From IMG/VR virus record IMGVR_UViG_3300046463_000264, positions 1 through 41,346 of that record: 41,346 nt of DNA, one strand, 5' to 3'. This DNA is from a virus. Positions 1-41,346 of the stretch are shown here, piece after piece. How positions within the stretch are numbered: the first letter of the stretch is position 1; each line of letters starts with the position of its first letter. The notes under the pieces are model-generated. The model ran no database searches. It saw only the letters and a list, made by a program, of their open reading frames with translations, and was not told the DNA's origin. A program made the translations under genes and the position numbers.

Positions 1-127
1 TATAAAGCTGTTTCAAAGTCCATTTAATCACCCCAATCTGTCTATCTCATCATTCAACGCTTGTTCAACAATGTCTGTGAAAGTTCCGTCATTATCATCC
101 CTAGCCTTTTTCATGAAATATTTACCG
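1..127. repeat. 127-base terminal direct repeat (left copy)
   Basis: These 127 bases are identical to 41220-41346. The repeat cuts through genes: bases 1-23 are the first codons of the tail terminator gene (complete at 40862-41242), and the rest is the 3' end of the gp10-like gene. An exact overlap of 127 bases is what a de Bruijn assembler leaves when it closes a circle with k=127, so I read it as an assembly overlap and not a biological terminal repeat. The unique length is 41,219 bp. Confidence 0.95.
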
Positions 128-489
128 GGAACAAACCCACCATTTTTTGTCCTAAATCCGTATTCTTGTGAACCAGGATAATAATAGTCTGTTGTTGCTG
201 GTGGTGTCCTGTCTTGTCCTTTGAAATGATAGGTGTATCCAGAATCAAAGGTTACATCAATTACAACTTTCAATTTCTTTCTGTTTCCTGTTTCAGTCTT
301 CAGCTTCAAAGAGTGTTGCATTGTTCCAGAATAAACAGGTGCGTCCCCTTTTGCGTCCCTTAAAATATTGTTCGCACCTTTTCTGACACCTTTGGCGAGT
401 GCTTGCCGTGGTGCTTTGTCCCCAAGATCACCCAAGAAAGTCAGAAGTTGTTGCATACCAACGATTTGCATGTTCATGGAATTACTCAT
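28..489 (-). CDS. HK97 gp10-like head-tail / tail completion protein
   Basis: The product is about 153 residues and resembles the HK97 gp10 / tail-component family, which sits where the tail joins the head. The N-terminal part (MQQLLTFLGDLGDKAPRQAL) is the usual helical start, followed by KGVRKGANNILRDAKGDAPV, the family's GAN..L..A...AP signature. A C-terminal GYRTK-like segment and PGKYFMKKA also fit. I chose the ATG at 489, which has GGGAG ten bases upstream and overlaps the end of the preceding connector gene; an upstream TTG at 495 is possible. The next gene in the operon is the tail terminator, reached through the circular junction. Confidence in the family is good; the exact role is inferred from position. 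Confidence 0.8.
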   Translation of the reverse strand: MSNSMNMQIVGMQQLLTFLGDLGDKAPRQALAKGVRKGANNILRDAKGDAPVYSGTMQHSLKLKTETGNRKKLKVVIDVTFDSGYTYHFKGQDRTPPATTDYYYPGSQEYGFRTKNGGFVPGKYFMKKARDDNDGTFTDIVEQALNDEIDRLG

Positions 490-823
490 TTTCAATCAAC
501 TCCCGACACATCAATTGAAGTTCTTGATGGCGTTCCTGGTAATCAATAACAGCTTCAATTAAAAATGTACGTCCGTCATATAAAATACGCATATCAGGTG
601 TCACAACATTTCTGACATATCTCATATAAACCCGGTGTGAAATCTGATTAAATTCTTCATGTTCTAGAAATCTTTCTGTTCCCGTTGACGGTGAAACACC
701 AACACGGACATTAAGAACCGTTGCCCAATCATTAATGCTTTCACCATATTGATCTTGTGCCATTTGTCTTTGCTGAATTTGTGCCGGGTAACGATATTTA
801 CCAGCTTGAATTTTACTTCTCAT
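482..823 (-). CDS. Head closure / head-tail joining protein
   Basis: The protein has 113 residues and the typical pattern of the phage head-tail joining family (SPP1 gp16-like): an early R.Q.QQ segment, then DWATVLNVRVGVSPSTGTE, a central RYVRNVVTPDMRILYDGRTF and a final beta strand with LQLMCRE. These are small beta-barrel proteins that seal the connector after DNA packaging. Its ATG overlaps the stop of the upstream connector gene as ATGA, so translation is probably coupled. It lies between the gp6-like connector and the gp10-like protein, the standard order for HK97-type head-tail modules. Confidence 0.82.
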   Translation of the reverse strand: MRSKIQAGKYRYPAQIQQRQMAQDQYGESINDWATVLNVRVGVSPSTGTERFLEHEEFNQISHRVYMRYVRNVVTPDMRILYDGRTFLIEAVIDYQERHQELQLMCRELIENE

Positions 824-1104
824 AGGTAATTCACCGAATGAGAATCAAGTATTTGTTTCACAACAAAGTTGACTTTTATGTTGTCCGTGGTAAAATCCCG
901 GTTGTCATACATTTCATTTGACAGTACAAATAAAACAATGGTCATGTCTTCAAATTGGTCAAGATCATAAAGCTGTAACCCGGTGTAAGATACAATAAAT
1001 TGTTTCCCAGCCGACAAAATAGTTTGAAAAAGGTTATCATCATCATTGTGAAAGACGTTTGCGTATTGTTTCAGATCACTCACTTGGATTTGGGACAGCT
1101 TCAT
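820..1104 (-). CDS. Head-tail connector, HK97 gp6-like
   Basis: This 94-residue, mostly helical protein matches the phage connector family that forms a ring under the portal. The segment VSDLKQYANVFHNDDDNLFQTILSAGKQFIVSYTGL is the familiar start, with the acidic DDDN stretch before helix two, and VLFVLSNEMYDNRDF is the conserved third helix. Its start overlaps the end of the small upstream gene by 29 bases and its stop overlaps the next start (ATGA), so the four short connector genes form one tightly coupled block. Confidence 0.82.
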   Translation of the reverse strand: MKLSQIQVSDLKQYANVFHNDDDNLFQTILSAGKQFIVSYTGLQLYDLDQFEDMTIVLFVLSNEMYDNRDFTTDNIKVNFVVKQILDSHSVNYL

Positions 1105-1255
1105 CTTCTTTCACCTTTGCTTTCACAACTTCCTTGCAATACCCGGTTTCAATCCAGTTTTGGACGGTGTATTCATCATGTTCCAAATCATGAACTCCAC
1201 CTTTGATGTATTTTCCAAGTGCTGATTCTAAAGTTTTTAGAAATTTCACCTTCAT
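1076..1255 (-). CDS. Small head-region protein, unknown
   Basis: This 59-residue gene begins with ATG at 1255 (MKVKFLKTLESALGKYIKGG) and ends NPSE. Many HK97-type phages have a short gene of this kind between the major capsid and gp6 genes, often annotated as hypothetical or Rho-N-like. It is lysine-rich with an acidic C-terminus (KVKEDEAVPNPSE). The GGGGTGATTAA leader gives a good ribosome site, and the end overlaps the connector gene. Function is not known. Confidence 0.7.
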   Translation of the reverse strand: MKVKFLKTLESALGKYIKGGVHDLEHDEYTVQNWIETGYCKEVVKAKVKEDEAVPNPSE

Positions 1256-1299
1256 TTAATCACCCCTTGATTTCCAAGTGATTTTGCAGTATATTTATA

Positions 1300-1322
1300 G
1301 TGGGGAAGACTATGCTTCCCAC
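1300..1322. other. Intercistronic hairpin after the capsid gene
   Basis: GTGGGGAAG and CTTCCCAC pair around a 6-base loop, just after the major capsid stop codon. There is no T-run, so this is probably not a strong terminator. It may stabilise or process the mRNA so that capsid protein is made in excess. A related hairpin lies at 6671-6709. Confidence 0.6.
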
Positions 1323-1336
1323 ACCATTAAATAAAA

Positions 1337-2482
1337 TTATTTACCGATATAAACAGCGAGTTTCCTTGGTTCAATAATACAACTGTCACATTCAACGACT
1401 GCCACACAACCGATTGCATACTGATCTGCAAAGCGTTCATTTAATACTTGCATTTGAACACCTTTTGTCAGCTTGACATGAAGACCAGACATATCACCGT
1501 AATAAATTTCTTTTACGCCAACTCCCATATTTGGCATTTGGTCAGAGATGTAAACAGGTTTACCAAGTAGAGTGAACGGACCACCTTCAGAAAGGCTGTT
1601 ACCCATCAATAACAGGTTATTTCCTGCACCGGCCGTTAACCCTTGGATATACCCTAAAGTCGAAGGGGACATAATCCAGCAAGCGTCAGACTGATAAACT
1701 TGTGGAACGGTCAATTGAAGATTAATCAATTCTTGTGGTGTGATAGCCATAGTTGTTGCACCAGTTAGTGATTGGGAAGCATTTGCAAGACCACCGAGTT
1801 TTGTTGCACCAGAACCAACGGAACTATTGGCATTGTTTAACAGTTCTTTTTCCAGGAACAAAGCAATTGCTTTTGCAATTTCATTGACAATGAATGGAAC
1901 AACGTCAACGTCAGTCCGATTAATTAAAGATTTGGAAATCAATGCAAGTGAAGCAACGATTGTATTCCCTAACTTAATGGAACCGAAGTTTGCTGATTGT
2001 GCTGTCATTGAAGAAAGTTCAGTGTAATATCCTGCTGGTAAATGTTGCGTATAGTCGTAACTTGGTACAATTAGATCACCACTAACTTCCCAAATAGTTG
2101 CCTTTGACAAGATCGGTGACATATTTTTGACAGTGTCGATGATACGGTTTGCAATAGTGGTCGGAATAACAACACCTTGACCAGATGCCGACAAAGCACG
2201 GGTGTCACCTTTGACAAAATCAATGAAAGAACGTTCTTCTTTTGTTACGATTTCAGCACGTTCTTCTTTTTCAGTTTTCGGTGCTTTTACTTCTTTCTTT
2301 TCAAGTCCACGGACTTCCTCTTCCAGTTTGATTGACTCATCAATCTTCCTGATTTCCTCTTTCAGTTCAGAAACCTTTTTCATTTCAGAATCATCAAAAG
2401 CACGTTTTTCTGTCTTTGCTTTATTCAGAATCCCGTCCAGTTCATCAAGCATTGAATTGCGTTTTTCAATAAGTTCTTTCAT
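1337..2482 (-). CDS. Major capsid protein, HK97 fold
   Basis: The 381-residue product is a typical HK97-type capsid protein. Residues 1-75 are a charged coiled coil (EKRNSMLDELDGILNKAKTE onward), the delta or scaffold domain normally removed by the prohead protease. Cleavage probably falls near DTRALSASGQG, before the mature start around GVVIPTTIANRIID. The following text includes the P-domain helix and E-loop region (YTELSSMTAQSANFGSIKLG) and ends with the A-domain GDMSGLHVKLTKG and FADQYAIGCVAVVE. The order protease then capsid is standard. The ribosome site AGGGGG precedes ATG 2482. A hairpin just after the stop may set its expression level. Confidence 0.95.
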   Translation of the reverse strand: MKELIEKRNSMLDELDGILNKAKTEKRAFDDSEMKKVSELKEEIRKIDESIKLEEEVRGLEKKEVKAPKTEKEERAEIVTKEERSFIDFVKGDTRALSASGQGVVIPTTIANRIIDTVKNMSPILSKATIWEVSGDLIVPSYDYTQHLPAGYYTELSSMTAQSANFGSIKLGNTIVASLALISKSLINRTDVDVVPFIVNEIAKAIALFLEKELLNNANSSVGSGATKLGGLANASQSLTGATTMAITPQELINLQLTVPQVYQSDACWIMSPSTLGYIQGLTAGAGNNLLLMGNSLSEGGPFTLLGKPVYISDQMPNMGVGVKEIYYGDMSGLHVKLTKGVQMQVLNERFADQYAIGCVAVVECDSCIIEPRKLAVYIGK

Positions 2483-2493
2483 TTAAGAACCCC

Positions 2494-3093
2494 CTATTTT
2501 TTAATTAAAAGATAATTTTCTAATTCAGAATAATCAAGATATTCAGTCTTTTTTTGACGTTCCTCTTTCTTTACAGAAGAAACAACCTCAACACATTCAC
2601 CGTCAAAAAGTCTATGTTCTTTGACAGATTCAACACCGTCACGGGATTCAATGGACGTTGCAATATAAGCTGGTGTTACTGAAAGTATTGAACATTCCAA
2701 TAAATCCATATCTGATATATAGCGTCTTTGAACGTTTCCACTATCTTCCCAACGGTCTTCTTTTGCTATAAAACCAAAAGACCAGCCACGTAAAGAATTG
2801 GATTCAGCTAGACTTCTAACTTCCGGGTCAGTTACGGTGCATATTGCACGTAAACCAATAGAATCTTCATATAACGTCAGATTTCCTTGTGAAGTGCTTC
2901 CGAGTTTGCGGTCTTCCTGGTGATTGAACAAAAGATCAACATTGCTGGTTTTATCCAATGCTTTTTGAAAAGCACGGGGTTCAATCTGTTCAATGAAATT
3001 TCCACGAACTGAAGGAATTGGCCTTGAATCCCTTTGGACAACATTGACATAACCTTCAAGTTTTACTGAATCATTGCGAATTTCCACTTTCAT
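2494..3093 (-). CDS. Prohead maturation protease, HK97 family
   Basis: This is a serine protease of the HK97 prohead type (about 199 residues). Visible signatures are the early beta strand VKLEGYVNVV, the histidine motif LLFNHQEDRKLGST that carries the catalytic His, and the LRGWSFGF segment with the following LLECSILSVTPAY, where the Ser lies in this family. It cuts the scaffold domain off the capsid protein. I take ATG 3093; the GTG at 3108 lies inside its own ribosome site. The gene overlaps the portal gene by 23 bases. The C-terminal KKEERQKKTEYLDYSELENY is extra and charged. Confidence 0.92.
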   Translation of the reverse strand: MKVEIRNDSVKLEGYVNVVQRDSRPIPSVRGNFIEQIEPRAFQKALDKTSNVDLLFNHQEDRKLGSTSQGNLTLYEDSIGLRAICTVTDPEVRSLAESNSLRGWSFGFIAKEDRWEDSGNVQRRYISDMDLLECSILSVTPAYIATSIESRDGVESVKEHRLFDGECVEVVSSVKKEERQKKTEYLDYSELENYLLIKK

Positions 3094-4405
3094 TTTTGTT
3101 TTCACCACCTTTCACCAGTGGTTTATTTTCTCCCGGTGGTGGACTATCACCAACACCAGGGTTGTTACCCGTTCCATTTGCACCTTCAACCTGTTCACCC
3201 ATTTTTGCCAATTGGTTGGTATTTGGTGTATAAATCTCTTTTGTGATAGGATTGTAAAGAACGTCTTGAAGTCCAAGTTTGATAAAGTCAAAGTTTAAAG
3301 GTTTGAATCCTTCCATGTTCCGTATTTCATCAACTTGTAAAATGCCAGCTTCAACCCCCAATTGATAAGCTTGAAACCGTTTCAGAATGTCAGCCCGTAA
3401 GATTTCAGTTGTGTCAAAACGGAAAGAATATATTCCTTTTTCCTTTGTCAAAAGAAGATCACGATTCAAAGACGTTTCAAAAGCTTTCAAAATTGGTAGA
3501 ATAGAGATTTTAACAAAGGAATCATAAACCATTTCCACACCAGAAGAAGCCGTTTTACCACCCAAAAGCATTGAAGGAACACCAAACATTTTGAAAATAG
3601 CTTCATCATTGCTTTCTTTGTTTTGGGCAATCTGCATTTCAACAGAACTGTTATTTGATTCTTGGAACTCAATTCCATTGTTCAAGACTATTACGTTTTC
3701 AGTGTTGTTCTGATAAAGATTTGCAAAAGCTTCTTTCAAAGTCTCAATCGCTTCTTTTGAAAGACGGTTGCTGGACTTCAAGAAACCTTTTTTGTTCCCA
3801 CCTGTCCTGTAAAGAAGTTCTTCAAAGATCATTTGATTATAGGCAACAGACAATATTTTGTTGTTTTCACTTACAACACCATAACCTTGTATCCCGTCCC
3901 GTGTTTTCCTTGTCAATTTGATGAATTCAAATTCTTTGTAATTTGTTCCGTAAACAATGAATTCATATTTCTTGAAGATTGGGTTGGGGTCAAGAAGAAT
4001 AACTCCCACCTGGGGATTATCAACAAAGTTCAGACTTTGAACGGTGTTTCTTTGCCTATTAATATAGGAATAGCCAGCACCATACATTAAAGAGTCTTCA
4101 ACAATTGCCTTTTTCCACATATATGGGTTCAAAAGATCACCAGTGTCAATGTTTAGAAGGGAAACACGGGGGTCATCTTTGACTTCTTCAGTGGTTTCAT
4201 CATCAGCGTTTACCTTGTAAAGTTTAATAGGTAAACTTGCAACCGTGTCTGAAATCAAATTGACGCAAGCGGCAACAGAAGGAATCGTCATTGCTTGTTC
4301 TTTGGTAATGTCGGAGGGGTCAACAAAGCTTGATAGTATTTGGTCAAGTGTTTGACCAGTGTTAACAAGATCACGTTTTTCTTTTTTAAAGTTCCACCAT
4401 GCCAA
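3071..4405 (-). CDS. Portal protein, HK97/SPP1-like
   Basis: The 444-residue product is an HK97-family portal. Seen in sequence are MTIPSVAACVNLISDTVASLPIKLYK near the N-terminus, the classic portal opening, and the LSKEAIETLKEAFANLYQN and VIVLNNGIEFQESNN segments found in the family core. The clip and crown region carries FGVPSMLLGG. The C-terminus is rich in glycine and proline (GTGNNPGVGDSPPPGENKP). The start is TTG at 4405 behind an AAAGGGGG ribosome site. It forms the DNA channel at one capsid vertex and docks the terminase encoded just upstream. Confidence 0.93.
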   Translation of the reverse strand: MAWWNFKKEKRDLVNTGQTLDQILSSFVDPSDITKEQAMTIPSVAACVNLISDTVASLPIKLYKVNADDETTEEVKDDPRVSLLNIDTGDLLNPYMWKKAIVEDSLMYGAGYSYINRQRNTVQSLNFVDNPQVGVILLDPNPIFKKYEFIVYGTNYKEFEFIKLTRKTRDGIQGYGVVSENNKILSVAYNQMIFEELLYRTGGNKKGFLKSSNRLSKEAIETLKEAFANLYQNNTENVIVLNNGIEFQESNNSSVEMQIAQNKESNDEAIFKMFGVPSMLLGGKTASSGVEMVYDSFVKISILPILKAFETSLNRDLLLTKEKGIYSFRFDTTEILRADILKRFQAYQLGVEAGILQVDEIRNMEGFKPLNFDFIKLGLQDVLYNPITKEIYTPNTNQLAKMGEQVEGANGTGNNPGVGDSPPPGENKPLVKGGENKNESGNSQ

Positions 4406-4423
4406 TAATTTTCACCCCCTTTC

Positions 4424-6103
4424 TTATATGACTTGTGCACCCCAATCAGATTCAGCATTGAAAACAACGTCAATCTGCATGAGTGCAACGGCATTTATTA
4501 AGCTGACAACCATGTCAACCTTCCCGTTTGACTTCTTTTTATTGACATACAGGTCTTTGTTATTGTTTTCCATTGCCCTGGCATTTTGGAAGTTGATTTC
4601 AAGAAGTTTGTTTTCGGTGTAATAGAAATCACCAGAATTTATTTTCTCTTTTAACAACTTTGTGGCCGGGTGAAGAACTGAACCATGCTGTTTCATTTCA
4701 ACAACCTTGTACCCTTCCCGGTCAAGACGTTGTGCTGTTGATAGGCAATTGTAACGATCGTACGCAATACCCTGGACGGAAACACCAAAACGTTCTTCAA
4801 TCTCCAAAAGCTTCATTTCTACAAAGCCATAATCAATGGTAAGATCTCCACAAGCAAAGCACTTTTCATCTTTAATGAAATCGTGATAGTTTATCTTTTC
4901 AAGACGATTCTTTTCTTCAATTCTTTCAGTTGGAACAAAGGCATAACTGTCAGCGTAAATCTTCCCATCTTCTTCAGTGACCATAGAAAAGGAAGTGTTG
5001 TCATTTGTGAGAGACAAGTCAAGACCAATCCAAACATCTCTTCCAGTCCAGTCAAAATCATCAATCCTCCCTTTTCTAACTCGTTCAATGTCAACATAGT
5101 CTTCACCAGAAGAAGTTGCTAAGAAGTGATTACAGTGTTTTGTCAAATATTCTTCACGCTTTAAAGGCTTTTCAAGTGCTTCTTTCCTGTTGTCCCGTAT
5201 TTCTTCATAGTTTGCTTCAAGACGTAAAGGATTGGACATGTAAAGACCATGTTCAGTCCAAAGATTGTCTTTGTCGGCATAGTAAAGAAGTGAAAACAAC
5301 CTTTCATCTTCAATCAAACCGGAATAAACCTTCTTTATATAGTCCAGTTCCTCCAGCATGATTGATCTTGATTCGGCATAGGCTGTTGTAATTTTGAAGC
5401 GTAAAGGATTCTTGACGTTCAATTGTCCAGATTGCATTGCCGTAACGTTTCCATAGTCAGTCATTGCCCCAAATTCGTCAGCAATGAAAGCTGAAGGACG
5501 TATCGCATTGTTCCTATTTGCTTCAGAAGTACGTGCTTGATAATAGGAATTTGTTACTTTACATGTGATTTTTCCGTTTAAGGTGGTTGAAATCTTGAAA
5601 TAGGGTTCAATTGCTGGTGAAGCTTGAATGATTTGTGTCATTGCTTTTTTGACTTCCCCGGCAAGTTCCCGGTCAAGACAGATTGAATAAAACTCTGAAA
5701 AGTCTTGTTCAGTCAGTAATAATATAATGAAGATAATTCCAACAATTTGAGTTTTTCCGTTTTTACGTGGAATGAATAAAGTTACGTCCCGGTGTTTGAA
5801 TCTTTCCGGGTCTTCTTTGAATCTCCATCCAAAGATATTCACGAAAAAGAAGGCTTGAAACGGTGCAAGGTTTTCCAGCATGGGTTGACCAGCTTTGAAA
5901 CCAGTGGGGAAAATCAGAAGATTGATAATGTCTTCAATTCTTTGAACTTCATCAAGGTCAAAGTAGTAGGGATATTCAGGGTCATTTTGTCTCTCTAAAT
6001 CTCTAAAAAACCATTCACATTGGATTTTAACTTCCTTTGTGGTGATTTCCTTGCCGTCAAGAACGTCACGGGCATATTTGACGGCCATGTCATGGAGAAT
6101 CAC
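4424..6103 (-). CDS. terL: Terminase large subunit
   Basis: The 559-residue product has the ATPase and nuclease of the DNA packaging motor. The Walker A motif is PRKNGKTQ at about 112-119, Walker B is AFIADEFGA with D209 and E210, and the C-terminal nuclease begins with WIGLDLSLTND, supplying the first metal-binding Asp. It belongs to the Terminase_1 / HK97-type group, which often pairs with P27-type small subunits, as here. The start GTG at 6103 overlaps the stop of the preceding 23-residue peptide (GTGA), implying coupled translation. Confidence 0.95.
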   Translation of the reverse strand: MILHDMAVKYARDVLDGKEITTKEVKIQCEWFFRDLERQNDPEYPYYFDLDEVQRIEDIINLLIFPTGFKAGQPMLENLAPFQAFFFVNIFGWRFKEDPERFKHRDVTLFIPRKNGKTQIVGIIFIILLLTEQDFSEFYSICLDRELAGEVKKAMTQIIQASPAIEPYFKISTTLNGKITCKVTNSYYQARTSEANRNNAIRPSAFIADEFGAMTDYGNVTAMQSGQLNVKNPLRFKITTAYAESRSIMLEELDYIKKVYSGLIEDERLFSLLYYADKDNLWTEHGLYMSNPLRLEANYEEIRDNRKEALEKPLKREEYLTKHCNHFLATSSGEDYVDIERVRKGRIDDFDWTGRDVWIGLDLSLTNDNTSFSMVTEEDGKIYADSYAFVPTERIEEKNRLEKINYHDFIKDEKCFACGDLTIDYGFVEMKLLEIEERFGVSVQGIAYDRYNCLSTAQRLDREGYKVVEMKQHGSVLHPATKLLKEKINSGDFYYTENKLLEINFQNARAMENNNKDLYVNKKKSNGKVDMVVSLINAVALMQIDVVFNAESDWGAQVI

Positions 6104-6171
6104 TTTATGAACCAGCCAATGAGGAAACCCACCATATAAAAAATAATACTAACAACATTCTTCATATTCAT
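6100..6171 (-). CDS. Tiny membrane peptide between terS and terL
   Basis: A 23-codon reading frame (MNMKNVVSIIFYMVGFLIGW then FIK) starts on the last base of the terS stop (TAATG) and stops inside the terL start (GTGA). It is almost wholly one membrane segment with a lysine at each end. Overlaps on both sides suggest a real, translationally coupled gene rather than noise, though it could act only to carry ribosomes from terS to terL. Function unknown. Confidence 0.5.
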   Translation of the reverse strand: MNMKNVVSIIFYMVGFLIGWFIK

Positions 6172-6629
6172 TATTTCACCCTCTTTATGGCTTTCAAAAG
6201 TGGGTCAGATTCTTCTTTCTTCTTATTCAAGTTGATATTCCCTAACTTTGCCCGTGATTGTGGGGAAAGTCCAAGTTCATTTGAGGCCCGGTTGAATGAT
6301 TTTTCCCATTTTTCACGTTGAATCATCAAGTTTTTATCCAACATCATAGAAGGGTATTCGACCATTTTTTGGTCAATGTAATCGATTGCGTGTCTTGCTT
6401 TGGCATACTGTTCAATGATTGCAACGTCCAGGTTTGAAAGTATTCCAGAAGCTTCATAATGTTCAACAACTTCATTGAAATATGCCTTCTGTTCTTCATT
6501 CAAATATTCAGAAGGAACAACATGATCTGAATTGCCTTTCAAAAGAGATTCTTGTTGTTGTCTTTCTCTTTTTTCTTCCTTAGTCAAATTCTTTGCTAAA
6601 ACATCAACAGGTTTTGTCGGTCTTGCCAG
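6171..6629 (-). CDS. terS: Terminase small subunit, P27 family, probable CTG start
   Basis: The body (LTKEEKRERQQQESLLKG, then EYLNEEQKAYFNEVVEHYEA, and the ending SNELGLSPQSRAKLG) is typical of P27-type small terminases, which choose the packaging site. The family normally begins with ARP.KP. That text is present here as ARPTKPVDVLAKN, upstream of any ATG, GTG or TTG. The only start in frame that includes it is CTG at 6629, nine bases after AAGGTGG; two codons further up is a stop. A TTG at 6587 would lose the conserved opening. I therefore call CTG 6629 with 152 residues. Confidence 0.8.
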   Translation of the reverse strand: MARPTKPVDVLAKNLTKEEKRERQQQESLLKGNSDHVVPSEYLNEEQKAYFNEVVEHYEASGILSNLDVAIIEQYAKARHAIDYIDQKMVEYPSMMLDKNLMIQREKWEKSFNRASNELGLSPQSRAKLGNINLNKKKEESDPLLKAIKRVK

Positions 6630-6670
6630 TGTTGTTCACCACCTTCTGAATATTGGAATGAATATAGTGG

Positions 6671-6709
6671 TGGGAAGACTTACTTCAACGGACGGTAAAA
6701 TGCTTCCCA
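6671..6709. other. Hairpin related to the one after the capsid gene
   Basis: TGGGAAG at 6671 pairs with CTTCCCA at 6703. Read on the minus strand, both this hairpin and that at 1300-1322 have GTGGGAAGCAT or close to it, then AGTCTTCCC and ACTATA; only the loop length differs. One lies just upstream of terS and the other just after the capsid gene. Confidence 0.5.
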
Positions 6710-6996
6710 TATATAAAAATAGACCGTTCGCCAAACCTTTTAACATTGAACAGTCACCCCGTGCACCAGGGGATGTTTTTCTGGTCTCTTTCAACCAATG
6801 GATTGTATAGGGAAATGTTTTAACGTGGTATCCGACCACTAGCGAATAATAAAATAATGGCAGGAAAGACAAGGCATTTAACCTATTATTTCCTATAATA
6901 AAAAGCTGACTGTTCACTTTTTCAGAACTTGTTACCCTGTCAGCAAGGGAAGGTGAGTGAAAGCGGTGTTTAACCCCAATCACCCATAATAAAAGT

Positions 6997-7085
6997 GTGC
7001 TTGTAGGTGGGAATCGAACCCACATGAAAAATTTTTACCGCACTCAAAGGTACTTATTATATTTTTCGCTGACCTTCACAAGCAC
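6997..7085 (-). ncRNA. tRNA-like element with a perfect T-arm
   Basis: On the minus strand GTGGG TTCGATT CCCAC (7007-7023) is a textbook tRNA T-arm. An 8-bp perfect outer stem (GTGCTTGT with ACAAGCAC) encloses it in an 89-base unit, and AAGGT/ACCTT could form a left arm. A normal D-loop with GG, an anticodon arm and an encoded CCA end are absent, and two extra bases separate T-arm and outer stem. It may be a decayed tRNA or a tRNA-mimicking structure in the leader of the late transcript. Confidence 0.4.
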
Positions 7086-7195
7086 ATATATAAAAGAATA
7101 ATCATCTTGATTGTCATCAAGGGGAAAACGGTTTTGAGTTCAACAACAATCAAGTGTGAGGTAACAAAAGCGAGGACGTTCTCCCCTTGTACTTA

Positions 7196-7225
7196 TATGT
7201 CGTACTTGAGGGCCTCAAATCACAA
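7196..7225 (-). promoter_or_regulatory. TTGTGA-class promoter P1 (late structural operon)
   Basis: Minus strand: TTGTGATT at the upstream end, an 18-base spacer after TTGTGA, then GACATATAA preceded by C. It points toward terS, and all head, tail and holin genes down to 30532 lie downstream on the same strand, so it is the best candidate for the main late promoter. Confidence 0.75.
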
Positions 7226-7267
7226 TGAATTTTCAAAATATTTTAAAAATATTTCAAGTTTCTCTTT

Positions 7268-7297
7268 TCGGTCGCCAAAAGTCACCAAAAGTCACAA
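7268..7297 (-). promoter_or_regulatory. Weak extra TTGTGA-class site
   Basis: TTGTGA, 18 bases, then GACCGA preceded by GC, on the minus strand 72 bases upstream of P1. Spacing is right, but the second box departs from GACATA and the first lacks the following AT. It could be a weak tandem late promoter. Confidence 0.35.
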
Positions 7298-7333
7298 GAA
7301 TTTCAGACAAAAAGAAACCTCCAAAACCCAATG

Positions 7334-7422
7334 GTATCAAGGCTTTGTCTCTTATAGTTTCTTAATCATATATATTTTTTTAAAAAGTTATATGTATATA
7401 TAATAAAGAGTAATAAATAGAT
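7334..7422. repeat. AT-rich inverted repeat, left copy
   Basis: This stretch matches, in inverted orientation, 24653-24738. Shared blocks in the same order are GTATCAAGG, TATAGTTTCTTAATCA (16 of 16), TTTAAAAAGTT then TATGTATATATA (23 of 24 overall), and AAATAGAT. Both copies lie just upstream of a TTGTGA-class promoter (P1 here, P10 there) and in the same orientation relative to it. Possible roles are upstream promoter element, replication origin or recombination site. Confidence 0.7.
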
Positions 7423-7564
7423 AGTCTTATACAGTAATAGTTTTCAAGAAAAACATGTGTTTTAGCAACATCCCCTTTGAAGCCGTATGTGATAAGGGTT
7501 TTGCTGGTTTTAGTCCTGGTGACAATCATGAAACCAAATAAGTAAGAAAAAGAGACTTATCTTG

Positions 7565-7594
7565 TTGTGAATTTACGTTCTTCAATACGACACC
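7565..7594 (+). promoter_or_regulatory. TTGTGA-class promoter P2 (HNH endonuclease)
   Basis: TTGTGAAT, 18 bases after TTGTGA, then GACACCTATA preceded by C. It ends 34 bases before the HNH gene at 7629. Confidence 0.65.
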
Positions 7595-7628
7595 TATACC
7601 GAGAATATCGGGACAGGTGGGAATGTGA

Positions 7629-8303
7629 ATGACAGAAGGTAAGGTTTGTAAAAGTTGTGGTGAATTCAAAAGTTTTGATAATTACTATAAGCATAATACT
7701 TACAAAGACGGTTATTGGTCAAAATGTAAGGTTTGTCTAAAACAACGACACTTAGACACGTATGAAAGGAAAACTGAAAAGAAGTTTGATGAAAACGGCC
7801 GGGTATGTTCAAAGTGTAATGAATATAAAACTTGGGATAATTATTATAAAGATATTCACAGATCAACGGGATATAAACATGTTTGTAAAGATTGCCAGAT
7901 TCCTTTGGACGCTATTGTCCGTAAGAGATATAGAGAAAACAATCTTGAACAATGCCGTGAACGTGAAAAGACTTTCAGACAATCAGAAGCCGGGCAAGAA
8001 ACAATATATAGAAAAAATATGAAAAGACGTTCGCAAAAAGCAAACGTTAGATTTACAAAACATCAACGCAAAGAGATTCTTGAAAGAGACAATTATATAT
8101 GTCAATGTTGTGGAATTATTGTTCATGATGAAAGAATAAACACACCCGACAAAGCCCACATTGATCATATTCTCCCTTTAAATGCTGATGGTAGTTCTGA
8201 ACTAGATAATTTGCAAACTCTTTGTAGAACATGTAACACTAGCAAAGGTGCGAAGGCTATTTCAAATGAAAATTTATTAGAATTAATTTTGCAAAACCAT
8301 TGA
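7629..8303 (+). CDS. HNH endonuclease with two N-terminal zinc ribbons
   Basis: The 224-residue product has two CxxC...CxxC ribbons (KVCKSCGEFKSFDNYY...CKVC at about 6-37, and RVCSKCNEYKTWDNYY...CKDC at 60-90). A C-terminal HNH domain follows: ILERDNYICQCCGI, then AHIDHILPLNADG with the catalytic His pair, then LQTLCRTCNTSKGA. Such proteins are free-standing homing nucleases or packaging-associated nucleases. It is on the plus strand, opposite to its neighbours on the left, with its own promoter P2 and an AGGTGG ribosome site, so it looks like a separately acquired unit. Its stop codon overlaps the -35 box of early promoter E1. Confidence 0.85.
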   Translation: MTEGKVCKSCGEFKSFDNYYKHNTYKDGYWSKCKVCLKQRHLDTYERKTEKKFDENGRVCSKCNEYKTWDNYYKDIHRSTGYKHVCKDCQIPLDAIVRKRYRENNLEQCREREKTFRQSEAGQETIYRKNMKRRSQKANVRFTKHQRKEILERDNYICQCCGIIVHDERINTPDKAHIDHILPLNADGSSELDNLQTLCRTCNTSKGAKAISNENLLELILQNH

Positions 8304-8328
8304 CGTAAGAGTCTTACTGATGTATAAT
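8300..8328 (+). promoter_or_regulatory. Early sigma-A promoter E1
   Basis: TTGACG, 17 bases, TATAAT. The spacer begins with TAAGAGTCTTAC, making a GTAAGA/TCTTAC palindrome that overlaps the -35 region. The same arrangement is seen at E3. Predicted start of transcription is near 8335. Confidence 0.8.
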
Positions 8329-8334
8329 TAAGTT

Positions 8335-8399
8335 AATCAAATAGAAAACAAAGTCTCATCTCGAACCTTGAAAAAGGAGATCAGGTGGGACTTTTTTTG
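8335..8399 (+). ncRNA. Candidate short RNA or leader ending in a terminator
   Basis: From the predicted E1 start, only about 65 bases are transcribed before a strong terminator-like hairpin. AGTCTCAT (8352-8359) pairs with GTGGGACT (8385-8392), an inner CCTT/AAGG stem is possible, and a run of seven Ts follows. This would be a small stable RNA, or an attenuator for the small gene at 8427. No open reading frame fits inside it. Confidence 0.5.
8352..8398 (+). terminator. Rho-independent terminator or attenuator
   Basis: An 8-bp outer stem (two G-U pairs), an inner CCTTGAAAAAGG hairpin and TTTTTTT. It lies between promoter E1 and the small gene at 8427. Confidence 0.7.
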
Positions 8400-8426
8400 T
8401 CCCATTTTTCATTAAGGGAGGATTTA

Positions 8427-8543
8427 ATGTTCAAATTGTGGGGGCGGGGCATCCGTTGTCCACGGGCTGAAACTTCACGTACCCCGGGGGGTTACTTTCA
8501 AAGAAAACTGACAATTCAGAACATTCAATATATTATTAAATAA
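8427..8543 (+). CDS. Small basic protein from a GC-rich patch, unknown
   Basis: A 38-residue frame (MFKLWGRGIRCPRAETSRTP, then GGYFQRKLTIQNIQYIIK) follows a very strong AAGGGAGG ribosome site six bases before its ATG. Bases 8438-8491 are strikingly G- and C-rich (GGGGGCGGGGC, CCCCGGGGGG) in an otherwise AT-rich region. The product is arginine-rich. I do not recognise it. The base composition could reflect an RNA structure rather than the peptide. It lies downstream of promoter E1 and its attenuator-like terminator. Confidence 0.5.
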   Translation: MFKLWGRGIRCPRAETSRTPGGYFQRKLTIQNIQYIIK

Positions 8544-8628
8544 TAAATGAATTATGAATATTCAGACTATTATAGTAAGTGGTTTAAACTATTGCCAACA
8601 TATCATATCGGCCTGACTACCCCTACCA

Positions 8629-8664
8629 CTAAAACTAAAGGGACGTACTCATTTGAATACGTCC
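8629..8664 (-). terminator. Terminator of the HNH gene pair
   Basis: GGACGTA and TACGTCC form a 7-bp stem, followed on the minus strand by CTTTAGTTTTAG. It sits directly after the stop of the gene at 8675. The T-run is imperfect. Confidence 0.55.
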
Positions 8665-8674
8665 AGCGTTGTCA

Positions 8675-9157
8675 CTAAGATACACGTTCACGTTTAACAT
8701 GTTTCATATTCATGTTGGACACTGTACACTGTCCAACGTTCATAATGTTTGCTATATCTCGTTGAGTCAATTTAGTAGTACGAAGTAAAGTAATAATATC
8801 ACGATATACATTATCATTGTATTTATTGTTGTTTGAATGATGTCCGTTATCCCTAGCGTGTTTGACATTATCTAATTGTGTGCACCATTCTAAATTGTTA
8901 ACGTTATTATTCTTTTTATCTAAATCAATATGATTTACTACATCGCAATCACTTGGTTTATCAATGAAGGTTTCTGCAACAGCACGGTGAATATAGAAGT
9001 TATAATTCTTTCCGTTGATCTTATATCCAATTTGTAAATATCCTTTACCGTTGTCACAAGGTTTGCGTATTCGTTTCGTTTTAGCGTGGCGAACATTGCC
9101 TAGATTACTTATTTCATATTTGGATACTTTATTATAAACTTTCCATATTTCTACCAT
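8675..9157 (-). CDS. NUMOD4/HNH homing endonuclease
   Basis: The 160-residue product begins with a NUMOD4 motif (EIWKVYNKVSKYEISNLGNV), continues with an HNH_3-type core (FYIHRAVAETFIDKPSDCDVVNHIDLDKKNNNVNNLEW, where VVNHID carries the catalytic His), and ends with a small helix-turn-helix (LTQRDIANIMNVGQCTVSNM) that would read the target DNA. This architecture is standard for phage SPO1-type homing endonucleases. It overlaps the preceding HNH gene by 7 bases. The ribosome site AGGAGG lies about 12 bases upstream. Confidence 0.9.
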   Translation of the reverse strand: MVEIWKVYNKVSKYEISNLGNVRHAKTKRIRKPCDNGKGYLQIGYKINGKNYNFYIHRAVAETFIDKPSDCDVVNHIDLDKKNNNVNNLEWCTQLDNVKHARDNGHHSNNNKYNDNVYRDIITLLRTTKLTQRDIANIMNVGQCTVSNMNMKHVKRERVS

Positions 9158-9561
9158 GATATATATTTATCCTCCTGTTCTTTGGCTATATTTAGTAATA
9201 CAGATTTAGGTATGTCACCAGTTTCAGCCATAACGTGATGATATTTACATAGACTTATGAGATTGTTATTGTCATACATTCTCCGGATATTTTCAGAAAT
9301 AAAATAAATATGATGAACTTCAATTGTGTGCATATTATATCTGGTATCGGTGTTATATAGTTCACGTATGCAAACCTGACACAATCCTTTGTCACGTTTT
9401 CTTATCTCCAATGATTTACTTCTCCACCGTCTGGTATTACGTAACTTGTCAATGTCAGAACGTTCCTTTGTATAACCCTTGCCGTATTTGGTTTTTGGTT
9501 TTTTAGGACAGTCGAATGTCTTATCGTGTATGTTTCCACAATACGAACATGTCTTTAACAT
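9151..9561 (-). CDS. HNH endonuclease
   Basis: A 136-residue HNH protein. It opens with a CxxC ribbon (CSYCGNIHDKTFDC), has the basic helix RRWRSKSLEIRKRD and CQVC, then the core EVHHIYFI and NNLISLCKYHHVMAE. The second H of each HH pair fits the metal-binding site. It is similar in form to HK97 gp74-like nucleases that aid packaging, but its position with another HNH gene and its own promoter (P3) suggests a mobile nuclease. ATG 9561 follows a GGAAGTG ribosome site. Confidence 0.85.
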   Translation of the reverse strand: MLKTCSYCGNIHDKTFDCPKKPKTKYGKGYTKERSDIDKLRNTRRWRSKSLEIRKRDKGLCQVCIRELYNTDTRYNMHTIEVHHIYFISENIRRMYDNNNLISLCKYHHVMAETGDIPKSVLLNIAKEQEDKYISW

Positions 9562-9583
9562 GGTTTCACTTCCTTTCTGTTCA

Positions 9584-9613
9584 TTTGTCGCAAATAAAAA
9601 AGACCATTCACAA
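9584..9613 (-). promoter_or_regulatory. TTGTGA-class promoter P3 (HNH pair), overlapping a terminator
   Basis: TTGTGAAT, 18 bases after TTGTGA, then GACAAATGAA preceded by GC. The TTGTGAAT box is part of the hairpin that terminates the lipoprotein operon, so terminator and promoter share bases. Confidence 0.65.
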
Positions 9614-9622
9614 TGAACGGTC
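9593..9622 (-). terminator. Terminator of the lipoprotein operon
   Basis: GACCGTTCA and TGAATGGTC form a 9-bp stem (one G-T pair) with a 3-base loop, followed on the minus strand by TTTTTTATTTG. Confidence 0.85.
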
Positions 9623-9630
9623 TCATTTAC

Positions 9631-10047
9631 TTATTTAAACTCTTTAAAAGCTTCAACAATCTTCTGATCTGGACTTCCAGCCAACATAAACTTTCCATTC
9701 ACATATGCTGATTCAGTCACCAGCTTTCCAGTCTGTTTATATTGTTGTAAAGTCGTATTATCAGGTGAATCAAATTCATACAATTCCAGCTTCTCACCAT
9801 CAATTATGATTCCAAAACCGTCACTTGCACCAATCATTGTATAAGCTTTTGTTGATTGTGCACCAATAACAAAACCGTATGTTTTGAAATATCCAAGAAT
9901 GTCATTCAAATGTTCTGTTTTTGCTTGAACGGTTGAAGCTGTCTGGACACTTTGAACGTGCTTTGATTCAGTTGATGTGGTTGATTGATTTGAACATGCA
10001 CTGGTTAACAATAAAGAGAAGCATACTACAAGAAAATATCGTTTCAT
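9631..10047 (-). CDS. Phage-encoded lipoprotein
   Basis: The 138-residue product has a lipoprotein signal: MKR, hydrophobic YFLVVCFSLLL, then TSAC with the lipidated Cys at 18. A serine/threonine-rich linker follows, then a compact domain (LNDILGYFKTYGFVIGAQST to the C-terminal VEAFKEF). It should be anchored outside the cell membrane. Early phage lipoproteins often block superinfection by related phages, so superinfection exclusion is a reasonable guess, but I do not recognise the domain. It is the second gene of an early operon behind promoter E2 and ends at a strong terminator. Confidence 0.75.
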   Translation of the reverse strand: MKRYFLVVCFSLLLTSACSNQSTTSTESKHVQSVQTASTVQAKTEHLNDILGYFKTYGFVIGAQSTKAYTMIGASDGFGIIIDGEKLELYEFDSPDNTTLQQYKQTGKLVTESAYVNGKFMLAGSPDQKIVEAFKEFK

Positions 10048-10058
10048 TTAATTCACCC

Positions 10059-10655
10059 CTATTTAATTTTTTCAATCAGTTTATCCATTAAGGCCTGTTG
10101 ATTTGAAATAAGATCAGATTTTGAATTTACAGAATCCAACAAAGTATTGTTTCTTTCTAACATCATGCCAATTTCTTTAATCATTTCATTGTTCTTGTCA
10201 CCCAGGTCTGTCAGATTTTCAATTCTTTTTGCGTGGTGTTTATGACTTTCTTGAACCGACAGAATCAATTCAGTTTGTACATGAAGTCTTTCTTCCATTA
10301 ATTGAAGATTGTTTTGGATGTTCTTTCTATCTTGTTCATACCATTTTAAAATTCGGCAACACTCTTGTGCTGTGTTATAAATGTCTCTTAAACTTACAAC
10401 ATCATTGTTTTCCTCTATGTGCCCCAACAAACCCCGTGATTGTTCGTATTTGTAGATAGAAGCATTGATATTTTCTTCACGGTTTTCTTCAAATTGACCA
10501 GCTTTTTCACCTGTCAACCATTCGATTTTTAACATGACAATTCCTTCATTTGACAAGAATCTGTCTACAACTTGAAATTGACCAGTTGCATTTTCGTGAA
10601 TTGAACCATTGGCATATTTTTTAGATTTGCCTAACTGTGTCACTATTTTAGCCAT
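10059..10655 (-). CDS. Coiled-coil early protein, unknown
   Basis: The 198-residue product has an N-terminal beta-rich part (GKSKKYANGSIHENATGQFQ, then VVDRFLSNEGIVMLKIEWLTGEKAGQFEENREENI) of a type seen beside phage homing nucleases and regulators. The rest, about 75-198, is long helix with heptad-like spacing (IQNNLQLMEERLHVQTELIL, MIKEIGMMLERNNTLLDSVN). It likely forms an oligomer. ATG 10655 has AAAGGAAGG upstream. It is the first gene of the E2 operon and is co-transcribed with the lipoprotein. Confidence 0.7.
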   Translation of the reverse strand: MAKIVTQLGKSKKYANGSIHENATGQFQVVDRFLSNEGIVMLKIEWLTGEKAGQFEENREENINASIYKYEQSRGLLGHIEENNDVVSLRDIYNTAQECCRILKWYEQDRKNIQNNLQLMEERLHVQTELILSVQESHKHHAKRIENLTDLGDKNNEMIKEIGMMLERNNTLLDSVNSKSDLISNQQALMDKLIEKIK

Positions 10656-10701
10656 GACTGTTACCTTCCTTTGAATTAGTTATGTGTATGTTATTAAGCA
10701 C

Positions 10702-10730
10702 ATCTTATCATTATCAATTTCTTACGTCAA
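10702..10730 (-). promoter_or_regulatory. Early sigma-A promoter E2
   Basis: TTGACG, 17 bases starting TAAGAA, then TAAGAT. It serves the genes at 10655 and 10047. The four 22-bp repeats lie 50 bases upstream of its -35 box. Confidence 0.7.
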
Positions 10731-10779
10731 CGGGAACAGAAAGCGAACATACAAAAATAGGTGTAAAGTCACCAGTTTT

Positions 10780-10867
10780 CTGGAAACCTTACACCAATTC
10801 CCTGGAAATCTAATGTAAATTATATGGAAAGATCATGTCAGTTATCTGGAAATCTTATATCAAATTA
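10780..10867. repeat. Array of four 22-bp direct repeats (iterons)
   Basis: Four head-to-tail units, each exactly 22 bases, start at 10780, 10802, 10824 and 10846. Each begins (C/A)TGGAAA and continues with a variable ATCTTATATCAAATTA-like part. There are no spacers. A 22-base period places the same face of the helix every two turns, as in iterons or operators bound by cooperating proteins. Two ribbon-helix-helix genes lie just upstream. The array could be a replication origin, a partition-like site or an operator for promoter E2. Confidence 0.75.
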
Positions 10868-11113
10868 TAACACTCTCATGTCAACTTTTCTTTTACATTT
10901 CATACATTCAAAAAGATAAGGTTCAATTTCTTTATGGTTTTTTAGCTTTCTGCAAGTCTGACAGGATAATACCACTTTGCGTCCATTGTAAGCATGGACA
11001 GAAACTTCATCAAGATCAGTGTCAATTTCTTCTATTGTTGTTTCTGGTTCAACACTGAAGATTGCATAAACCCACAATACGGACACACCAGCAACAAGAA
11101 CAGAATAAACCAC
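10865..11113 (-). CDS. Small membrane protein with a zinc ribbon
   Basis: An 82-residue product with one membrane segment at about 2-20 (YSVLVAGVSVLWVYAIFSV) and a cytoplasmic or external ribbon CQTCRKLKNH...CMKC with two CxxC pairs. The acidic linker EPETTIEEIDTDLDE separates them. The GTG start overlaps the stop of the RHH gene (TAGTG), so it is translated with it. Its end touches the iteron array. Function unknown. Confidence 0.65.
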   Translation of the reverse strand: MVYSVLVAGVSVLWVYAIFSVEPETTIEEIDTDLDEVSVHAYNGRKVVLSCQTCRKLKNHKEIEPYLFECMKCKRKVDMRVL

Positions 11114-11385
11114 TATAAATCATCCCTTCCAGTTAGGGTGTACATGATCTTGCCATTGTGGTTTACAGGTCTTATTTTGTACGCTTTTTCAGTGCAATAT
11201 TCGTTTTGTAATTTGTTGATAAGACTTATATCATCAAGACAGGTTTCCAACAAAAGTGAAGCAAGTGAAGCAGGTTTCATACGGCAAGCTGTTGCAAGCT
11301 TCATCAGCTTTGAATCATACTCATTGGACAGGCTGACGGATCTCCTGACTATCTTCTTGTTGCCCAAACCTTTTTCTTCAATCAT
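11113..11385 (-). CDS. Ribbon-helix-helix DNA-binding protein (candidate)
   Basis: The 90-residue product has the RHH pattern near the N-terminus: KKIVRRSVSLSNEYDSKLMK (ribbon strand RRSVSLS), then LATACRMKPASLASLLLETC as the two helices. A C-terminal extension (EYCTEKAYKIRPVNHNGKIM) ends in a beta hairpin. RHH proteins act as dimers on repeated operators. The 22-bp iteron array lies right after the next gene and is an obvious candidate target. ATG 11385 has GAAGGGGAGAAT upstream. Confidence 0.6.
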   Translation of the reverse strand: MIEEKGLGNKKIVRRSVSLSNEYDSKLMKLATACRMKPASLASLLLETCLDDISLINKLQNEYCTEKAYKIRPVNHNGKIMYTLTGRDDL

Positions 11386-11518
11386 ATTCTCCCCTTCTCT
11401 CTTGGTTGTTGGTTACTCGAAAAAAATGGGTGTCAATTGACAGTGTCAAAAGTGATTCAGTGAATCTGTTTACCTCTCCCCCACCGTTCCCGTTTGTTCG
11501 GTCATACTGATAGTACAT
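11378..11518 (-). CDS. Putative small gene upstream of the RHH gene
   Basis: A 46-residue frame (MYYQYDRTNGNGGGEVNRFT, then ESLLTLSIDTHFFRVTNNQE) whose stop overlaps the RHH start (ATGATTGA). The overlap favours it, but the ribosome site (GTGAAAGA) is weak, so it may be chance. Confidence 0.35.
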   Translation of the reverse strand: MYYQYDRTNGNGGGEVNRFTESLLTLSIDTHFFRVTNNQERRGEYD

Positions 11519-11543
11519 TCTTTCACATTGCCCGTGTGCTTGT

Positions 11544-11777
11544 TTAAATCATCTTAATGGATGTATTACCCTTTATGATTATTGCAGCCGTTAACGGGCC
11601 TGTGTGTGCTTCTGGTGAGGTGTCTGATTTGATGATCTTCCTGGTCTTAATATCCTTTTCAATCAGCTTCTTTACATATCCAGAAAAGTTCACCCCGGCA
11701 ATTCGTTCAAGGTAAATCTGATCTTGCTGGTCAGTAATGTTGAAGCTGACAGACTTAACTATTTTGTTCTTTGACAC
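11544..11777 (-). CDS. Ribbon-helix-helix-like protein (candidate)
   Basis: A 77-residue product. NKIVKSVSFNITDQQDQIYL supplies a strand and the first helix, and IAGVNFSGYVKKLIEKDIKT the second, a pattern shared with plasmid and phage RHH copy-control proteins. The tail (TGPLTAAIIIKGNTSIKMI) is hydrophobic. The start is GTG 11777 behind GGGGTGG. Upstream lies a tandem GTCATACCA direct repeat that could be its operator. Confidence 0.55.
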   Translation of the reverse strand: MSKNKIVKSVSFNITDQQDQIYLERIAGVNFSGYVKKLIEKDIKTRKIIKSDTSPEAHTGPLTAAIIIKGNTSIKMI

Positions 11778-11802
11778 GGATTTACCACCCCTTTCAATAT
11801 AT

Positions 11803-11823
11803 GGTATGACTGGTATGACCGGG
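11803..11823. repeat. 21-base fragment identical to part of the holin gene
   Basis: This noncoding 21-mer, starting GGTATGACTGG, is identical to 30590-30610, where it encodes the Pro-Val-Ile-Pro repeats of the holin tail. Here it is intergenic and contains two GTCATACC units on the minus strand. It may be a captured gene fragment or an operator. Confidence 0.7.
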
Positions 11824-11830
11824 ATAGAAC

Positions 11831-11860
11831 AAAAAAAAGAATCCTATTGTTTAGGATTCT
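11831..11860 (-). terminator. Terminator after the 12706-11864 gene
   Basis: AGAATCCTA and TAGGATTCT form a 9-bp stem, followed by a run of Ts on the minus strand. Nearly the same sequence recurs at 12787-12817. Confidence 0.9.
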
Positions 11861-11863
11861 ATT

Positions 11864-12706
11864 TCACTTCACTAATACTCTATAATGTAATTGCTGAATG
11901 TTGTAACCACCAGCGTAAATTGTCTGGACGTGGACTGTTTTTATTTCACCTTTTACAAACCCATTTATTTCCATGTTGTCACCCATTTGAAGACCATAAG
12001 CGTCTATAATTTTACCAGCTTTTGCTTCAACCCGGGCAATCAGTTGTGCTTTGCGTCTTTCACCGTCTTTTTCAGCAATGTTCATGATCACCTGACGTTG
12101 TTGATCTTCTGTTCCGTACATTCTTTCAAGGATTGCAGCGTCACTTTTTGGGATTGAACGTTCAAATTCTCTTTTCTTTGCGTGTCTAATTTTCGCTTGA
12201 AAGCTGTCAAGTTCAACCCGGTTCAATTCACGGTTCAAGATTTCTTCAACCTGTTCGTCAGTCAATTGTCTTTGTAGATTATAATTCAAGATCATTTTCA
12301 AGTTTTCAGCGTTGATTTCATAATTTTCAAATCTGACAGCGTTGTATTTCTTTTTCAAGTTCATATAGAATTCGACACAACGTACTTTCCAGTTTTCAAT
12401 GAAAGCGTCAATTGCTTCAAGACCAGTTACTTCAGATTCTTTCTTTTCAGTTTCAGCAACTTTTGCGTCAATGTAAGCGACATACCCTTCAAGCTGTTCC
12501 TTCAATTCGGCATGAAGTGTTTGTGTTGCACCACCGATCACTTTTGCTTTTGCAATCATTCTGTCATGTCTTGCAATTGCTTCAATACAATTTTCACGGT
12601 AAGATTTCAGTTCTTCAAGATTCATGACTTCAACAGTGTGGTTAAACCTTTCATCATTTCGTTTCAAAACCAAAGCGTTCAATTGATCATTTGACAATTT
12701 TGTCAT
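11864..12706 (-). CDS. Early coiled-coil protein, unknown
   Basis: The 280-residue product is mostly helical. Residues 1-100 include RENCIEAIARHDRMIAKAKV and LHAELKEQLEGYVAYIDAKV, a middle part carries LTDEQVEEILNRELNRVELD, and the C-terminus (KAGKIIDAYGLQMGDNMEIN, then GFVKGEIKTVHVQTIYAGGY) forms a small beta domain. I do not recognise a function. The ATG at 12706 is nine bases from GGTGG; a TTG at 12715 is less likely. It has a clear early promoter (E3) and a terminator of its own, so it is a one-gene early unit and probably acts soon after infection. Confidence 0.8.
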   Translation of the reverse strand: MTKLSNDQLNALVLKRNDERFNHTVEVMNLEELKSYRENCIEAIARHDRMIAKAKVIGGATQTLHAELKEQLEGYVAYIDAKVAETEKKESEVTGLEAIDAFIENWKVRCVEFYMNLKKKYNAVRFENYEINAENLKMILNYNLQRQLTDEQVEEILNRELNRVELDSFQAKIRHAKKREFERSIPKSDAAILERMYGTEDQQRQVIMNIAEKDGERRKAQLIARVEAKAGKIIDAYGLQMGDNMEINGFVKGEIKTVHVQTIYAGGYNIQQLHYRVLVK

Positions 12707-12749
12707 GTGGGACAACCACCTTTTTATAATGTATTATTTAACTATCCTT

Positions 12750-12778
12750 ATTATATCATGGTAAGAATCTTACGTCAA
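12750..12778 (-). promoter_or_regulatory. Early sigma-A promoter E3
   Basis: TTGACG, 17 bases, TATAAT. The spacer starts TAAGATTCTTAC, giving the same GTAAGA/TCTTAC palindrome as E1. The start of transcription should be near 12743. Confidence 0.85.
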
Positions 12779-12786
12779 CTATATAA

Positions 12787-12817
12787 ACAAAAAAAGAATC
12801 CTATTGTTTAGGATTCT
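12787..12817 (-). terminator. Terminator of the tiny-gene operon (copy of the 11831 terminator)
   Basis: AGAATCCTA with TAGGATTCT and a T-run on the minus strand. About 30 bases match the terminator at 11831-11860. The stop codon of the gene at 12801 lies in its loop. Confidence 0.9.
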
Positions 12818-12911
12818 CTTTCACGTCATATGAACCACAGTTTGGACAATAATCTTCGTGGACAACATGTTCTTCATAAGGTCTTTTACAGTCGTTACAG
12901 ATCATTTTCAT
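12801..12911 (-). CDS. 36-residue zinc-ribbon protein
   Basis: The product begins MKMICNDCKRPYEEHVVHED and continues YCPNCGSYDVKENPKQ, so it has two CxxC pairs and should bind one zinc ion. The ribosome site GGAAG lies five bases before ATG 12911. It is the last gene of the E4 operon, and its C-terminal codons run into the terminator hairpin. Function unknown; small zinc ribbons in phages often bind host proteins or nucleic acid. Confidence 0.7.
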   Translation of the reverse strand: MKMICNDCKRPYEEHVVHEDYCPNCGSYDVKENPKQ

Positions 12912-12912
12912 T

Positions 12913-13035
12913 TTACTTCCCCACCCTTTCATATACGTCCACCATTTCACCGTCATGAATTTCAAGTTCAATCTGTTCAAATTCTGTCCAGTTGATTGCG
13001 TCCCAATATTCAGCGTCCCTTTTTAATTGTAACAT
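12913..13035 (-). CDS. 40-residue acidic protein, unknown
   Basis: MLQLKRDAEYWDAINWTEFE then QIELEIHDGEMVDVYERVGK. It has GGGGTGAGATC before its ATG and sits two bases from the next gene. It is acidic with several tryptophans. The product is not recognised; its place among tiny early genes suggests a host-directed role. Confidence 0.6.
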   Translation of the reverse strand: MLQLKRDAEYWDAINWTEFEQIELEIHDGEMVDVYERVGK

Positions 13036-13045
13036 GATCTCACCC

Positions 13046-13126
13046 CTATTTCGCCAATACTCTTACACCCATTGTAATCGGTAAACCCAAGACAGCCATT
13101 GTCAGCAATGTTGCAAAGATACCCAT
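13046..13126 (-). CDS. 26-residue membrane peptide
   Basis: MGIFATLLTMAVLGLPITMG then VRVLAK: a single hydrophobic segment with a basic end. A perfect GGAGG ribosome site stands nine bases upstream, which is the main reason to call it. It resembles small phage membrane toxins or inhibitors in shape only. Confidence 0.6.
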   Translation of the reverse strand: MGIFATLLTMAVLGLPITMGVRVLAK

Positions 13127-13163
13127 TTTTGAAGCCTCCTTCACATTTTCATCGTATGGCGAA

Positions 13164-13322
13164 TCAATCTTCATATACGTCAACATCTTTATCGTGTTCT
13201 TTTGTCCCTGTATGTTCTCCATTCAATACATAATAATAAAGCCTTGCATCTTCTTCGCTGTCAGCTTCGACAGTCCAATATTCCGTTATTGTTTTGTGTA
13301 CATACACGTTATATTTAGTCAT
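13164..13322 (-). CDS. 52-residue acidic protein, unknown
   Basis: MTKYNVYVHKTITEYWTVEA then DSEEDARLYYYVLNGEHTGT and an acidic end (KDVDVYED). The strand-strand-helix order (YNVYVHKTITEYWTVEADSE) resembles small phage beta-alpha domains. GGAAGGAAG precedes ATG 13322. It is the first gene of the E4 operon. A short relic of a MazG-gene end lies in its leader (13339-13366). Confidence 0.65.
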   Translation of the reverse strand: MTKYNVYVHKTITEYWTVEADSEEDARLYYYVLNGEHTGTKEHDKDVDVYED

Positions 13323-13338
13323 TTTTCTTCCTTCCTTT

Positions 13339-13366
13339 ACCTCGCCTTTTCTGTCTAATACGCTTT
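13339..13366. repeat. Relic of the MazG-gene 3' end
   Basis: AAAGCGTATTAGACA (minus strand), six bases and GCGAGGT are repeated with the same spacing at 17611-17638. At 17.6 kb this text is the last codons of the MazG-like gene (Lys-Ala-Tyr-stop) plus the next ribosome site. Here there is no such gene upstream, so it looks like a recombination scar. Confidence 0.65.
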
Positions 13367-13384
13367 GATCTTTGTTTACAATCC

Positions 13385-13400
13385 TGTTTACATGTAAACA
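13385..13400. promoter_or_regulatory. 16-bp perfect palindrome, probable operator
   Basis: TGTTTACATGTAAACA lies about 25 bases downstream of the -10 box of E4, and a further TGTTTACA half-site stands four bases away at 13373-13380. A repressor bound here could block the E4 operon. Confidence 0.6.
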
Positions 13401-13423
13401 TTTTTCATTATTTAATTAATCTT

Positions 13424-13452
13424 AGTATAAAACAATCAGAATCTTACGTCAA
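13424..13452 (-). promoter_or_regulatory. Early sigma-A promoter E4
   Basis: TTGACG, 17 bases beginning TAAGATTCTGAT, then TATACT. It drives the four tiny genes 13322 to 12801. Confidence 0.8.
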
Positions 13453-13477
13453 TAATTTTATAAGAACAGCAAGATAC

Positions 13478-14017
13478 TTAATCTCTTACCGTAAAACATA
13501 CGTCAATTATATCATTCACAATTTCCCATTCTTCAGTCTTATTACCTTTGACCAGTGAGTTCTTCCGTGCCCACTTTTCCCACTTGGAAATTTTGTCACG
13601 TAAACCATCCAGATCAATAGGAATTAAATCACTGATTTGAATTTCACCATCAATACCAGTTGAACCAACAATGACCAATTTTCCAGGCTGATCTGTATTG
13701 CCTTCAATGAAAAATGTGGTTGTCCTTTGAAACCTTGCTTGCCTGACAGCTTTCATTGTTTGCCCCCGGTTCATTTTGAATAAAGAACGTTTAAACTCCA
13801 AATTCAATGAATGACCGTCAATTTCAACATGTGCGTCAATGTCAGAAAAAGCAGTCCTCTTTGGTAAAACTTCAGATAGTGGATTGAGTGACCAGAAACC
13901 TTCAATCCATTTTTGAACGCTTTTTATATTGTTCATATTGAAATAAAATTGTTCCAGTTGTTCGCCATTTTCATCCATGACCAAAACAGTTCGTTGTCCA
14001 TGTGCGTCCTTCCTCAT
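13478..14017 (-). CDS. PD-(D/E)XK-type nuclease
   Basis: The core FSDIDAHVEIDGHSLNLEFK followed by RSLFKMNRGQTMKAVRQARF shows the Asp ... Glu-x-Lys pattern of the PD-(D/E)XK nuclease fold, with a Gln downstream. TTTFFIEGNTD is the next strand. Phage members resolve Holliday junctions or trim DNA ends during recombination. It follows the dNMP kinase but has its own promoter P4. An upstream ATG at 14035 would be only about eight bases from the predicted transcript start and lacks a ribosome site, so I prefer ATG 14017, eight bases after GGGG. Specific activity is unproven. Confidence 0.7.
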   Translation of the reverse strand: MRKDAHGQRTVLVMDENGEQLEQFYFNMNNIKSVQKWIEGFWSLNPLSEVLPKRTAFSDIDAHVEIDGHSLNLEFKRSLFKMNRGQTMKAVRQARFQRTTTFFIEGNTDQPGKLVIVGSTGIDGEIQISDLIPIDLDGLRDKISKWEKWARKNSLVKGNKTEEWEIVNDIIDVCFTVRD

Positions 14018-14049
14018 TACAGTAACCCCAATCATTAATTATTTGGTTA

Positions 14050-14079
14050 CATGTCGGAATGAAGACGGAATATTCACAA
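14050..14079 (-). promoter_or_regulatory. TTGTGA-class promoter P4 (nuclease)
   Basis: TTGTGAAT, 18 bases after TTGTGA, then GACATGTAACC preceded by CC. It begins at the T-run of the kinase terminator. Confidence 0.8.
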
Positions 14080-14112
14080 CAAAACAGACAGGATTTAGTT
14101 TCCTGTCTGTTT
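14078..14112 (-). terminator. Terminator built from the end of the kinase gene
   Basis: A perfect 12-bp stem (AAACAGACAGGA with TCCTGTCTGTTT) and 7-base loop, followed by TTTTGTTGTG. The last kinase codons and its stop are inside the hairpin, and the T-run passes directly into promoter P4. A near-copy lies at 14890-14921. Confidence 0.9.
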
Positions 14113-14646
14113 CAAAAGTCCGTCAAGCAAAAATTCAACCTGTTCTTTGGTGTTTTGTAAGTCCAACATGTTCCAAATAATGTATCGACAATGAATAGTT
14201 TCAATCTTGCGTTCTGAAGGGTTCACAGGTTGCCAGCTTTTATCACCCTTTGCCCGGTCTTGTCTCAATTCCTTTGGTGCATAGACTTTTATAAGAATGA
14301 ATCCGTTATCCAGTGCCCATTGTGCTTCATTTGGCTGTCTCACGTCCGTTATGACAAAGTTATCAATCCCAAGTGTTAATGATCTTTTATATTTCAAATT
14401 AACAGCTTTCACCCACATGTCCGTTTCAATCTGACGGCCCAATTCACCAAAGGTTTCATACCATTCACGGGGTTTACCTTCTATAATTGAAGCTTCTGGA
14501 AATGCCGAATACAGTCTATGTTTTAAATCATCACCAAAGGCAAGACGTGTCGTTTGTCCGTGGCCGTTTGTTTGGAGATATGATTTGATCATTTCAAAGA
14601 CAGAATCCTTGCCGACCCTGGTTAGTCCTACCAATGCTATTTTCAT
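14095..14646 (-). CDS. Deoxynucleoside monophosphate kinase
   Basis: The 183-residue product has a P-loop at the N-terminus (MKIALVGLTRVGKDSVFEMI), a LAFGDDLKHRLYSAFPEA substrate-lid region and NFVITDVRQPNEAQW, the ITDVR.PNE motif typical of the phage dNMP kinase family. It phosphorylates dNMPs to dNDPs and feeds the polymerase along with ThyX and the reductase. The start overlaps the stop of the small gene upstream (ATGA). Its last codons (KQTGN) form the terminator stem. Confidence 0.88.
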   Translation of the reverse strand: MKIALVGLTRVGKDSVFEMIKSYLQTNGHGQTTRLAFGDDLKHRLYSAFPEASIIEGKPREWYETFGELGRQIETDMWVKAVNLKYKRSLTLGIDNFVITDVRQPNEAQWALDNGFILIKVYAPKELRQDRAKGDKSWQPVNPSERKIETIHCRYIIWNMLDLQNTKEQVEFLLDGLLKQTGN

Positions 14647-14828
14647 TGTTTCAATTCCTTTGCAACAATCTTGAAATCATCTTTGCTTTGATCGTAATGA
14701 TTCAAATTCCAAAATCCTGTGAGTGTTGTTCTGTCCACAAAATAGCAACAATGTGGATTTTCCTGTTGAACCTTTTTCATTAAAGCCGTGAACAATTCGT
14801 CCGTTGTAGCCTCATTAAGTGTTTTCAT
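14643..14828 (-). CDS. Small protein upstream of the kinase, unknown
   Basis: A 61-residue product (MKTLNEATTDELFTALMKKV, then QQENPHCCYFVDRTTLTGFW) with a short acidic N-terminus and helix. AAAGGAT stands six bases from ATG 14828; the ATG at 14837 lies in the ribosome site itself. It is translationally coupled to the kinase. Function unknown. Confidence 0.65.
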   Translation of the reverse strand: MKTLNEATTDELFTALMKKVQQENPHCCYFVDRTTLTGFWNLNHYDQSKDDFKIVAKELKQ

Positions 14829-14859
14829 AACAATCATCCTTTTAATTTCGTCTTGGCTA

Positions 14860-14889
14860 TGTGTCGATACGGGACTTAAAAATTCACAA
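14860..14889 (-). promoter_or_regulatory. TTGTGA-class promoter P5 (kinase operon)
   Basis: TTGTGAAT, 18 bases after TTGTGA, then GACACATAGCC preceded by TC. It follows directly on a terminator, as P4 does. Confidence 0.75.
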
Positions 14890-14921
14890 CAAAAAGACAG
14901 GATTTAGTTTCCTGTCTGTTT
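14890..14921 (-). terminator. Second copy of the kinase terminator, with gene-end relic
   Basis: AGACAGGA and TCCTGTCT pair, followed by TTTTTGTTGTG. The upstream arm still reads Met-Lys-Gln-Thr-Gly-Asn-stop, the exact end of the kinase protein, although no kinase lies here. It could stop read-through from the primase gene. Confidence 0.85.
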
Positions 14922-14935
14922 CATACTTTGGTCGT

Positions 14936-14948
14936 AATGTGTCGTAAA
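14936..14948. repeat. 13-bp inverted repeat, left end of the plus-strand cassette
   Basis: AATGTGTCGTAAA here is the exact reverse complement of 15499-15511. The two copies bracket the 0.55-kb plus-strand cassette. Confidence 0.6.
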
Positions 14949-14976
14949 AATAATTTTAAAAATTTATATTTCCCTC

Positions 14977-15005
14977 TTGTTTTTAACCGATAACGGTTAT
15001 ATAAT
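14977..15005 (+). promoter_or_regulatory. Sigma-A-type promoter of the plus-strand cassette
   Basis: TTGTTT, 17 bases, TATAAT. An operator copy fills the spacer (14983-15000), so a bound repressor would block polymerase. Confidence 0.75.
14983..15000. promoter_or_regulatory. Operator copy 1 of the cassette
   Basis: TTAACCGATAACGGTTAT, with TAACCG and CGGTTA as arms around four bases. The identical 18-mer recurs at 15017-15034, 34 bases on. Confidence 0.75.
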
Positions 15006-15016
15006 AAAGTTATAAA

Positions 15017-15034
15017 TTAACCGATAACGGTTAT
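15017..15034. promoter_or_regulatory. Operator copy 2 of the cassette
   Basis: Exact second copy of the 18-mer at 14983, lying around the first transcribed bases. Two copies on either side of the -10 box suggest tight repression by a dimeric regulator, either from the host or the excisionase-like protein at 15279. Confidence 0.75.
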
Positions 15035-15052
15035 TACTAGGAGGAATTTAAA

Positions 15053-15328
15053 ATGAAAAACTACGTTACAAAAGAAAAAAGTATCACTAATAACTCTGAA
15101 TTTTACATTTTAGTTGGCAATACATCTGATGTAATTAGTCATCACGAAACGCTTGATGAAGCTGTAAAAACTTTAAATAGTATTAATATTTCGGATAGCA
15201 AGTGGGGTTCTATTTGGATTTTAGAACCGTCTGAAACACGTTCTATTAAATTCCCAGAAGAGATTAAAGAACCTAATCATGAAGAACAAGAAGGTGATCT
15301 GTTTGACTTTTCAAAATACGGACTGTAA
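15053..15328 (+). CDS. Cassette protein 1, unknown
   Basis: A 91-residue product with a strong AGGAGG ribosome site. It opens MKNYVTKEKSITNNSEFYIL then VGNTSDVISHHETLDEAVKT, and ends with an acidic EEIKEPNHEEQEGDLFDFSK. The strand-helix layout with DEAVKTLNSI looks like a small alpha-beta domain. I do not recognise it. It is on the opposite strand to the surrounding replication genes, AT-rich, and controlled by its own operators, which suggests a moron (a later-acquired accessory gene). Confidence 0.75.
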   Translation: MKNYVTKEKSITNNSEFYILVGNTSDVISHHETLDEAVKTLNSINISDSKWGSIWILEPSETRSIKFPEEIKEPNHEEQEGDLFDFSKYGL

Positions 15329-15488
15329 CCCTTTGGACAACATAATCGGCACTACCGAAGCTTCCGAAATATTAGGGTTATCAGCAGGTCATGTTAAGCT
15401 ACTTTGCCGCCAAGGTAAAATAAAAGCAAAGTTAGTCGGTAAAACTTGGGTTATTGATAAGAATCACCTTTCTAAGTCCTCTGAATGA
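15279..15488 (+). CDS. Excisionase/MerR-like helix-turn-helix protein
   Basis: The C-terminal part (NIIGTTEASEILGLSAGHVK then LLCRQGKIKAKLVGKTWVID) is a typical winged HTH of the excisionase or HTH_17 type, with LVGKTWVI as the wing. It overlaps gene 1 of the cassette by 50 bases. The start at 15279 is uncertain: a TTG further in (before Asp-Asn-Ile-Ile) would give only the HTH domain. It is a candidate repressor for the cassette's twin operators. A terminator overlaps its last codons. Confidence 0.7.
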   Translation: MKNKKVICLTFQNTDCNPLDNIIGTTEASEILGLSAGHVKLLCRQGKIKAKLVGKTWVIDKNHLSKSSE

Positions 15489-15498
15489 GGGCTTTTTG
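15475..15498 (+). terminator. Terminator of the plus-strand cassette
   Basis: AGTCCTC and GAGGGCT pair (one G-T) around TGAAT and are followed by TTTTTG. The stop codon of the HTH gene lies in the hairpin. Confidence 0.75.
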
Positions 15499-15511
15499 TT
15501 TACGACACATT
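15499..15511. repeat. 13-bp inverted repeat, right end of the plus-strand cassette
   Basis: TTTACGACACATT, the exact reverse complement of 14936-14948. Confidence 0.6.
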
Positions 15512-15525
15512 TTTTTGTCAAATAT

Positions 15526-17340
15526 TTACTTCTCCATATAAACCTTTGCTGTCCTACCATTAACCTTCTTGTCCTTCACCACAAGTCCAAGTTCAATCTG
15601 GACTGATTCTTTCAATATTTTCTTAGATTGAACAGCACCTTCGCCAAAGTTTTCTTCGGCCCACGTTACATATTCTTCATAAATTTCTGGTGGTCTTTTT
15701 CCAATGAAATCTTCTTTCACCCGATCACGTATAAATGTCAAAGTCCCGTTGTTTTCTTCATGATATTTTTCATTATAATCTGTCACCTTTTCCGAATCTG
15801 TGAATCCGTGTTTTTCATATAATCTAAAGTAAGCTTCAAAGATGAGTTTCAACCAATATTCCAATGCTTCCGGGGTTGTAAGCTTTGTTATAAATGTCGG
15901 GTCTTTCTTTGTTGGTTTTGTAAACATAGGCATCCAGCAAACCCGTCTTTTGTATGAATCAGACTTTTCAAAGGACTTCAACAGGTGATTTGAAGTAAAG
16001 ATCAAAGACGTTGTGACAACCGTTTCTGTTGATTGTTCAAAGAGTCTTCTCATTGCCACAAAGTCGCAAGTGCTGACGTTTTTTAATACCTTCATTTGCT
16101 TTTCATTTATTGCCCGGTCTTCTATATCGTCACCCAGGTTTACCAGCTTATTGGCCATGCTGGTGAAGTATGATTCCTTTGTCATTTCTTCAGGTGACAA
16201 TGAAGCACAATTTTCAGCACCAAGAATCTTTCTAATGATTGTCAAAAGCGTTCCTTTACCATTTCCACCGTCACCAATGAAGATGAAGAATTTTGCAAGT
16301 TGCCTTTTGAATTCAGCATTTGTTATTAAAGTATGGGCCATTGATTCAAGAACTAACTTTCTGTAATTAGCGTCACCTTCTGTCAGTTTGTCAAGATAGT
16401 TGTCAACCATTTCAACAGGTTCAGCGTCCGGGTTGTATTCCACATTAACAAAATACGGTGTGAAGTCAGTTGAATCTATTTCAATGAATTGGCCGTTTCG
16501 CAGGATACCATTTTTGAATTTAATGTCAAACCCGTTTTCTGGTTCAACAACATTGTAAAGCCTGTACTCCATTTGCTTTATGACTTCATCAATATACCTT
16601 GTTTTCTGTCCTTCCAGTTGTTCGGAAATCAGTGTTTTGAATTCGCTGTCAGCTTTGTATCTTATTCCGTCATAGGTGTAAAGAATGTCACCATACTTGC
16701 ACACCCTTAATTTCATAATAAGTTGTTTTGCAACTTCAGCTTCACCATCTTTTTCAGCAAGGATTTCTTCTTCCCGTGTGACAACTTGGAATTCGTCTTC
16801 ATTGAGTGGTTGTGCAAAAACGTCAGTATTGATGAATCTTAAGACTTGTTTGCTGTTTTCAAGACTGTTTATTTTAAACTTCCAGGCATGAAGTTTCTGA
16901 TTTCTTCCGTCCCCATCATCCAAACCAAGTAAGCTGTCACCTTTGATGGGCTTGAAAAAAGCTGGTAAATCTTCCCGAACACCTTCATTGTCAATGTCAC
17001 GTATTTTCCCATTTTGCTTTATGGTGATTGCTTTTGTATTCTTTATGTGTTTAAATTCTACCGGGAAACCAAAGGCACACAATGACATTGCACCCTTGAA
17101 CGCTTTTGGTTTCTTGAAGTAAATATGTGCACCACGATTGGTCCACACGACCTGACTGTTAATGTTAAATATTCTTATCAAGTTTCTGATTGAATCCTTT
17201 TTTAAGCTGTCTATATCGATTATCAAATCTTCTTCTGTCAGGACATAACCAGCGTCCGTGAAGCTGTCATGAAACTCTGACACGTCAGCCAGCTTTGAAG
17301 CGTACTTCTCACCGTTTTTGAATTCCATATAAATAGGCAT
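15526..17340 (-). CDS. Primase-helicase: PrimPol-like domain fused to SF3 helicase
   Basis: This 604-residue protein starts and unwinds replication. The N-terminal third resembles archaeo-eukaryotic primases: LIIDIDS (D42, D44) as the first metal motif, RGAHIYF (H72) as the second and VEFKHIKNTKAITI as the third. A D5-type middle domain follows (FDIKFKNGILRNGQFIEI). The SF3 helicase has Walker A GDGGNGKGT at about 356-364, Walker B KLVNLGDDIED near 398-408 and the sensor SLIFTSNHLL. ATG 17340 follows GGGGG by seven bases. It has its own promoter (P6) and would partner the family B polymerase upstream. Confidence 0.92.
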   Translation of the reverse strand: MPIYMEFKNGEKYASKLADVSEFHDSFTDAGYVLTEEDLIIDIDSLKKDSIRNLIRIFNINSQVVWTNRGAHIYFKKPKAFKGAMSLCAFGFPVEFKHIKNTKAITIKQNGKIRDIDNEGVREDLPAFFKPIKGDSLLGLDDGDGRNQKLHAWKFKINSLENSKQVLRFINTDVFAQPLNEDEFQVVTREEEILAEKDGEAEVAKQLIMKLRVCKYGDILYTYDGIRYKADSEFKTLISEQLEGQKTRYIDEVIKQMEYRLYNVVEPENGFDIKFKNGILRNGQFIEIDSTDFTPYFVNVEYNPDAEPVEMVDNYLDKLTEGDANYRKLVLESMAHTLITNAEFKRQLAKFFIFIGDGGNGKGTLLTIIRKILGAENCASLSPEEMTKESYFTSMANKLVNLGDDIEDRAINEKQMKVLKNVSTCDFVAMRRLFEQSTETVVTTSLIFTSNHLLKSFEKSDSYKRRVCWMPMFTKPTKKDPTFITKLTTPEALEYWLKLIFEAYFRLYEKHGFTDSEKVTDYNEKYHEENNGTLTFIRDRVKEDFIGKRPPEIYEEYVTWAEENFGEGAVQSKKILKESVQIELGLVVKDKKVNGRTAKVYMEK

Positions 17341-17371
17341 ATCATAACCCCCAACTTTGTTTACTTGGTTA

Positions 17372-17401
17372 CATGTCGGAAAAGGGGTAAAATATTCACA
17401 A
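17372..17401 (-). promoter_or_regulatory. TTGTGA-class promoter P6 (primase-helicase)
   Basis: TTGTGAATATT, 18 bases after TTGTGA, then GACATGTAACC preceded by CC. The second box and downstream bases match P4 over 13 bases. It lies seven bases after a terminator. Confidence 0.8.
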
Positions 17402-17408
17402 TGTGAAC

Positions 17409-17440
17409 AAAAAAAAGAACGAATTACTAGTTCGTTCTTT
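17409..17440 (-). terminator. Terminator of the polymerase operon
   Basis: AAAGAACGAA and TTCGTTCTTT form a perfect 10-bp stem with a 7-base loop; the minus-strand transcript then has eight Ts. Confidence 0.92.
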
Positions 17441-17454
17441 GTTCGGATTGTGCG

Positions 17455-17604
17455 TTAAACCATATCACTCATGGATGGCGTGTTATTGATTGCGTATACC
17501 TCTAAATATGTTTCAATTCTTTCGAGTTTTTCCCAATCTTCCAAGCCTCTATCCTTAATGACTTTACTTATAGCTGTCCATAAATCATCATATTTTTTAT
17601 CCAT
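17455..17604 (-). CDS. 49-residue protein, unknown
   Basis: MDKKYDDLWTAISKVIKDRG then LEDWEKLERIETYLEVYAIN, mostly helical. A strong GAGGTGAG ribosome site decides this start; the reading frame stays open further upstream through the end of the MazG-like gene, but without a start signal. It is the last gene of the polymerase operon. Not recognised. Confidence 0.65.
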   Translation of the reverse strand: MDKKYDDLWTAISKVIKDRGLEDWEKLERIETYLEVYAINNTPSMSDMV

Positions 17605-17626
17605 TTTCTCACCTCGCAATATTTGT

Positions 17627-18004
17627 CTAATACGCTTTACCACCGTGCTTGTAATCTCTTGTTTTATTAAACTCCATTTTCTCCAATATTGCCGTTTCCA
17701 GATCAAGACCTTTTTCACCACAAAAGTCAAAGATTCTTATAATAACGTCGGCAAGTTCTTCAGTCACCCGGTCTTTTCCTTCATGCCGTCTATCAGCTTC
17801 CATTGCTTCAGCCACTTCACCAACAATCAGCATTAACAAAGTGCCCGTTTCCCGTTTTTCATCATGCCATCCTTTTGACTTTGCTGTTTGGTATGCTTCT
17901 TCGCACAGATGAGTAATAGTCGGGTGAACGTGATCAAGAATTGTCACCTTGTTATCTGAATTCATTAAACGTGCCCATTCTTTTGCAAATTCCTGGTGCG
18001 ACAT
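17627..18004 (-). CDS. MazG-like nucleotide pyrophosphohydrolase
   Basis: The 125-residue product has the all-alpha NTP-PPase signature: ITHLCEEAYQTAKSKGWHDE, GEVAEAMEADRR and RVTEELADVIIRIFDFC. The E-E ... E-x-x-E ... E-L-A-D acidic residues bind magnesium. Such enzymes cut nucleoside triphosphates to monophosphates; phage versions may clean up dNTP pools or lower the host alarm nucleotide. ATG 18004 lies two bases after the previous stop. The last codons (Lys-Ala-Tyr-stop) plus the next ribosome site recur as a relic at 13339-13366. Confidence 0.85.
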   Translation of the reverse strand: MSHQEFAKEWARLMNSDNKVTILDHVHPTITHLCEEAYQTAKSKGWHDEKRETGTLLMLIVGEVAEAMEADRRHEGKDRVTEELADVIIRIFDFCGEKGLDLETAILEKMEFNKTRDYKHGGKAY

Positions 18005-18005
18005 G

Positions 18006-18137
18006 TTATTTCTCCCCTTTTTCAATAAGATTGACCAATGCTTCAATTTGTTCAAAGGTATTCATGTGAAAAGCCACTTCATTGAAACTCTTACCAAGAA
18101 TTGTTGCAACTTTACCAATCAATAAGTCTTTATTCAT
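18006..18137 (-). CDS. 43-residue protein, unknown
   Basis: MNKDLLIGKVATILGKSFNE then VAFHMNTFEQIEALVNLIEK. A near-perfect GGAGG site lies inside the end of the upstream gene and points at ATG 18137. It is helical and small. It belongs to the coupled block between the polymerase and MazG genes; function unknown. Confidence 0.65.
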   Translation of the reverse strand: MNKDLLIGKVATILGKSFNEVAFHMNTFEQIEALVNLIEKGEK

Positions 18138-18138
18138 T

Positions 18139-18249
18139 TTAATTTCCTCCAATTGTTAGATTCATAGTCCAAAAGATAACTTCAAACACGACAACCCAAA
18201 TGATTATAGAAACCAAACTACCAATGATTAAACCCTTGAAAAACTTCAT
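18139..18249 (-). CDS. 36-residue membrane peptide
   Basis: MKFFKGLIIGSLVSIIIWVV then VFEVIFWTMNLTIGGN: a basic start and one long hydrophobic segment at 5-28. Its ATG overlaps the polymerase stop (ATGA), so it is translated by coupling. It might tether replication proteins to the membrane, but that is speculation. Confidence 0.6.
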   Translation of the reverse strand: MKFFKGLIIGSLVSIIIWVVVFEVIFWTMNLTIGGN

Positions 18250-19934
18250 GCTGTCCATCTTTCAAGCTTCTTGTTTATGACTGACAGAAAATGATTGAGA
18301 TCAACAATCTTTTCAAAACCTTCAAGTTCATCACAACTTCCGTTCCACACAAACATTCTTTCTGGTAAGTCTGGAAATCTGACAAGTCCATCATCATGTC
18401 TCTTTTTGTAAAGACAAAGACCTTCTTTCTTTGTTGGGAAAATACGATTGACCTTATTGTATTTGTTCCCGTCAGCGTCAAACGTTCCTTTATACGTTCC
18501 ACCAGCTTGAATGATATATTGATACAGTTTAGGTTCGTCAACATGTTCAATCAATGAAGTCACAACAGATTTTCCATACAAGAGATAGTCAACAATGGCA
18601 ATGTCCATTATCCGGGCACTGTTATTCTTGAAAGGTGTGTCTTTGTGATACCTTCCCACGTCACCACCCTTGACTTTTATTTTTCCGTTTGGATAAACAG
18701 CAATATAGTTGTTCACGTCTTTTTGAATGAAAGTTGCAAATTCATCTTCTTCTAATTGAAGATTGAACATTTTTTGCCAGTCTTCCCAAACTTGTTTATA
18801 TCCTTCATGTGCTGGAACAAACCCAACACCGTCAGTATTTATGTTGATAATTTCATGACCGTCTTCATGAAGCATTTTGCAAAGTGTGAATAGTGCAATT
18901 TGACCATATGCAATAACTGAAAATAACGCTTTTGGATTATAAAGACTTGAATATTGACTACCTAAGTTACCATAAACTGAATTCAATATAAGCTTCAAAG
19001 CTTCAGAAAGAATCTTGTCAACGTGCTTGACCGACAAACGTCTTTCAAGAATTTCCCTATACTTTGCCGTGAAGTCCCCCAAAACATTCAGAATCAAAAT
19101 AATGTTAGGGTACATTGAAGCAACGTCCAGAAGTTTCATCTTCTTCACTTTTTTCTTCTTCTTGTGTACACCGTGAAGACCACCACCACCAAATTCAATC
19201 TTGCAGCCAAACATTTCAATAACCACTTTTGCGTCTTTTCCCTTTGCATTTATGTCAGCTTTTCGGAACATGTTCGCAACGTCTTCTGGTACAAGATCAA
19301 GCAACGACAAGTCACTGAAATCTTCACCGTTCAAACGAATATCGGACCATTTTGGAAGTTTTTTGTTTCCCAAGATTGCATTGGCTGATAGCGTTGTGGT
19401 GTTCCACTTCTCACCCGTTCCGACCATATCAACAAGACTTTGTTTAGGTTGAAAGTAAGAAGCTTCTCGCATTTCCCAAATAGCAATAACCATATCTGTG
19501 TCATATTCGCAATAGTCAACAGCTTCAGCAATTTCTTCTTCTGTCAATGGTCTGTCAATGTCAAACGGAACTGAACTTTCAAGAATCCGCTTTCCAAGAT
19601 TTCCTTCAATCTTTTTCAAACCTGGAAGACTGTTGTCAATTTGCTGGAAACAATCAAGACTTCTAAACCGGGTTTTTGGACGCTGTTTCTGACCACTAAT
19701 AATTCTGTCATTCAAGTCTTTTATTTGCTGTTGTGACCAACCAGACAACATTGCGTCAATTATGTGATCATCATACCAGTAGTTGTTATAACCAATCAGT
19801 GTGTGACCTTCAATGTGATCAGCAAGACCAGCAAAACCGTCAGTGTTGTAAAACACCTTCTTGTTCCCTTCATGGTCTTTGATTACAACAAAGCTGTTAT
19901 ACTTGAAGACTTCAATGTCAAAGAATAGGTTCAT
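18246..19934 (-). CDS. Short family B DNA polymerase
   Basis: The 562-residue product has an N-terminal 3'-5' exonuclease: FFDIE (D6, E8), LIGYNNYWYDDHIID and YCEYDTD. The polymerase part has GGGGLHGVH, motif A LLDVASMYPNI, motif B KLILNSVYG, motif C as NINTDGVGF and the KVKGGDVGRY motif. The usual DTDS of motif C is NTDG here; the second Asp, which is the metal ligand, is kept. Only about 45 residues separate motifs A and B, so the fingers are very short. I start at ATG 19934, which overlaps the methyltransferase stop (ATGA); an ATG at 19946 would add four residues. No terminal-protein gene was recognised. Confidence 0.93.
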   Translation of the reverse strand: MNLFFDIEVFKYNSFVVIKDHEGNKKVFYNTDGFAGLADHIEGHTLIGYNNYWYDDHIIDAMLSGWSQQQIKDLNDRIISGQKQRPKTRFRSLDCFQQIDNSLPGLKKIEGNLGKRILESSVPFDIDRPLTEEEIAEAVDYCEYDTDMVIAIWEMREASYFQPKQSLVDMVGTGEKWNTTTLSANAILGNKKLPKWSDIRLNGEDFSDLSLLDLVPEDVANMFRKADINAKGKDAKVVIEMFGCKIEFGGGGLHGVHKKKKKVKKMKLLDVASMYPNIILILNVLGDFTAKYREILERRLSVKHVDKILSEALKLILNSVYGNLGSQYSSLYNPKALFSVIAYGQIALFTLCKMLHEDGHEIININTDGVGFVPAHEGYKQVWEDWQKMFNLQLEEDEFATFIQKDVNNYIAVYPNGKIKVKGGDVGRYHKDTPFKNNSARIMDIAIVDYLLYGKSVVTSLIEHVDEPKLYQYIIQAGGTYKGTFDADGNKYNKVNRIFPTKKEGLCLYKKRHDDGLVRFPDLPERMFVWNGSCDELEGFEKIVDLNHFLSVINKKLERWTA

Positions 19935-20527
19935 AGTGCACCCCATTGGTCAGCCATTGCTTGTGCTATTCCTTCAAACGTTTTTGCACGATTTTTCTGC
20001 CTATCTTTTCCACCTTTGTTGAACCAGTTACCAGATGTCCTGGTACTTTCCCTTATGTCTACAACATTAGTAGATTGTAATTTCGGAAGATTTTTCAACC
20101 AAAGACAAGTTCTTTTTTGGAATGGTTCACCAAATTGAAACGGCTGCACTATCTGGTCATAAGGTTGTAATTCATAAACTTTACTTGGTACAGGGTTTTC
20201 AACGGCAATTTTTTCAATGGGTAGATTCATTAAAAGCATGAAAAATTCTTTTGCTTCCATTCCTTTTGAAAATCTATCTTCATTTAGTACACCTTTGGGA
20301 TATAAATGTCTTGCACCAGCGTTACTCAAATATGTGCAAGGTGGGTGGCAAATTGCCAAATCGAATTGCTGCCAATATTCCATTGGTAAAGCACTTGCGT
20401 CACCTTGAACATGTGGACCAAAATCAGATTCACTTGGGATAATGTCAAAGCTGATTGCGTCATGACCGGCTTTGATAAAAGCGTCACGCACCGTTCCAGA
20501 GTATTCACAAATTACTGCAACTTTCAT
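19931..20527 (-). CDS. C5-cytosine-methyltransferase-like protein
   Basis: The 198-residue product has an N-terminal cofactor motif (VAVICEYSGTVRDAFIKAGH), the loop CHPPCTYLSNAGARH with the Pro-Pro-Cys catalytic site, and IAVENPVPS with the Glu-Asn-Pro motif. Together these point to a small phage C5 DNA methyltransferase. The target-recognition region is short. It could modify phage DNA against host restriction, but relatives of this size are often only predicted enzymes. ATG 20527 has AAGGAG eight bases upstream. It is the first gene of the polymerase operon behind promoter P7. Confidence 0.8.
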   Translation of the reverse strand: MKVAVICEYSGTVRDAFIKAGHDAISFDIIPSESDFGPHVQGDASALPMEYWQQFDLAICHPPCTYLSNAGARHLYPKGVLNEDRFSKGMEAKEFFMLLMNLPIEKIAVENPVPSKVYELQPYDQIVQPFQFGEPFQKRTCLWLKNLPKLQSTNVVDIRESTRTSGNWFNKGGKDRQKNRAKTFEGIAQAMADQWGAL

Positions 20528-20567
20528 TTTCAGCACTCCTTCAATTGTTTAATTGACTTTCTGGTTA

Positions 20568-20597
20568 TAAGTCGCTTGAAGGAATATAGATTCACAA
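20568..20597 (-). promoter_or_regulatory. TTGTGA-class promoter P7 (methyltransferase-polymerase operon)
   Basis: TTGTGAAT, 18 bases after TTGTGA, then GACTTATAACC preceded by GC. A terminator ends just before it. Confidence 0.8.
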
Positions 20598-20604
20598 CAG
20601 AAGA

Positions 20605-20637
20605 CAAAAAAAGAACCAGCTTTTACACTGGTTCTTT
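20605..20637 (-). terminator. Terminator after the 21286-20645 gene
   Basis: AAAGAACCAG and CTGGTTCTTT form a 10-bp stem; TTTTTTTGTC follows on the minus strand, and then promoter P7. Confidence 0.92.
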
Positions 20638-20644
20638 CAACGGA

Positions 20645-21286
20645 CTATTTCTTTTTCTTTGGAAACGGCTTCACATCTATCCAAGTACCAGACTTTCCAT
20701 TGAATGCCCATTTCTTGATTTCTACCATTACAGTTTTTCCAACTAATTGGTCTTTGTCAGAAATGTCAATATTGAACTTTTCCTTGAATTTGTCATACTT
20801 CTTTTTCCGTTGAATGGAATCAACCAGGAATTTATTTTGAGATTCAATAAACTTTGAATACCTCATTGGTGATTCATACGTTTCACCATCATATTCAAAA
20901 CGAATCTTCACGGCCTGTCCATCATCAATAACTTCTGTGATCTCAACGGACATAATCTGTCCAATCATATCTTCTTCAAACTTTGCAACTTGGGCCACTT
21001 CAAAGAGTGAATTAAAATTGTCATAACAATAAATGTCTTTCCTGTCGCCAACGGCCTGTCCAAGATTTTCAAAAGTTAGGCCAAAATGATCTTGACACCA
21101 TTCTTCCACTTTTTTAGCTTTTTCTTCATCATCAATAAACTTACCAGATTCTTTGTCATAAACCTGTTTGTTAAATGACACTTCACGAATTTCACCGTTG
21201 TCAGCGTCCAGGAATGTCAGTGTTGCTTTCTTGTCTTCAATTTTTACGTCAACCAGTTCAAGTTGTTCGAGTACTTGTTTTGCCAT
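20645..21286 (-). CDS. Replication-region protein, possible ssDNA-binding protein
   Basis: The 213-residue product is beta-rich with a basic end. It begins MAKQVLEQLELVDVKIEDKK and has ATLTFLDADNGEIREVSFNK, then IGQIMSVEITEVIDDGQAVK, and ends VKPFPKKKK. GKTVMVEIKKW looks like an OB-fold strand. ATG 21286 with AAGGAAAATTC upstream is clearly better than the long frame that extends to 21427. It has its own promoter (P8) and terminator and lies between the recombination-type DUF1351 gene and the polymerase operon, where single-strand-binding proteins often lie. The role is inferred. Confidence 0.65.
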   Translation of the reverse strand: MAKQVLEQLELVDVKIEDKKATLTFLDADNGEIREVSFNKQVYDKESGKFIDDEEKAKKVEEWCQDHFGLTFENLGQAVGDRKDIYCYDNFNSLFEVAQVAKFEEDMIGQIMSVEITEVIDDGQAVKIRFEYDGETYESPMRYSKFIESQNKFLVDSIQRKKKYDKFKEKFNIDISDKDQLVGKTVMVEIKKWAFNGKSGTWIDVKPFPKKKK

Positions 21287-21335
21287 GAATTTTCCTTCTT
21301 TCTTGTATTGGTATGGTTTTGGCTTGATACGTTTA

Positions 21336-21365
21336 TATGTCGCACTTAAACCCCTAAAATCACAA
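21336..21365 (-). promoter_or_regulatory. TTGTGA-class promoter P8
   Basis: TTGTGATT, 18 bases after TTGTGA, then GACATATAAAC preceded by GC. It fits between the stop of the DUF1351 gene and ATG 21286. Confidence 0.8.
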
Positions 21366-21366
21366 T

Positions 21367-22101
21367 CTATTTCTTGATATATGGAATTCCAGACATTTTC
21401 AAGAAAACATTGACTTGTGCAAACCATCCTTCATCAAATTCAATGGTCACGGTCTTTGCACTCTTGACTTCTTGACGGCCAGAAATTTCAGCTTGTTTGA
21501 TTTTCCTATCACGAACAATTTGGATTGCTTGCACCGGGTTTTTACATTGGAGATATTCAGCTAGAATTTCGTCACTGTATTCAAGATCAGAAATCAGTGA
21601 AACAGCCTGTTTGGTCTGTTCTAGCCATTGAACAAGTTCTTCTTCAATCTTTGCCAAAGAAACTGCTTTGTTTAAGTGTTTACTATGAACAAAATCATTG
21701 TCTTTGAACAGATCAACTAATTCCGGATAATGTTTAATCCTTTTTAAAAATAGTTCACTTATTTCAATTCTCTTGTTTCCACGTTCAATTTCTTCCAACA
21801 GCTTCACCTGTTGCCTGACAATTGTGTCAGCTTCTTTGACAACATTGACTATTTCCTTCACTTGCTTTTCAAAAGCTTCATAGGGTGCAAGAAGTTGTTT
21901 CTTTACTGACTTCCTGGAATCCTCTAACTCATTCACCCGTTTGTTAACCGTGGCAAGAAGCTTTTTAGTATGCTTGACGTTTTCTTCAGTGACTTCAACT
22001 TGTGAAATATGTTCAGCCAGTTCAACAGCTTGGTTGTAAATTTCTTCATAGTTCGGGAATGAGACTTGTCCTGGTTGGGATTGTACTATGATTTCATTCA
22101 T
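21367..22101 (-). CDS. DUF1351-family phage protein
   Basis: The 244-residue product has the family's long helical core: VKHTKKLLATVNKRVNELED, then SRKSVKKQLLAPYEAFEKQV, followed by KIEEELVQWLEQTKQAVSLI and a C-terminal beta segment (KTVTIEFDEGWFAQVNVFL). DUF1351 genes occur in phage recombination and replication blocks, next to single-strand-binding or nuclease genes, and are thought to be accessory. The molecular function is unknown. It ends the P9 operon. Confidence 0.8.
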   Translation of the reverse strand: MNEIIVQSQPGQVSFPNYEEIYNQAVELAEHISQVEVTEENVKHTKKLLATVNKRVNELEDSRKSVKKQLLAPYEAFEKQVKEIVNVVKEADTIVRQQVKLLEEIERGNKRIEISELFLKRIKHYPELVDLFKDNDFVHSKHLNKAVSLAKIEEELVQWLEQTKQAVSLISDLEYSDEILAEYLQCKNPVQAIQIVRDRKIKQAEISGRQEVKSAKTVTIEFDEGWFAQVNVFLKMSGIPYIKK

Positions 22102-22106
22102 TTATT

Positions 22107-22226
22107 TTATCTTCCTTCCAGTTCAGCAATTGCAAGATCAATTGCGTTATATTCGTCCCATGTCAGGAAATCGTCTTGAACATCACGTTCAAGAAGTCCT
22201 TTCAACACTTCAATAATTTCTTTCAC
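22107..22226 (-). CDS. 39-residue acidic protein, unknown
   Basis: MKEIIEVLKGLLERDVQDDF then LTWDEYNAIDLAIAELEGR. The GTG start at 22226 follows AAGGGG by eight bases. It is wholly helical in appearance. It sits between the zinc-ribbon gene and the DUF1351 gene in the same operon. Confidence 0.6.
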   Translation of the reverse strand: MKEIIEVLKGLLERDVQDDFLTWDEYNAIDLAIAELEGR

Positions 22227-22227
22227 T

Positions 22228-22368
22228 TCAAACACCCCTTGTGGTCATAGACCAAAGATATTTATTAAGACAATCTTCACAACAAAATTTTCCATAAGGC
22301 TTTTTGACGGGCGATATGTCTTTCAAATCCTGGTAACACCATTCACAATAATTTGTGTTGCATGTCAT
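22228..22368 (-). CDS. 46-residue zinc-ribbon protein
   Basis: MTCNTNYCEWCYQDLKDISP then VKKPYGKFCCEDCLNKYLWS contains CxxC and CCxxC pairs, enough for one zinc site. Its start overlaps the stop of the metallohydrolase gene (TGATG), so it is probably coupled to it. Function unknown. Confidence 0.65.
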   Translation of the reverse strand: MTCNTNYCEWCYQDLKDISPVKKPYGKFCCEDCLNKYLWSMTTRGV

Positions 22369-22991
22369 CAATAAAACCTACTTGACATGTGCAATTCAAT
22401 AAACTTTGAATCAACAGACCGTCTATTCATATAGTAGAAAGCTTTGGCCGTTTGCGTGGACATATGTCTTTTTGCAGAAGCTATAACGTCATATCCAAAG
22501 TGTCTCTTGTCAGCAAGGTCAAGAAGCTTTTTAACATCATGATTGGATTCAAGGAATAGATAATCATATGTTTTTATTGGTGCGTGTCTCAAATCACTTG
22601 TATCCGTGCAATAGATGATTGTATTTCCTTTCATTGCAAAAACAAACCCATAGCACAATACATCATGAATGGCCTTGAAAGGTGTAACAACATAACCGTC
22701 ATGAATTTCAAAAGGAATATTTTCATTGACTACTTCAATAAAAGCTTCTTTCTGGAAAGACTGGACAACTTCATAATTTCCGTAAATCTTGATGTGTGGA
22801 AACAACTTGACAATCTGTTTCAGTGTTGCAACCCGGACATGATCGCTATGAATATGAGTAATGAGAATGGTTTTTATATCATATAACTTTGATTTTATGA
22901 GTTTAAAAGGAACACCAATGTCAATCATAATGTCTTCGATGATTACACAGTTTCCACGACTTCCGGTGCTGATTATCTCGTATTCTAACAA
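22368..22991 (-). CDS. Metallo-beta-lactamase-fold hydrolase
   Basis: The 207-residue product opens EIISTGSRGNCVIIEDIMID, has the zinc motif ILITHIHSDHVRV and later TIIYCTDTSDL and FLESNHD, the usual metal ligands of the fold. It resembles phage and YycJ-like members that cut nucleic acids. The YycJ-type GSRGN opening supports a DNA- or RNA-processing role. The start is TTG 22991, overlapping the end of the HNH gene by 7 bases. Confidence 0.85.
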   Translation of the reverse strand: MLEYEIISTGSRGNCVIIEDIMIDIGVPFKLIKSKLYDIKTILITHIHSDHVRVATLKQIVKLFPHIKIYGNYEVVQSFQKEAFIEVVNENIPFEIHDGYVVTPFKAIHDVLCYGFVFAMKGNTIIYCTDTSDLRHAPIKTYDYLFLESNHDVKKLLDLADKRHFGYDVIASAKRHMSTQTAKAFYYMNRRSVDSKFIELHMSSRFY

Positions 22992-23428
22992 ATGCCTTGC
23001 ACCTTCTTTTTATAATGTTTTTTATGTCTTATAGAATTGCATTTTTTACACTCTCTCCAACCTTCTTTCGTAAAGCGAGTGTTTTCTAACGTATATTCAT
23101 GTCCATGTTTACAGAACTTTTGTGATTTCTTCAATTTACCCGTCACTTCACCACCCACCCCACGTCGAACATTTTCACCACGTGTCACTACTTCCAAGTG
23201 GTCCGGGTTGCAACAAATTCTATTTTTGCAAAGATGATCAATGACAAGTCCGTTTGGAATTTCACCTTTTAAAACAATATACGCAAGACGGTGTACGCGT
23301 CTTTCTTTAAAGTGTTTAGACGTAATGAGTCCATAACCGTTTTCATTTGTACAGCCAGTCCATTCCCAGCAACCGTTGTCAGCTTCAAAGTCTATCTTGT
23401 CTAAAAAATTGGATAAACTATTTAACAA
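22985..23428 (-). CDS. HNH homing endonuclease
   Basis: The 147-residue product has CWEWTGCTNENGYGLI, ERRVHRLAYIVLKGEIPNGL and VIDHLCKNRICCNPDHLEVV, the HNH_3-type core with the ViDH catalytic pair. A C-terminal ribbon (FCKHGHEYTLENTRF, CKKC) may help bind DNA. It is first in the P9 operon, upstream of the metallohydrolase, a common place for a homing gene to insert. The start is TTG 23428 with AAGGAG 11 bases upstream. Confidence 0.88.
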   Translation of the reverse strand: MLNSLSNFLDKIDFEADNGCWEWTGCTNENGYGLITSKHFKERRVHRLAYIVLKGEIPNGLVIDHLCKNRICCNPDHLEVVTRGENVRRGVGGEVTGKLKKSQKFCKHGHEYTLENTRFTKEGWRECKKCNSIRHKKHYKKKVQGIC

Positions 23429-23467
23429 TGATTTTTCTTCTCCTTCCTTTAATCGGCTTTCTGTTTT

Positions 23468-23497
23468 TATGTCGTACTAATGGGAAGGAATTCACAA
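23468..23497 (-). promoter_or_regulatory. TTGTGA-class promoter P9
   Basis: TTGTGAAT, 18 bases after TTGTGA, then GACATAAAAAC preceded by AC. It serves the HNH, metallohydrolase, zinc-ribbon and DUF1351 genes. Confidence 0.8.
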
Positions 23498-23642
23498 TAT
23501 GTATTGGATTTTGAATATTCTGTCATTTGTCTGGTGGTCTGTCTGGTGGTTTGTCACGGGGTTTGGCCGGGGGATTGTCCTAACAATAAAAAAGAGTACC
23601 TAAAGAAATAGTCTTTAAGAAAGAGAATTAAAAAATAAAAGA

Positions 23643-23672
23643 ATATAAAAAAGACCGTCCTATTGGACAGCC
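23643..23672 (-). terminator. Terminator of the small RHH gene
   Basis: GGCTGTCC and GGACGGTC pair (two G-T pairs) and are followed by TTTTTTATATTC on the minus strand. The stop codon is in the loop. Confidence 0.8.
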
Positions 23673-23824
23673 TTTAGTTGATTTTCTAATTTCATTTGTC
23701 TTCTTATTAATTGTTCAATATATATGCTTGCAGACATGCCTTGATTTCTTGCTTCTTCCTTTACCCATTTTGAAACCTGTTCAGTAACTCCAATGTTTAA
23801 AGTTTTCTTATTTACATAAGGCAT
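23660..23824 (-). CDS. Arc-type ribbon-helix-helix regulator
   Basis: A 54-residue product. KKTLNIGVTEQVSKWVKEEA gives the ribbon strand and first helix, and NQGMSASIYIEQLIRRQMKL the second. Length and pattern are those of Arc/MetJ-type repressors. It is transcribed away from the winged-helix gene at 23953. The shared region between them holds promoter E5 and an imperfect palindrome, so it is the natural candidate repressor of that promoter. Confidence 0.75.
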   Translation of the reverse strand: MPYVNKKTLNIGVTEQVSKWVKEEARNQGMSASIYIEQLIRRQMKLENQLKAVQ

Positions 23825-23858
23825 TTCCAATCACTCCAATTATTTTTATTTTTGGTAA

Positions 23859-23888
23859 TTGACGGGTACGCAACCATTCAAGTATAAT
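23859..23888 (+). promoter_or_regulatory. Early sigma-A promoter E5
   Basis: TTGACG, 18 bases, TATAAT, upstream of the gene at 23953. It lacks the GTAAGA element of E1-E4. Confidence 0.7.
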
Positions 23889-23930
23889 ATGATAGTAGAA
23901 AGTCACGTAACTTCTATACAATTATTATAC
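23882..23930. promoter_or_regulatory. Imperfect palindrome over the E5 start region
   Basis: GTATAAT at the left and ATTATAC at the right frame inner arms TAGAA and TTCTA around CACGT. It covers the -10 box and start site of E5 and could be the operator of the divergent RHH protein. Confidence 0.5.
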
Positions 23931-23952
23931 TACATATAAGGTGTTGAAACAA

Positions 23953-24552
23953 ATGGAAATCTTGACGAGTGCTGAACTTATATTCGACAACGGAAACCAA
24001 CATATGACAACAAAATTCCGTTTTTTAGGCAAAGCTGAACAAACTGTTGTAAAGTACATAATTTCAAAGCTTCGTAAATACCACGGCCAGTTTTTTGAAA
24101 AGTATAAATCCATTGCTGAAGAATTAAAGATCAGCACCAAAACTGTTCAACGTGCCGTCAAACATGCTGAACAACTTGCCATTTTCCAAGTTTCAGAACG
24201 TTTTGAACCAACACTTGATGGTAAAATGAGAAAGACAACAAACCTTATCAACCTATTACCTTATGCACCTTTTGAATTCATTAATGGTGTGATTAAGGTT
24301 GTCAGGACTGTCAAGAAACATGCTGTGAAGCTGGTTGACATGGCAAAGAAAGCACTGGAAGGAAAGACAAAAGAATCACCAGCACCGTCAAAGAAGCTGT
24401 ATTCCAAAAAGCCTATTCGCACGGAATTACTACCAGACTGGTTTGAGGAAGATACAAATGAAGAATCACCAGCAATACCAACACCAACATATGCTGATCT
24501 TGAAGCAAAGAAACGGGCAATTGAAGAAAAGTTGAAAGCTTTCAGAAACTAA
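23953..24552 (+). CDS. Winged-helix protein, possible replication initiator
   Basis: The 199-residue product has a winged helix at about 35-90 (YHGQFFEKYKSIAEELKIST then KTVQRAVKHAEQLAIFQVSE). A basic segment (VRTVKKHAVKLVDMAKKALE) and a charged tail follow. Such HTH_36-like proteins act as initiators or regulators in Firmicutes phages and plasmids. Here it stands apart from the replication operon, next to an AT-rich region. ATG 23953 lies nine bases after AAGGTG; a GTG at 23941 overlaps that site. The initiator role is a guess. Confidence 0.65.
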   Translation: MEILTSAELIFDNGNQHMTTKFRFLGKAEQTVVKYIISKLRKYHGQFFEKYKSIAEELKISTKTVQRAVKHAEQLAIFQVSERFEPTLDGKMRKTTNLINLLPYAPFEFINGVIKVVRTVKKHAVKLVDMAKKALEGKTKESPAPSKKLYSKKPIRTELLPDWFEEDTNEESPAIPTPTYADLEAKKRAIEEKLKAFRN

Positions 24553-24652
24553 AGACCACTTTGCAACCCGGAAAATCCCTTTGTATCAAGGTGTATTCCC
24601 CATGTCACTAAATTTCTCTTTTTCCGTACAAACTATATACATATGATATTAC

Positions 24653-24738
24653 ATCTATTTAACTATACCTATATATACATAAAACTTTTTAAAATATATT
24701 AAGTGATTAAGAAACTATACTATATAAACCCTTGATAC
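24653..24738. repeat. AT-rich inverted repeat, right copy
   Basis: Inverted, imperfect copy of 7334-7422; see that entry. TGATTAAGAAACTATA at 24704-24719 is the exact complement of the longest shared block. Confidence 0.7.
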
Positions 24739-24803
24739 TGTTGGCTTTTTTGGTTTCAAAAAGGTCTCTTTTGCGTTGCATTTTTAACTTTTCTTGTGAC
24801 CTG

Positions 24804-24833
24804 TTGTGATTATGGTGGTGTGTTTACGACAGA
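24804..24833 (+). promoter_or_regulatory. TTGTGA-class promoter P10 (thyX-nrdJ operon)
   Basis: TTGTGATT, 18 bases after TTGTGA, then GACAGATAA preceded by AC. A second TTGTGA ten bases further upstream has no partner box. Confidence 0.65.
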
Positions 24834-24861
24834 TAATCACCAAGGCAAAACAGGAAAGGAA

Positions 24862-25566
24862 ATGAAAGAGTTGTCTAAAGTAACACTTATCTCTTACACA
24901 CAAATGAATCCCGTTCAGATTCATGTTGGTGAAACACAAGTTTCCGGGTTTGAACAAAACATTGCATTTGCAACAAACCTTTCATATTCAAAGAAACCAA
25001 TTTCTGAAATACTGGAACGCTTTGAAGATGAAGAAAACATTGCTGGTCTTTTTGAAAGATCAATTGGGAAAGGCCATGTTTCCGTGGCAGAACATTCCAG
25101 CTTCACCTTCTTAATAGAAGATATTAGTCTCCCATGTGGTGAACAGATTTTAAGACACCGAACAGGTAAATACACCAAACAGTCTTACAGATACCAGAAA
25201 GCAACGTTTGAAGCTGTTGTTCCACCGACAATTAAGAAAGATGAAATTGCATGTCAAGCGTATCTTTCGGCAGTTGAACAATCTTATGTGACTTATCAAG
25301 ATTTAATTGAATGTGGAATTCCACAAGAAGATGCAAGATATGTCATTCCCACGGGAACAAAATGCAGAATGGCAATGACCATTGACGGCCGTAACTTGAT
25401 TCACTTCTTGAATCATAGAATGTGCAACAAAGCCCAATGGGAAGTGCGTGGTGTTGCTTTGAAGATGTACAACCATTTGAAAAAGATTGCACCGAATTTG
25501 GCAAAGTATGTAGGTCCAGTTTGTGAGGATTGTAATTGTTCATTGAAAGAATATGGAAAGGGGTGA
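24862..25566 (+). CDS. thyX: FAD-dependent thymidylate synthase
   Basis: The 234-residue product carries the ThyX signature RHRTGKYTKQS (RHR, seven residues, Ser), followed by YRYQ. SKKPISEILERFEDEENIAG and GHVSVAEHSSFTFLIEDISL fit the substrate and flavin site. It makes dTMP from dUMP using methylene-tetrahydrofolate and FAD. I start at ATG 24862, close after AGGAAAGGA; the open frame extends upstream into the promoter. It heads an operon with the ribonucleotide reductase, so the phage supplies its own deoxynucleotides. Confidence 0.95.
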   Translation: MKELSKVTLISYTQMNPVQIHVGETQVSGFEQNIAFATNLSYSKKPISEILERFEDEENIAGLFERSIGKGHVSVAEHSSFTFLIEDISLPCGEQILRHRTGKYTKQSYRYQKATFEAVVPPTIKKDEIACQAYLSAVEQSYVTYQDLIECGIPQEDARYVIPTGTKCRMAMTIDGRNLIHFLNHRMCNKAQWEVRGVALKMYNHLKKIAPNLAKYVGPVCEDCNCSLKEYGKG

Positions 25567-25571
25567 CTGTC

Positions 25572-25721
25572 TTGGAAGAAAAAGAACTTGTTGTTTGGAC
25601 AAATGGAAACGCAATAAGGAAATATCAAGGTCAGGACAAATGTATGAGTGAATATAGAAGAAGCTTGTCTAAATGGTATAAAGCAACAGCAATCATTAAA
25701 CCAATAAAGGAAGGTAAATAA
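25572..25721 (+). CDS. 49-residue protein between thyX and nrdJ, unknown
   Basis: After a TTG start at 25572, nine bases from AAAGGGG, the product reads EEKELVVWTNGNAIRKYQGQ then DKCMSEYRRSLSKWYKATAI. A GTG at 25563 overlapping the ThyX stop is another possible start. It lies three bases before nrdJ. It is not recognised; small proteins at this position may bind the reductase. Confidence 0.55.
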   Translation: MEEKELVVWTNGNAIRKYQGQDKCMSEYRRSLSKWYKATAIIKPIKEGK

Positions 25722-25724
25722 ATC

Positions 25725-27938
25725 ATGACAGAACGTCTTCAAGGTTTTCACAGAAAACTATATTTAACTCGATACGCACGCAAGTCAATGGACAAAGCAA
25801 AATACATTATTCCAGGTTCAACAGTTGTCACACTGGTCAAGGAAGGAAAATATCCGATTCGTGAAATTGCAACGGTCAAGTCAGTGAAAGACAACATTGT
25901 ATATATGGAACTCCAAACGGCTGACGGTTTTAATTTTCAAATTGGTGACAGCTTCACACAACGAATTGAACTGGTTGACGCACTACTTGAAAGTGAATAT
26001 GAACAGACTGCAAACCGTGTTGCAATGAGAATTGCCAGTGTAGAACCAACAGCAAAACAATATGAGAAGTCCTACAAGGCTTTCAAACATGTCATTGAAA
26101 ACTTCCTTCTTGTACCTTCTGGACGTATCTTGACCGGTGCTGGTGATGAAGCTGAAGTGACATTGTTCAACTGTTATGTGGTAGCCGTTGACCCTGCCCC
26201 CTGGTCAATAGAGAAAGGCCGGGATAGTAGACAGGCTATTGCTTATCATCAAGCCAAAATAGAAGAAATAATGGCCCGTGGTGGTGGTGTTGGAACTAAC
26301 CTGGACGTGTTCAGACCACGTTATTCTGGACTTTCCAAAACAAAAGGTCAAAGTGCTGGTGCTGTCTTTATTGGCAACAGGTTCAGTGGTTCCACAGAAT
26401 TCATCAATCAAGGAAACAGACGTGGTGCACAAATGCTGACTATTTCCGATTGGCACGGTGATGTATTTTATACCAATGATATAAATTCACCTGATTACAA
26501 TGAAGACTTCATTGGTGCAAAAAGGAAACCGGGATTCATGGAAGGTAACAACTCTTCAGTCCTTATCTCTGATGAATTTATGTTCGCTGTTGAAAATGAT
26601 CTTGATTGGACTTTGAGACACCCAAATACTAAACACCCAAAATATGATTCTGATTGGGATGGTGATCTTTACAAGTGGATTAATAAATATGGTCAACTTA
26701 AAGATTCAGTAACAATAATTCGTACTATCAAAGCCCGTGACATGTGGGACAAGTTGCAAGAATCAAACCATGCAAGTGCTGAACCGGGAATCATCTTTAT
26801 TGATGAGGTGAACAAACAACATAATGGTTGGTATCTTGGAAAGGTTAATGCTACAAACCCATGTGGGGAACAACCTATTTTGCCGAATTCTACTTGTAAT
26901 CTATCAGCAATTAATTTTGGACGTATGTTGAAAGTGGTTGGTGAAGACGATTTTGGTAAATTGTATGAAATTGATTGGAATCTATTAAAATCAACAATTC
27001 ATACTGGAATAAGATTTCTGGACAATGTCATTGACGCAACATTCTATTTTGACAAGGACATGAAAGAATGGCAACAAGGTGAACGACGTGTTGGTTTAGG
27101 TGGTTTAGGTGTCGCCGACCTCTTTATTGCTTTACGTGTTCCATATGGTTCAGAAGAAGGAAATGAAATCTTTGAAAAGTTGATGAAGTTTTTACGGGAT
27201 GAATCTTACAAAGCTTCTGTTGATCTTGCCAAAGAGAAGGGTTCATTTCCATTCTTTGACCGGGTGAAATACTCTCAATCTGGTTTTGTCAAGCGTCTTC
27301 CAAGAGAAATCAAAGAAGCAATATGGACGCATGGAATAAGAAATTTAACGTGCAACACATTTGCACCAACAGGAACAACCGGGTCTTTGACACCTTCCCT
27401 TTTGGACATTAACGGTTCAGTCTCAACGGGAATTGAACCCCATTTTGCAATGAAGTATAACCGTCTTTCAAGGATAGGTTCAACGGTACAATATGCTGGT
27501 GTGGCAAAGGCATTTATGGATAACAACCCTACTTTGACCGAACTTCCAGACTATTTTGTTGGTTCAATGGATTTACAACCAATTCAACATGTTACTGTCC
27601 AGGGAATTGCACAAAAGTATATTGATAGTGCAATCAGTAAGACTGTAAACGCACCAAACAATTATACAGTTGAACAATGTGCTGAAGTTTACCTTCAATT
27701 GTATAAACATGGTTGTAAAGGTGGGACGATTTACCGGGATGGAAGCCGGGATGAACAGATTTTAAGTCTTGCTGAAAACAATGAACAAGTTGAAAATGAA
27801 GCACCCGTTGTTGAGGAAGTAAAGAAGAAAGGTAAATATGATAATTGGGAATGTGGCAATTGTGGAAGCACCCATTTCCATATGGTTGAAGGTTGCCCCC
27901 AATGTGACGATTGTGGAAGTCAAAGCTGTTCAATATAA
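25725..27938 (+). CDS. nrdJ: Class II (B12-dependent) ribonucleotide reductase
   Basis: The 737-residue product makes deoxynucleotides using adenosylcobalamin. Key residues are C150 in FNCYV and C391 in STCNL as the redox pair, and N378, C380 and E382 in NPCGEQ as the radical site. FAPTGTTGSL is the phosphate-binding loop. The C-terminal tail has CGNCGS, CPQCDDCGSQSCSI: a zinc-ribbon-like part plus the cysteines that recharge the active site. About residues 25-85 (YIIPGSTVVTLVKEG onward) form an extra beta-rich N-terminal domain. B12 dependence lets it work without oxygen and without a small subunit. It is co-transcribed with thyX. Confidence 0.95.
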   Translation: MTERLQGFHRKLYLTRYARKSMDKAKYIIPGSTVVTLVKEGKYPIREIATVKSVKDNIVYMELQTADGFNFQIGDSFTQRIELVDALLESEYEQTANRVAMRIASVEPTAKQYEKSYKAFKHVIENFLLVPSGRILTGAGDEAEVTLFNCYVVAVDPAPWSIEKGRDSRQAIAYHQAKIEEIMARGGGVGTNLDVFRPRYSGLSKTKGQSAGAVFIGNRFSGSTEFINQGNRRGAQMLTISDWHGDVFYTNDINSPDYNEDFIGAKRKPGFMEGNNSSVLISDEFMFAVENDLDWTLRHPNTKHPKYDSDWDGDLYKWINKYGQLKDSVTIIRTIKARDMWDKLQESNHASAEPGIIFIDEVNKQHNGWYLGKVNATNPCGEQPILPNSTCNLSAINFGRMLKVVGEDDFGKLYEIDWNLLKSTIHTGIRFLDNVIDATFYFDKDMKEWQQGERRVGLGGLGVADLFIALRVPYGSEEGNEIFEKLMKFLRDESYKASVDLAKEKGSFPFFDRVKYSQSGFVKRLPREIKEAIWTHGIRNLTCNTFAPTGTTGSLTPSLLDINGSVSTGIEPHFAMKYNRLSRIGSTVQYAGVAKAFMDNNPTLTELPDYFVGSMDLQPIQHVTVQGIAQKYIDSAISKTVNAPNNYTVEQCAEVYLQLYKHGCKGGTIYRDGSRDEQILSLAENNEQVENEAPVVEEVKKKGKYDNWECGNCGSTHFHMVEGCPQCDDCGSQSCSI

Positions 27939-27951
27939 GGAGGATGATAAA

Positions 27952-28098
27952 ATGATAACTAACAAATTCATTTTAATATTATGTTCATTGAAACCAAGAT
28001 TACTAGAAAAGAGGCATGTTAACTTTAGATATTGGGAAATCAAAGTTTTCTGGTTGGGAAAAAAGAGAGTTTTAAAGATCGAGGACACCAGTTTTTAA
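27952..28098 (+). CDS. 48-residue basic protein, unknown
   Basis: MITNKFILILCSLKPRLLEK then RHVNFRYWEIKVFWLGKKRV. A perfect AAGGAGG site precedes its ATG. It is basic and beta-like. It is the last gene of the thyX-nrdJ operon and not recognised. Confidence 0.6.
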   Translation: MITNKFILILCSLKPRLLEKRHVNFRYWEIKVFWLGKKRVLKIEDTSF

Positions 28099-28127
28099 AT
28101 ATGTATTCAATACAAGATCAACACTAC

Positions 28128-28158
28128 AATAACCCCTATTTTTAGGGGTTATTTTTTT
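28128..28158 (+). terminator. Terminator of the thyX-nrdJ operon
   Basis: AATAACCCCTA and TAGGGGTTATT form an 11-bp stem with a T-rich loop and a T-run. P11 starts 18 bases later. Confidence 0.92.
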
Positions 28159-28175
28159 GTCTTTTTTAATTTCTG

Positions 28176-28205
28176 TTGTGAATCCCTGACTTTCAAAGCG
28201 ACATA
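28176..28205 (+). promoter_or_regulatory. TTGTGA-class promoter P11 (sigma-like gene)
   Basis: TTGTGAAT, 18 bases after TTGTGA, then GACATATAACC preceded by GC: a full match to the consensus. If the sigma-like protein reads this class, its own gene is under positive feedback. Confidence 0.8.
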
Positions 28206-28245
28206 TAACCAGATATTTGACGCAAGTTAGTCAAAACCTTGTCAA

Positions 28246-28315
28246 GTTATATCTTCATTAGAATTCAGTTAGAGTCAGATTACAAAAAAGTGTCGAATTC
28301 TAATGAACTTATAAC
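28246..28315. repeat. Large inverted repeat in the sigma-gene leader
   Basis: Two 21-base arms (28246-28266 and 28295-28315) match with two adjacent mismatches; the inner 13 bases (TTCATTAGAATTC with GAATTCTAATGAA) are perfect. The 28-base spacer has no T-run. In RNA this is a very stable hairpin; in DNA it could be a site for a dimeric protein. Confidence 0.8.
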
Positions 28316-28435
28316 GTCAAAAAGACCTTATTCGCCTTAATTGGAAAGTTTATCCATGGTGGCCATACCACTTAGAAGTTAAGATAAGATTAGTAAGAAA
28401 GTTATACAAAAATATAACCAAAGGGGAATGTAAAT

Positions 28436-28996
28436 ATGACTATTGCCTTAATACCAGTTGACGAATTTGGACAAGTTATTGTGTTTGAAACAACACGTTC
28501 AGCAAGAAAGATAGTTGCCAAGTATGGTATGAACCCAGAAGAATCAACGGAATTGACGTCTTTTCTCACAACGGAAATCTGGTCTGAACTACATAAAAAA
28601 AGAGAATTGCAAACATTGGCAATGGTCAGAAGATTAATAAAATTACGTCAAGTAGATTACTTCCGTAACAAGGGAAGGTTTGACAATCAGACCCCTTTTT
28701 GTGCCTTTGATCATGATTCAGAAAATTCTGGTGACGGTCAATCATCAAAAACTATGACTTTAGAAACTAGGGTCAAATCTAACGTAAACGTTGAAAGTGA
28801 AGTTCTTATGTCCAATGACTTACAATCTTTCCTTCTATCATTAAATACCCGACAACGGCAAATCTTAAACCTAATTAATCAAGGTTATGGGAATAATGAA
28901 ATTTGTCAGATTCTTGACGTTTCCATTAATACACCTAAAAACACCATGAAAAAAGTCAGAGAATTGGCACTTGCCTTTGGATTGAAAATTGCTTGA
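28436..28996 (+). CDS. Sigma-factor-like protein with region 4 helix-turn-helix
   Basis: The 186-residue product has a C-terminal sigma-70 region 4: LNTRQRQILNLINQGYGNNE then ICQILDVSINTPKNTMKKVR, at about 130-180. The middle part (STELTSFLTTEIWSELHKKR then ELQTLAMVRRLIKLRQVDYF, RNKGRF) resembles the helices of region 2. Between them is a linker of about 45 residues. Length suits a small ECF-type or phage sigma factor. It has a strong AAAGGGG site and its own TTGTGA-class promoter. The promoter family in this genome is its obvious target, although an anti-sigma or transcription activator role is possible. Confidence 0.7.
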   Translation: MTIALIPVDEFGQVIVFETTRSARKIVAKYGMNPEESTELTSFLTTEIWSELHKKRELQTLAMVRRLIKLRQVDYFRNKGRFDNQTPFCAFDHDSENSGDGQSSKTMTLETRVKSNVNVESEVLMSNDLQSFLLSLNTRQRQILNLINQGYGNNEICQILDVSINTPKNTMKKVRELALAFGLKIA

Positions 28997-29018
28997 TAGA
29001 TTGAAATAAGCTGATAGT

Positions 29019-29048
29019 TTGTGAATTTATCAGATTGATAGCGACATA
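29019..29048 (+). promoter_or_regulatory. TTGTGA-class promoter P12 (lysis operon)
   Basis: TTGTGAAT, 18 bases after TTGTGA, then GACATATAAGC preceded by GC. It starts 23 bases after the sigma-like gene and serves the genes from 29088 to the endolysin. Confidence 0.8.
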
Positions 29049-29087
29049 TAAGCAAGTAAATCTAAACAGAAAGGGACGGGAAACAAT

Positions 29088-29246
29088 GTGAAGACAAAAA
29101 AGCGTCTGACTTTTCCCCACATAAAAGATGATTACTTCCGTGAAAAGTTGGAAAAAGGGTTGATCAAATATGAACCAAAATTGTGGGCTGAAGCTGTTCT
29201 GACAGCCCGGGACGAAAAAACACTTGATAAAACAGGAGGAAAATAA
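29088..29246 (+). CDS. 52-residue basic protein, unknown
   Basis: A GTG start gives a product beginning VKTKKRLTFPHIKDDYFREK (initiated as Met) and then LEKGLIKYEPKLWAEAVLTA. It is basic and helical. The ribosome site AAGGGACGGG is somewhat far. The stop is one base before the next ATG, whose AGGAGG site lies in this gene's end. Confidence 0.6.
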   Translation: MKTKKRLTFPHIKDDYFREKLEKGLIKYEPKLWAEAVLTARDEKTLDKTGGK

Positions 29247-29247
29247 A

Positions 29248-29502
29248 ATGAAAATTGTTGAAATGAGAAAAACAGAACCACAAAAGATTGAAGTCGGTGA
29301 CGTTGTGAAGGGTGCTTCAAGTGGTCAATGTTATTTGATATATAAAGCGAGAAACGGAAAATTCAACGCACTTAATCTTGAAAAACATGAAATGTTATGT
29401 GCAAAGGATTACGCTTCAATTGATGACTTTGTTTACAATTTTGAACCCGGCTTCTTGGTCAAGGCCAAAGATGTACTTCTAACGTTAGGGGGTGTTCAAT
29501 AA
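29248..29502 (+). CDS. 84-residue protein, unknown
   Basis: MKIVEMRKTEPQKIEVGDVV begins a small beta-rich domain (KGASSGQCYLIYKARNGKFN, ALNLEKHEMLC) with an SH3-like look; the rest is DDFVYNFEPGFLVKAKDVLL. AGGAGG precedes ATG 29248, which is better than the open frame start at 29224. It overlaps the next gene (TAATG). Function unknown. Confidence 0.7.
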   Translation: MKIVEMRKTEPQKIEVGDVVKGASSGQCYLIYKARNGKFNALNLEKHEMLCAKDYASIDDFVYNFEPGFLVKAKDVLLTLGGVQ

Positions 29503-29684
29503 TGAATCTAGAAAAAACAGTTCACGAATACATGAAAGAAATGACAGATCACAAGTCACTGATTGACCGACAAATAAGAACGGCAAGACGGGCAACAGAT
29601 CACATCAACTTCCGTCAATTTGTCCGATTCATTACCAGCAAGCCGGGACGCAAAGCACCCAAACAAAGAAAGGTGGTGAATTAG
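29502..29684 (+). CDS. 60-residue very basic protein, unknown
   Basis: MNLEKTVHEYMKEMTDHKSL then IDRQIRTARRATDHINFRQF, with a tail rich in Lys and Arg (KPGRKAPKQRKVV). It may bind nucleic acid. Overlaps with both neighbours (TAATG and TAGTG) show that it belongs to the coupled lysis-operon chain. Confidence 0.65.
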   Translation: MNLEKTVHEYMKEMTDHKSLIDRQIRTARRATDHINFRQFVRFITSKPGRKAPKQRKVVN

Positions 29685-29851
29685 TGTTAACAATTGTCAT
29701 TGGTTTATTTATTGGTTGGTTGTTTCACTTTGTCGGACTTGCTTACCTTTTTCATATTTTATTAGGCTTTAGTCTTCAAGATTACTACTTTCTTTGGTTT
29801 TTCTTGGGACTGACAAGTGTTGTTGCAAGACATTTTAGGAGGGAAAAATAA
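29684..29851 (+). CDS. 55-residue two-helix membrane protein (holin-like)
   Basis: GTG start, then LTIVIGLFIGWLFHFVGLAY and LFHILLGFSLQDYYFLWFFL, two hydrophobic stretches, and a basic end (ARHFRREK). It overlaps the endolysin start (TAATG) and has a GGTGG site. Size, topology and position fit a small holin or antiholin, while a clearer holin lies on the other strand at 30532. The role is inferred from position. Confidence 0.6.
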   Translation: MLTIVIGLFIGWLFHFVGLAYLFHILLGFSLQDYYFLWFFLGLTSVVARHFRREK

Positions 29852-30489
29852 TGACAATGAATATATCAGAAAACGGAATTGCTTTAATCAAGAAATTTGA
29901 AGGTCTGGAACTTCGTGCATACAAACCAGTGCCACAAGAAACCTACTACACAATTGGATATGGTCATTGTGGACAGGACGTACAACAGCACCAAGTCATT
30001 ACAGAAGAACAGGCTGACAGTTTTCTAAGACATGATCTTGCAACGGCCGTCACTGGTGTAAATGAATTGGTCAAAGTTCCAGTAAATCAAAACCAATTTG
30101 ACGCACTTGTTTCATTCAGCTTCAATTGTGGATATCAAGCTTTAAAAGGTTCAACTTTACTTTCTGACATTAATGCAAAGAATTATGCCAGTGCCTCACT
30201 GGAATTTGGAAAGTGGGTTCATGGTTCTGGTGGTGTAATTCTTCAAGGTTTGGTTGATAGAAGGGAAGCCGAAAAGGAATTGTTCTTGAAACCTGTTCCA
30301 CACCCTATATTGTTGGAAGTGGGTTCAAAAGGTGAAGACGTTGCTTTTGTTCAAAGGTTTTTAGGGATACCAGATGATGGAATTTTTGGTGAACAAACCA
30401 AAGAAGCTGTTATCAAGTATCAACAAATGCGAGGACTTACACAAGACGGAATTGTTGGGCCTGTCACCTGGAATGAAATGCACTCATAA
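29851..30489 (+). CDS. Endolysin: GH24 muramidase plus peptidoglycan-binding domain
   Basis: The 212-residue product opens with a T4-type lysozyme domain: IALIKKFEGLELRAYKPVPQ with the catalytic Glu (E17), and YYTIGYGHCG with Thr34. The classic second acid after AYK is Pro here, as in the Firmicutes subgroup with an extended AYK.VP.E.YYT loop. NQFDALVSFSFNCG is the next family motif. From about 150, EVGSKGEDVAFVQRFLGIPD then GIFGEQTKEAVIKYQQMRGL is a peptidoglycan-binding repeat. It cuts the cell wall glycan at lysis. No signal peptide, so it needs a holin. Confidence 0.95.
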   Translation: MTMNISENGIALIKKFEGLELRAYKPVPQETYYTIGYGHCGQDVQQHQVITEEQADSFLRHDLATAVTGVNELVKVPVNQNQFDALVSFSFNCGYQALKGSTLLSDINAKNYASASLEFGKWVHGSGGVILQGLVDRREAEKELFLKPVPHPILLEVGSKGEDVAFVQRFLGIPDDGIFGEQTKEAVIKYQQMRGLTQDGIVGPVTWNEMHS

Positions 30490-30497
30490 ACAAGACA

Positions 30498-30530
30498 AAC
30501 CCCCTACCAATAAAGGTAAGGGGTTTTTGT
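30498..30530 (+). terminator. Terminator between endolysin and holin genes
   Basis: AACCCCCTACC and GGTAAGGGGTT pair, with the plus-strand transcript ending in TTTTTGTTTT. The convergent holin operon ends here too and may use the same hairpin. Confidence 0.85.
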
Positions 30531-30531
30531 T

Positions 30532-30894
30532 TTAATTGGAAATAGTTGTATTTGAAGGAAGTTGTGTGGAATGACCGACAGGGACATGTGGTATGACTGG
30601 TATGACCGGGGTTTGTGCTGGTGGTATGACTGGTTTTGCTGATTGTGCTAAAGATTCAAGAACAGCTTGAACAAGTGCTTCTTTGTTTACTGGAACATGA
30701 CTATCAGGATTTCCAAAGACACCAACCCCAACAAATGCCGTCAAGAATGTGTTTAGAATGTCACTTATATAATTAGCATGTTCAACGGTAATGATCCCCG
30801 TGTTGGACAAAATCAATAATACACCAGAGACAACAGCAACCATGACTTTTGGGTTTTGGATTCTAGTGGATAACTTCTTCAACAAATCGTTCAT
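30532..30894 (-). CDS. Holin, phi-LC3-like, with proline-rich tail
   Basis: After ATG 30894 the product reads MNDLLKKLSTRIQNPKVMVA then VVSGVLLILSNTGIITVEHA, followed by ISDILNTFLTAFVGVGVFGN: two membrane segments and the R..NP.....V signature of the phi-LC3 type holin family. An unusual tail of about 50 residues carries PVIPPAQTPVIPVIPHVPVG. AAGGGG lies 11 bases upstream. It ends the long late operon. The DNA for the proline repeats contains the 21-mer shared with 11803-11823. Confidence 0.85.
   Translation of the reverse strand: MNDLLKKLSTRIQNPKVMVAVVSGVLLILSNTGIITVEHANYISDILNTFLTAFVGVGVFGNPDSHVPVNKEALVQAVLESLAQSAKPVIPPAQTPVIPVIPHVPVGHSTQLPSNTTISN
30590..30610. repeat. 21-base match to the intergenic segment at 11803
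   Basis: Codes here for part of the holin's Pro-Val-Ile-Pro repeat; identical to 11803-11823. Confidence 0.7.
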
Positions 30895-31129
30895 TTCTTG
30901 AATACCCCTTTTCCAATTCTTTTCGTAAATATTGATTTTCCTTGACCAGTTTTTCAACTTCAGATTTCAAGTTTTTAATCTCTAAAGCTTGTAAACGTAA
31001 CAATTCAGAAATCTTGTTTTCATAAAATTGTTCCCGTTTGCTTTTGATTTTCAAAGTTCCCAAGAAGAATGAAACGAACCCGGTCAAAAGTGTCCCAAAT
31101 ATGGATAGATACAAAGCAACATCAGTCAT
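30863..31129 (-). CDS. Membrane-anchored coiled-coil lysis-associated protein
   Basis: The 88-residue product has one membrane segment at about 6-25 (LYLSIFGTLLTGFVSFFLGT) and then a long coil (NKISELLRLQALEIKNLKSE, VEKLVKENQYLRKELEKG). It resembles XhlA-type and other holin partners in layout, though XhlA has the membrane segment at the other end. It overlaps the holin start by 32 bases. Confidence 0.65.
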   Translation of the reverse strand: MTDVALYLSIFGTLLTGFVSFFLGTLKIKSKREQFYENKISELLRLQALEIKNLKSEVEKLVKENQYLRKELEKGYSRNERFVEEVIH

Positions 31130-31205
31130 TGCAAAACCCCCGTATTCTATTTATCTATTTAAAATCATATGGCATGGTTACTGCGTCTTTTTCTCCAAGT
31201 GTTCA

Positions 31206-32843
31206 TTATGGCAACGTTTGATATCCAGTAGTTTTAAAACCTTTATAGGCATAACTAGGGTCATGCCGATACGTGAACTCAACCGCTGTCTTATCGGCTG
31301 TTAATGTTGCCATAACGTTTCCATTACATTTAATTGTAATTGTATTTGTACCATTTACTGCGCCATAGCTGATAATTTTATACTTTAAACCATTAAATAA
31401 GTTATAGTTAGCAGATGGCAGGTTTACTGTCCTTGGAGCAGTCAAAGCAGTGTTAAAACAAATGGTATTAGGATCGCCTAAGTTAATCGTATAATCGACA
31501 TCACCTTTATCTGCTGAAAGACGATTATTTAACCAGTTATCAATGGTGATTACATCATTTGAAGAGTTAGAACCTACTTTTGATAATTGCCAGTTGCTAG
31601 TATCCATATTTAAGTACTTACAACGAATCCAACCACCAGTAGTATTATTCGCCAAAAATAGATAGACTTGCCCCGTAATGCTATTAGAAGAAATAACAAG
31701 CATATCTATTTCTACCCAACCAGTACTTCCTCCTCCCGTTGTATTGAAAAGGGTAATATCCCCATTAGTGGAATCAAATGTGCAAGTACTGATAATAGTG
31801 AATTGACCAATTTTTATTTTACTACCTGTTAGAAAATTGAATAAAGTTTGTGGGCCTACATATTTACCACTTTCCACCTTCAAAGCTCCAATATTAATGA
31901 TTGACCCTGCTTGAGTAGACATTATTTGTGCGCCTTTAGCACAATCAAAAACTTCAATCGTATCTATTACACAATCATACCCTTTAATATTATTAAAGAT
32001 AGTTCCTGTCATGTTACCTGCGTCAGCAACCATTCGACCAAAGTGATTATTTGGTACACCGTTTGTTGCTCCTGTCCAATCCATTGCACCGCCAGTTAAT
32101 CCTCCATTGAATTGCAAATCATCAAAGGTACATCCCCAAGGGCCACCAATTCCGCTAGTCACCTTAAACCCATAATACCCATTTTGAAAGGTTAATTTAG
32201 TAAAACTACATTCGTAATACATATCATTCAAAAGAAAATTATAAGCACTCGTATTTGTATTTGGCTGTTGTGTGGAATAAGTAAGCATGATGTTTTTCAT
32301 AATGATATTATTACACCATATACCGCCAGTACCTTGTTTAGCATCTCCCAATGTAAAAACCGCTACATTATTCGTATATTGGATAATTTGAGTACCGTAA
32401 AATCCAACACCTTCCAGCCCCCAACCGCTACCAGATGGAAAATGAATAGGTGAAGTGATTTTTATATTCCCTTTTGGTAATAAGCCGTATAACTGATTTG
32501 CTACAATATAATTTACGAATGCCTGTAATGCTGTTGTATCATCTGTTACACCATCCGCTTTAATTCCAGTTAAACCTGAACTTGACGGTGGAAACATTGC
32601 GTTGATATTTCGAGAATTCATTTGTTGCGTTGTTTCGGCCAAAGACGAAGCATTGGCACTCACATTTGCATTGGTTGTATTCAAATCAGTTTGGTTTGCT
32701 TTTAATGCTAATTGCGCTGTATTGGCACTCACATTTGCATTGGTTGTATTCAAATCAGTTTGGTTTGCTTTTAATGCTAATTGCGAAGAATGTGAACTAA
32801 GTTCGTCTATCACTGAATCAAACCCGTTTAAACTTTTTACCAT
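31206..32843 (-). CDS. Tail spike with right-handed beta-helix
   Basis: The 545-residue product has an N-terminal coil with two 23-residue repeats (each QLALKANQTDLNTTNANVSA), then the join NAMFPPSSSGLTGIKADGVT and DDTTALQAFVNYIVANQLYG, which is the standard opening of pectate-lyase-like beta-helix spikes. The rest is Gly/Asn/Thr-rich solenoid (IWCNNIIMKNIMLTYSTQQP, MVADAGNMTGTIFNNIKGYD), and the end is beta-sandwich-like. It probably binds or degrades surface polysaccharide. It is more AT-rich than the neighbours, fitting exchange of host-range genes. AAAGGGG precedes ATG 32843. Confidence 0.85.
   Translation of the reverse strand: MVKSLNGFDSVIDELSSHSSQLALKANQTDLNTTNANVSANTAQLALKANQTDLNTTNANVSANASSLAETTQQMNSRNINAMFPPSSSGLTGIKADGVTDDTTALQAFVNYIVANQLYGLLPKGNIKITSPIHFPSGSGWGLEGVGFYGTQIIQYTNNVAVFTLGDAKQGTGGIWCNNIIMKNIMLTYSTQQPNTNTSAYNFLLNDMYYECSFTKLTFQNGYYGFKVTSGIGGPWGCTFDDLQFNGGLTGGAMDWTGATNGVPNNHFGRMVADAGNMTGTIFNNIKGYDCVIDTIEVFDCAKGAQIMSTQAGSIINIGALKVESGKYVGPQTLFNFLTGSKIKIGQFTIISTCTFDSTNGDITLFNTTGGGSTGWVEIDMLVISSNSITGQVYLFLANNTTGGWIRCKYLNMDTSNWQLSKVGSNSSNDVITIDNWLNNRLSADKGDVDYTINLGDPNTICFNTALTAPRTVNLPSANYNLFNGLKYKIISYGAVNGTNTITIKCNGNVMATLTADKTAVEFTYRHDPSYAYKGFKTTGYQTLP
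32655..32792. repeat. Two 69-bp tandem repeats in the spike gene
   Basis: Units at 32655 and 32724 are almost identical and encode the 23-residue coiled-coil repeats. They may allow change of stalk length by slippage. Confidence 0.85.
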
Positions 32844-32862
32844 ATTACTTTATCCCCTTTCC

Positions 32863-33447
32863 TTAAACCACTTGCACCCAATCATATGTGCCATCAGATA
32901 ACTTCTTACAATAGTAAATGCCATCAGCAACACCTGTTGTCCCCTTTACGGCATAAGCTAAAAATTGATATTTGACGGACGGTGAAGGTAAATCAGAAAC
33001 AGAGTTCACTACTTGTATGGGTGTCAAAACTTGATACGAGTTCAAGGAAATTGAACCGTTTGAAATAGAATCTTCCACCATGAATAAAAACCGTTTAAAA
33101 ATTATTGTTTGAGTACCCGGAAATGTGACATGAACTTCAGCTTGCACATTCCTAGGAACAGATAAAGTTTCAGTGTTAAAAGCTAAACTGATAACCCCAC
33201 TTGAAGCATTTTGAATAGTTACCCCACTACTTAAATTCTGCAAATTAGTTGTTCCATCTTGCTTTAAAAAGAAAATAGAAACGTCCGTTGCTGTTGATAT
33301 ATCCATTGCTTTGTTTTTATGAGTTAGATTTATTGTCAATATATCGACATTCAAATCCCCTTGATTGAAAATAATTCCCGTGTAATTATTCATTGAATTA
33401 GTCATTGTGTCCACAGTCACAGAATAACTTTTTGTGTAATTTGTCAA
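32863..33447 (-). CDS. BppU-type baseplate upper protein
   Basis: The protein begins with a BppU_N-like domain: YTGIIFNQGDLNVDILTINL, then FFLKQDGTTNLQNLSSGVTI, and RNVQAEVHVTFPG, an Ig-like fold that holds receptor-binding proteins on the baseplate. The end (YAVKGTTGVADGIYYCKKLS) looks like a small carbohydrate-binding or bridging domain. I choose TTG 33447, eight bases after GGGGG; the frame is open to 33462. It lies just upstream of the spike it probably carries. Confidence 0.82.
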   Translation of the reverse strand: MTNYTKSYSVTVDTMTNSMNNYTGIIFNQGDLNVDILTINLTHKNKAMDISTATDVSIFFLKQDGTTNLQNLSSGVTIQNASSGVISLAFNTETLSVPRNVQAEVHVTFPGTQTIIFKRFLFMVEDSISNGSISLNSYQVLTPIQVVNSVSDLPSPSVKYQFLAYAVKGTTGVADGIYYCKKLSDGTYDWVQVV

Positions 33448-33480
33448 CTTACCAACCCCCAAACAAATGTTATTTAAATA

Positions 33481-33960
33481 TCAACATATTACCTGATTCA
33501 ATGGGTAGTATGTCAACATTTCCCCCGGTGCAAGGTTACCAAGAAATTCATTGTTCTTTCTTTGGACGTTTCCATAAATTAGTGATTCATCAACAAGACC
33601 AGAACAAATGTAATGACCTTTTTCTTCAAAACCTTGGAAATTGTGAAGAAATTCAAAGCGAATTAATAAACCAGCAATCTTTTCATAATCATACTTTGTG
33701 CCAATTTGGGATGTTGCAAAACTTATAATTTTTGCTTTCTGTTGTGTGGTCAAACCTTCTATTCTATAAACATCAAAACCAGATTCAGAAGAACAAGGAA
33801 TTTCTCTTGTCCGTATAAATCCATTTGCTTCAATCAAGTCACCATTTCCCACGGCCAAAGCACAATGAACATATGGTGATTTTGTCACGTCCTTGATTGC
33901 TTCTTGGATAAAAGAACCATTTGAATGAAACATAAGAACGTCACAGGATTGAATTACCAT
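33481..33960 (-). CDS. Permuted NlpC/P60 (YiiX-like) hydrolase
   Basis: In this 159-residue product the catalytic His comes first (YVHCALAVGNGDLIEA) and the catalytic Cys late (HYICSGLVDESLIYG), with GTKYDYEKIAGLLI between. That order marks the circularly permuted NlpC/P60 group. It may cut peptidoglycan peptides or esters at infection. It is embedded in the tail genes and overlaps the gene before it. Confidence 0.8.
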   Translation of the reverse strand: MVIQSCDVLMFHSNGSFIQEAIKDVTKSPYVHCALAVGNGDLIEANGFIRTREIPCSSESGFDVYRIEGLTTQQKAKIISFATSQIGTKYDYEKIAGLLIRFEFLHNFQGFEEKGHYICSGLVDESLIYGNVQRKNNEFLGNLAPGEMLTYYPLNQVIC

Positions 33961-34334
33961 TTGATGTTGTCCAAATCGTCCGGGGATTGTGCCTGTGAAA
34001 CTTGTGTTTTCAATTGTTCAAGTTTTCCGTCTTGCTGAAGTCCGAATTGATGACCATCATTGAAGACTTGAATGAATTGTTCTTTGGTATGATCAAGATA
34101 ACCAGCGTCAAGGGTAAGCTGTTGTAAGGATGTAAACGAGGGGTCATTATTGAAGCGTAACAACGTGGAATTAAAATAAATCATATTTTCAATACCAGCC
34201 GGGTAAGTATGGGGAACTCCTAAAGCTGAAGACTGAAAACCAGCTTGAATTGCCTGGTCACATTGTGAGGAAAGCAATTTTATTTTTCTTTCTTTTAAAA
34301 CGTCTAATTCGGCAGGTAGTAAGTTTATTTTCAT
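33954..34334 (-). CDS. DUF4376-like tail protein
   Basis: The 126-residue product has ERKIKLLSSQCDQAIQAGFQ then SSALGVPHTYPAGIENMIYF, the signature of the DUF4376 domain common at the ends of phage tail genes. It probably adopts a helical bundle that sits at the tail tip. Both ends overlap neighbours. Function unknown. Confidence 0.75.
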   Translation of the reverse strand: MKINLLPAELDVLKERKIKLLSSQCDQAIQAGFQSSALGVPHTYPAGIENMIYFNSTLLRFNNDPSFTSLQQLTLDAGYLDHTKEQFIQVFNDGHQFGLQQDGKLEQLKTQVSQAQSPDDLDNIKW

Positions 34335-34690
34335 TCTGTCACCATCTTCTTCACGTTTATTGTCACATTGTCCAAAGTGGTAACACCTTGACCAACAGTG
34401 AACCAGGCCAACAAATCAAGAATAGGATTTGCCTGGTAAAAAGAAATTGCGTCTTCAATTTCATGGTATTGGAAAACATTGATTTCACCGTTTGTTAATA
34501 AGCTTATTTCATAGGTCATATTTTCGGTTGTTGGGATTGTGACTGAACCACCTTGTGAATCAGAAAAGAGAACTTGTCCATTTTGGTAATACTGACCCCC
34601 GGAAATCATTAAATTCATACCACTTGTTGAAAAGGATATGTTGTGAAAGGTTGTATCTTCTGAACCTTTTATGATAATTTCATTAATCAT
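34331..34690 (-). CDS. Baseplate-region protein, unknown
   Basis: The 119-residue product is beta-rich (TTFHNISFSTSGMNLMISGG, QYYQNGQVLFSDSQGG). GAGAGGAAGACC precedes ATG 34690 and the end overlaps the DUF4376-like gene (ATGA). Position suggests a tail tip or fibre-attachment component. Confidence 0.65.
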   Translation of the reverse strand: MINEIIIKGSEDTTFHNISFSTSGMNLMISGGQYYQNGQVLFSDSQGGSVTIPTTENMTYEISLLTNGEINVFQYHEIEDAISFYQANPILDLLAWFTVGQGVTTLDNVTINVKKMVTE

Positions 34691-34708
34691 TTTGGTCTTC
34701 CTCTCTAT

Positions 34709-35254
34709 CTATAATTGGCCAAATACCATAAATAACATAAATAAGTTTGCGGCCGTTGAACCACCCAAATAAGAACCGTTGTAAGTTTGAATCCTGACAG
34801 AAAAACCCGTGGTTGTTATGTTGTAGATATAGGGATAAATAATATAATCGCCCCAACTTTGATTGGTTTGAATATTTGCCGGGAATATAACGGGTGTGGA
34901 TTTATAGGCGTTGCTAAACGTGAAGTTTGCCGTTGCCGTTGCAGACGCACCGTTTGTGTAAAATGCCAATTGACAAGATGTAAGACTGTAACCCGAAAAC
35001 GAACCTTTTGCACCAGTGTAGACAGATTGTGAAAACAAGGGTGCAACATATGATTTTGCGTCAGCATATGCCTGGTCGTATTGTGTTTCCAATTTGTTTA
35101 AATTGCTTGCATTTATCGGAGTTCCAGCCTGTGTTGGTGTCCCTTCAACCGGGACAAGTGTGGTCGTTCCGTCACCGTTATCAACCAATGGATATGAAAA
35201 AGTTAATGGTTTTGGAACTTGTCTGTCTTGCCATGACGTTTTACTATAAGGCAA
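34709..35254 (-). CDS. Tail tip / receptor-binding candidate
   Basis: The 181-residue product starts PYSKTSWQDRQVPKPLTFSY and has NGDGTTTLVPVEGTPTQAGT then PINASNLNKLETQYDQAYAD, an N-terminal module shared by many Firmicutes tail-tip proteins. The C-terminal part (GYSLTSCQLAFYTNGASATA, NITTTGFSVRIQTYNGS) is a sandwich-like domain of the H_lectin/gp53 sort. The start is TTG 35254 with GGAGG. It may be a second receptor-binding protein. Confidence 0.7.
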   Translation of the reverse strand: MPYSKTSWQDRQVPKPLTFSYPLVDNGDGTTTLVPVEGTPTQAGTPINASNLNKLETQYDQAYADAKSYVAPLFSQSVYTGAKGSFSGYSLTSCQLAFYTNGASATATANFTFSNAYKSTPVIFPANIQTNQSWGDYIIYPYIYNITTTGFSVRIQTYNGSYLGGSTAANLFMLFMVFGQL

Positions 35255-35255
35255 A

Positions 35256-36464
35256 TTAATAACCTCCTTTGGAATATGTCATTCCAGATAGATAACCTTT
35301 ATACTCAAATTCTTGTTTATAAATCCTTGCCCATTTATAAGTAGCTGAATTGTTACTAAAATCATAGTTTCCTTCAACCACACAAACGTCAGAACATTCA
35401 AGAACCGGGTTTTGTCTCCAATTGCTTTGATAGTTGACATTGTAATTGCTGTCAGTGAAATAAGCATTTGCAATTGCTTGTGCTTGCGTTGATGTACTTA
35501 CAAATGGATTATCAATGGTAAAGGATTGACCGTTTTGAATACTTCCCGTGAATTTTGGATTGGTGTAAATATTATCATGTTCAGTTCCGTTTGAATCGTA
35601 ACTTTTGACGTTTACCTGGTAAACAGAACTGTTCAAAGTAACTGCCGGGACTTCATAACTTTGAGTGTGGTCAATGACTTTCATACCGTTTCCAGTGCTG
35701 ATTTCTGGTGCGTTACTGTTCTTAAACAATAACGAATAACCAGAATACATTGAACCAACAGCATTACTTGAAGACGCATAAGTGAGATAACTAGAGGATT
35801 TGTCTATTGTGGAATATGGAACAATTTGTATAACACCGTATCTGTCTTGATACACCACACAATTTGCCAATATCCCGGCCCATTGTAAAATTTGTCTTAC
35901 ATTTGTTGCACTAGCTATACCATTTACTGGTGTTATATTGTTCAAACTTATATCAATATTAGCTTGTGGACTACCTGCTGAATTAAGTGCTTGTATAACA
36001 GTTTGACGCAATGGTTGACCAGCACCGAAGCCTATTTGTGAAATTGACACACCTTGAAGCATTGAAAGATTATCGTGACCTGTCAAAGTTACTGTCAAAG
36101 AACCAATATCATGTTTCCATGAATCCACCCAAAAAGTCCCCATTGGTATCCATTCAATAGTCCCGTTAGTGTCAGTATGCAAACCAAACTTCACATCTAT
36201 TTGTGGACGGTTTACCAGCAAAATACTTGGATCTCCATTATTGAAAATATCGAAAGTTCCTGTTGTGTTCTTCATGGTCAAGTCAATTTGATTTGACGGC
36301 ATGGTGTCAACCAACACTGAAACTTCTTCAACAATTTTACATTCAACAATGTCCTGGTCATAATAGGTTGTGGCTGTCCCGTTAATAGTGATTGTAACTT
36401 GTGCGTCAATTTGCCTTGATTGTGCATAAACATGGGATTGATAATTATAAGAGTTTGCAATCAT
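35256..36464 (-). CDS. Tail-associated hub protein (Tal-like)
   Basis: The 402-residue product starts SYNYQSHVYAQSRQIDAQVT and has DTMPSNQIDLTMKNTTGTFD and WIPMGTFWVDSWKHDIGSLT, typical of the baseplate hub proteins of Siphoviridae that follow the distal tail protein (gp27-like fold). A middle part has RQILQWAGILANCVVYQDRY. No lytic domain is visible at its end. It should form the trimeric hub that closes the tail tube. Confidence 0.8.
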   Translation of the reverse strand: MIANSYNYQSHVYAQSRQIDAQVTITINGTATTYYDQDIVECKIVEEVSVLVDTMPSNQIDLTMKNTTGTFDIFNNGDPSILLVNRPQIDVKFGLHTDTNGTIEWIPMGTFWVDSWKHDIGSLTVTLTGHDNLSMLQGVSISQIGFGAGQPLRQTVIQALNSAGSPQANIDISLNNITPVNGIASATNVRQILQWAGILANCVVYQDRYGVIQIVPYSTIDKSSSYLTYASSSNAVGSMYSGYSLLFKNSNAPEISTGNGMKVIDHTQSYEVPAVTLNSSVYQVNVKSYDSNGTEHDNIYTNPKFTGSIQNGQSFTIDNPFVSTSTQAQAIANAYFTDSNYNVNYQSNWRQNPVLECSDVCVVEGNYDFSNNSATYKWARIYKQEFEYKGYLSGMTYSKGGY

Positions 36465-36472
36465 GACAGCAC

Positions 36473-36823
36473 CTACAATTCTATCAATTCAAAAGAAACA
36501 TTTTGATACCTTGCTGTTCCATTTTGAAAATCAATCATTCCCATTTTTCTGTCACCTGGATAAAAAGTTTTTGTCAGATTTCCATTTTGAACCGGGTCAA
36601 CATATGTCACACTGAAAGAAGTTCCAGAAACAGCATTTAAAACGGTTGCCAAATCACTTGCTGTAATATAAGCATATGTCAAAGTTAATGTTCTTTTTGT
36701 TGCAATACGTTCAATGATCATTGTTCCTTGTGCGTTCCGTTGTGCGTTTGAAATGTCTTGCACTCCAACATCAAAAGCCGTGGGGGTTGGTAAATTCACC
36801 CCGTTTGCTGTTATAAAAGCCAA
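36473..36823 (-). CDS. Distal-tail-like protein, DUF6711-like
   Basis: The 116-residue product opens AFITANGVNLPTPTAFDVGV then QDISNAQRNAQGTMIIERIA, matching the DUF6711 type that takes the place of a distal tail protein in many Firmicutes phages. TYAYITASDLATVLNAVSGT and SFSVTYVDPVQNG follow. The start is TTG 36823 behind AAGGGGTG. It lies between the tape measure and the hub, as expected. Confidence 0.8.
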   Translation of the reverse strand: MAFITANGVNLPTPTAFDVGVQDISNAQRNAQGTMIIERIATKRTLTLTYAYITASDLATVLNAVSGTSFSVTYVDPVQNGNLTKTFYPGDRKMGMIDFQNGTARYQNVSFELIEL

Positions 36824-36836
36824 TTTCCAACACCCC

Positions 36837-39230
36837 TTAAATTGTATTCAATCGTACGTTTTGGCCAACACGTAAAGTTTCATTGTCAAGATATGGTTTC
36901 ATAACCCTTGCAAATGTTTTACCGTCAACATTCAATGTGATACTTTGCATACCTTGTTTCTTGCTTCCACCTTGCATTGCCATAACAGTTTGAACAGTTT
37001 GTGCAACCGTGTTTGCCATCATCCCCTGAAGTCTATCCAAAGGTGTAACAACTTCCTGTCCACCAGCGTTGTCACCAATTACTGCCATCATTGGGCCGTT
37101 TGTAATACCACCACGGGCAAGATGTGGAATGTCAGGAATACTAAAGGACATGCCTGGAATTACATTGATAACCCCATTTAGCATGTCAATGAAACTATCA
37201 AGATAGTCAATATACGTATTGATGATTGCTTTCAAACCACCAATAAGACCACCGTCTGAAAACCCGGAAAGAACATCATTGAAAGCGTTTATGATCGGTG
37301 TAATTACGATTCTGGTAAACCAACCAACAGCGTCATAAAAAACATTTTGAATCCATCCCCAAGCTGTTCGTGCACCGTCAATCAGTCCGTTCCACATATC
37401 AACACCTTTATGCAACATTCCGTCAAAAACACGATACCAGAACAGTTCAAGATCATTTAAAATATTCTTAATGCCCTTGACACAATCCACGAACCAACGG
37501 CCAATATTACCAACAAAATCTTGTGCACCTTTACCGGAATGTAAGAAGAAATCAAGAATGTATTTCAGTCCTTTTTCAGCAAAACCCTTGATCATTCCAA
37601 CCCCATCAAAAATGAAAACAATGTTAAAAATATTCCATACGGCTTGAAGTCCACCCCGTATCATGTCCCAAAGACCTTGAAAAATTAGTTTCCAGTTTCC
37701 CGTAAAGATTCCCGTTAGAAATTCAGTAAGACCTTCAAAGAATGTAATAATTCCATTTATCGCACCCTTTATTGAATCCCAAAGGAATTTCGCAATAAAA
37801 GTTATTATTGGACCCATAATTGCCCACGCATTTTTTAAAGCTTGAACTATTTGACCACCGTATTTCCCCCACCATGCTGTCATTTGATCAATAACTTGTT
37901 TAAAGTATGAAGAAACAGCTTTCCAAATTTCCATAAAGAAAGGAACAAACGGTGCAAGAAAAGCTTTTACCTTGTCAATGAACTCTTTCACTTTTCCTTG
38001 AATTTCGGAAAGTGCACTTGTGCCTTTTTTCGCACCCGTGGCAATTCCACCACCAATGTCAGGAACACCACCAGCACCAACGGCACCCGGTGAACCAGCA
38101 CCAGAACCCGAACCAGAACTTGAATCTGATTTTTCTGGTAAAGTGTGAACCTGGTCAAAGCTTGCAAGAAAACCCGTTCCAGATTTCTTCCCACCTGAAA
38201 CAGTTTCAGCACCCGTCCCGGAAGCAGGTTTTTTCACCTTTGGAACTTTAACACCTGAACCCTTTGATTTTCCAATAGCACTCCCAAGATTGTCATAGGC
38301 TGAACTTAAACCATTGACAGCGTCTTTCTGGTCATTAAGATCACCCGTGACGTTTTGAACAGCACCAGAATACCCAAATAGGACTTGAAAGAAAGCTGTT
38401 ACATATTGTAAAGCTGTGTTAATGTAATTAATGAAAGTGGTAAGGATAGGCAAAACCCGGAAAAGGATAGGTTGAAAGGCTTGTTCAAGCGAGGTTTTAA
38501 CATTTGAAAGAGAAGCGGTGAACCTGTTCATTCTTGTTGCCACGTCTTCAACTACCTTGTTTCCGAACCTTGTTTGAACCTGTTCATTTAAAGCTGAAAC
38601 AATGATCATTTGTTGTTGTTCGGCTGTCAGTTTTGCCCAAGGGGAAGAACCAGCAATTTCTTTGTAAGCTTGTGTCATTCTTAGACTTGATAAGTGCATG
38701 TTTAAATCCAAACTTGAAACAGCGGCCGAATGGCCTTGGAGTGCTGAAACCATTCTTTCAGAAACTTCTTGCTGACTTTTACCAGTTGCAGAAGACACAA
38801 TTGCAATGTTTTTCAACATTTGTTCTGTTTCTTGTGTAAGCTTTTGTTTGTCAGAAATAGACGTTTCCAACATTGCTGAAATGGAAGCACCTTGTTCAAT
38901 CATATCTTTCTTTGACAATCCAAGTGTTTGACCGTTTGCGTTTGACCAGTCTTGAAAAGCTTGTGCACTAGCACCCAAGCGATTATTCAAAGAAGACAAA
39001 CGGCCGTCAAGTTCCCCAGCTTCTTTGGCAAATTCTCCCATACCTTCAACAGCATGGACAATCCCTTCAAAAACTATTTTCAATCCATTTCCAACAAAAC
39101 CAATTCTTGTGAAAATACTTTCAAAATGACTTCCAAAAGTAGTTGCTTCACCTTGTGCCCTTTGCATGGCCTGACTAAGTTGTGAAAAGTCAGCACCAGC
39201 ACGAACCATAATATTACGAACACCTGACAA
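36837..39230 (-). CDS. Tape measure protein
   Basis: The 797-residue product has the expected N-terminal VRAGADFSQLSQAMQRAQGE and long helical segments, a Gly/Ser/Lys linker in the middle (SDSSSGSGSGAGSPGAVGAG), Trp-rich amphipathic helices (AWWGKYGGQIVQALKNAWAI, MIRGGLQAVWNIFNIV) and a C-terminal GGITNGPMMAVIGDNAGGQE, conserved in this family. It sets tail length and helps DNA cross the membrane. The start is TTG 39230 with AAGGGGG. Confidence 0.93.
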   Translation of the reverse strand: MSGVRNIMVRAGADFSQLSQAMQRAQGEATTFGSHFESIFTRIGFVGNGLKIVFEGIVHAVEGMGEFAKEAGELDGRLSSLNNRLGASAQAFQDWSNANGQTLGLSKKDMIEQGASISAMLETSISDKQKLTQETEQMLKNIAIVSSATGKSQQEVSERMVSALQGHSAAVSSLDLNMHLSSLRMTQAYKEIAGSSPWAKLTAEQQQMIIVSALNEQVQTRFGNKVVEDVATRMNRFTASLSNVKTSLEQAFQPILFRVLPILTTFINYINTALQYVTAFFQVLFGYSGAVQNVTGDLNDQKDAVNGLSSAYDNLGSAIGKSKGSGVKVPKVKKPASGTGAETVSGGKKSGTGFLASFDQVHTLPEKSDSSSGSGSGAGSPGAVGAGGVPDIGGGIATGAKKGTSALSEIQGKVKEFIDKVKAFLAPFVPFFMEIWKAVSSYFKQVIDQMTAWWGKYGGQIVQALKNAWAIMGPIITFIAKFLWDSIKGAINGIITFFEGLTEFLTGIFTGNWKLIFQGLWDMIRGGLQAVWNIFNIVFIFDGVGMIKGFAEKGLKYILDFFLHSGKGAQDFVGNIGRWFVDCVKGIKNILNDLELFWYRVFDGMLHKGVDMWNGLIDGARTAWGWIQNVFYDAVGWFTRIVITPIINAFNDVLSGFSDGGLIGGLKAIINTYIDYLDSFIDMLNGVINVIPGMSFSIPDIPHLARGGITNGPMMAVIGDNAGGQEVVTPLDRLQGMMANTVAQTVQTVMAMQGGSKKQGMQSITLNVDGKTFARVMKPYLDNETLRVGQNVRLNTI

Positions 39231-39248
39231 GATGATTTCCCCCTTTCA

Positions 39249-39605
39249 TTACCAGCCAGATTGAACAACAAAAACAAAGCTGTTAGTGTTTACAACAGAA
39301 GCGTCAGTGTCCGTTATTTGCACCAAAGCTTTATATTGACCGGGAAGGTTTATTGCTGTTGTTGGTAATGTGACGGTTAACACACCACTTGTTGCATTTG
39401 AAATAGTACAAGCAACGGTTGTTGTCGTTCCATCAGGTTTCATAATATCAAGATTGCAAGTTGTTCCTGTCAAGTTCTTTGAAATAGCCGATTCAAGAAC
39501 ATTGATTGTCAAGAATGGACTGTTTACATCAGTTGTTTCAAGGTAAAAAATTGAATTACTTGGTTGTTGTTCAATGTCAACATTTATTGTGAAATTCTTT
39601 TTCAT
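39249..39605 (-). CDS. BppU_N-like Ig-fold protein upstream of the tape measure
   Basis: The 118-residue product (SNSIFYLETTDVNSPFLTIN, LDIMKPDGTTTTVACTISNA, GVLTVTLPTTAINLPGQYKA) has the same layout as the N-terminal domain of the BppU-type gene at 32863, without a C-terminal part. Its place between the tail chaperone and the tape measure is unusual. It may decorate the tail tube. Its ATG overlaps the chaperone stop (ATGA). Confidence 0.75.
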   Translation of the reverse strand: MKKNFTINVDIEQQPSNSIFYLETTDVNSPFLTINVLESAISKNLTGTTCNLDIMKPDGTTTTVACTISNATSGVLTVTLPTTAINLPGQYKALVQITDTDASVVNTNSFVFVVQSGW

Positions 39606-40284
39606 TCACCAACCCCCGTTTCATTGACCGTTTCACCGTTCATTGAATTATGAAGTGCCATAACTTTTGCAAGCATGTCTTCATTTGACATTTGTTTTGG
39701 TTTTGTTTCTTCAGCCTGATCAAGTCTACTTCTATAAGTTTCAAACCTTTCAAGTTTTTCAACCCTATAAAAATAAGCTGTCATGTAAGCGTTCATTAAA
39801 TCCTTTTCAGATTCGGTCTTTTGTTTCTCTTGGTAAACGTCAACAAGTAAATTGAATTCAAAAGGGGTCAATTCGTTGAATTCATCTATTCGTATTCCAG
39901 CACGGACAGCAATCGATAAAGATTTTTTCCAATCCCATTCGGCCGGGTTTATTTTTTCTTGATTGCTGTCCCCTTCTGGTTTGGGTCAGTACCAAAGGCA
40001 ACAGAAAGTGCTTCAGACATTTTGTCTATTACGTCTTGCATAGGCAATTCATCAAGAAGATCTTCCATGTCTTCCAATTTCAAAGCGTCACCTTGTTTTC
40101 GTCCATCAGAAAGAAGACCACAATATATCAACTTTTCAATGGTATCCAGATCATAGCCACCTTTGCCGATTTCATCAAGGCCGATTCCAGAAATTGCTTG
40201 AAAGGTTTTTAATGCTTTGTGTCCAAACCTTAATTCACGTTCACGGTCAAGTTTAAGAATTACAACGTCATTATTTTTTGCCAT
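39602..40284 (-). CDS. Tail assembly chaperone gpG-T fusion by -1 frameshift
   Basis: The frame after the first chaperone's stop continues without interruption in the -1 frame. Translation slipping back one base at AAA-AAA-TAA near 39952 gives KINPAEWDWKKSLSIAVRAG then IRIDEFNELTPFEFNLLVDV, which is the conserved T-part of such proteins. The T frame has no ribosome site of its own. The slippery run is AAGAAAAAATAA, so a single Lys tRNA on the second AAA can re-pair perfectly. The fusion helps wrap tail tube protein on the tape measure. Confidence 0.82.
39949..40284 (-). CDS. Tail assembly chaperone gpG-like
   Basis: The 111-residue product reads VVILKLDRERELRFGHKALK then TFQAISGIGLDEIGKGGYDL, a standard G-type tail chaperone; it continues LIYCGLLSDGRKQGDALKLE and ends TAIKKK at the slippery run. 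It is made in excess over the G-T fusion. AAAGGTGG precedes ATG 40284. Confidence 0.88.
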   Translation of the reverse strand: MAKNNDVVILKLDRERELRFGHKALKTFQAISGIGLDEIGKGGYDLDTIEKLIYCGLLSDGRKQGDALKLEDMEDLLDELPMQDVIDKMSEALSVAFGTDPNQKGTAIKKK

Positions 40285-40359
40285 ATAAAAACCACCTTTT
40301 GAATTAGTATTGTTGAAGTTTGTGTGTCGGAGAAACGCATTATAAGCGAATTAGAAATA

Positions 40360-40404
40360 GGAAGACGGACGATTGCCCGTCTAATTTTGTTACAGGGTCA
40401 AGAA
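40360..40404 (-). other. Hairpin between major tail protein and chaperone genes
   Basis: GACGGGC and GTCCGTC pair around AATC (one G-T). It has no T-run after it, so it may reduce downstream expression or protect the major tail message. The rest of the 120-base gap shows nothing clear. Confidence 0.5.
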
Positions 40405-40848
40405 TTAAGCACCAAATGTCAAAGTTGGTGCACCAGAAACTTTAATTGTTCCGTCAAAAGTGACAAGGGCATTTTCAGCAGCCTTTGTTTTGAACCCGGT
40501 CACAATTCCAGAGAATGTCCACTTTGTACCCGTGGTTTGACCACCAACAGCCGGGAACTGAATTGTGAAAGTTTGTGGTGACTGTTGTCCTGCTGTATTA
40601 ACAGCCGTCCAAAGTGGTGCGTCAGCTTGTGCGTCAAGGTATCCGGAAATTGCAACGTCACTGACCTCTTTAAAACCTGTTACGAACGTTTTATAACCAG
40701 ATGTGCTGTCGAGTGTCGTGCTTTCAATTGTTCCAACCTTTATGTCAAGACCGTCAATAGAAGTCAAGTTCAAAATGTTGGTTGGACTTGAACCAATACC
40801 AATCGTTGTGCCTTGTGAAGTTACTGGTGTGTTTGGAGTTGCCACCAT
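40405..40848 (-). CDS. Major tail tube protein
   Basis: The 147-residue product has TSIDGLDIKVGTIESTTLDS then TSGYKTFVTGFKEVSDVAIS, the usual tail-tube opening, and a central QTFTIQFPAVGG. The end NALVTFDGTIKVSGAPTLTF is the last strand set. It polymerises into the tail tube. ATG 40848 follows AAAGGGGG. The gene order terminator, tube, chaperone, tape measure is canonical. Confidence 0.92.
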   Translation of the reverse strand: MVATPNTPVTSQGTTIGIGSSPTNILNLTSIDGLDIKVGTIESTTLDSTSGYKTFVTGFKEVSDVAISGYLDAQADAPLWTAVNTAGQQSPQTFTIQFPAVGGQTTGTKWTFSGIVTGFKTKAAENALVTFDGTIKVSGAPTLTFGA

Positions 40849-40861
40849 TTTTCATCCCCCT

Positions 40862-41242
40862 TTAAATTTTTACAGTAAAATCTATCATTGCTTGATACCA
40901 TTGTGTGGTATCGTCATATAGTTCTTTTGGTTTATGATAGGAAACATCATAGACAAAAACACCACCAGAACCACCTATCACCCTACTTTGAAAAGATTGT
41001 AATTGGCTAATAATAGCACGGGAAACAGTTTTCAAGTTTGCATAAGAAGGTGAAACAAAATAAATTGTCCCGTCAATTTCAGTTGATAAAACAAAGCCAG
41101 TCAATGTTTTTTCTTGTAGACCGTCAGAAGATTCATAGACAGCAAAAGGGGGTTTTGTTCCTTCAATAACCCTTAATGGGAAGACCTTGCCAATTCCGGC
41201 AATTGGACTTAACTCATTGTATAAAGCTGTTTCAAAGTCCAT
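40862..41242 (-). CDS. Tail terminator (DUF3168-like)
   Basis: The 126-residue product begins MDFETALYNELSPIAGIGKV then FPLRVIEGTKPPFAVYESSD, like lambda gpU and DUF3168 proteins that cap the tail tube where it joins the head. SYANLKTVSRAIISQL is the conserved helix. Its first seven codons are repeated at bases 1-23 because of the circular overlap. GGGGTGATTAA precedes ATG 41242. Confidence 0.85.
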   Translation of the reverse strand: MDFETALYNELSPIAGIGKVFPLRVIEGTKPPFAVYESSDGLQEKTLTGFVLSTEIDGTIYFVSPSYANLKTVSRAIISQLQSFQSRVIGGSGGVFVYDVSYHKPKELYDDTTQWYQAMIDFTVKI

Positions 41243-41346
41243 TTAATCACCCCAATCTGTCTATCTCATCATTCAACGCTTGTTCAACAATGTCTGTGAA
41301 AGTTCCGTCATTATCATCCCTAGCCTTTTTCATGAAATATTTACCG
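41220..41346. repeat. 127-base terminal direct repeat (right copy)
   Basis: Identical to 1-127; see that entry. It includes the 3' end of the gp10-like gene and the start of the tail terminator gene. Confidence 0.95.

Follow-up and report, generated by a model that had tools for sequence, protein, structure and literature searches.

We identified a multi-site promoter family, distinct from host promoters, in a 41,346-nucleotide stretch of viral DNA (IMG/VR record IMGVR_UViG_3300046463_000264, positions 1 to 41,346; hereafter the window), whose host is a Bacillus-like bacterium. The 12 sites of this family very probably constitute one promoter class, read by the host core RNA polymerase together with the phage's own ECF-like sigma factor, a 186-aa protein encoded at 28436-28996 on the plus strand. 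This reading is drawn from sequence comparisons, in which families of this kind were found only in genomes with the sigma-like gene and the two promoter boxes varied in parallel with two regions of the protein, and these comparisons support the dedicated phage sigma regulon proposed in an earlier note on this DNA.

Results

The window carries a 127-bp terminal direct repeat and is therefore probably a complete, circularly closed assembly, with the late operon continuing across the ends. A megablast search with 23 kb of it against phages gave no match, and searches for Rfam families and tRNAs found nothing. The pattern TTGTGA-N18-GAC occurs 13 times on the two strands of the window, compared to a mean of 0.49 in 100 shuffles (sd 0.72, maximum 3; 0/100 reached 13), which upholds the excess over chance claimed earlier on an expectation of about 0.3. 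Twelve of the 13 matches fall into a single class, TTGTGA(A/T)T-N15-CGACATATAA-nCA, and share a single spacing, in agreement with the claim of 12 sites with a fixed 18-base spacer. All 12 sites agree fully at columns 0-5, 7 and 23-26, which hold TTGTGA, a T and CGAC; ATATAA comes next with few exceptions, the next conserved bases are a CA at the expected start-site position, and the spacer bases between TTGTGA and the second box are unconserved. The 13th match, on the minus strand at 7271-7297 and thus 72 bp before the site at 7190-7225, has neither the T at column 7 nor TATAA and lacks most of the second box, and was excluded from the class as decayed or fortuitous. When TTGTGA-Nk-CGACA was scanned for k from 12 to 25, 11 occurrences were observed at k = 17 and zero at any other k. 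A word-pair scan of every 5-mer pair with 10-25 bases between, to which no motif was supplied, returned TGTGA-N17-CGACA as the most over-represented pair of the window genome (11 seen, 0.06 expected).

All 12 sites are oriented toward a gene. With the inferred start site (+1) placed at the conserved CA, about 35 bases past the first T of TTGTGA, the TTGTGA box would lie at -35 and CGACATA would span roughly -12 to -6; the distance from this position to the start codon is 17-44 nt in 10 of 12 cases, bearing out the statement that all sites point at genes. Long leaders were found for the sigma-like gene (~225 nt) and the terminase operon (~165 nt). On the minus strand, the site at 7190-7225 (TTGTGA-N17-CGACATATAA) precedes the terminase/structural (late) operon, whose first gene has its start codon at 7025; the site at 9578-9613 precedes an HNH endonuclease gene (9151-9561), that at 14044-14079 gene 13478-14035, that at 14854-14889 gene 14643-14837 and a dNMP kinase gene (14095-14646), and that at 17366-17401 the DNA primase gene (15526-17340). 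Further along the same strand, a DNA methyltransferase gene (19931-20536) and then the DNA polymerase gene (18246-19946) lie behind 20562-20597, a gene of PHROG 6479 (20645-21286) behind the motif match at 21330-21365, and an HNH gene (22985-23428) followed by a metallo-beta-lactamase-fold hydrolase gene (22368-22991) behind 23462-23497. On the plus strand, the site at 7565-7600, with a weaker second box (CGACACCTATA), faces an endonuclease VII-like gene (7629-8303); 24804-24839 faces the genes for thymidylate synthase ThyX and ribonucleotide reductase (25725-27938), 28176-28211 the sigma-like gene, and 29019-29054 a small gene (29088-29246) and an operon ending with an endolysin gene (29851-30489). 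The genes behind the 12 sites thus match the claimed reach over the replication, nucleotide, lysis and late operons and the sigma-like gene itself. An intrinsic-terminator-like hairpin lies just upstream of 6 of the 12 sites (among them 14044-14079, 20562-20597 and 24804-24839), compared to 2.4% of random positions, as expected where promoters open new transcription units.

The hexamers 16-18 bases past TTGTGA are of the types NCGACA, CGACAN and GACANN, none of them a sigma-A -10 box, as the earlier note had stated, and on this ground we rejected the idea that host sigma-A promoters overlap the 12 sites. A promoter for a T7-type polymerase was likewise rejected, given a bipartite motif with an unconserved spacer and no match to an RNA polymerase among those window proteins (from a subset of the open reading frames) that were run against Pfam or PHROGs. 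Elsewhere in the window, two sequences match the host sigma-A consensus at 11 of 12 positions, at 23859-23888 (plus strand) and, with a TG before the -10 box, at 12750-12778 (minus strand); by consensus match these are probable early promoters of 23941-24552 and 11864-12715, respectively, and they fit an early class transcribed by the host enzyme.

Homologues of the 28436-28996 protein were found in three related phages, here called G005 (IMGVR_UViG_2643221702_000002), G028 and G013, the latter two by searching terminase relatives with a two-sequence profile. The G028 homologue is also present in the genome of Paenibacillus sp. OV219, and that of G013 is distant, with an insertion in its region 4. 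A two-sequence alignment search of genome contigs found nothing, and a search with the window protein against cultured phages gave no match. Each of the three relatives has a promoter family of its own. The top word pair of G005 joins TGTGA with GGGATTAGAT at 6 sites in the register of the window, defining a family TTGTGA...GGGATTAGAT; G028 has (T/C)TGTGA-N16-GTGATTACACGG at 9 sites; and G013 has TTGTGC-N16-(T/G)TGATA at 5 sites, a family of the form TTGTGC...TTGATAAAG. A further family, TTGTGCA-N15-(T/A)TGATA, was found at 4 sites in G006, a 25.6 kb fragment that does not cover the sigma-gene part and whose DNA polymerase is ~72% identical to that of the window. Counting TTGTG(A/C)-N18-GA gave too weak a signal by itself, and the word-pair test was used instead. 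By this test, families in the same register were present in 4/4 sigma-bearing genomes and in 0/20 relatives that lack the gene (Listeria P35 and P40 and Staphylococcus HHU-22 among them); the Fisher value of 9e-5 overstates independence, since the sigma-bearing phages are related and are not four independent cases. The motif was therefore not used equally in phages with and without the gene; equal use was the outcome that the earlier note had set against its own proposal. Two further relatives lacking the gene, scanned for a TTGTG family, had none, and exact-motif scans of viral contigs gave mostly single matches in other records, taken as chance. The terminases of several controls without the gene are nearer to that of the window (~68%) than are those of G005 and G028 (60-62%), which indicates that the motif tracks the sigma gene and not overall similarity.

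We compared the 28436-28996 protein with known families and structures. The TIGR02937 sigma70-ECF profile matched residues 20-176 (E 5e-6, below cut-off; 1.3e-7, also below cut-off, for the best member of the homologue family), and PHROG 1740, a sigma family, matched at 1.2e-7. The Pfam model Sigma70_r4_2 scored 24.4 bits, short of its 25.7-bit cut-off (23.9 bits for region 4 of the G028 homologue), and a Pfam match to region 2 was not detected. A whole-length structural model was poor, and sigma factors topped the ranking of PDB structures, with E values no better than 0.04; region 2 alone gave a confident three-helix model (pLDDT 83), for which a fold search returned no significant structural match. 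The phage collection searched yielded a single weak match to an annotated sigma factor. The family profile matched the bona fide phage sigma factor of Geobacillus phage GBK1 (QHB48439.1) with 95% probability, beginning in region 2, and the G028 homologue and the GBK1 sigma gave a weak tblastn match. GBK1 is unrelated to the window phage; the word-pair test detected no TTGTG promoter family in its genome, where the top pair, GTAAC-N17-TTAGT, forms small clusters on both strands. The label "sigma-like" thus stands as far as the sigma profile matches are consistent with one another; these are sub-threshold, and a clear family match is absent. Formally, the family is a probable member of the sigma factors, with scores below the curated thresholds.

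The same searches point in part to a different reading, in which the protein is a helix-turn-helix activator that binds TTGTGAAT and helps the sigma-A enzyme to use a -10 box inside CATATAAC. GerE, a LuxR-type helix-turn-helix family, scored just above its Pfam cut-off, on a par with sigma region 4, the PDB sequence matches were mostly LuxR-type helix-turn-helix domains, and the window's TATAAC looks like a -10 box for sigma-A. We nevertheless consider an activator unlikely. The sigma profile spans both parts of the protein and the GBK1 match starts in region 2; the relatives keep the register and do not keep a sigma-A -10 box (in G028, GTGATTACACGG is present at 9/9 sites); and the second box is near-invariant over ~10 bases within each phage and varies between phages along with the N-terminal region. 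Among the three phages with TTGTGA (the window, G005 and G028), region 4 identity is 59-62%; to region 4 of G013, which has TTGTGC, it is 33%. For region 2, G005 and G028, with GATTA common to their -10 boxes, show 59% identity, and comparison of these two with the window, whose -10 box is CGACATATAA, gives 29-33%. These parallels, a correlation over four sequences, match the prediction for a sigma factor that would read the -35 box with region 4 and the -10 box with region 2.

Another phage protein, co-inherited with the sigma-like gene, might instead read the promoters, given that the phages carrying the motif are relatives with other genes in common and that uncharacterised small genes are present. 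The only window genes present in G005, G028 and G013, the three complete relatives with the motif, and in 0/20 controls are the sigma-like gene and ribonucleotide reductase; the latter, as an enzyme, is no regulator that binds DNA, so the candidate that remains is the sigma-like protein. The covariation, moreover, is with regions of the 28436-28996 protein, and a different reader is very improbable. A role as scattered repeats, or as binding sites unconnected with transcription initiation (in replication or packaging, for example), has next to no likelihood: the sites do lie scattered, and within a genome they vary little, but the motif is directional and non-palindromic, stands at a promoter-like distance from genes, often after a terminator, and encloses bases that are unconserved, unlike a mobile repeat.

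With the phage sigma factor as the preferred reader, we compared the gene sets behind the sites. In at least two phages, sites precede orthologs of the primase gene (G028, G013 and G006, in addition to the window), the dNMP kinase operon (G006 and G028), the 9151-9561 gene (G006 and G013), the DNA polymerase gene, the hydrolase gene (directly preceded by a site in G005 and G028), the small gene that immediately follows the sigma gene (sites in G005 and G028 orthologous to 29019-29054), a DUF1351 gene and the ribonucleotide reductase gene. A site upstream of the terminase genes was observed in 5/5 genomes with families. No counterpart of 28176-28211 was present upstream of the sigma gene in G005, G028 or G013. 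The positive feedback suggested earlier is thus possible in the window phage, where a site does precede the sigma-like gene, and is not conserved. As a separate observation made by eye, a TGGTAT(A/C)CT element, resembling an extended -10 box, lies ~70 bases before the sigma gene in G005 and G028.

Discussion

Under the sigma reading, the early genes would be transcribed by the host sigma-A enzyme, after which the phage sigma factor would bind the host core RNA polymerase, its C-terminal helix-turn-helix recognising the -35 box TTGTGA and its N-terminal bundle, which resembles region 2, recognising CGACATATAA in the -10 region; transcription would start near the conserved CA, ~35 bases past the first T. 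The replication, nucleotide, lysis and late operons would then be activated and, in the window phage, perhaps the sigma gene itself.

By description, the closest analogue of this putative regulon is that of SaPh711_gp47, the sigma factor of Salmonella phage 7-11, whose late promoters, GTAAtg-(16)-aCTA, have been experimentally proven (PMC8948821). Phage 7-11 encodes a sigma factor with a region 4, for which the window protein has a candidate, and both phages have bipartite promoters unlike those of the host; in 7-11 about 8 sites stand before operons with the start 6-9 bases from the second box (PMC8948821), a layout like the one predicted here. The likeness is one of description; 7-11, a podophage of enterobacteria, has other boxes and another spacing. 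Promoters of 7-11 and Escherichia phage phiEco32 occupy similar genome positions and differ in sequence (PMC8948821), as do those of the window and its relatives. The phiEco32 protein gp36 is likewise a phage sigma factor that works with the host core polymerase and serves a middle and late regulon, but it reads a single-element promoter, tAATGTAtA, and has no region 4 homology (PMC8948821). The window, by comparison, has two boxes and a region 4-like domain. Bacterial ECF sigma factors (the TIGR02937 superfamily) resemble the window protein in two-domain layout, size, stringent bipartite promoters and a full-length profile match; they differ in that the window protein scores below the curated cut-off and its -35 box is TTGTG(A/C), unlike the GAAC type that is common among ECF promoters. 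Among phages of Bacillales, the large myophage SPO1 redirects the host core polymerase to its own promoters through the gp28 and gp33/gp34 sigma cascade; its middle promoters (AGGAGA / TTTNTTT) appear unrelated to those of the window. No description of the present sigma family was found in the open-access literature, the scope of the search, and the family, whose members sit in Bacillales prophages and small tailed phages, is apparently undescribed.

We lean toward the view that the promoter code of these phages turns over in concert: in each phage, essentially every one of the 4-12 sites carries a single -10 box that is private to that phage and fits region 2 of the phage's sigma factor, with little change in the -35 box, the register and much of the operon set. 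If true, such concerted turnover would have given rise to a set of naturally occurring sigma-promoter pairs, each insulated from the others. Related phages with differing -10 boxes and matching region 2 sequences make co-change of sigma factor and promoter testable by domain swaps, and the window and its relatives offer candidate orthogonal sigma-promoter pairs for Bacillus. Phage sigma factors with regulons of their own have been experimentally established in few phages; here, one short gene would seem to control nearly everything past the early stage.

The first and last 127 bases of the window are identical (bases 1-127 = bases 41220-41346), which indicates that the sequence is probably a single complete, circularly closed phage assembly of about 41.2 kb, in which the structural operon runs on from one end of the window into the other. 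The late promoter (7190-7225) that precedes this operon has a 13th TTGTGA-N18-GAC match 72 bp upstream, at 7271-7297 on the minus strand; this match lacks the TATAA part and is perhaps a decayed duplicate. The late-operon leader was at least 100 nt long in three phages, namely in the window (7026-7190), in the 25.6 kb related fragment G006 (after 12848) and in the related phage G013 (after 19057), in contrast to the other promoters of the family.

At the metallo-beta-lactamase-fold hydrolase gene (22368-22991), an HNH endonuclease gene (22985-23428) separates the promoter (23462-23497) from the hydrolase gene in the window; in the related phages G005 and G028, the promoter directly precedes the hydrolase gene. 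Judged from this gene arrangement, the HNH gene looks like an insertion with the promoter retained.

Listeria phage P40, a related genome without the sigma-like gene, carried a strong inverted-repeat family, with 10 GAATC-N23-GATTC copies versus 0.11 expected. In the unrelated Geobacillus phage GBK1, GTAAC-N17-TTAGT occurred five times, on both strands, in two small clusters (5595-5719 and 42991-43207), a placement unlike that of operon promoters.

In the N-terminus of the G005 sigma-like protein (L030:9107-9270), the stretch NSKTFDAKVLNLDTKSCN is duplicated, a duplication not seen in the window protein. The G013 homologue (L199:1477-2151) contains an insertion of ~30 residues within its region 4 part and differs in its presumed recognition helix, the -35 box in that phage being TTGTGC.

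Follow-up and report, generated by a model that had tools for sequence, protein, structure and literature searches.

A probable ECF-like sigma factor and the dispersed promoter class that it may read in a 41-kb phage genome

The window, which is a complete IMG/VR virus record of 41,346 bases, carries an open reading frame whose product is, judged from its sequence, most likely a small ECF-like sigma factor composed of a sigma2 and a sigma4 domain. Upstream of this gene an intrinsic terminator closes the thyX–nrdJ unit, and is followed by a promoter of a recurrent class, TTGTGA-N17-CGACATATAA, and then by a long leader containing an imperfect hairpin. A further site of the same class lies directly behind the stop codon. 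An earlier sequence-only reading had described the site in front of the gene as a perfect member of the TTGTGA class some 220 bases upstream, and so it proved. The positions of these features, and of the other promoters considered below, are read directly from the sequence and are collected in Table 1.

Table 1. Positions of the sigma factor gene, of the promoters and of neighbouring features in the window.
Feature	Position	Strand	Remarks
Structural-operon class promoter	7193..7225	-	terminase, portal, protease, capsid (7025 to 28)
Class promoter	7565..7597	+	endonuclease VII/HNH gene (7629-8303)
Class promoter	9581..9613	-	HNH gene (9151-9561)
Class promoter	14047..14079	-	185-aa gene, no assigned function (13478-14035)
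Class promoter	14857..14889	-	small gene and dNMP kinase (14095-14646)
Class promoter	17369..17401	-	DNA primase (15526-17340)
Class promoter	20565..20597	-	DNA methyltransferase (19931-20536)
Class promoter	21333..21365	-	PHROG 6479 gene (start probably 21286)
Class promoter	23465..23497	-	HNH gene (22985-23428) and metal-dependent hydrolase (22368-22991)
Class promoter	24804..24836	+	thyX (ATG 24862) and nrdJ (25725-27938)
Self-promoter of sigma gene, TTGTGA-N17-CGACATATAA	28176..28208	+	perfect class member; 227 nt to ATG
Class promoter directly after sigma stop codon	29019..29051	+	precedes small genes and endolysin (29851-30489)
ECF-like sigma factor gene (probable)	28436..28996	+	186 aa; plausible ribosome site present
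Sigma protein layout	sigma2 ~aa 5-90; unstructured linker ~91-125; sigma4 ~aa 126-183		
Long imperfect hairpin in sigma leader	28239..28322	+	28-nt arms, 82% complementary
Intrinsic terminator closing thyX-nrdJ unit	28128..28160	+	upstream of sigma promoter
Sigma-A-like promoter TTGACG-N18-TATAAT	23859..23888	+	precedes HTH gene (23941-24552)
Early sigma-A-like family TTGACGTAAGA...TATAAT	12761-12778	-	
	13435-13452	-	
	10713-10730	-	
	8300-8317	+	

The region 4 helix-turn-helix (HTH) that had been proposed at about residues 130-180 is placed at residues 128-175 by Sigma70_r4_2, with a match of 2.3e-5, just below the Pfam cut-off. GerE/LuxR scores about equally on this HTH, which also has a likeness to LuxR/NarL, so region 4 alone is no proof of a sigma factor. 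Indeed, the protein might instead be a small HTH activator, RinA/ArpU/LtrC-like or of the LuxR type, which binds TTGTGA and helps the host sigma-A; late regulators of such a kind are frequent in Gram-positive phages (PMC13123087). However, the N-terminal 100 residues, searched alone, matched SigI sigma models (1.5e-4). The region 2-like helices claimed ahead of the HTH are further backed by TIGR02937 sigma70-ECF (5.2e-6, residues 20-176 aligned to model positions 11-159 of 165) and by the PHROG 1740 RNA polymerase sigma factor profile (1.2e-7 over residues 47-176). SigN, a validated sigma factor, matches PHROG 1740 with similar strength (1.9e-7); a direct hhalign comparison of the phage protein with SigN gave no usable similarity. 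The arrangement of sigma2, linker and sigma4 without sigma3, at ∼20 kDa, is the ECF/group IV architecture. Because the family scores fall under the curated cut-offs (26.2 bits against 42.9 for TIGR02937, and 24.4 against 25.7 for PF08281), we call the protein ECF-like rather than a member of the family.

Structure prediction, which had been suggested as a check, pointed the same way. The AlphaFold2 (AF2) models from two sequences were poor, with a pLDDT of 56 for the phage sigma and 63 for its homologue in phage G001 (see below), and the low-confidence model of the former has helices at 8-78, a disordered linker at 83-131 and an HTH at 129-180. Yet when this first model was compared with the PDB by Foldseek, sigma factors made up the top 22 of 22 matches, and the best matches of the G001 homologue were likewise sigma factors. 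The best E value was ∼0.01, and no match of either model passed 0.001.

The TTGTGA class comprises 12 sites in the window with a single fixed spacer. A PWM built from ten sites, all of them among those subsequently scored, returned the 12, with identical spacing, at a score of at least 12, as against 0.07 expected per shuffle, and the next match reached 7.4 bits. Exact matches to TTGTGA-N18-GACATATAA numbered four, where none was expected. In an unbiased count of pairs of a 6-mer, a gap and a 5-mer, TTGTGA-17-CGACA was the top motif of the window with 11 copies; shuffles gave 4-10, the 10 being a poly-T run. The -10 core CGACA is present in 11/12 class sites. The sites precede replication, nucleotide, terminase-capsid-tail and lysis genes as well as the sigma gene itself, and so stand before most gene groups of the phage. 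The gene order suggests that the structural operon does not stop at the end of the record but, once the two ends are joined, takes in the tail genes (41242 to 30532). Viral contigs were also searched with the promoter itself, giving one match in each of three contigs that have no sigma homologue, which we took as chance.

None of the 12 class sites has a sigma-A -10 at a spacer of 16-18, the best reaching 3/6. The class therefore has what is expected of the cognate promoter of an ECF factor, namely a bipartite form with a fixed spacer, distinct from that of sigma-A. Its layout, with CGAC in the -10 and this spacing, is similar to that of ECF promoters, for instance those of Bacillus subtilis sigma-X, and the class could accordingly be read by an alternative sigma factor of the host, the phage protein doing something else; the comparison with relatives, given below, makes this very unlikely. 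The promoters also bear on the activator explanation. No TATAAT-like hexamer occurs at a spacer of 16-18 in any of the 18 sites examined for comparison with late activators, and the invariant block is CGACA. The RinA/ArpU/LtrC proteins are likewise small HTH proteins that turn on packaging, structural and lysis genes, but they act with sigma-A at one promoter, which keeps its TATA box, whereas here there are 12 dispersed promoters that are not of the sigma-A type; the phi13 regulator, for example, needs a sigma-A TATA box and upstream repeats, a layout that differs from the present one (PMC13123087). We thus regard an activator as improbable, and hold with good confidence that the 186-residue protein is a sigma factor and that it recognises the TTGTGA class.

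Several further features were seen in the structural operon. The late-operon leader contains a tRNA-like element at 6990-7090 (-), with a T-arm GTGGG-TTCGATT-CCCAC and a stem GTGCTTGT/ACAAGCAC, although no tRNA is called there by ARAGORN. Some 560 nt of leader precede the terminase small subunit, and the cos site may lie within them. The start of this subunit (6587-6640 (-)) is probably a CTG at ∼6630 (LARPTKPVDVLAKNL...), which has a good ribosome site upstream, rather than the TTG start of the ORF list. The gene at 33481-33960 (-) matches PHROG 1128, ‘enoyl-CoA hydratase/carnitine racemase-like’ (1.1e-29), which is an unexpected annotation between tail genes.

No close relative of the sigma factor was found in INPHARED phages, plasmids or GTDB genomes, and the sole homologue came from IMG/VR, in phage G001 (IMGVR_UViG_2643221702_000002), which also has a related nrdJ. 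The G001 sigma is 39% identical to the present one and matches TIGR02937, TIGR02985 and PHROG 1740. Its ORF begins with a near-perfect N-terminal tandem duplication (L002:9110-9260, SKTFDAKVLNLDTKSCN twice), and its true start may be further in. There are no TTGTGA...GACATATAA sites in G001, which has a class of its own, TTGTGA-N17-GGATTAGAT, with the same -35 and the same spacer but a different -10. All six copies of GGATTAGAT in G001 lie 17 bases after TTGTGA (five) or ATGTGA (one), and the sites precede polymerase, nrdJ, lysis and structural genes. A class site follows directly on the sigma stop codon in both phages (29019 here, L004 -8330 in G001).

The two proteins differ in a manner that parallels their promoters. 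Identity is 64% in region 4, where SINTPKNTMKK is unchanged, and 28% in region 2 (Fisher p = 2.8e-5), the pattern to be expected were the -35 recognised by region 4 and the -10 by region 2. This co-variation, which rests on one pair of phages, the homologue being the only one known, therefore ties the protein to the class more firmly than proximity does. It also argues against a host alternative sigma factor, since the G001 -10 differs in step with region 2 of the sigma while the -35 stays, and related phages without the sigma gene lack a comparable class. Among six phages with related replication genes, Sigma70_r4_2 was unmatched or matched short fragments only, and no comparable two-block promoter class was found in Listeria phages P35, P40 and LM 4-11-1, Staphylococcus phage HHU-22, Enterococcus phage vB_CECAV_04 or G002, the motif scan covering ∼21 kb each of G002 and LM 4-11-1. 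Candidate classes in P40 and P35 proved to be local tandem repeats. P40 also has short tandem 48-bp repeats (AATCTTTGA...ACGGATTC) at two places far apart, L007:2166-2240 and 17566-17662, in opposite orientation. With the phage protein as the reader of the class, we lean slightly towards a modular rewiring, in which the sigma4/-35 half would have stayed fixed and the sigma2/-10 half changed (CGACATATAA versus GGATTAGAT) over a dispersed set of promoters.

Sigma-A-like promoters, namely the TTGACGTAAGA...TATAAT family and the site at 23859, are confined to early-type units without class sites, so that the genome looks two-tiered, with sigma-A serving early genes and the phage sigma later ones. 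By their positions, cognate promoters stand before non-early genes and sigma-A promoters before early ones, as would be expected of a phage sigma factor of the 7-11 gp47 / phiEco32 gp36 kind, and the two tiers would presumably follow one another in time. Two sites of the TTGACGTAAGA family have a palindrome, GTAAGANTCTTAC, between the -35 and the -10, a possible operator, and the same two are also alike in an A/T-rich stretch behind the -10. At 8300-8400 (+) an early-type promoter has a strong hairpin with a T-run no more than ∼60 nt behind it, which could give a short early RNA or act as an attenuator; beyond it, at 8440-8490, lies a GC-rich stretch of a kind unusual in the present genome.

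How the first sigma molecules are made is less obvious. In agreement with the sequence-only reading, no convincing sigma-A promoter precedes the sigma gene, nothing in 27900-28436 scoring above 8/12. That reading had offered read-through from the nrdJ terminator as one source of first copies. This is incomplete: because thyX–nrdJ is itself behind a site of the same class (24804), nrdJ read-through would be circular as a bootstrap, and unprimed transcription must therefore start further upstream. The nearest strong sigma-A-like candidate for such transcription toward the sigma gene is the promoter at 23859, which appears a better source than nrdJ read-through.

The leader hairpin is real, with arms longer than the 21 bp first claimed. 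It folds with -19.8 kcal/mol, compared with -9.3 ± 2.5 in shuffles, none of 300 being as stable, although arms of at least 21 nt with at most four mismatches are not very rare (three in the window, 0-3 per shuffle). The leader is also long, measuring 227 nt where most class sites have 19-46 nt. These two properties would suit a sigma factor whose expression is held back by its leader, through attenuation or a hidden ribosome site, as had been suggested. However, the hairpin has no U-tract, ends ∼100 nt before the ribosome site and leaves the predicted accessibility of the Shine-Dalgarno sequence equal with and without it, so that we rejected it as a terminator or as a ribosome-site blocker. 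Rfam gave no family for the leader, with chance-level microRNA models only, and for a stem-loop before the sigma gene of Salmonella phage 7-11 mRNA stabilisation was proposed (PMC8948821). Holding-back by the leader is thus unlikely; a role of the hairpin in stabilising the sigma mRNA, or as a processing signal on it, is more probable than repression. In G001 the folding of the sigma leader exceeds chance only slightly (z -1.8), and no class site occurs in the ∼600 b before the sigma gene, so neither leader folding nor the self-promoter is conserved. A promoter of its own in the regulon, a common though not universal ECF trait, is accordingly found here and absent in G001.

Together these observations suggest the following scheme. 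The early block at ∼8.3-13.5 kb, together with the HTH gene at 23.9 kb, would be transcribed with host sigma-A, and leaky or read-through transcription would supply the first sigma molecules. The 186-residue sigma would bind the core of the host RNA polymerase and direct it to the 12 TTGTGA-N17-CGACATATAA promoters, region 4 reading the -35 TTGTGA and region 2 the -10 CGACA. The self-promoter at 28176 would then amplify the sigma by positive feedback, and the amplified sigma would switch on replication, nucleotide, structural and lysis genes. Since the sigma gene has a self-promoter of its own class, the feedback is likely, if somewhat less certain than the identity of the sigma. Of the autocatalytic switch held back by its leader that was first proposed, the sigma factor and the self-promoter thus stand and the hold-back does not; the locus is probably a self-amplifying switch by which the phage passes from its early genes to later ones.

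A phage sigma factor with cognate promoters and positive feedback is a known kind of regulator, and a few other viruses do likewise. To our knowledge, few phage sigma factors have mapped cognate promoters. The one described here has a single close relative found so far, whose promoter code, as read from the two genomes, is half conserved. Xpf of prophage PBSX, by its description, is similarly a small group IV (sigma2 and sigma4) positive control factor of a Gram-positive system (PMC10141391), but it is not known to have a global promoter class that includes replication genes. SigN (ZpdN) of the B. subtilis plasmid pBS32 is also ECF-like, with a self-activating promoter and a match to PHROG 1740, and controls replication and nucleotide genes of its element; it differs in its promoters (TTTACG...AGATATAA), in being served also by LexA-repressed and by weak sigma-A promoters, and in a regulon that largely excludes phage structural genes (PMC6751061).

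Compared by features, the closest precedent appears to be SaPh711_gp47 of the phiEco32-like Salmonella phage 7-11, a phage sigma with a region 4 and a promoter class GTAAtg-(16)-aCTA before late genes (PMC8948821). There too no sigma-70 promoter was found for the sigma gene, and priming by read-through with positive feedback was proposed (PMC8948821). The two systems share the bipartite class, the proposed feedback and the pre-sigma hairpin, and differ in the Gram-negative host of 7-11, in the promoter sequences, and in the place of the feedback promoter, which in 7-11 is P48, in front of gene 48 (PMC8948821), and in the present phage is a class site immediately ahead of the sigma gene itself. 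The compact sigma of the present phage comes with a possibly orthogonal promoter set, and G001 provides a second, half-changed code, so that -10 and -35 specificity could be tested by domain swaps between two small proteins; if the rewiring is true, the pair provides a natural test case for the joint change of a phage sigma factor and its regulon. The authors of the 7-11 study predicted further sigma/promoter pairs (PMC8948821), and the pair described here fits that prediction, in a 41-kb phage whose class spans replication, virion and lysis genes.
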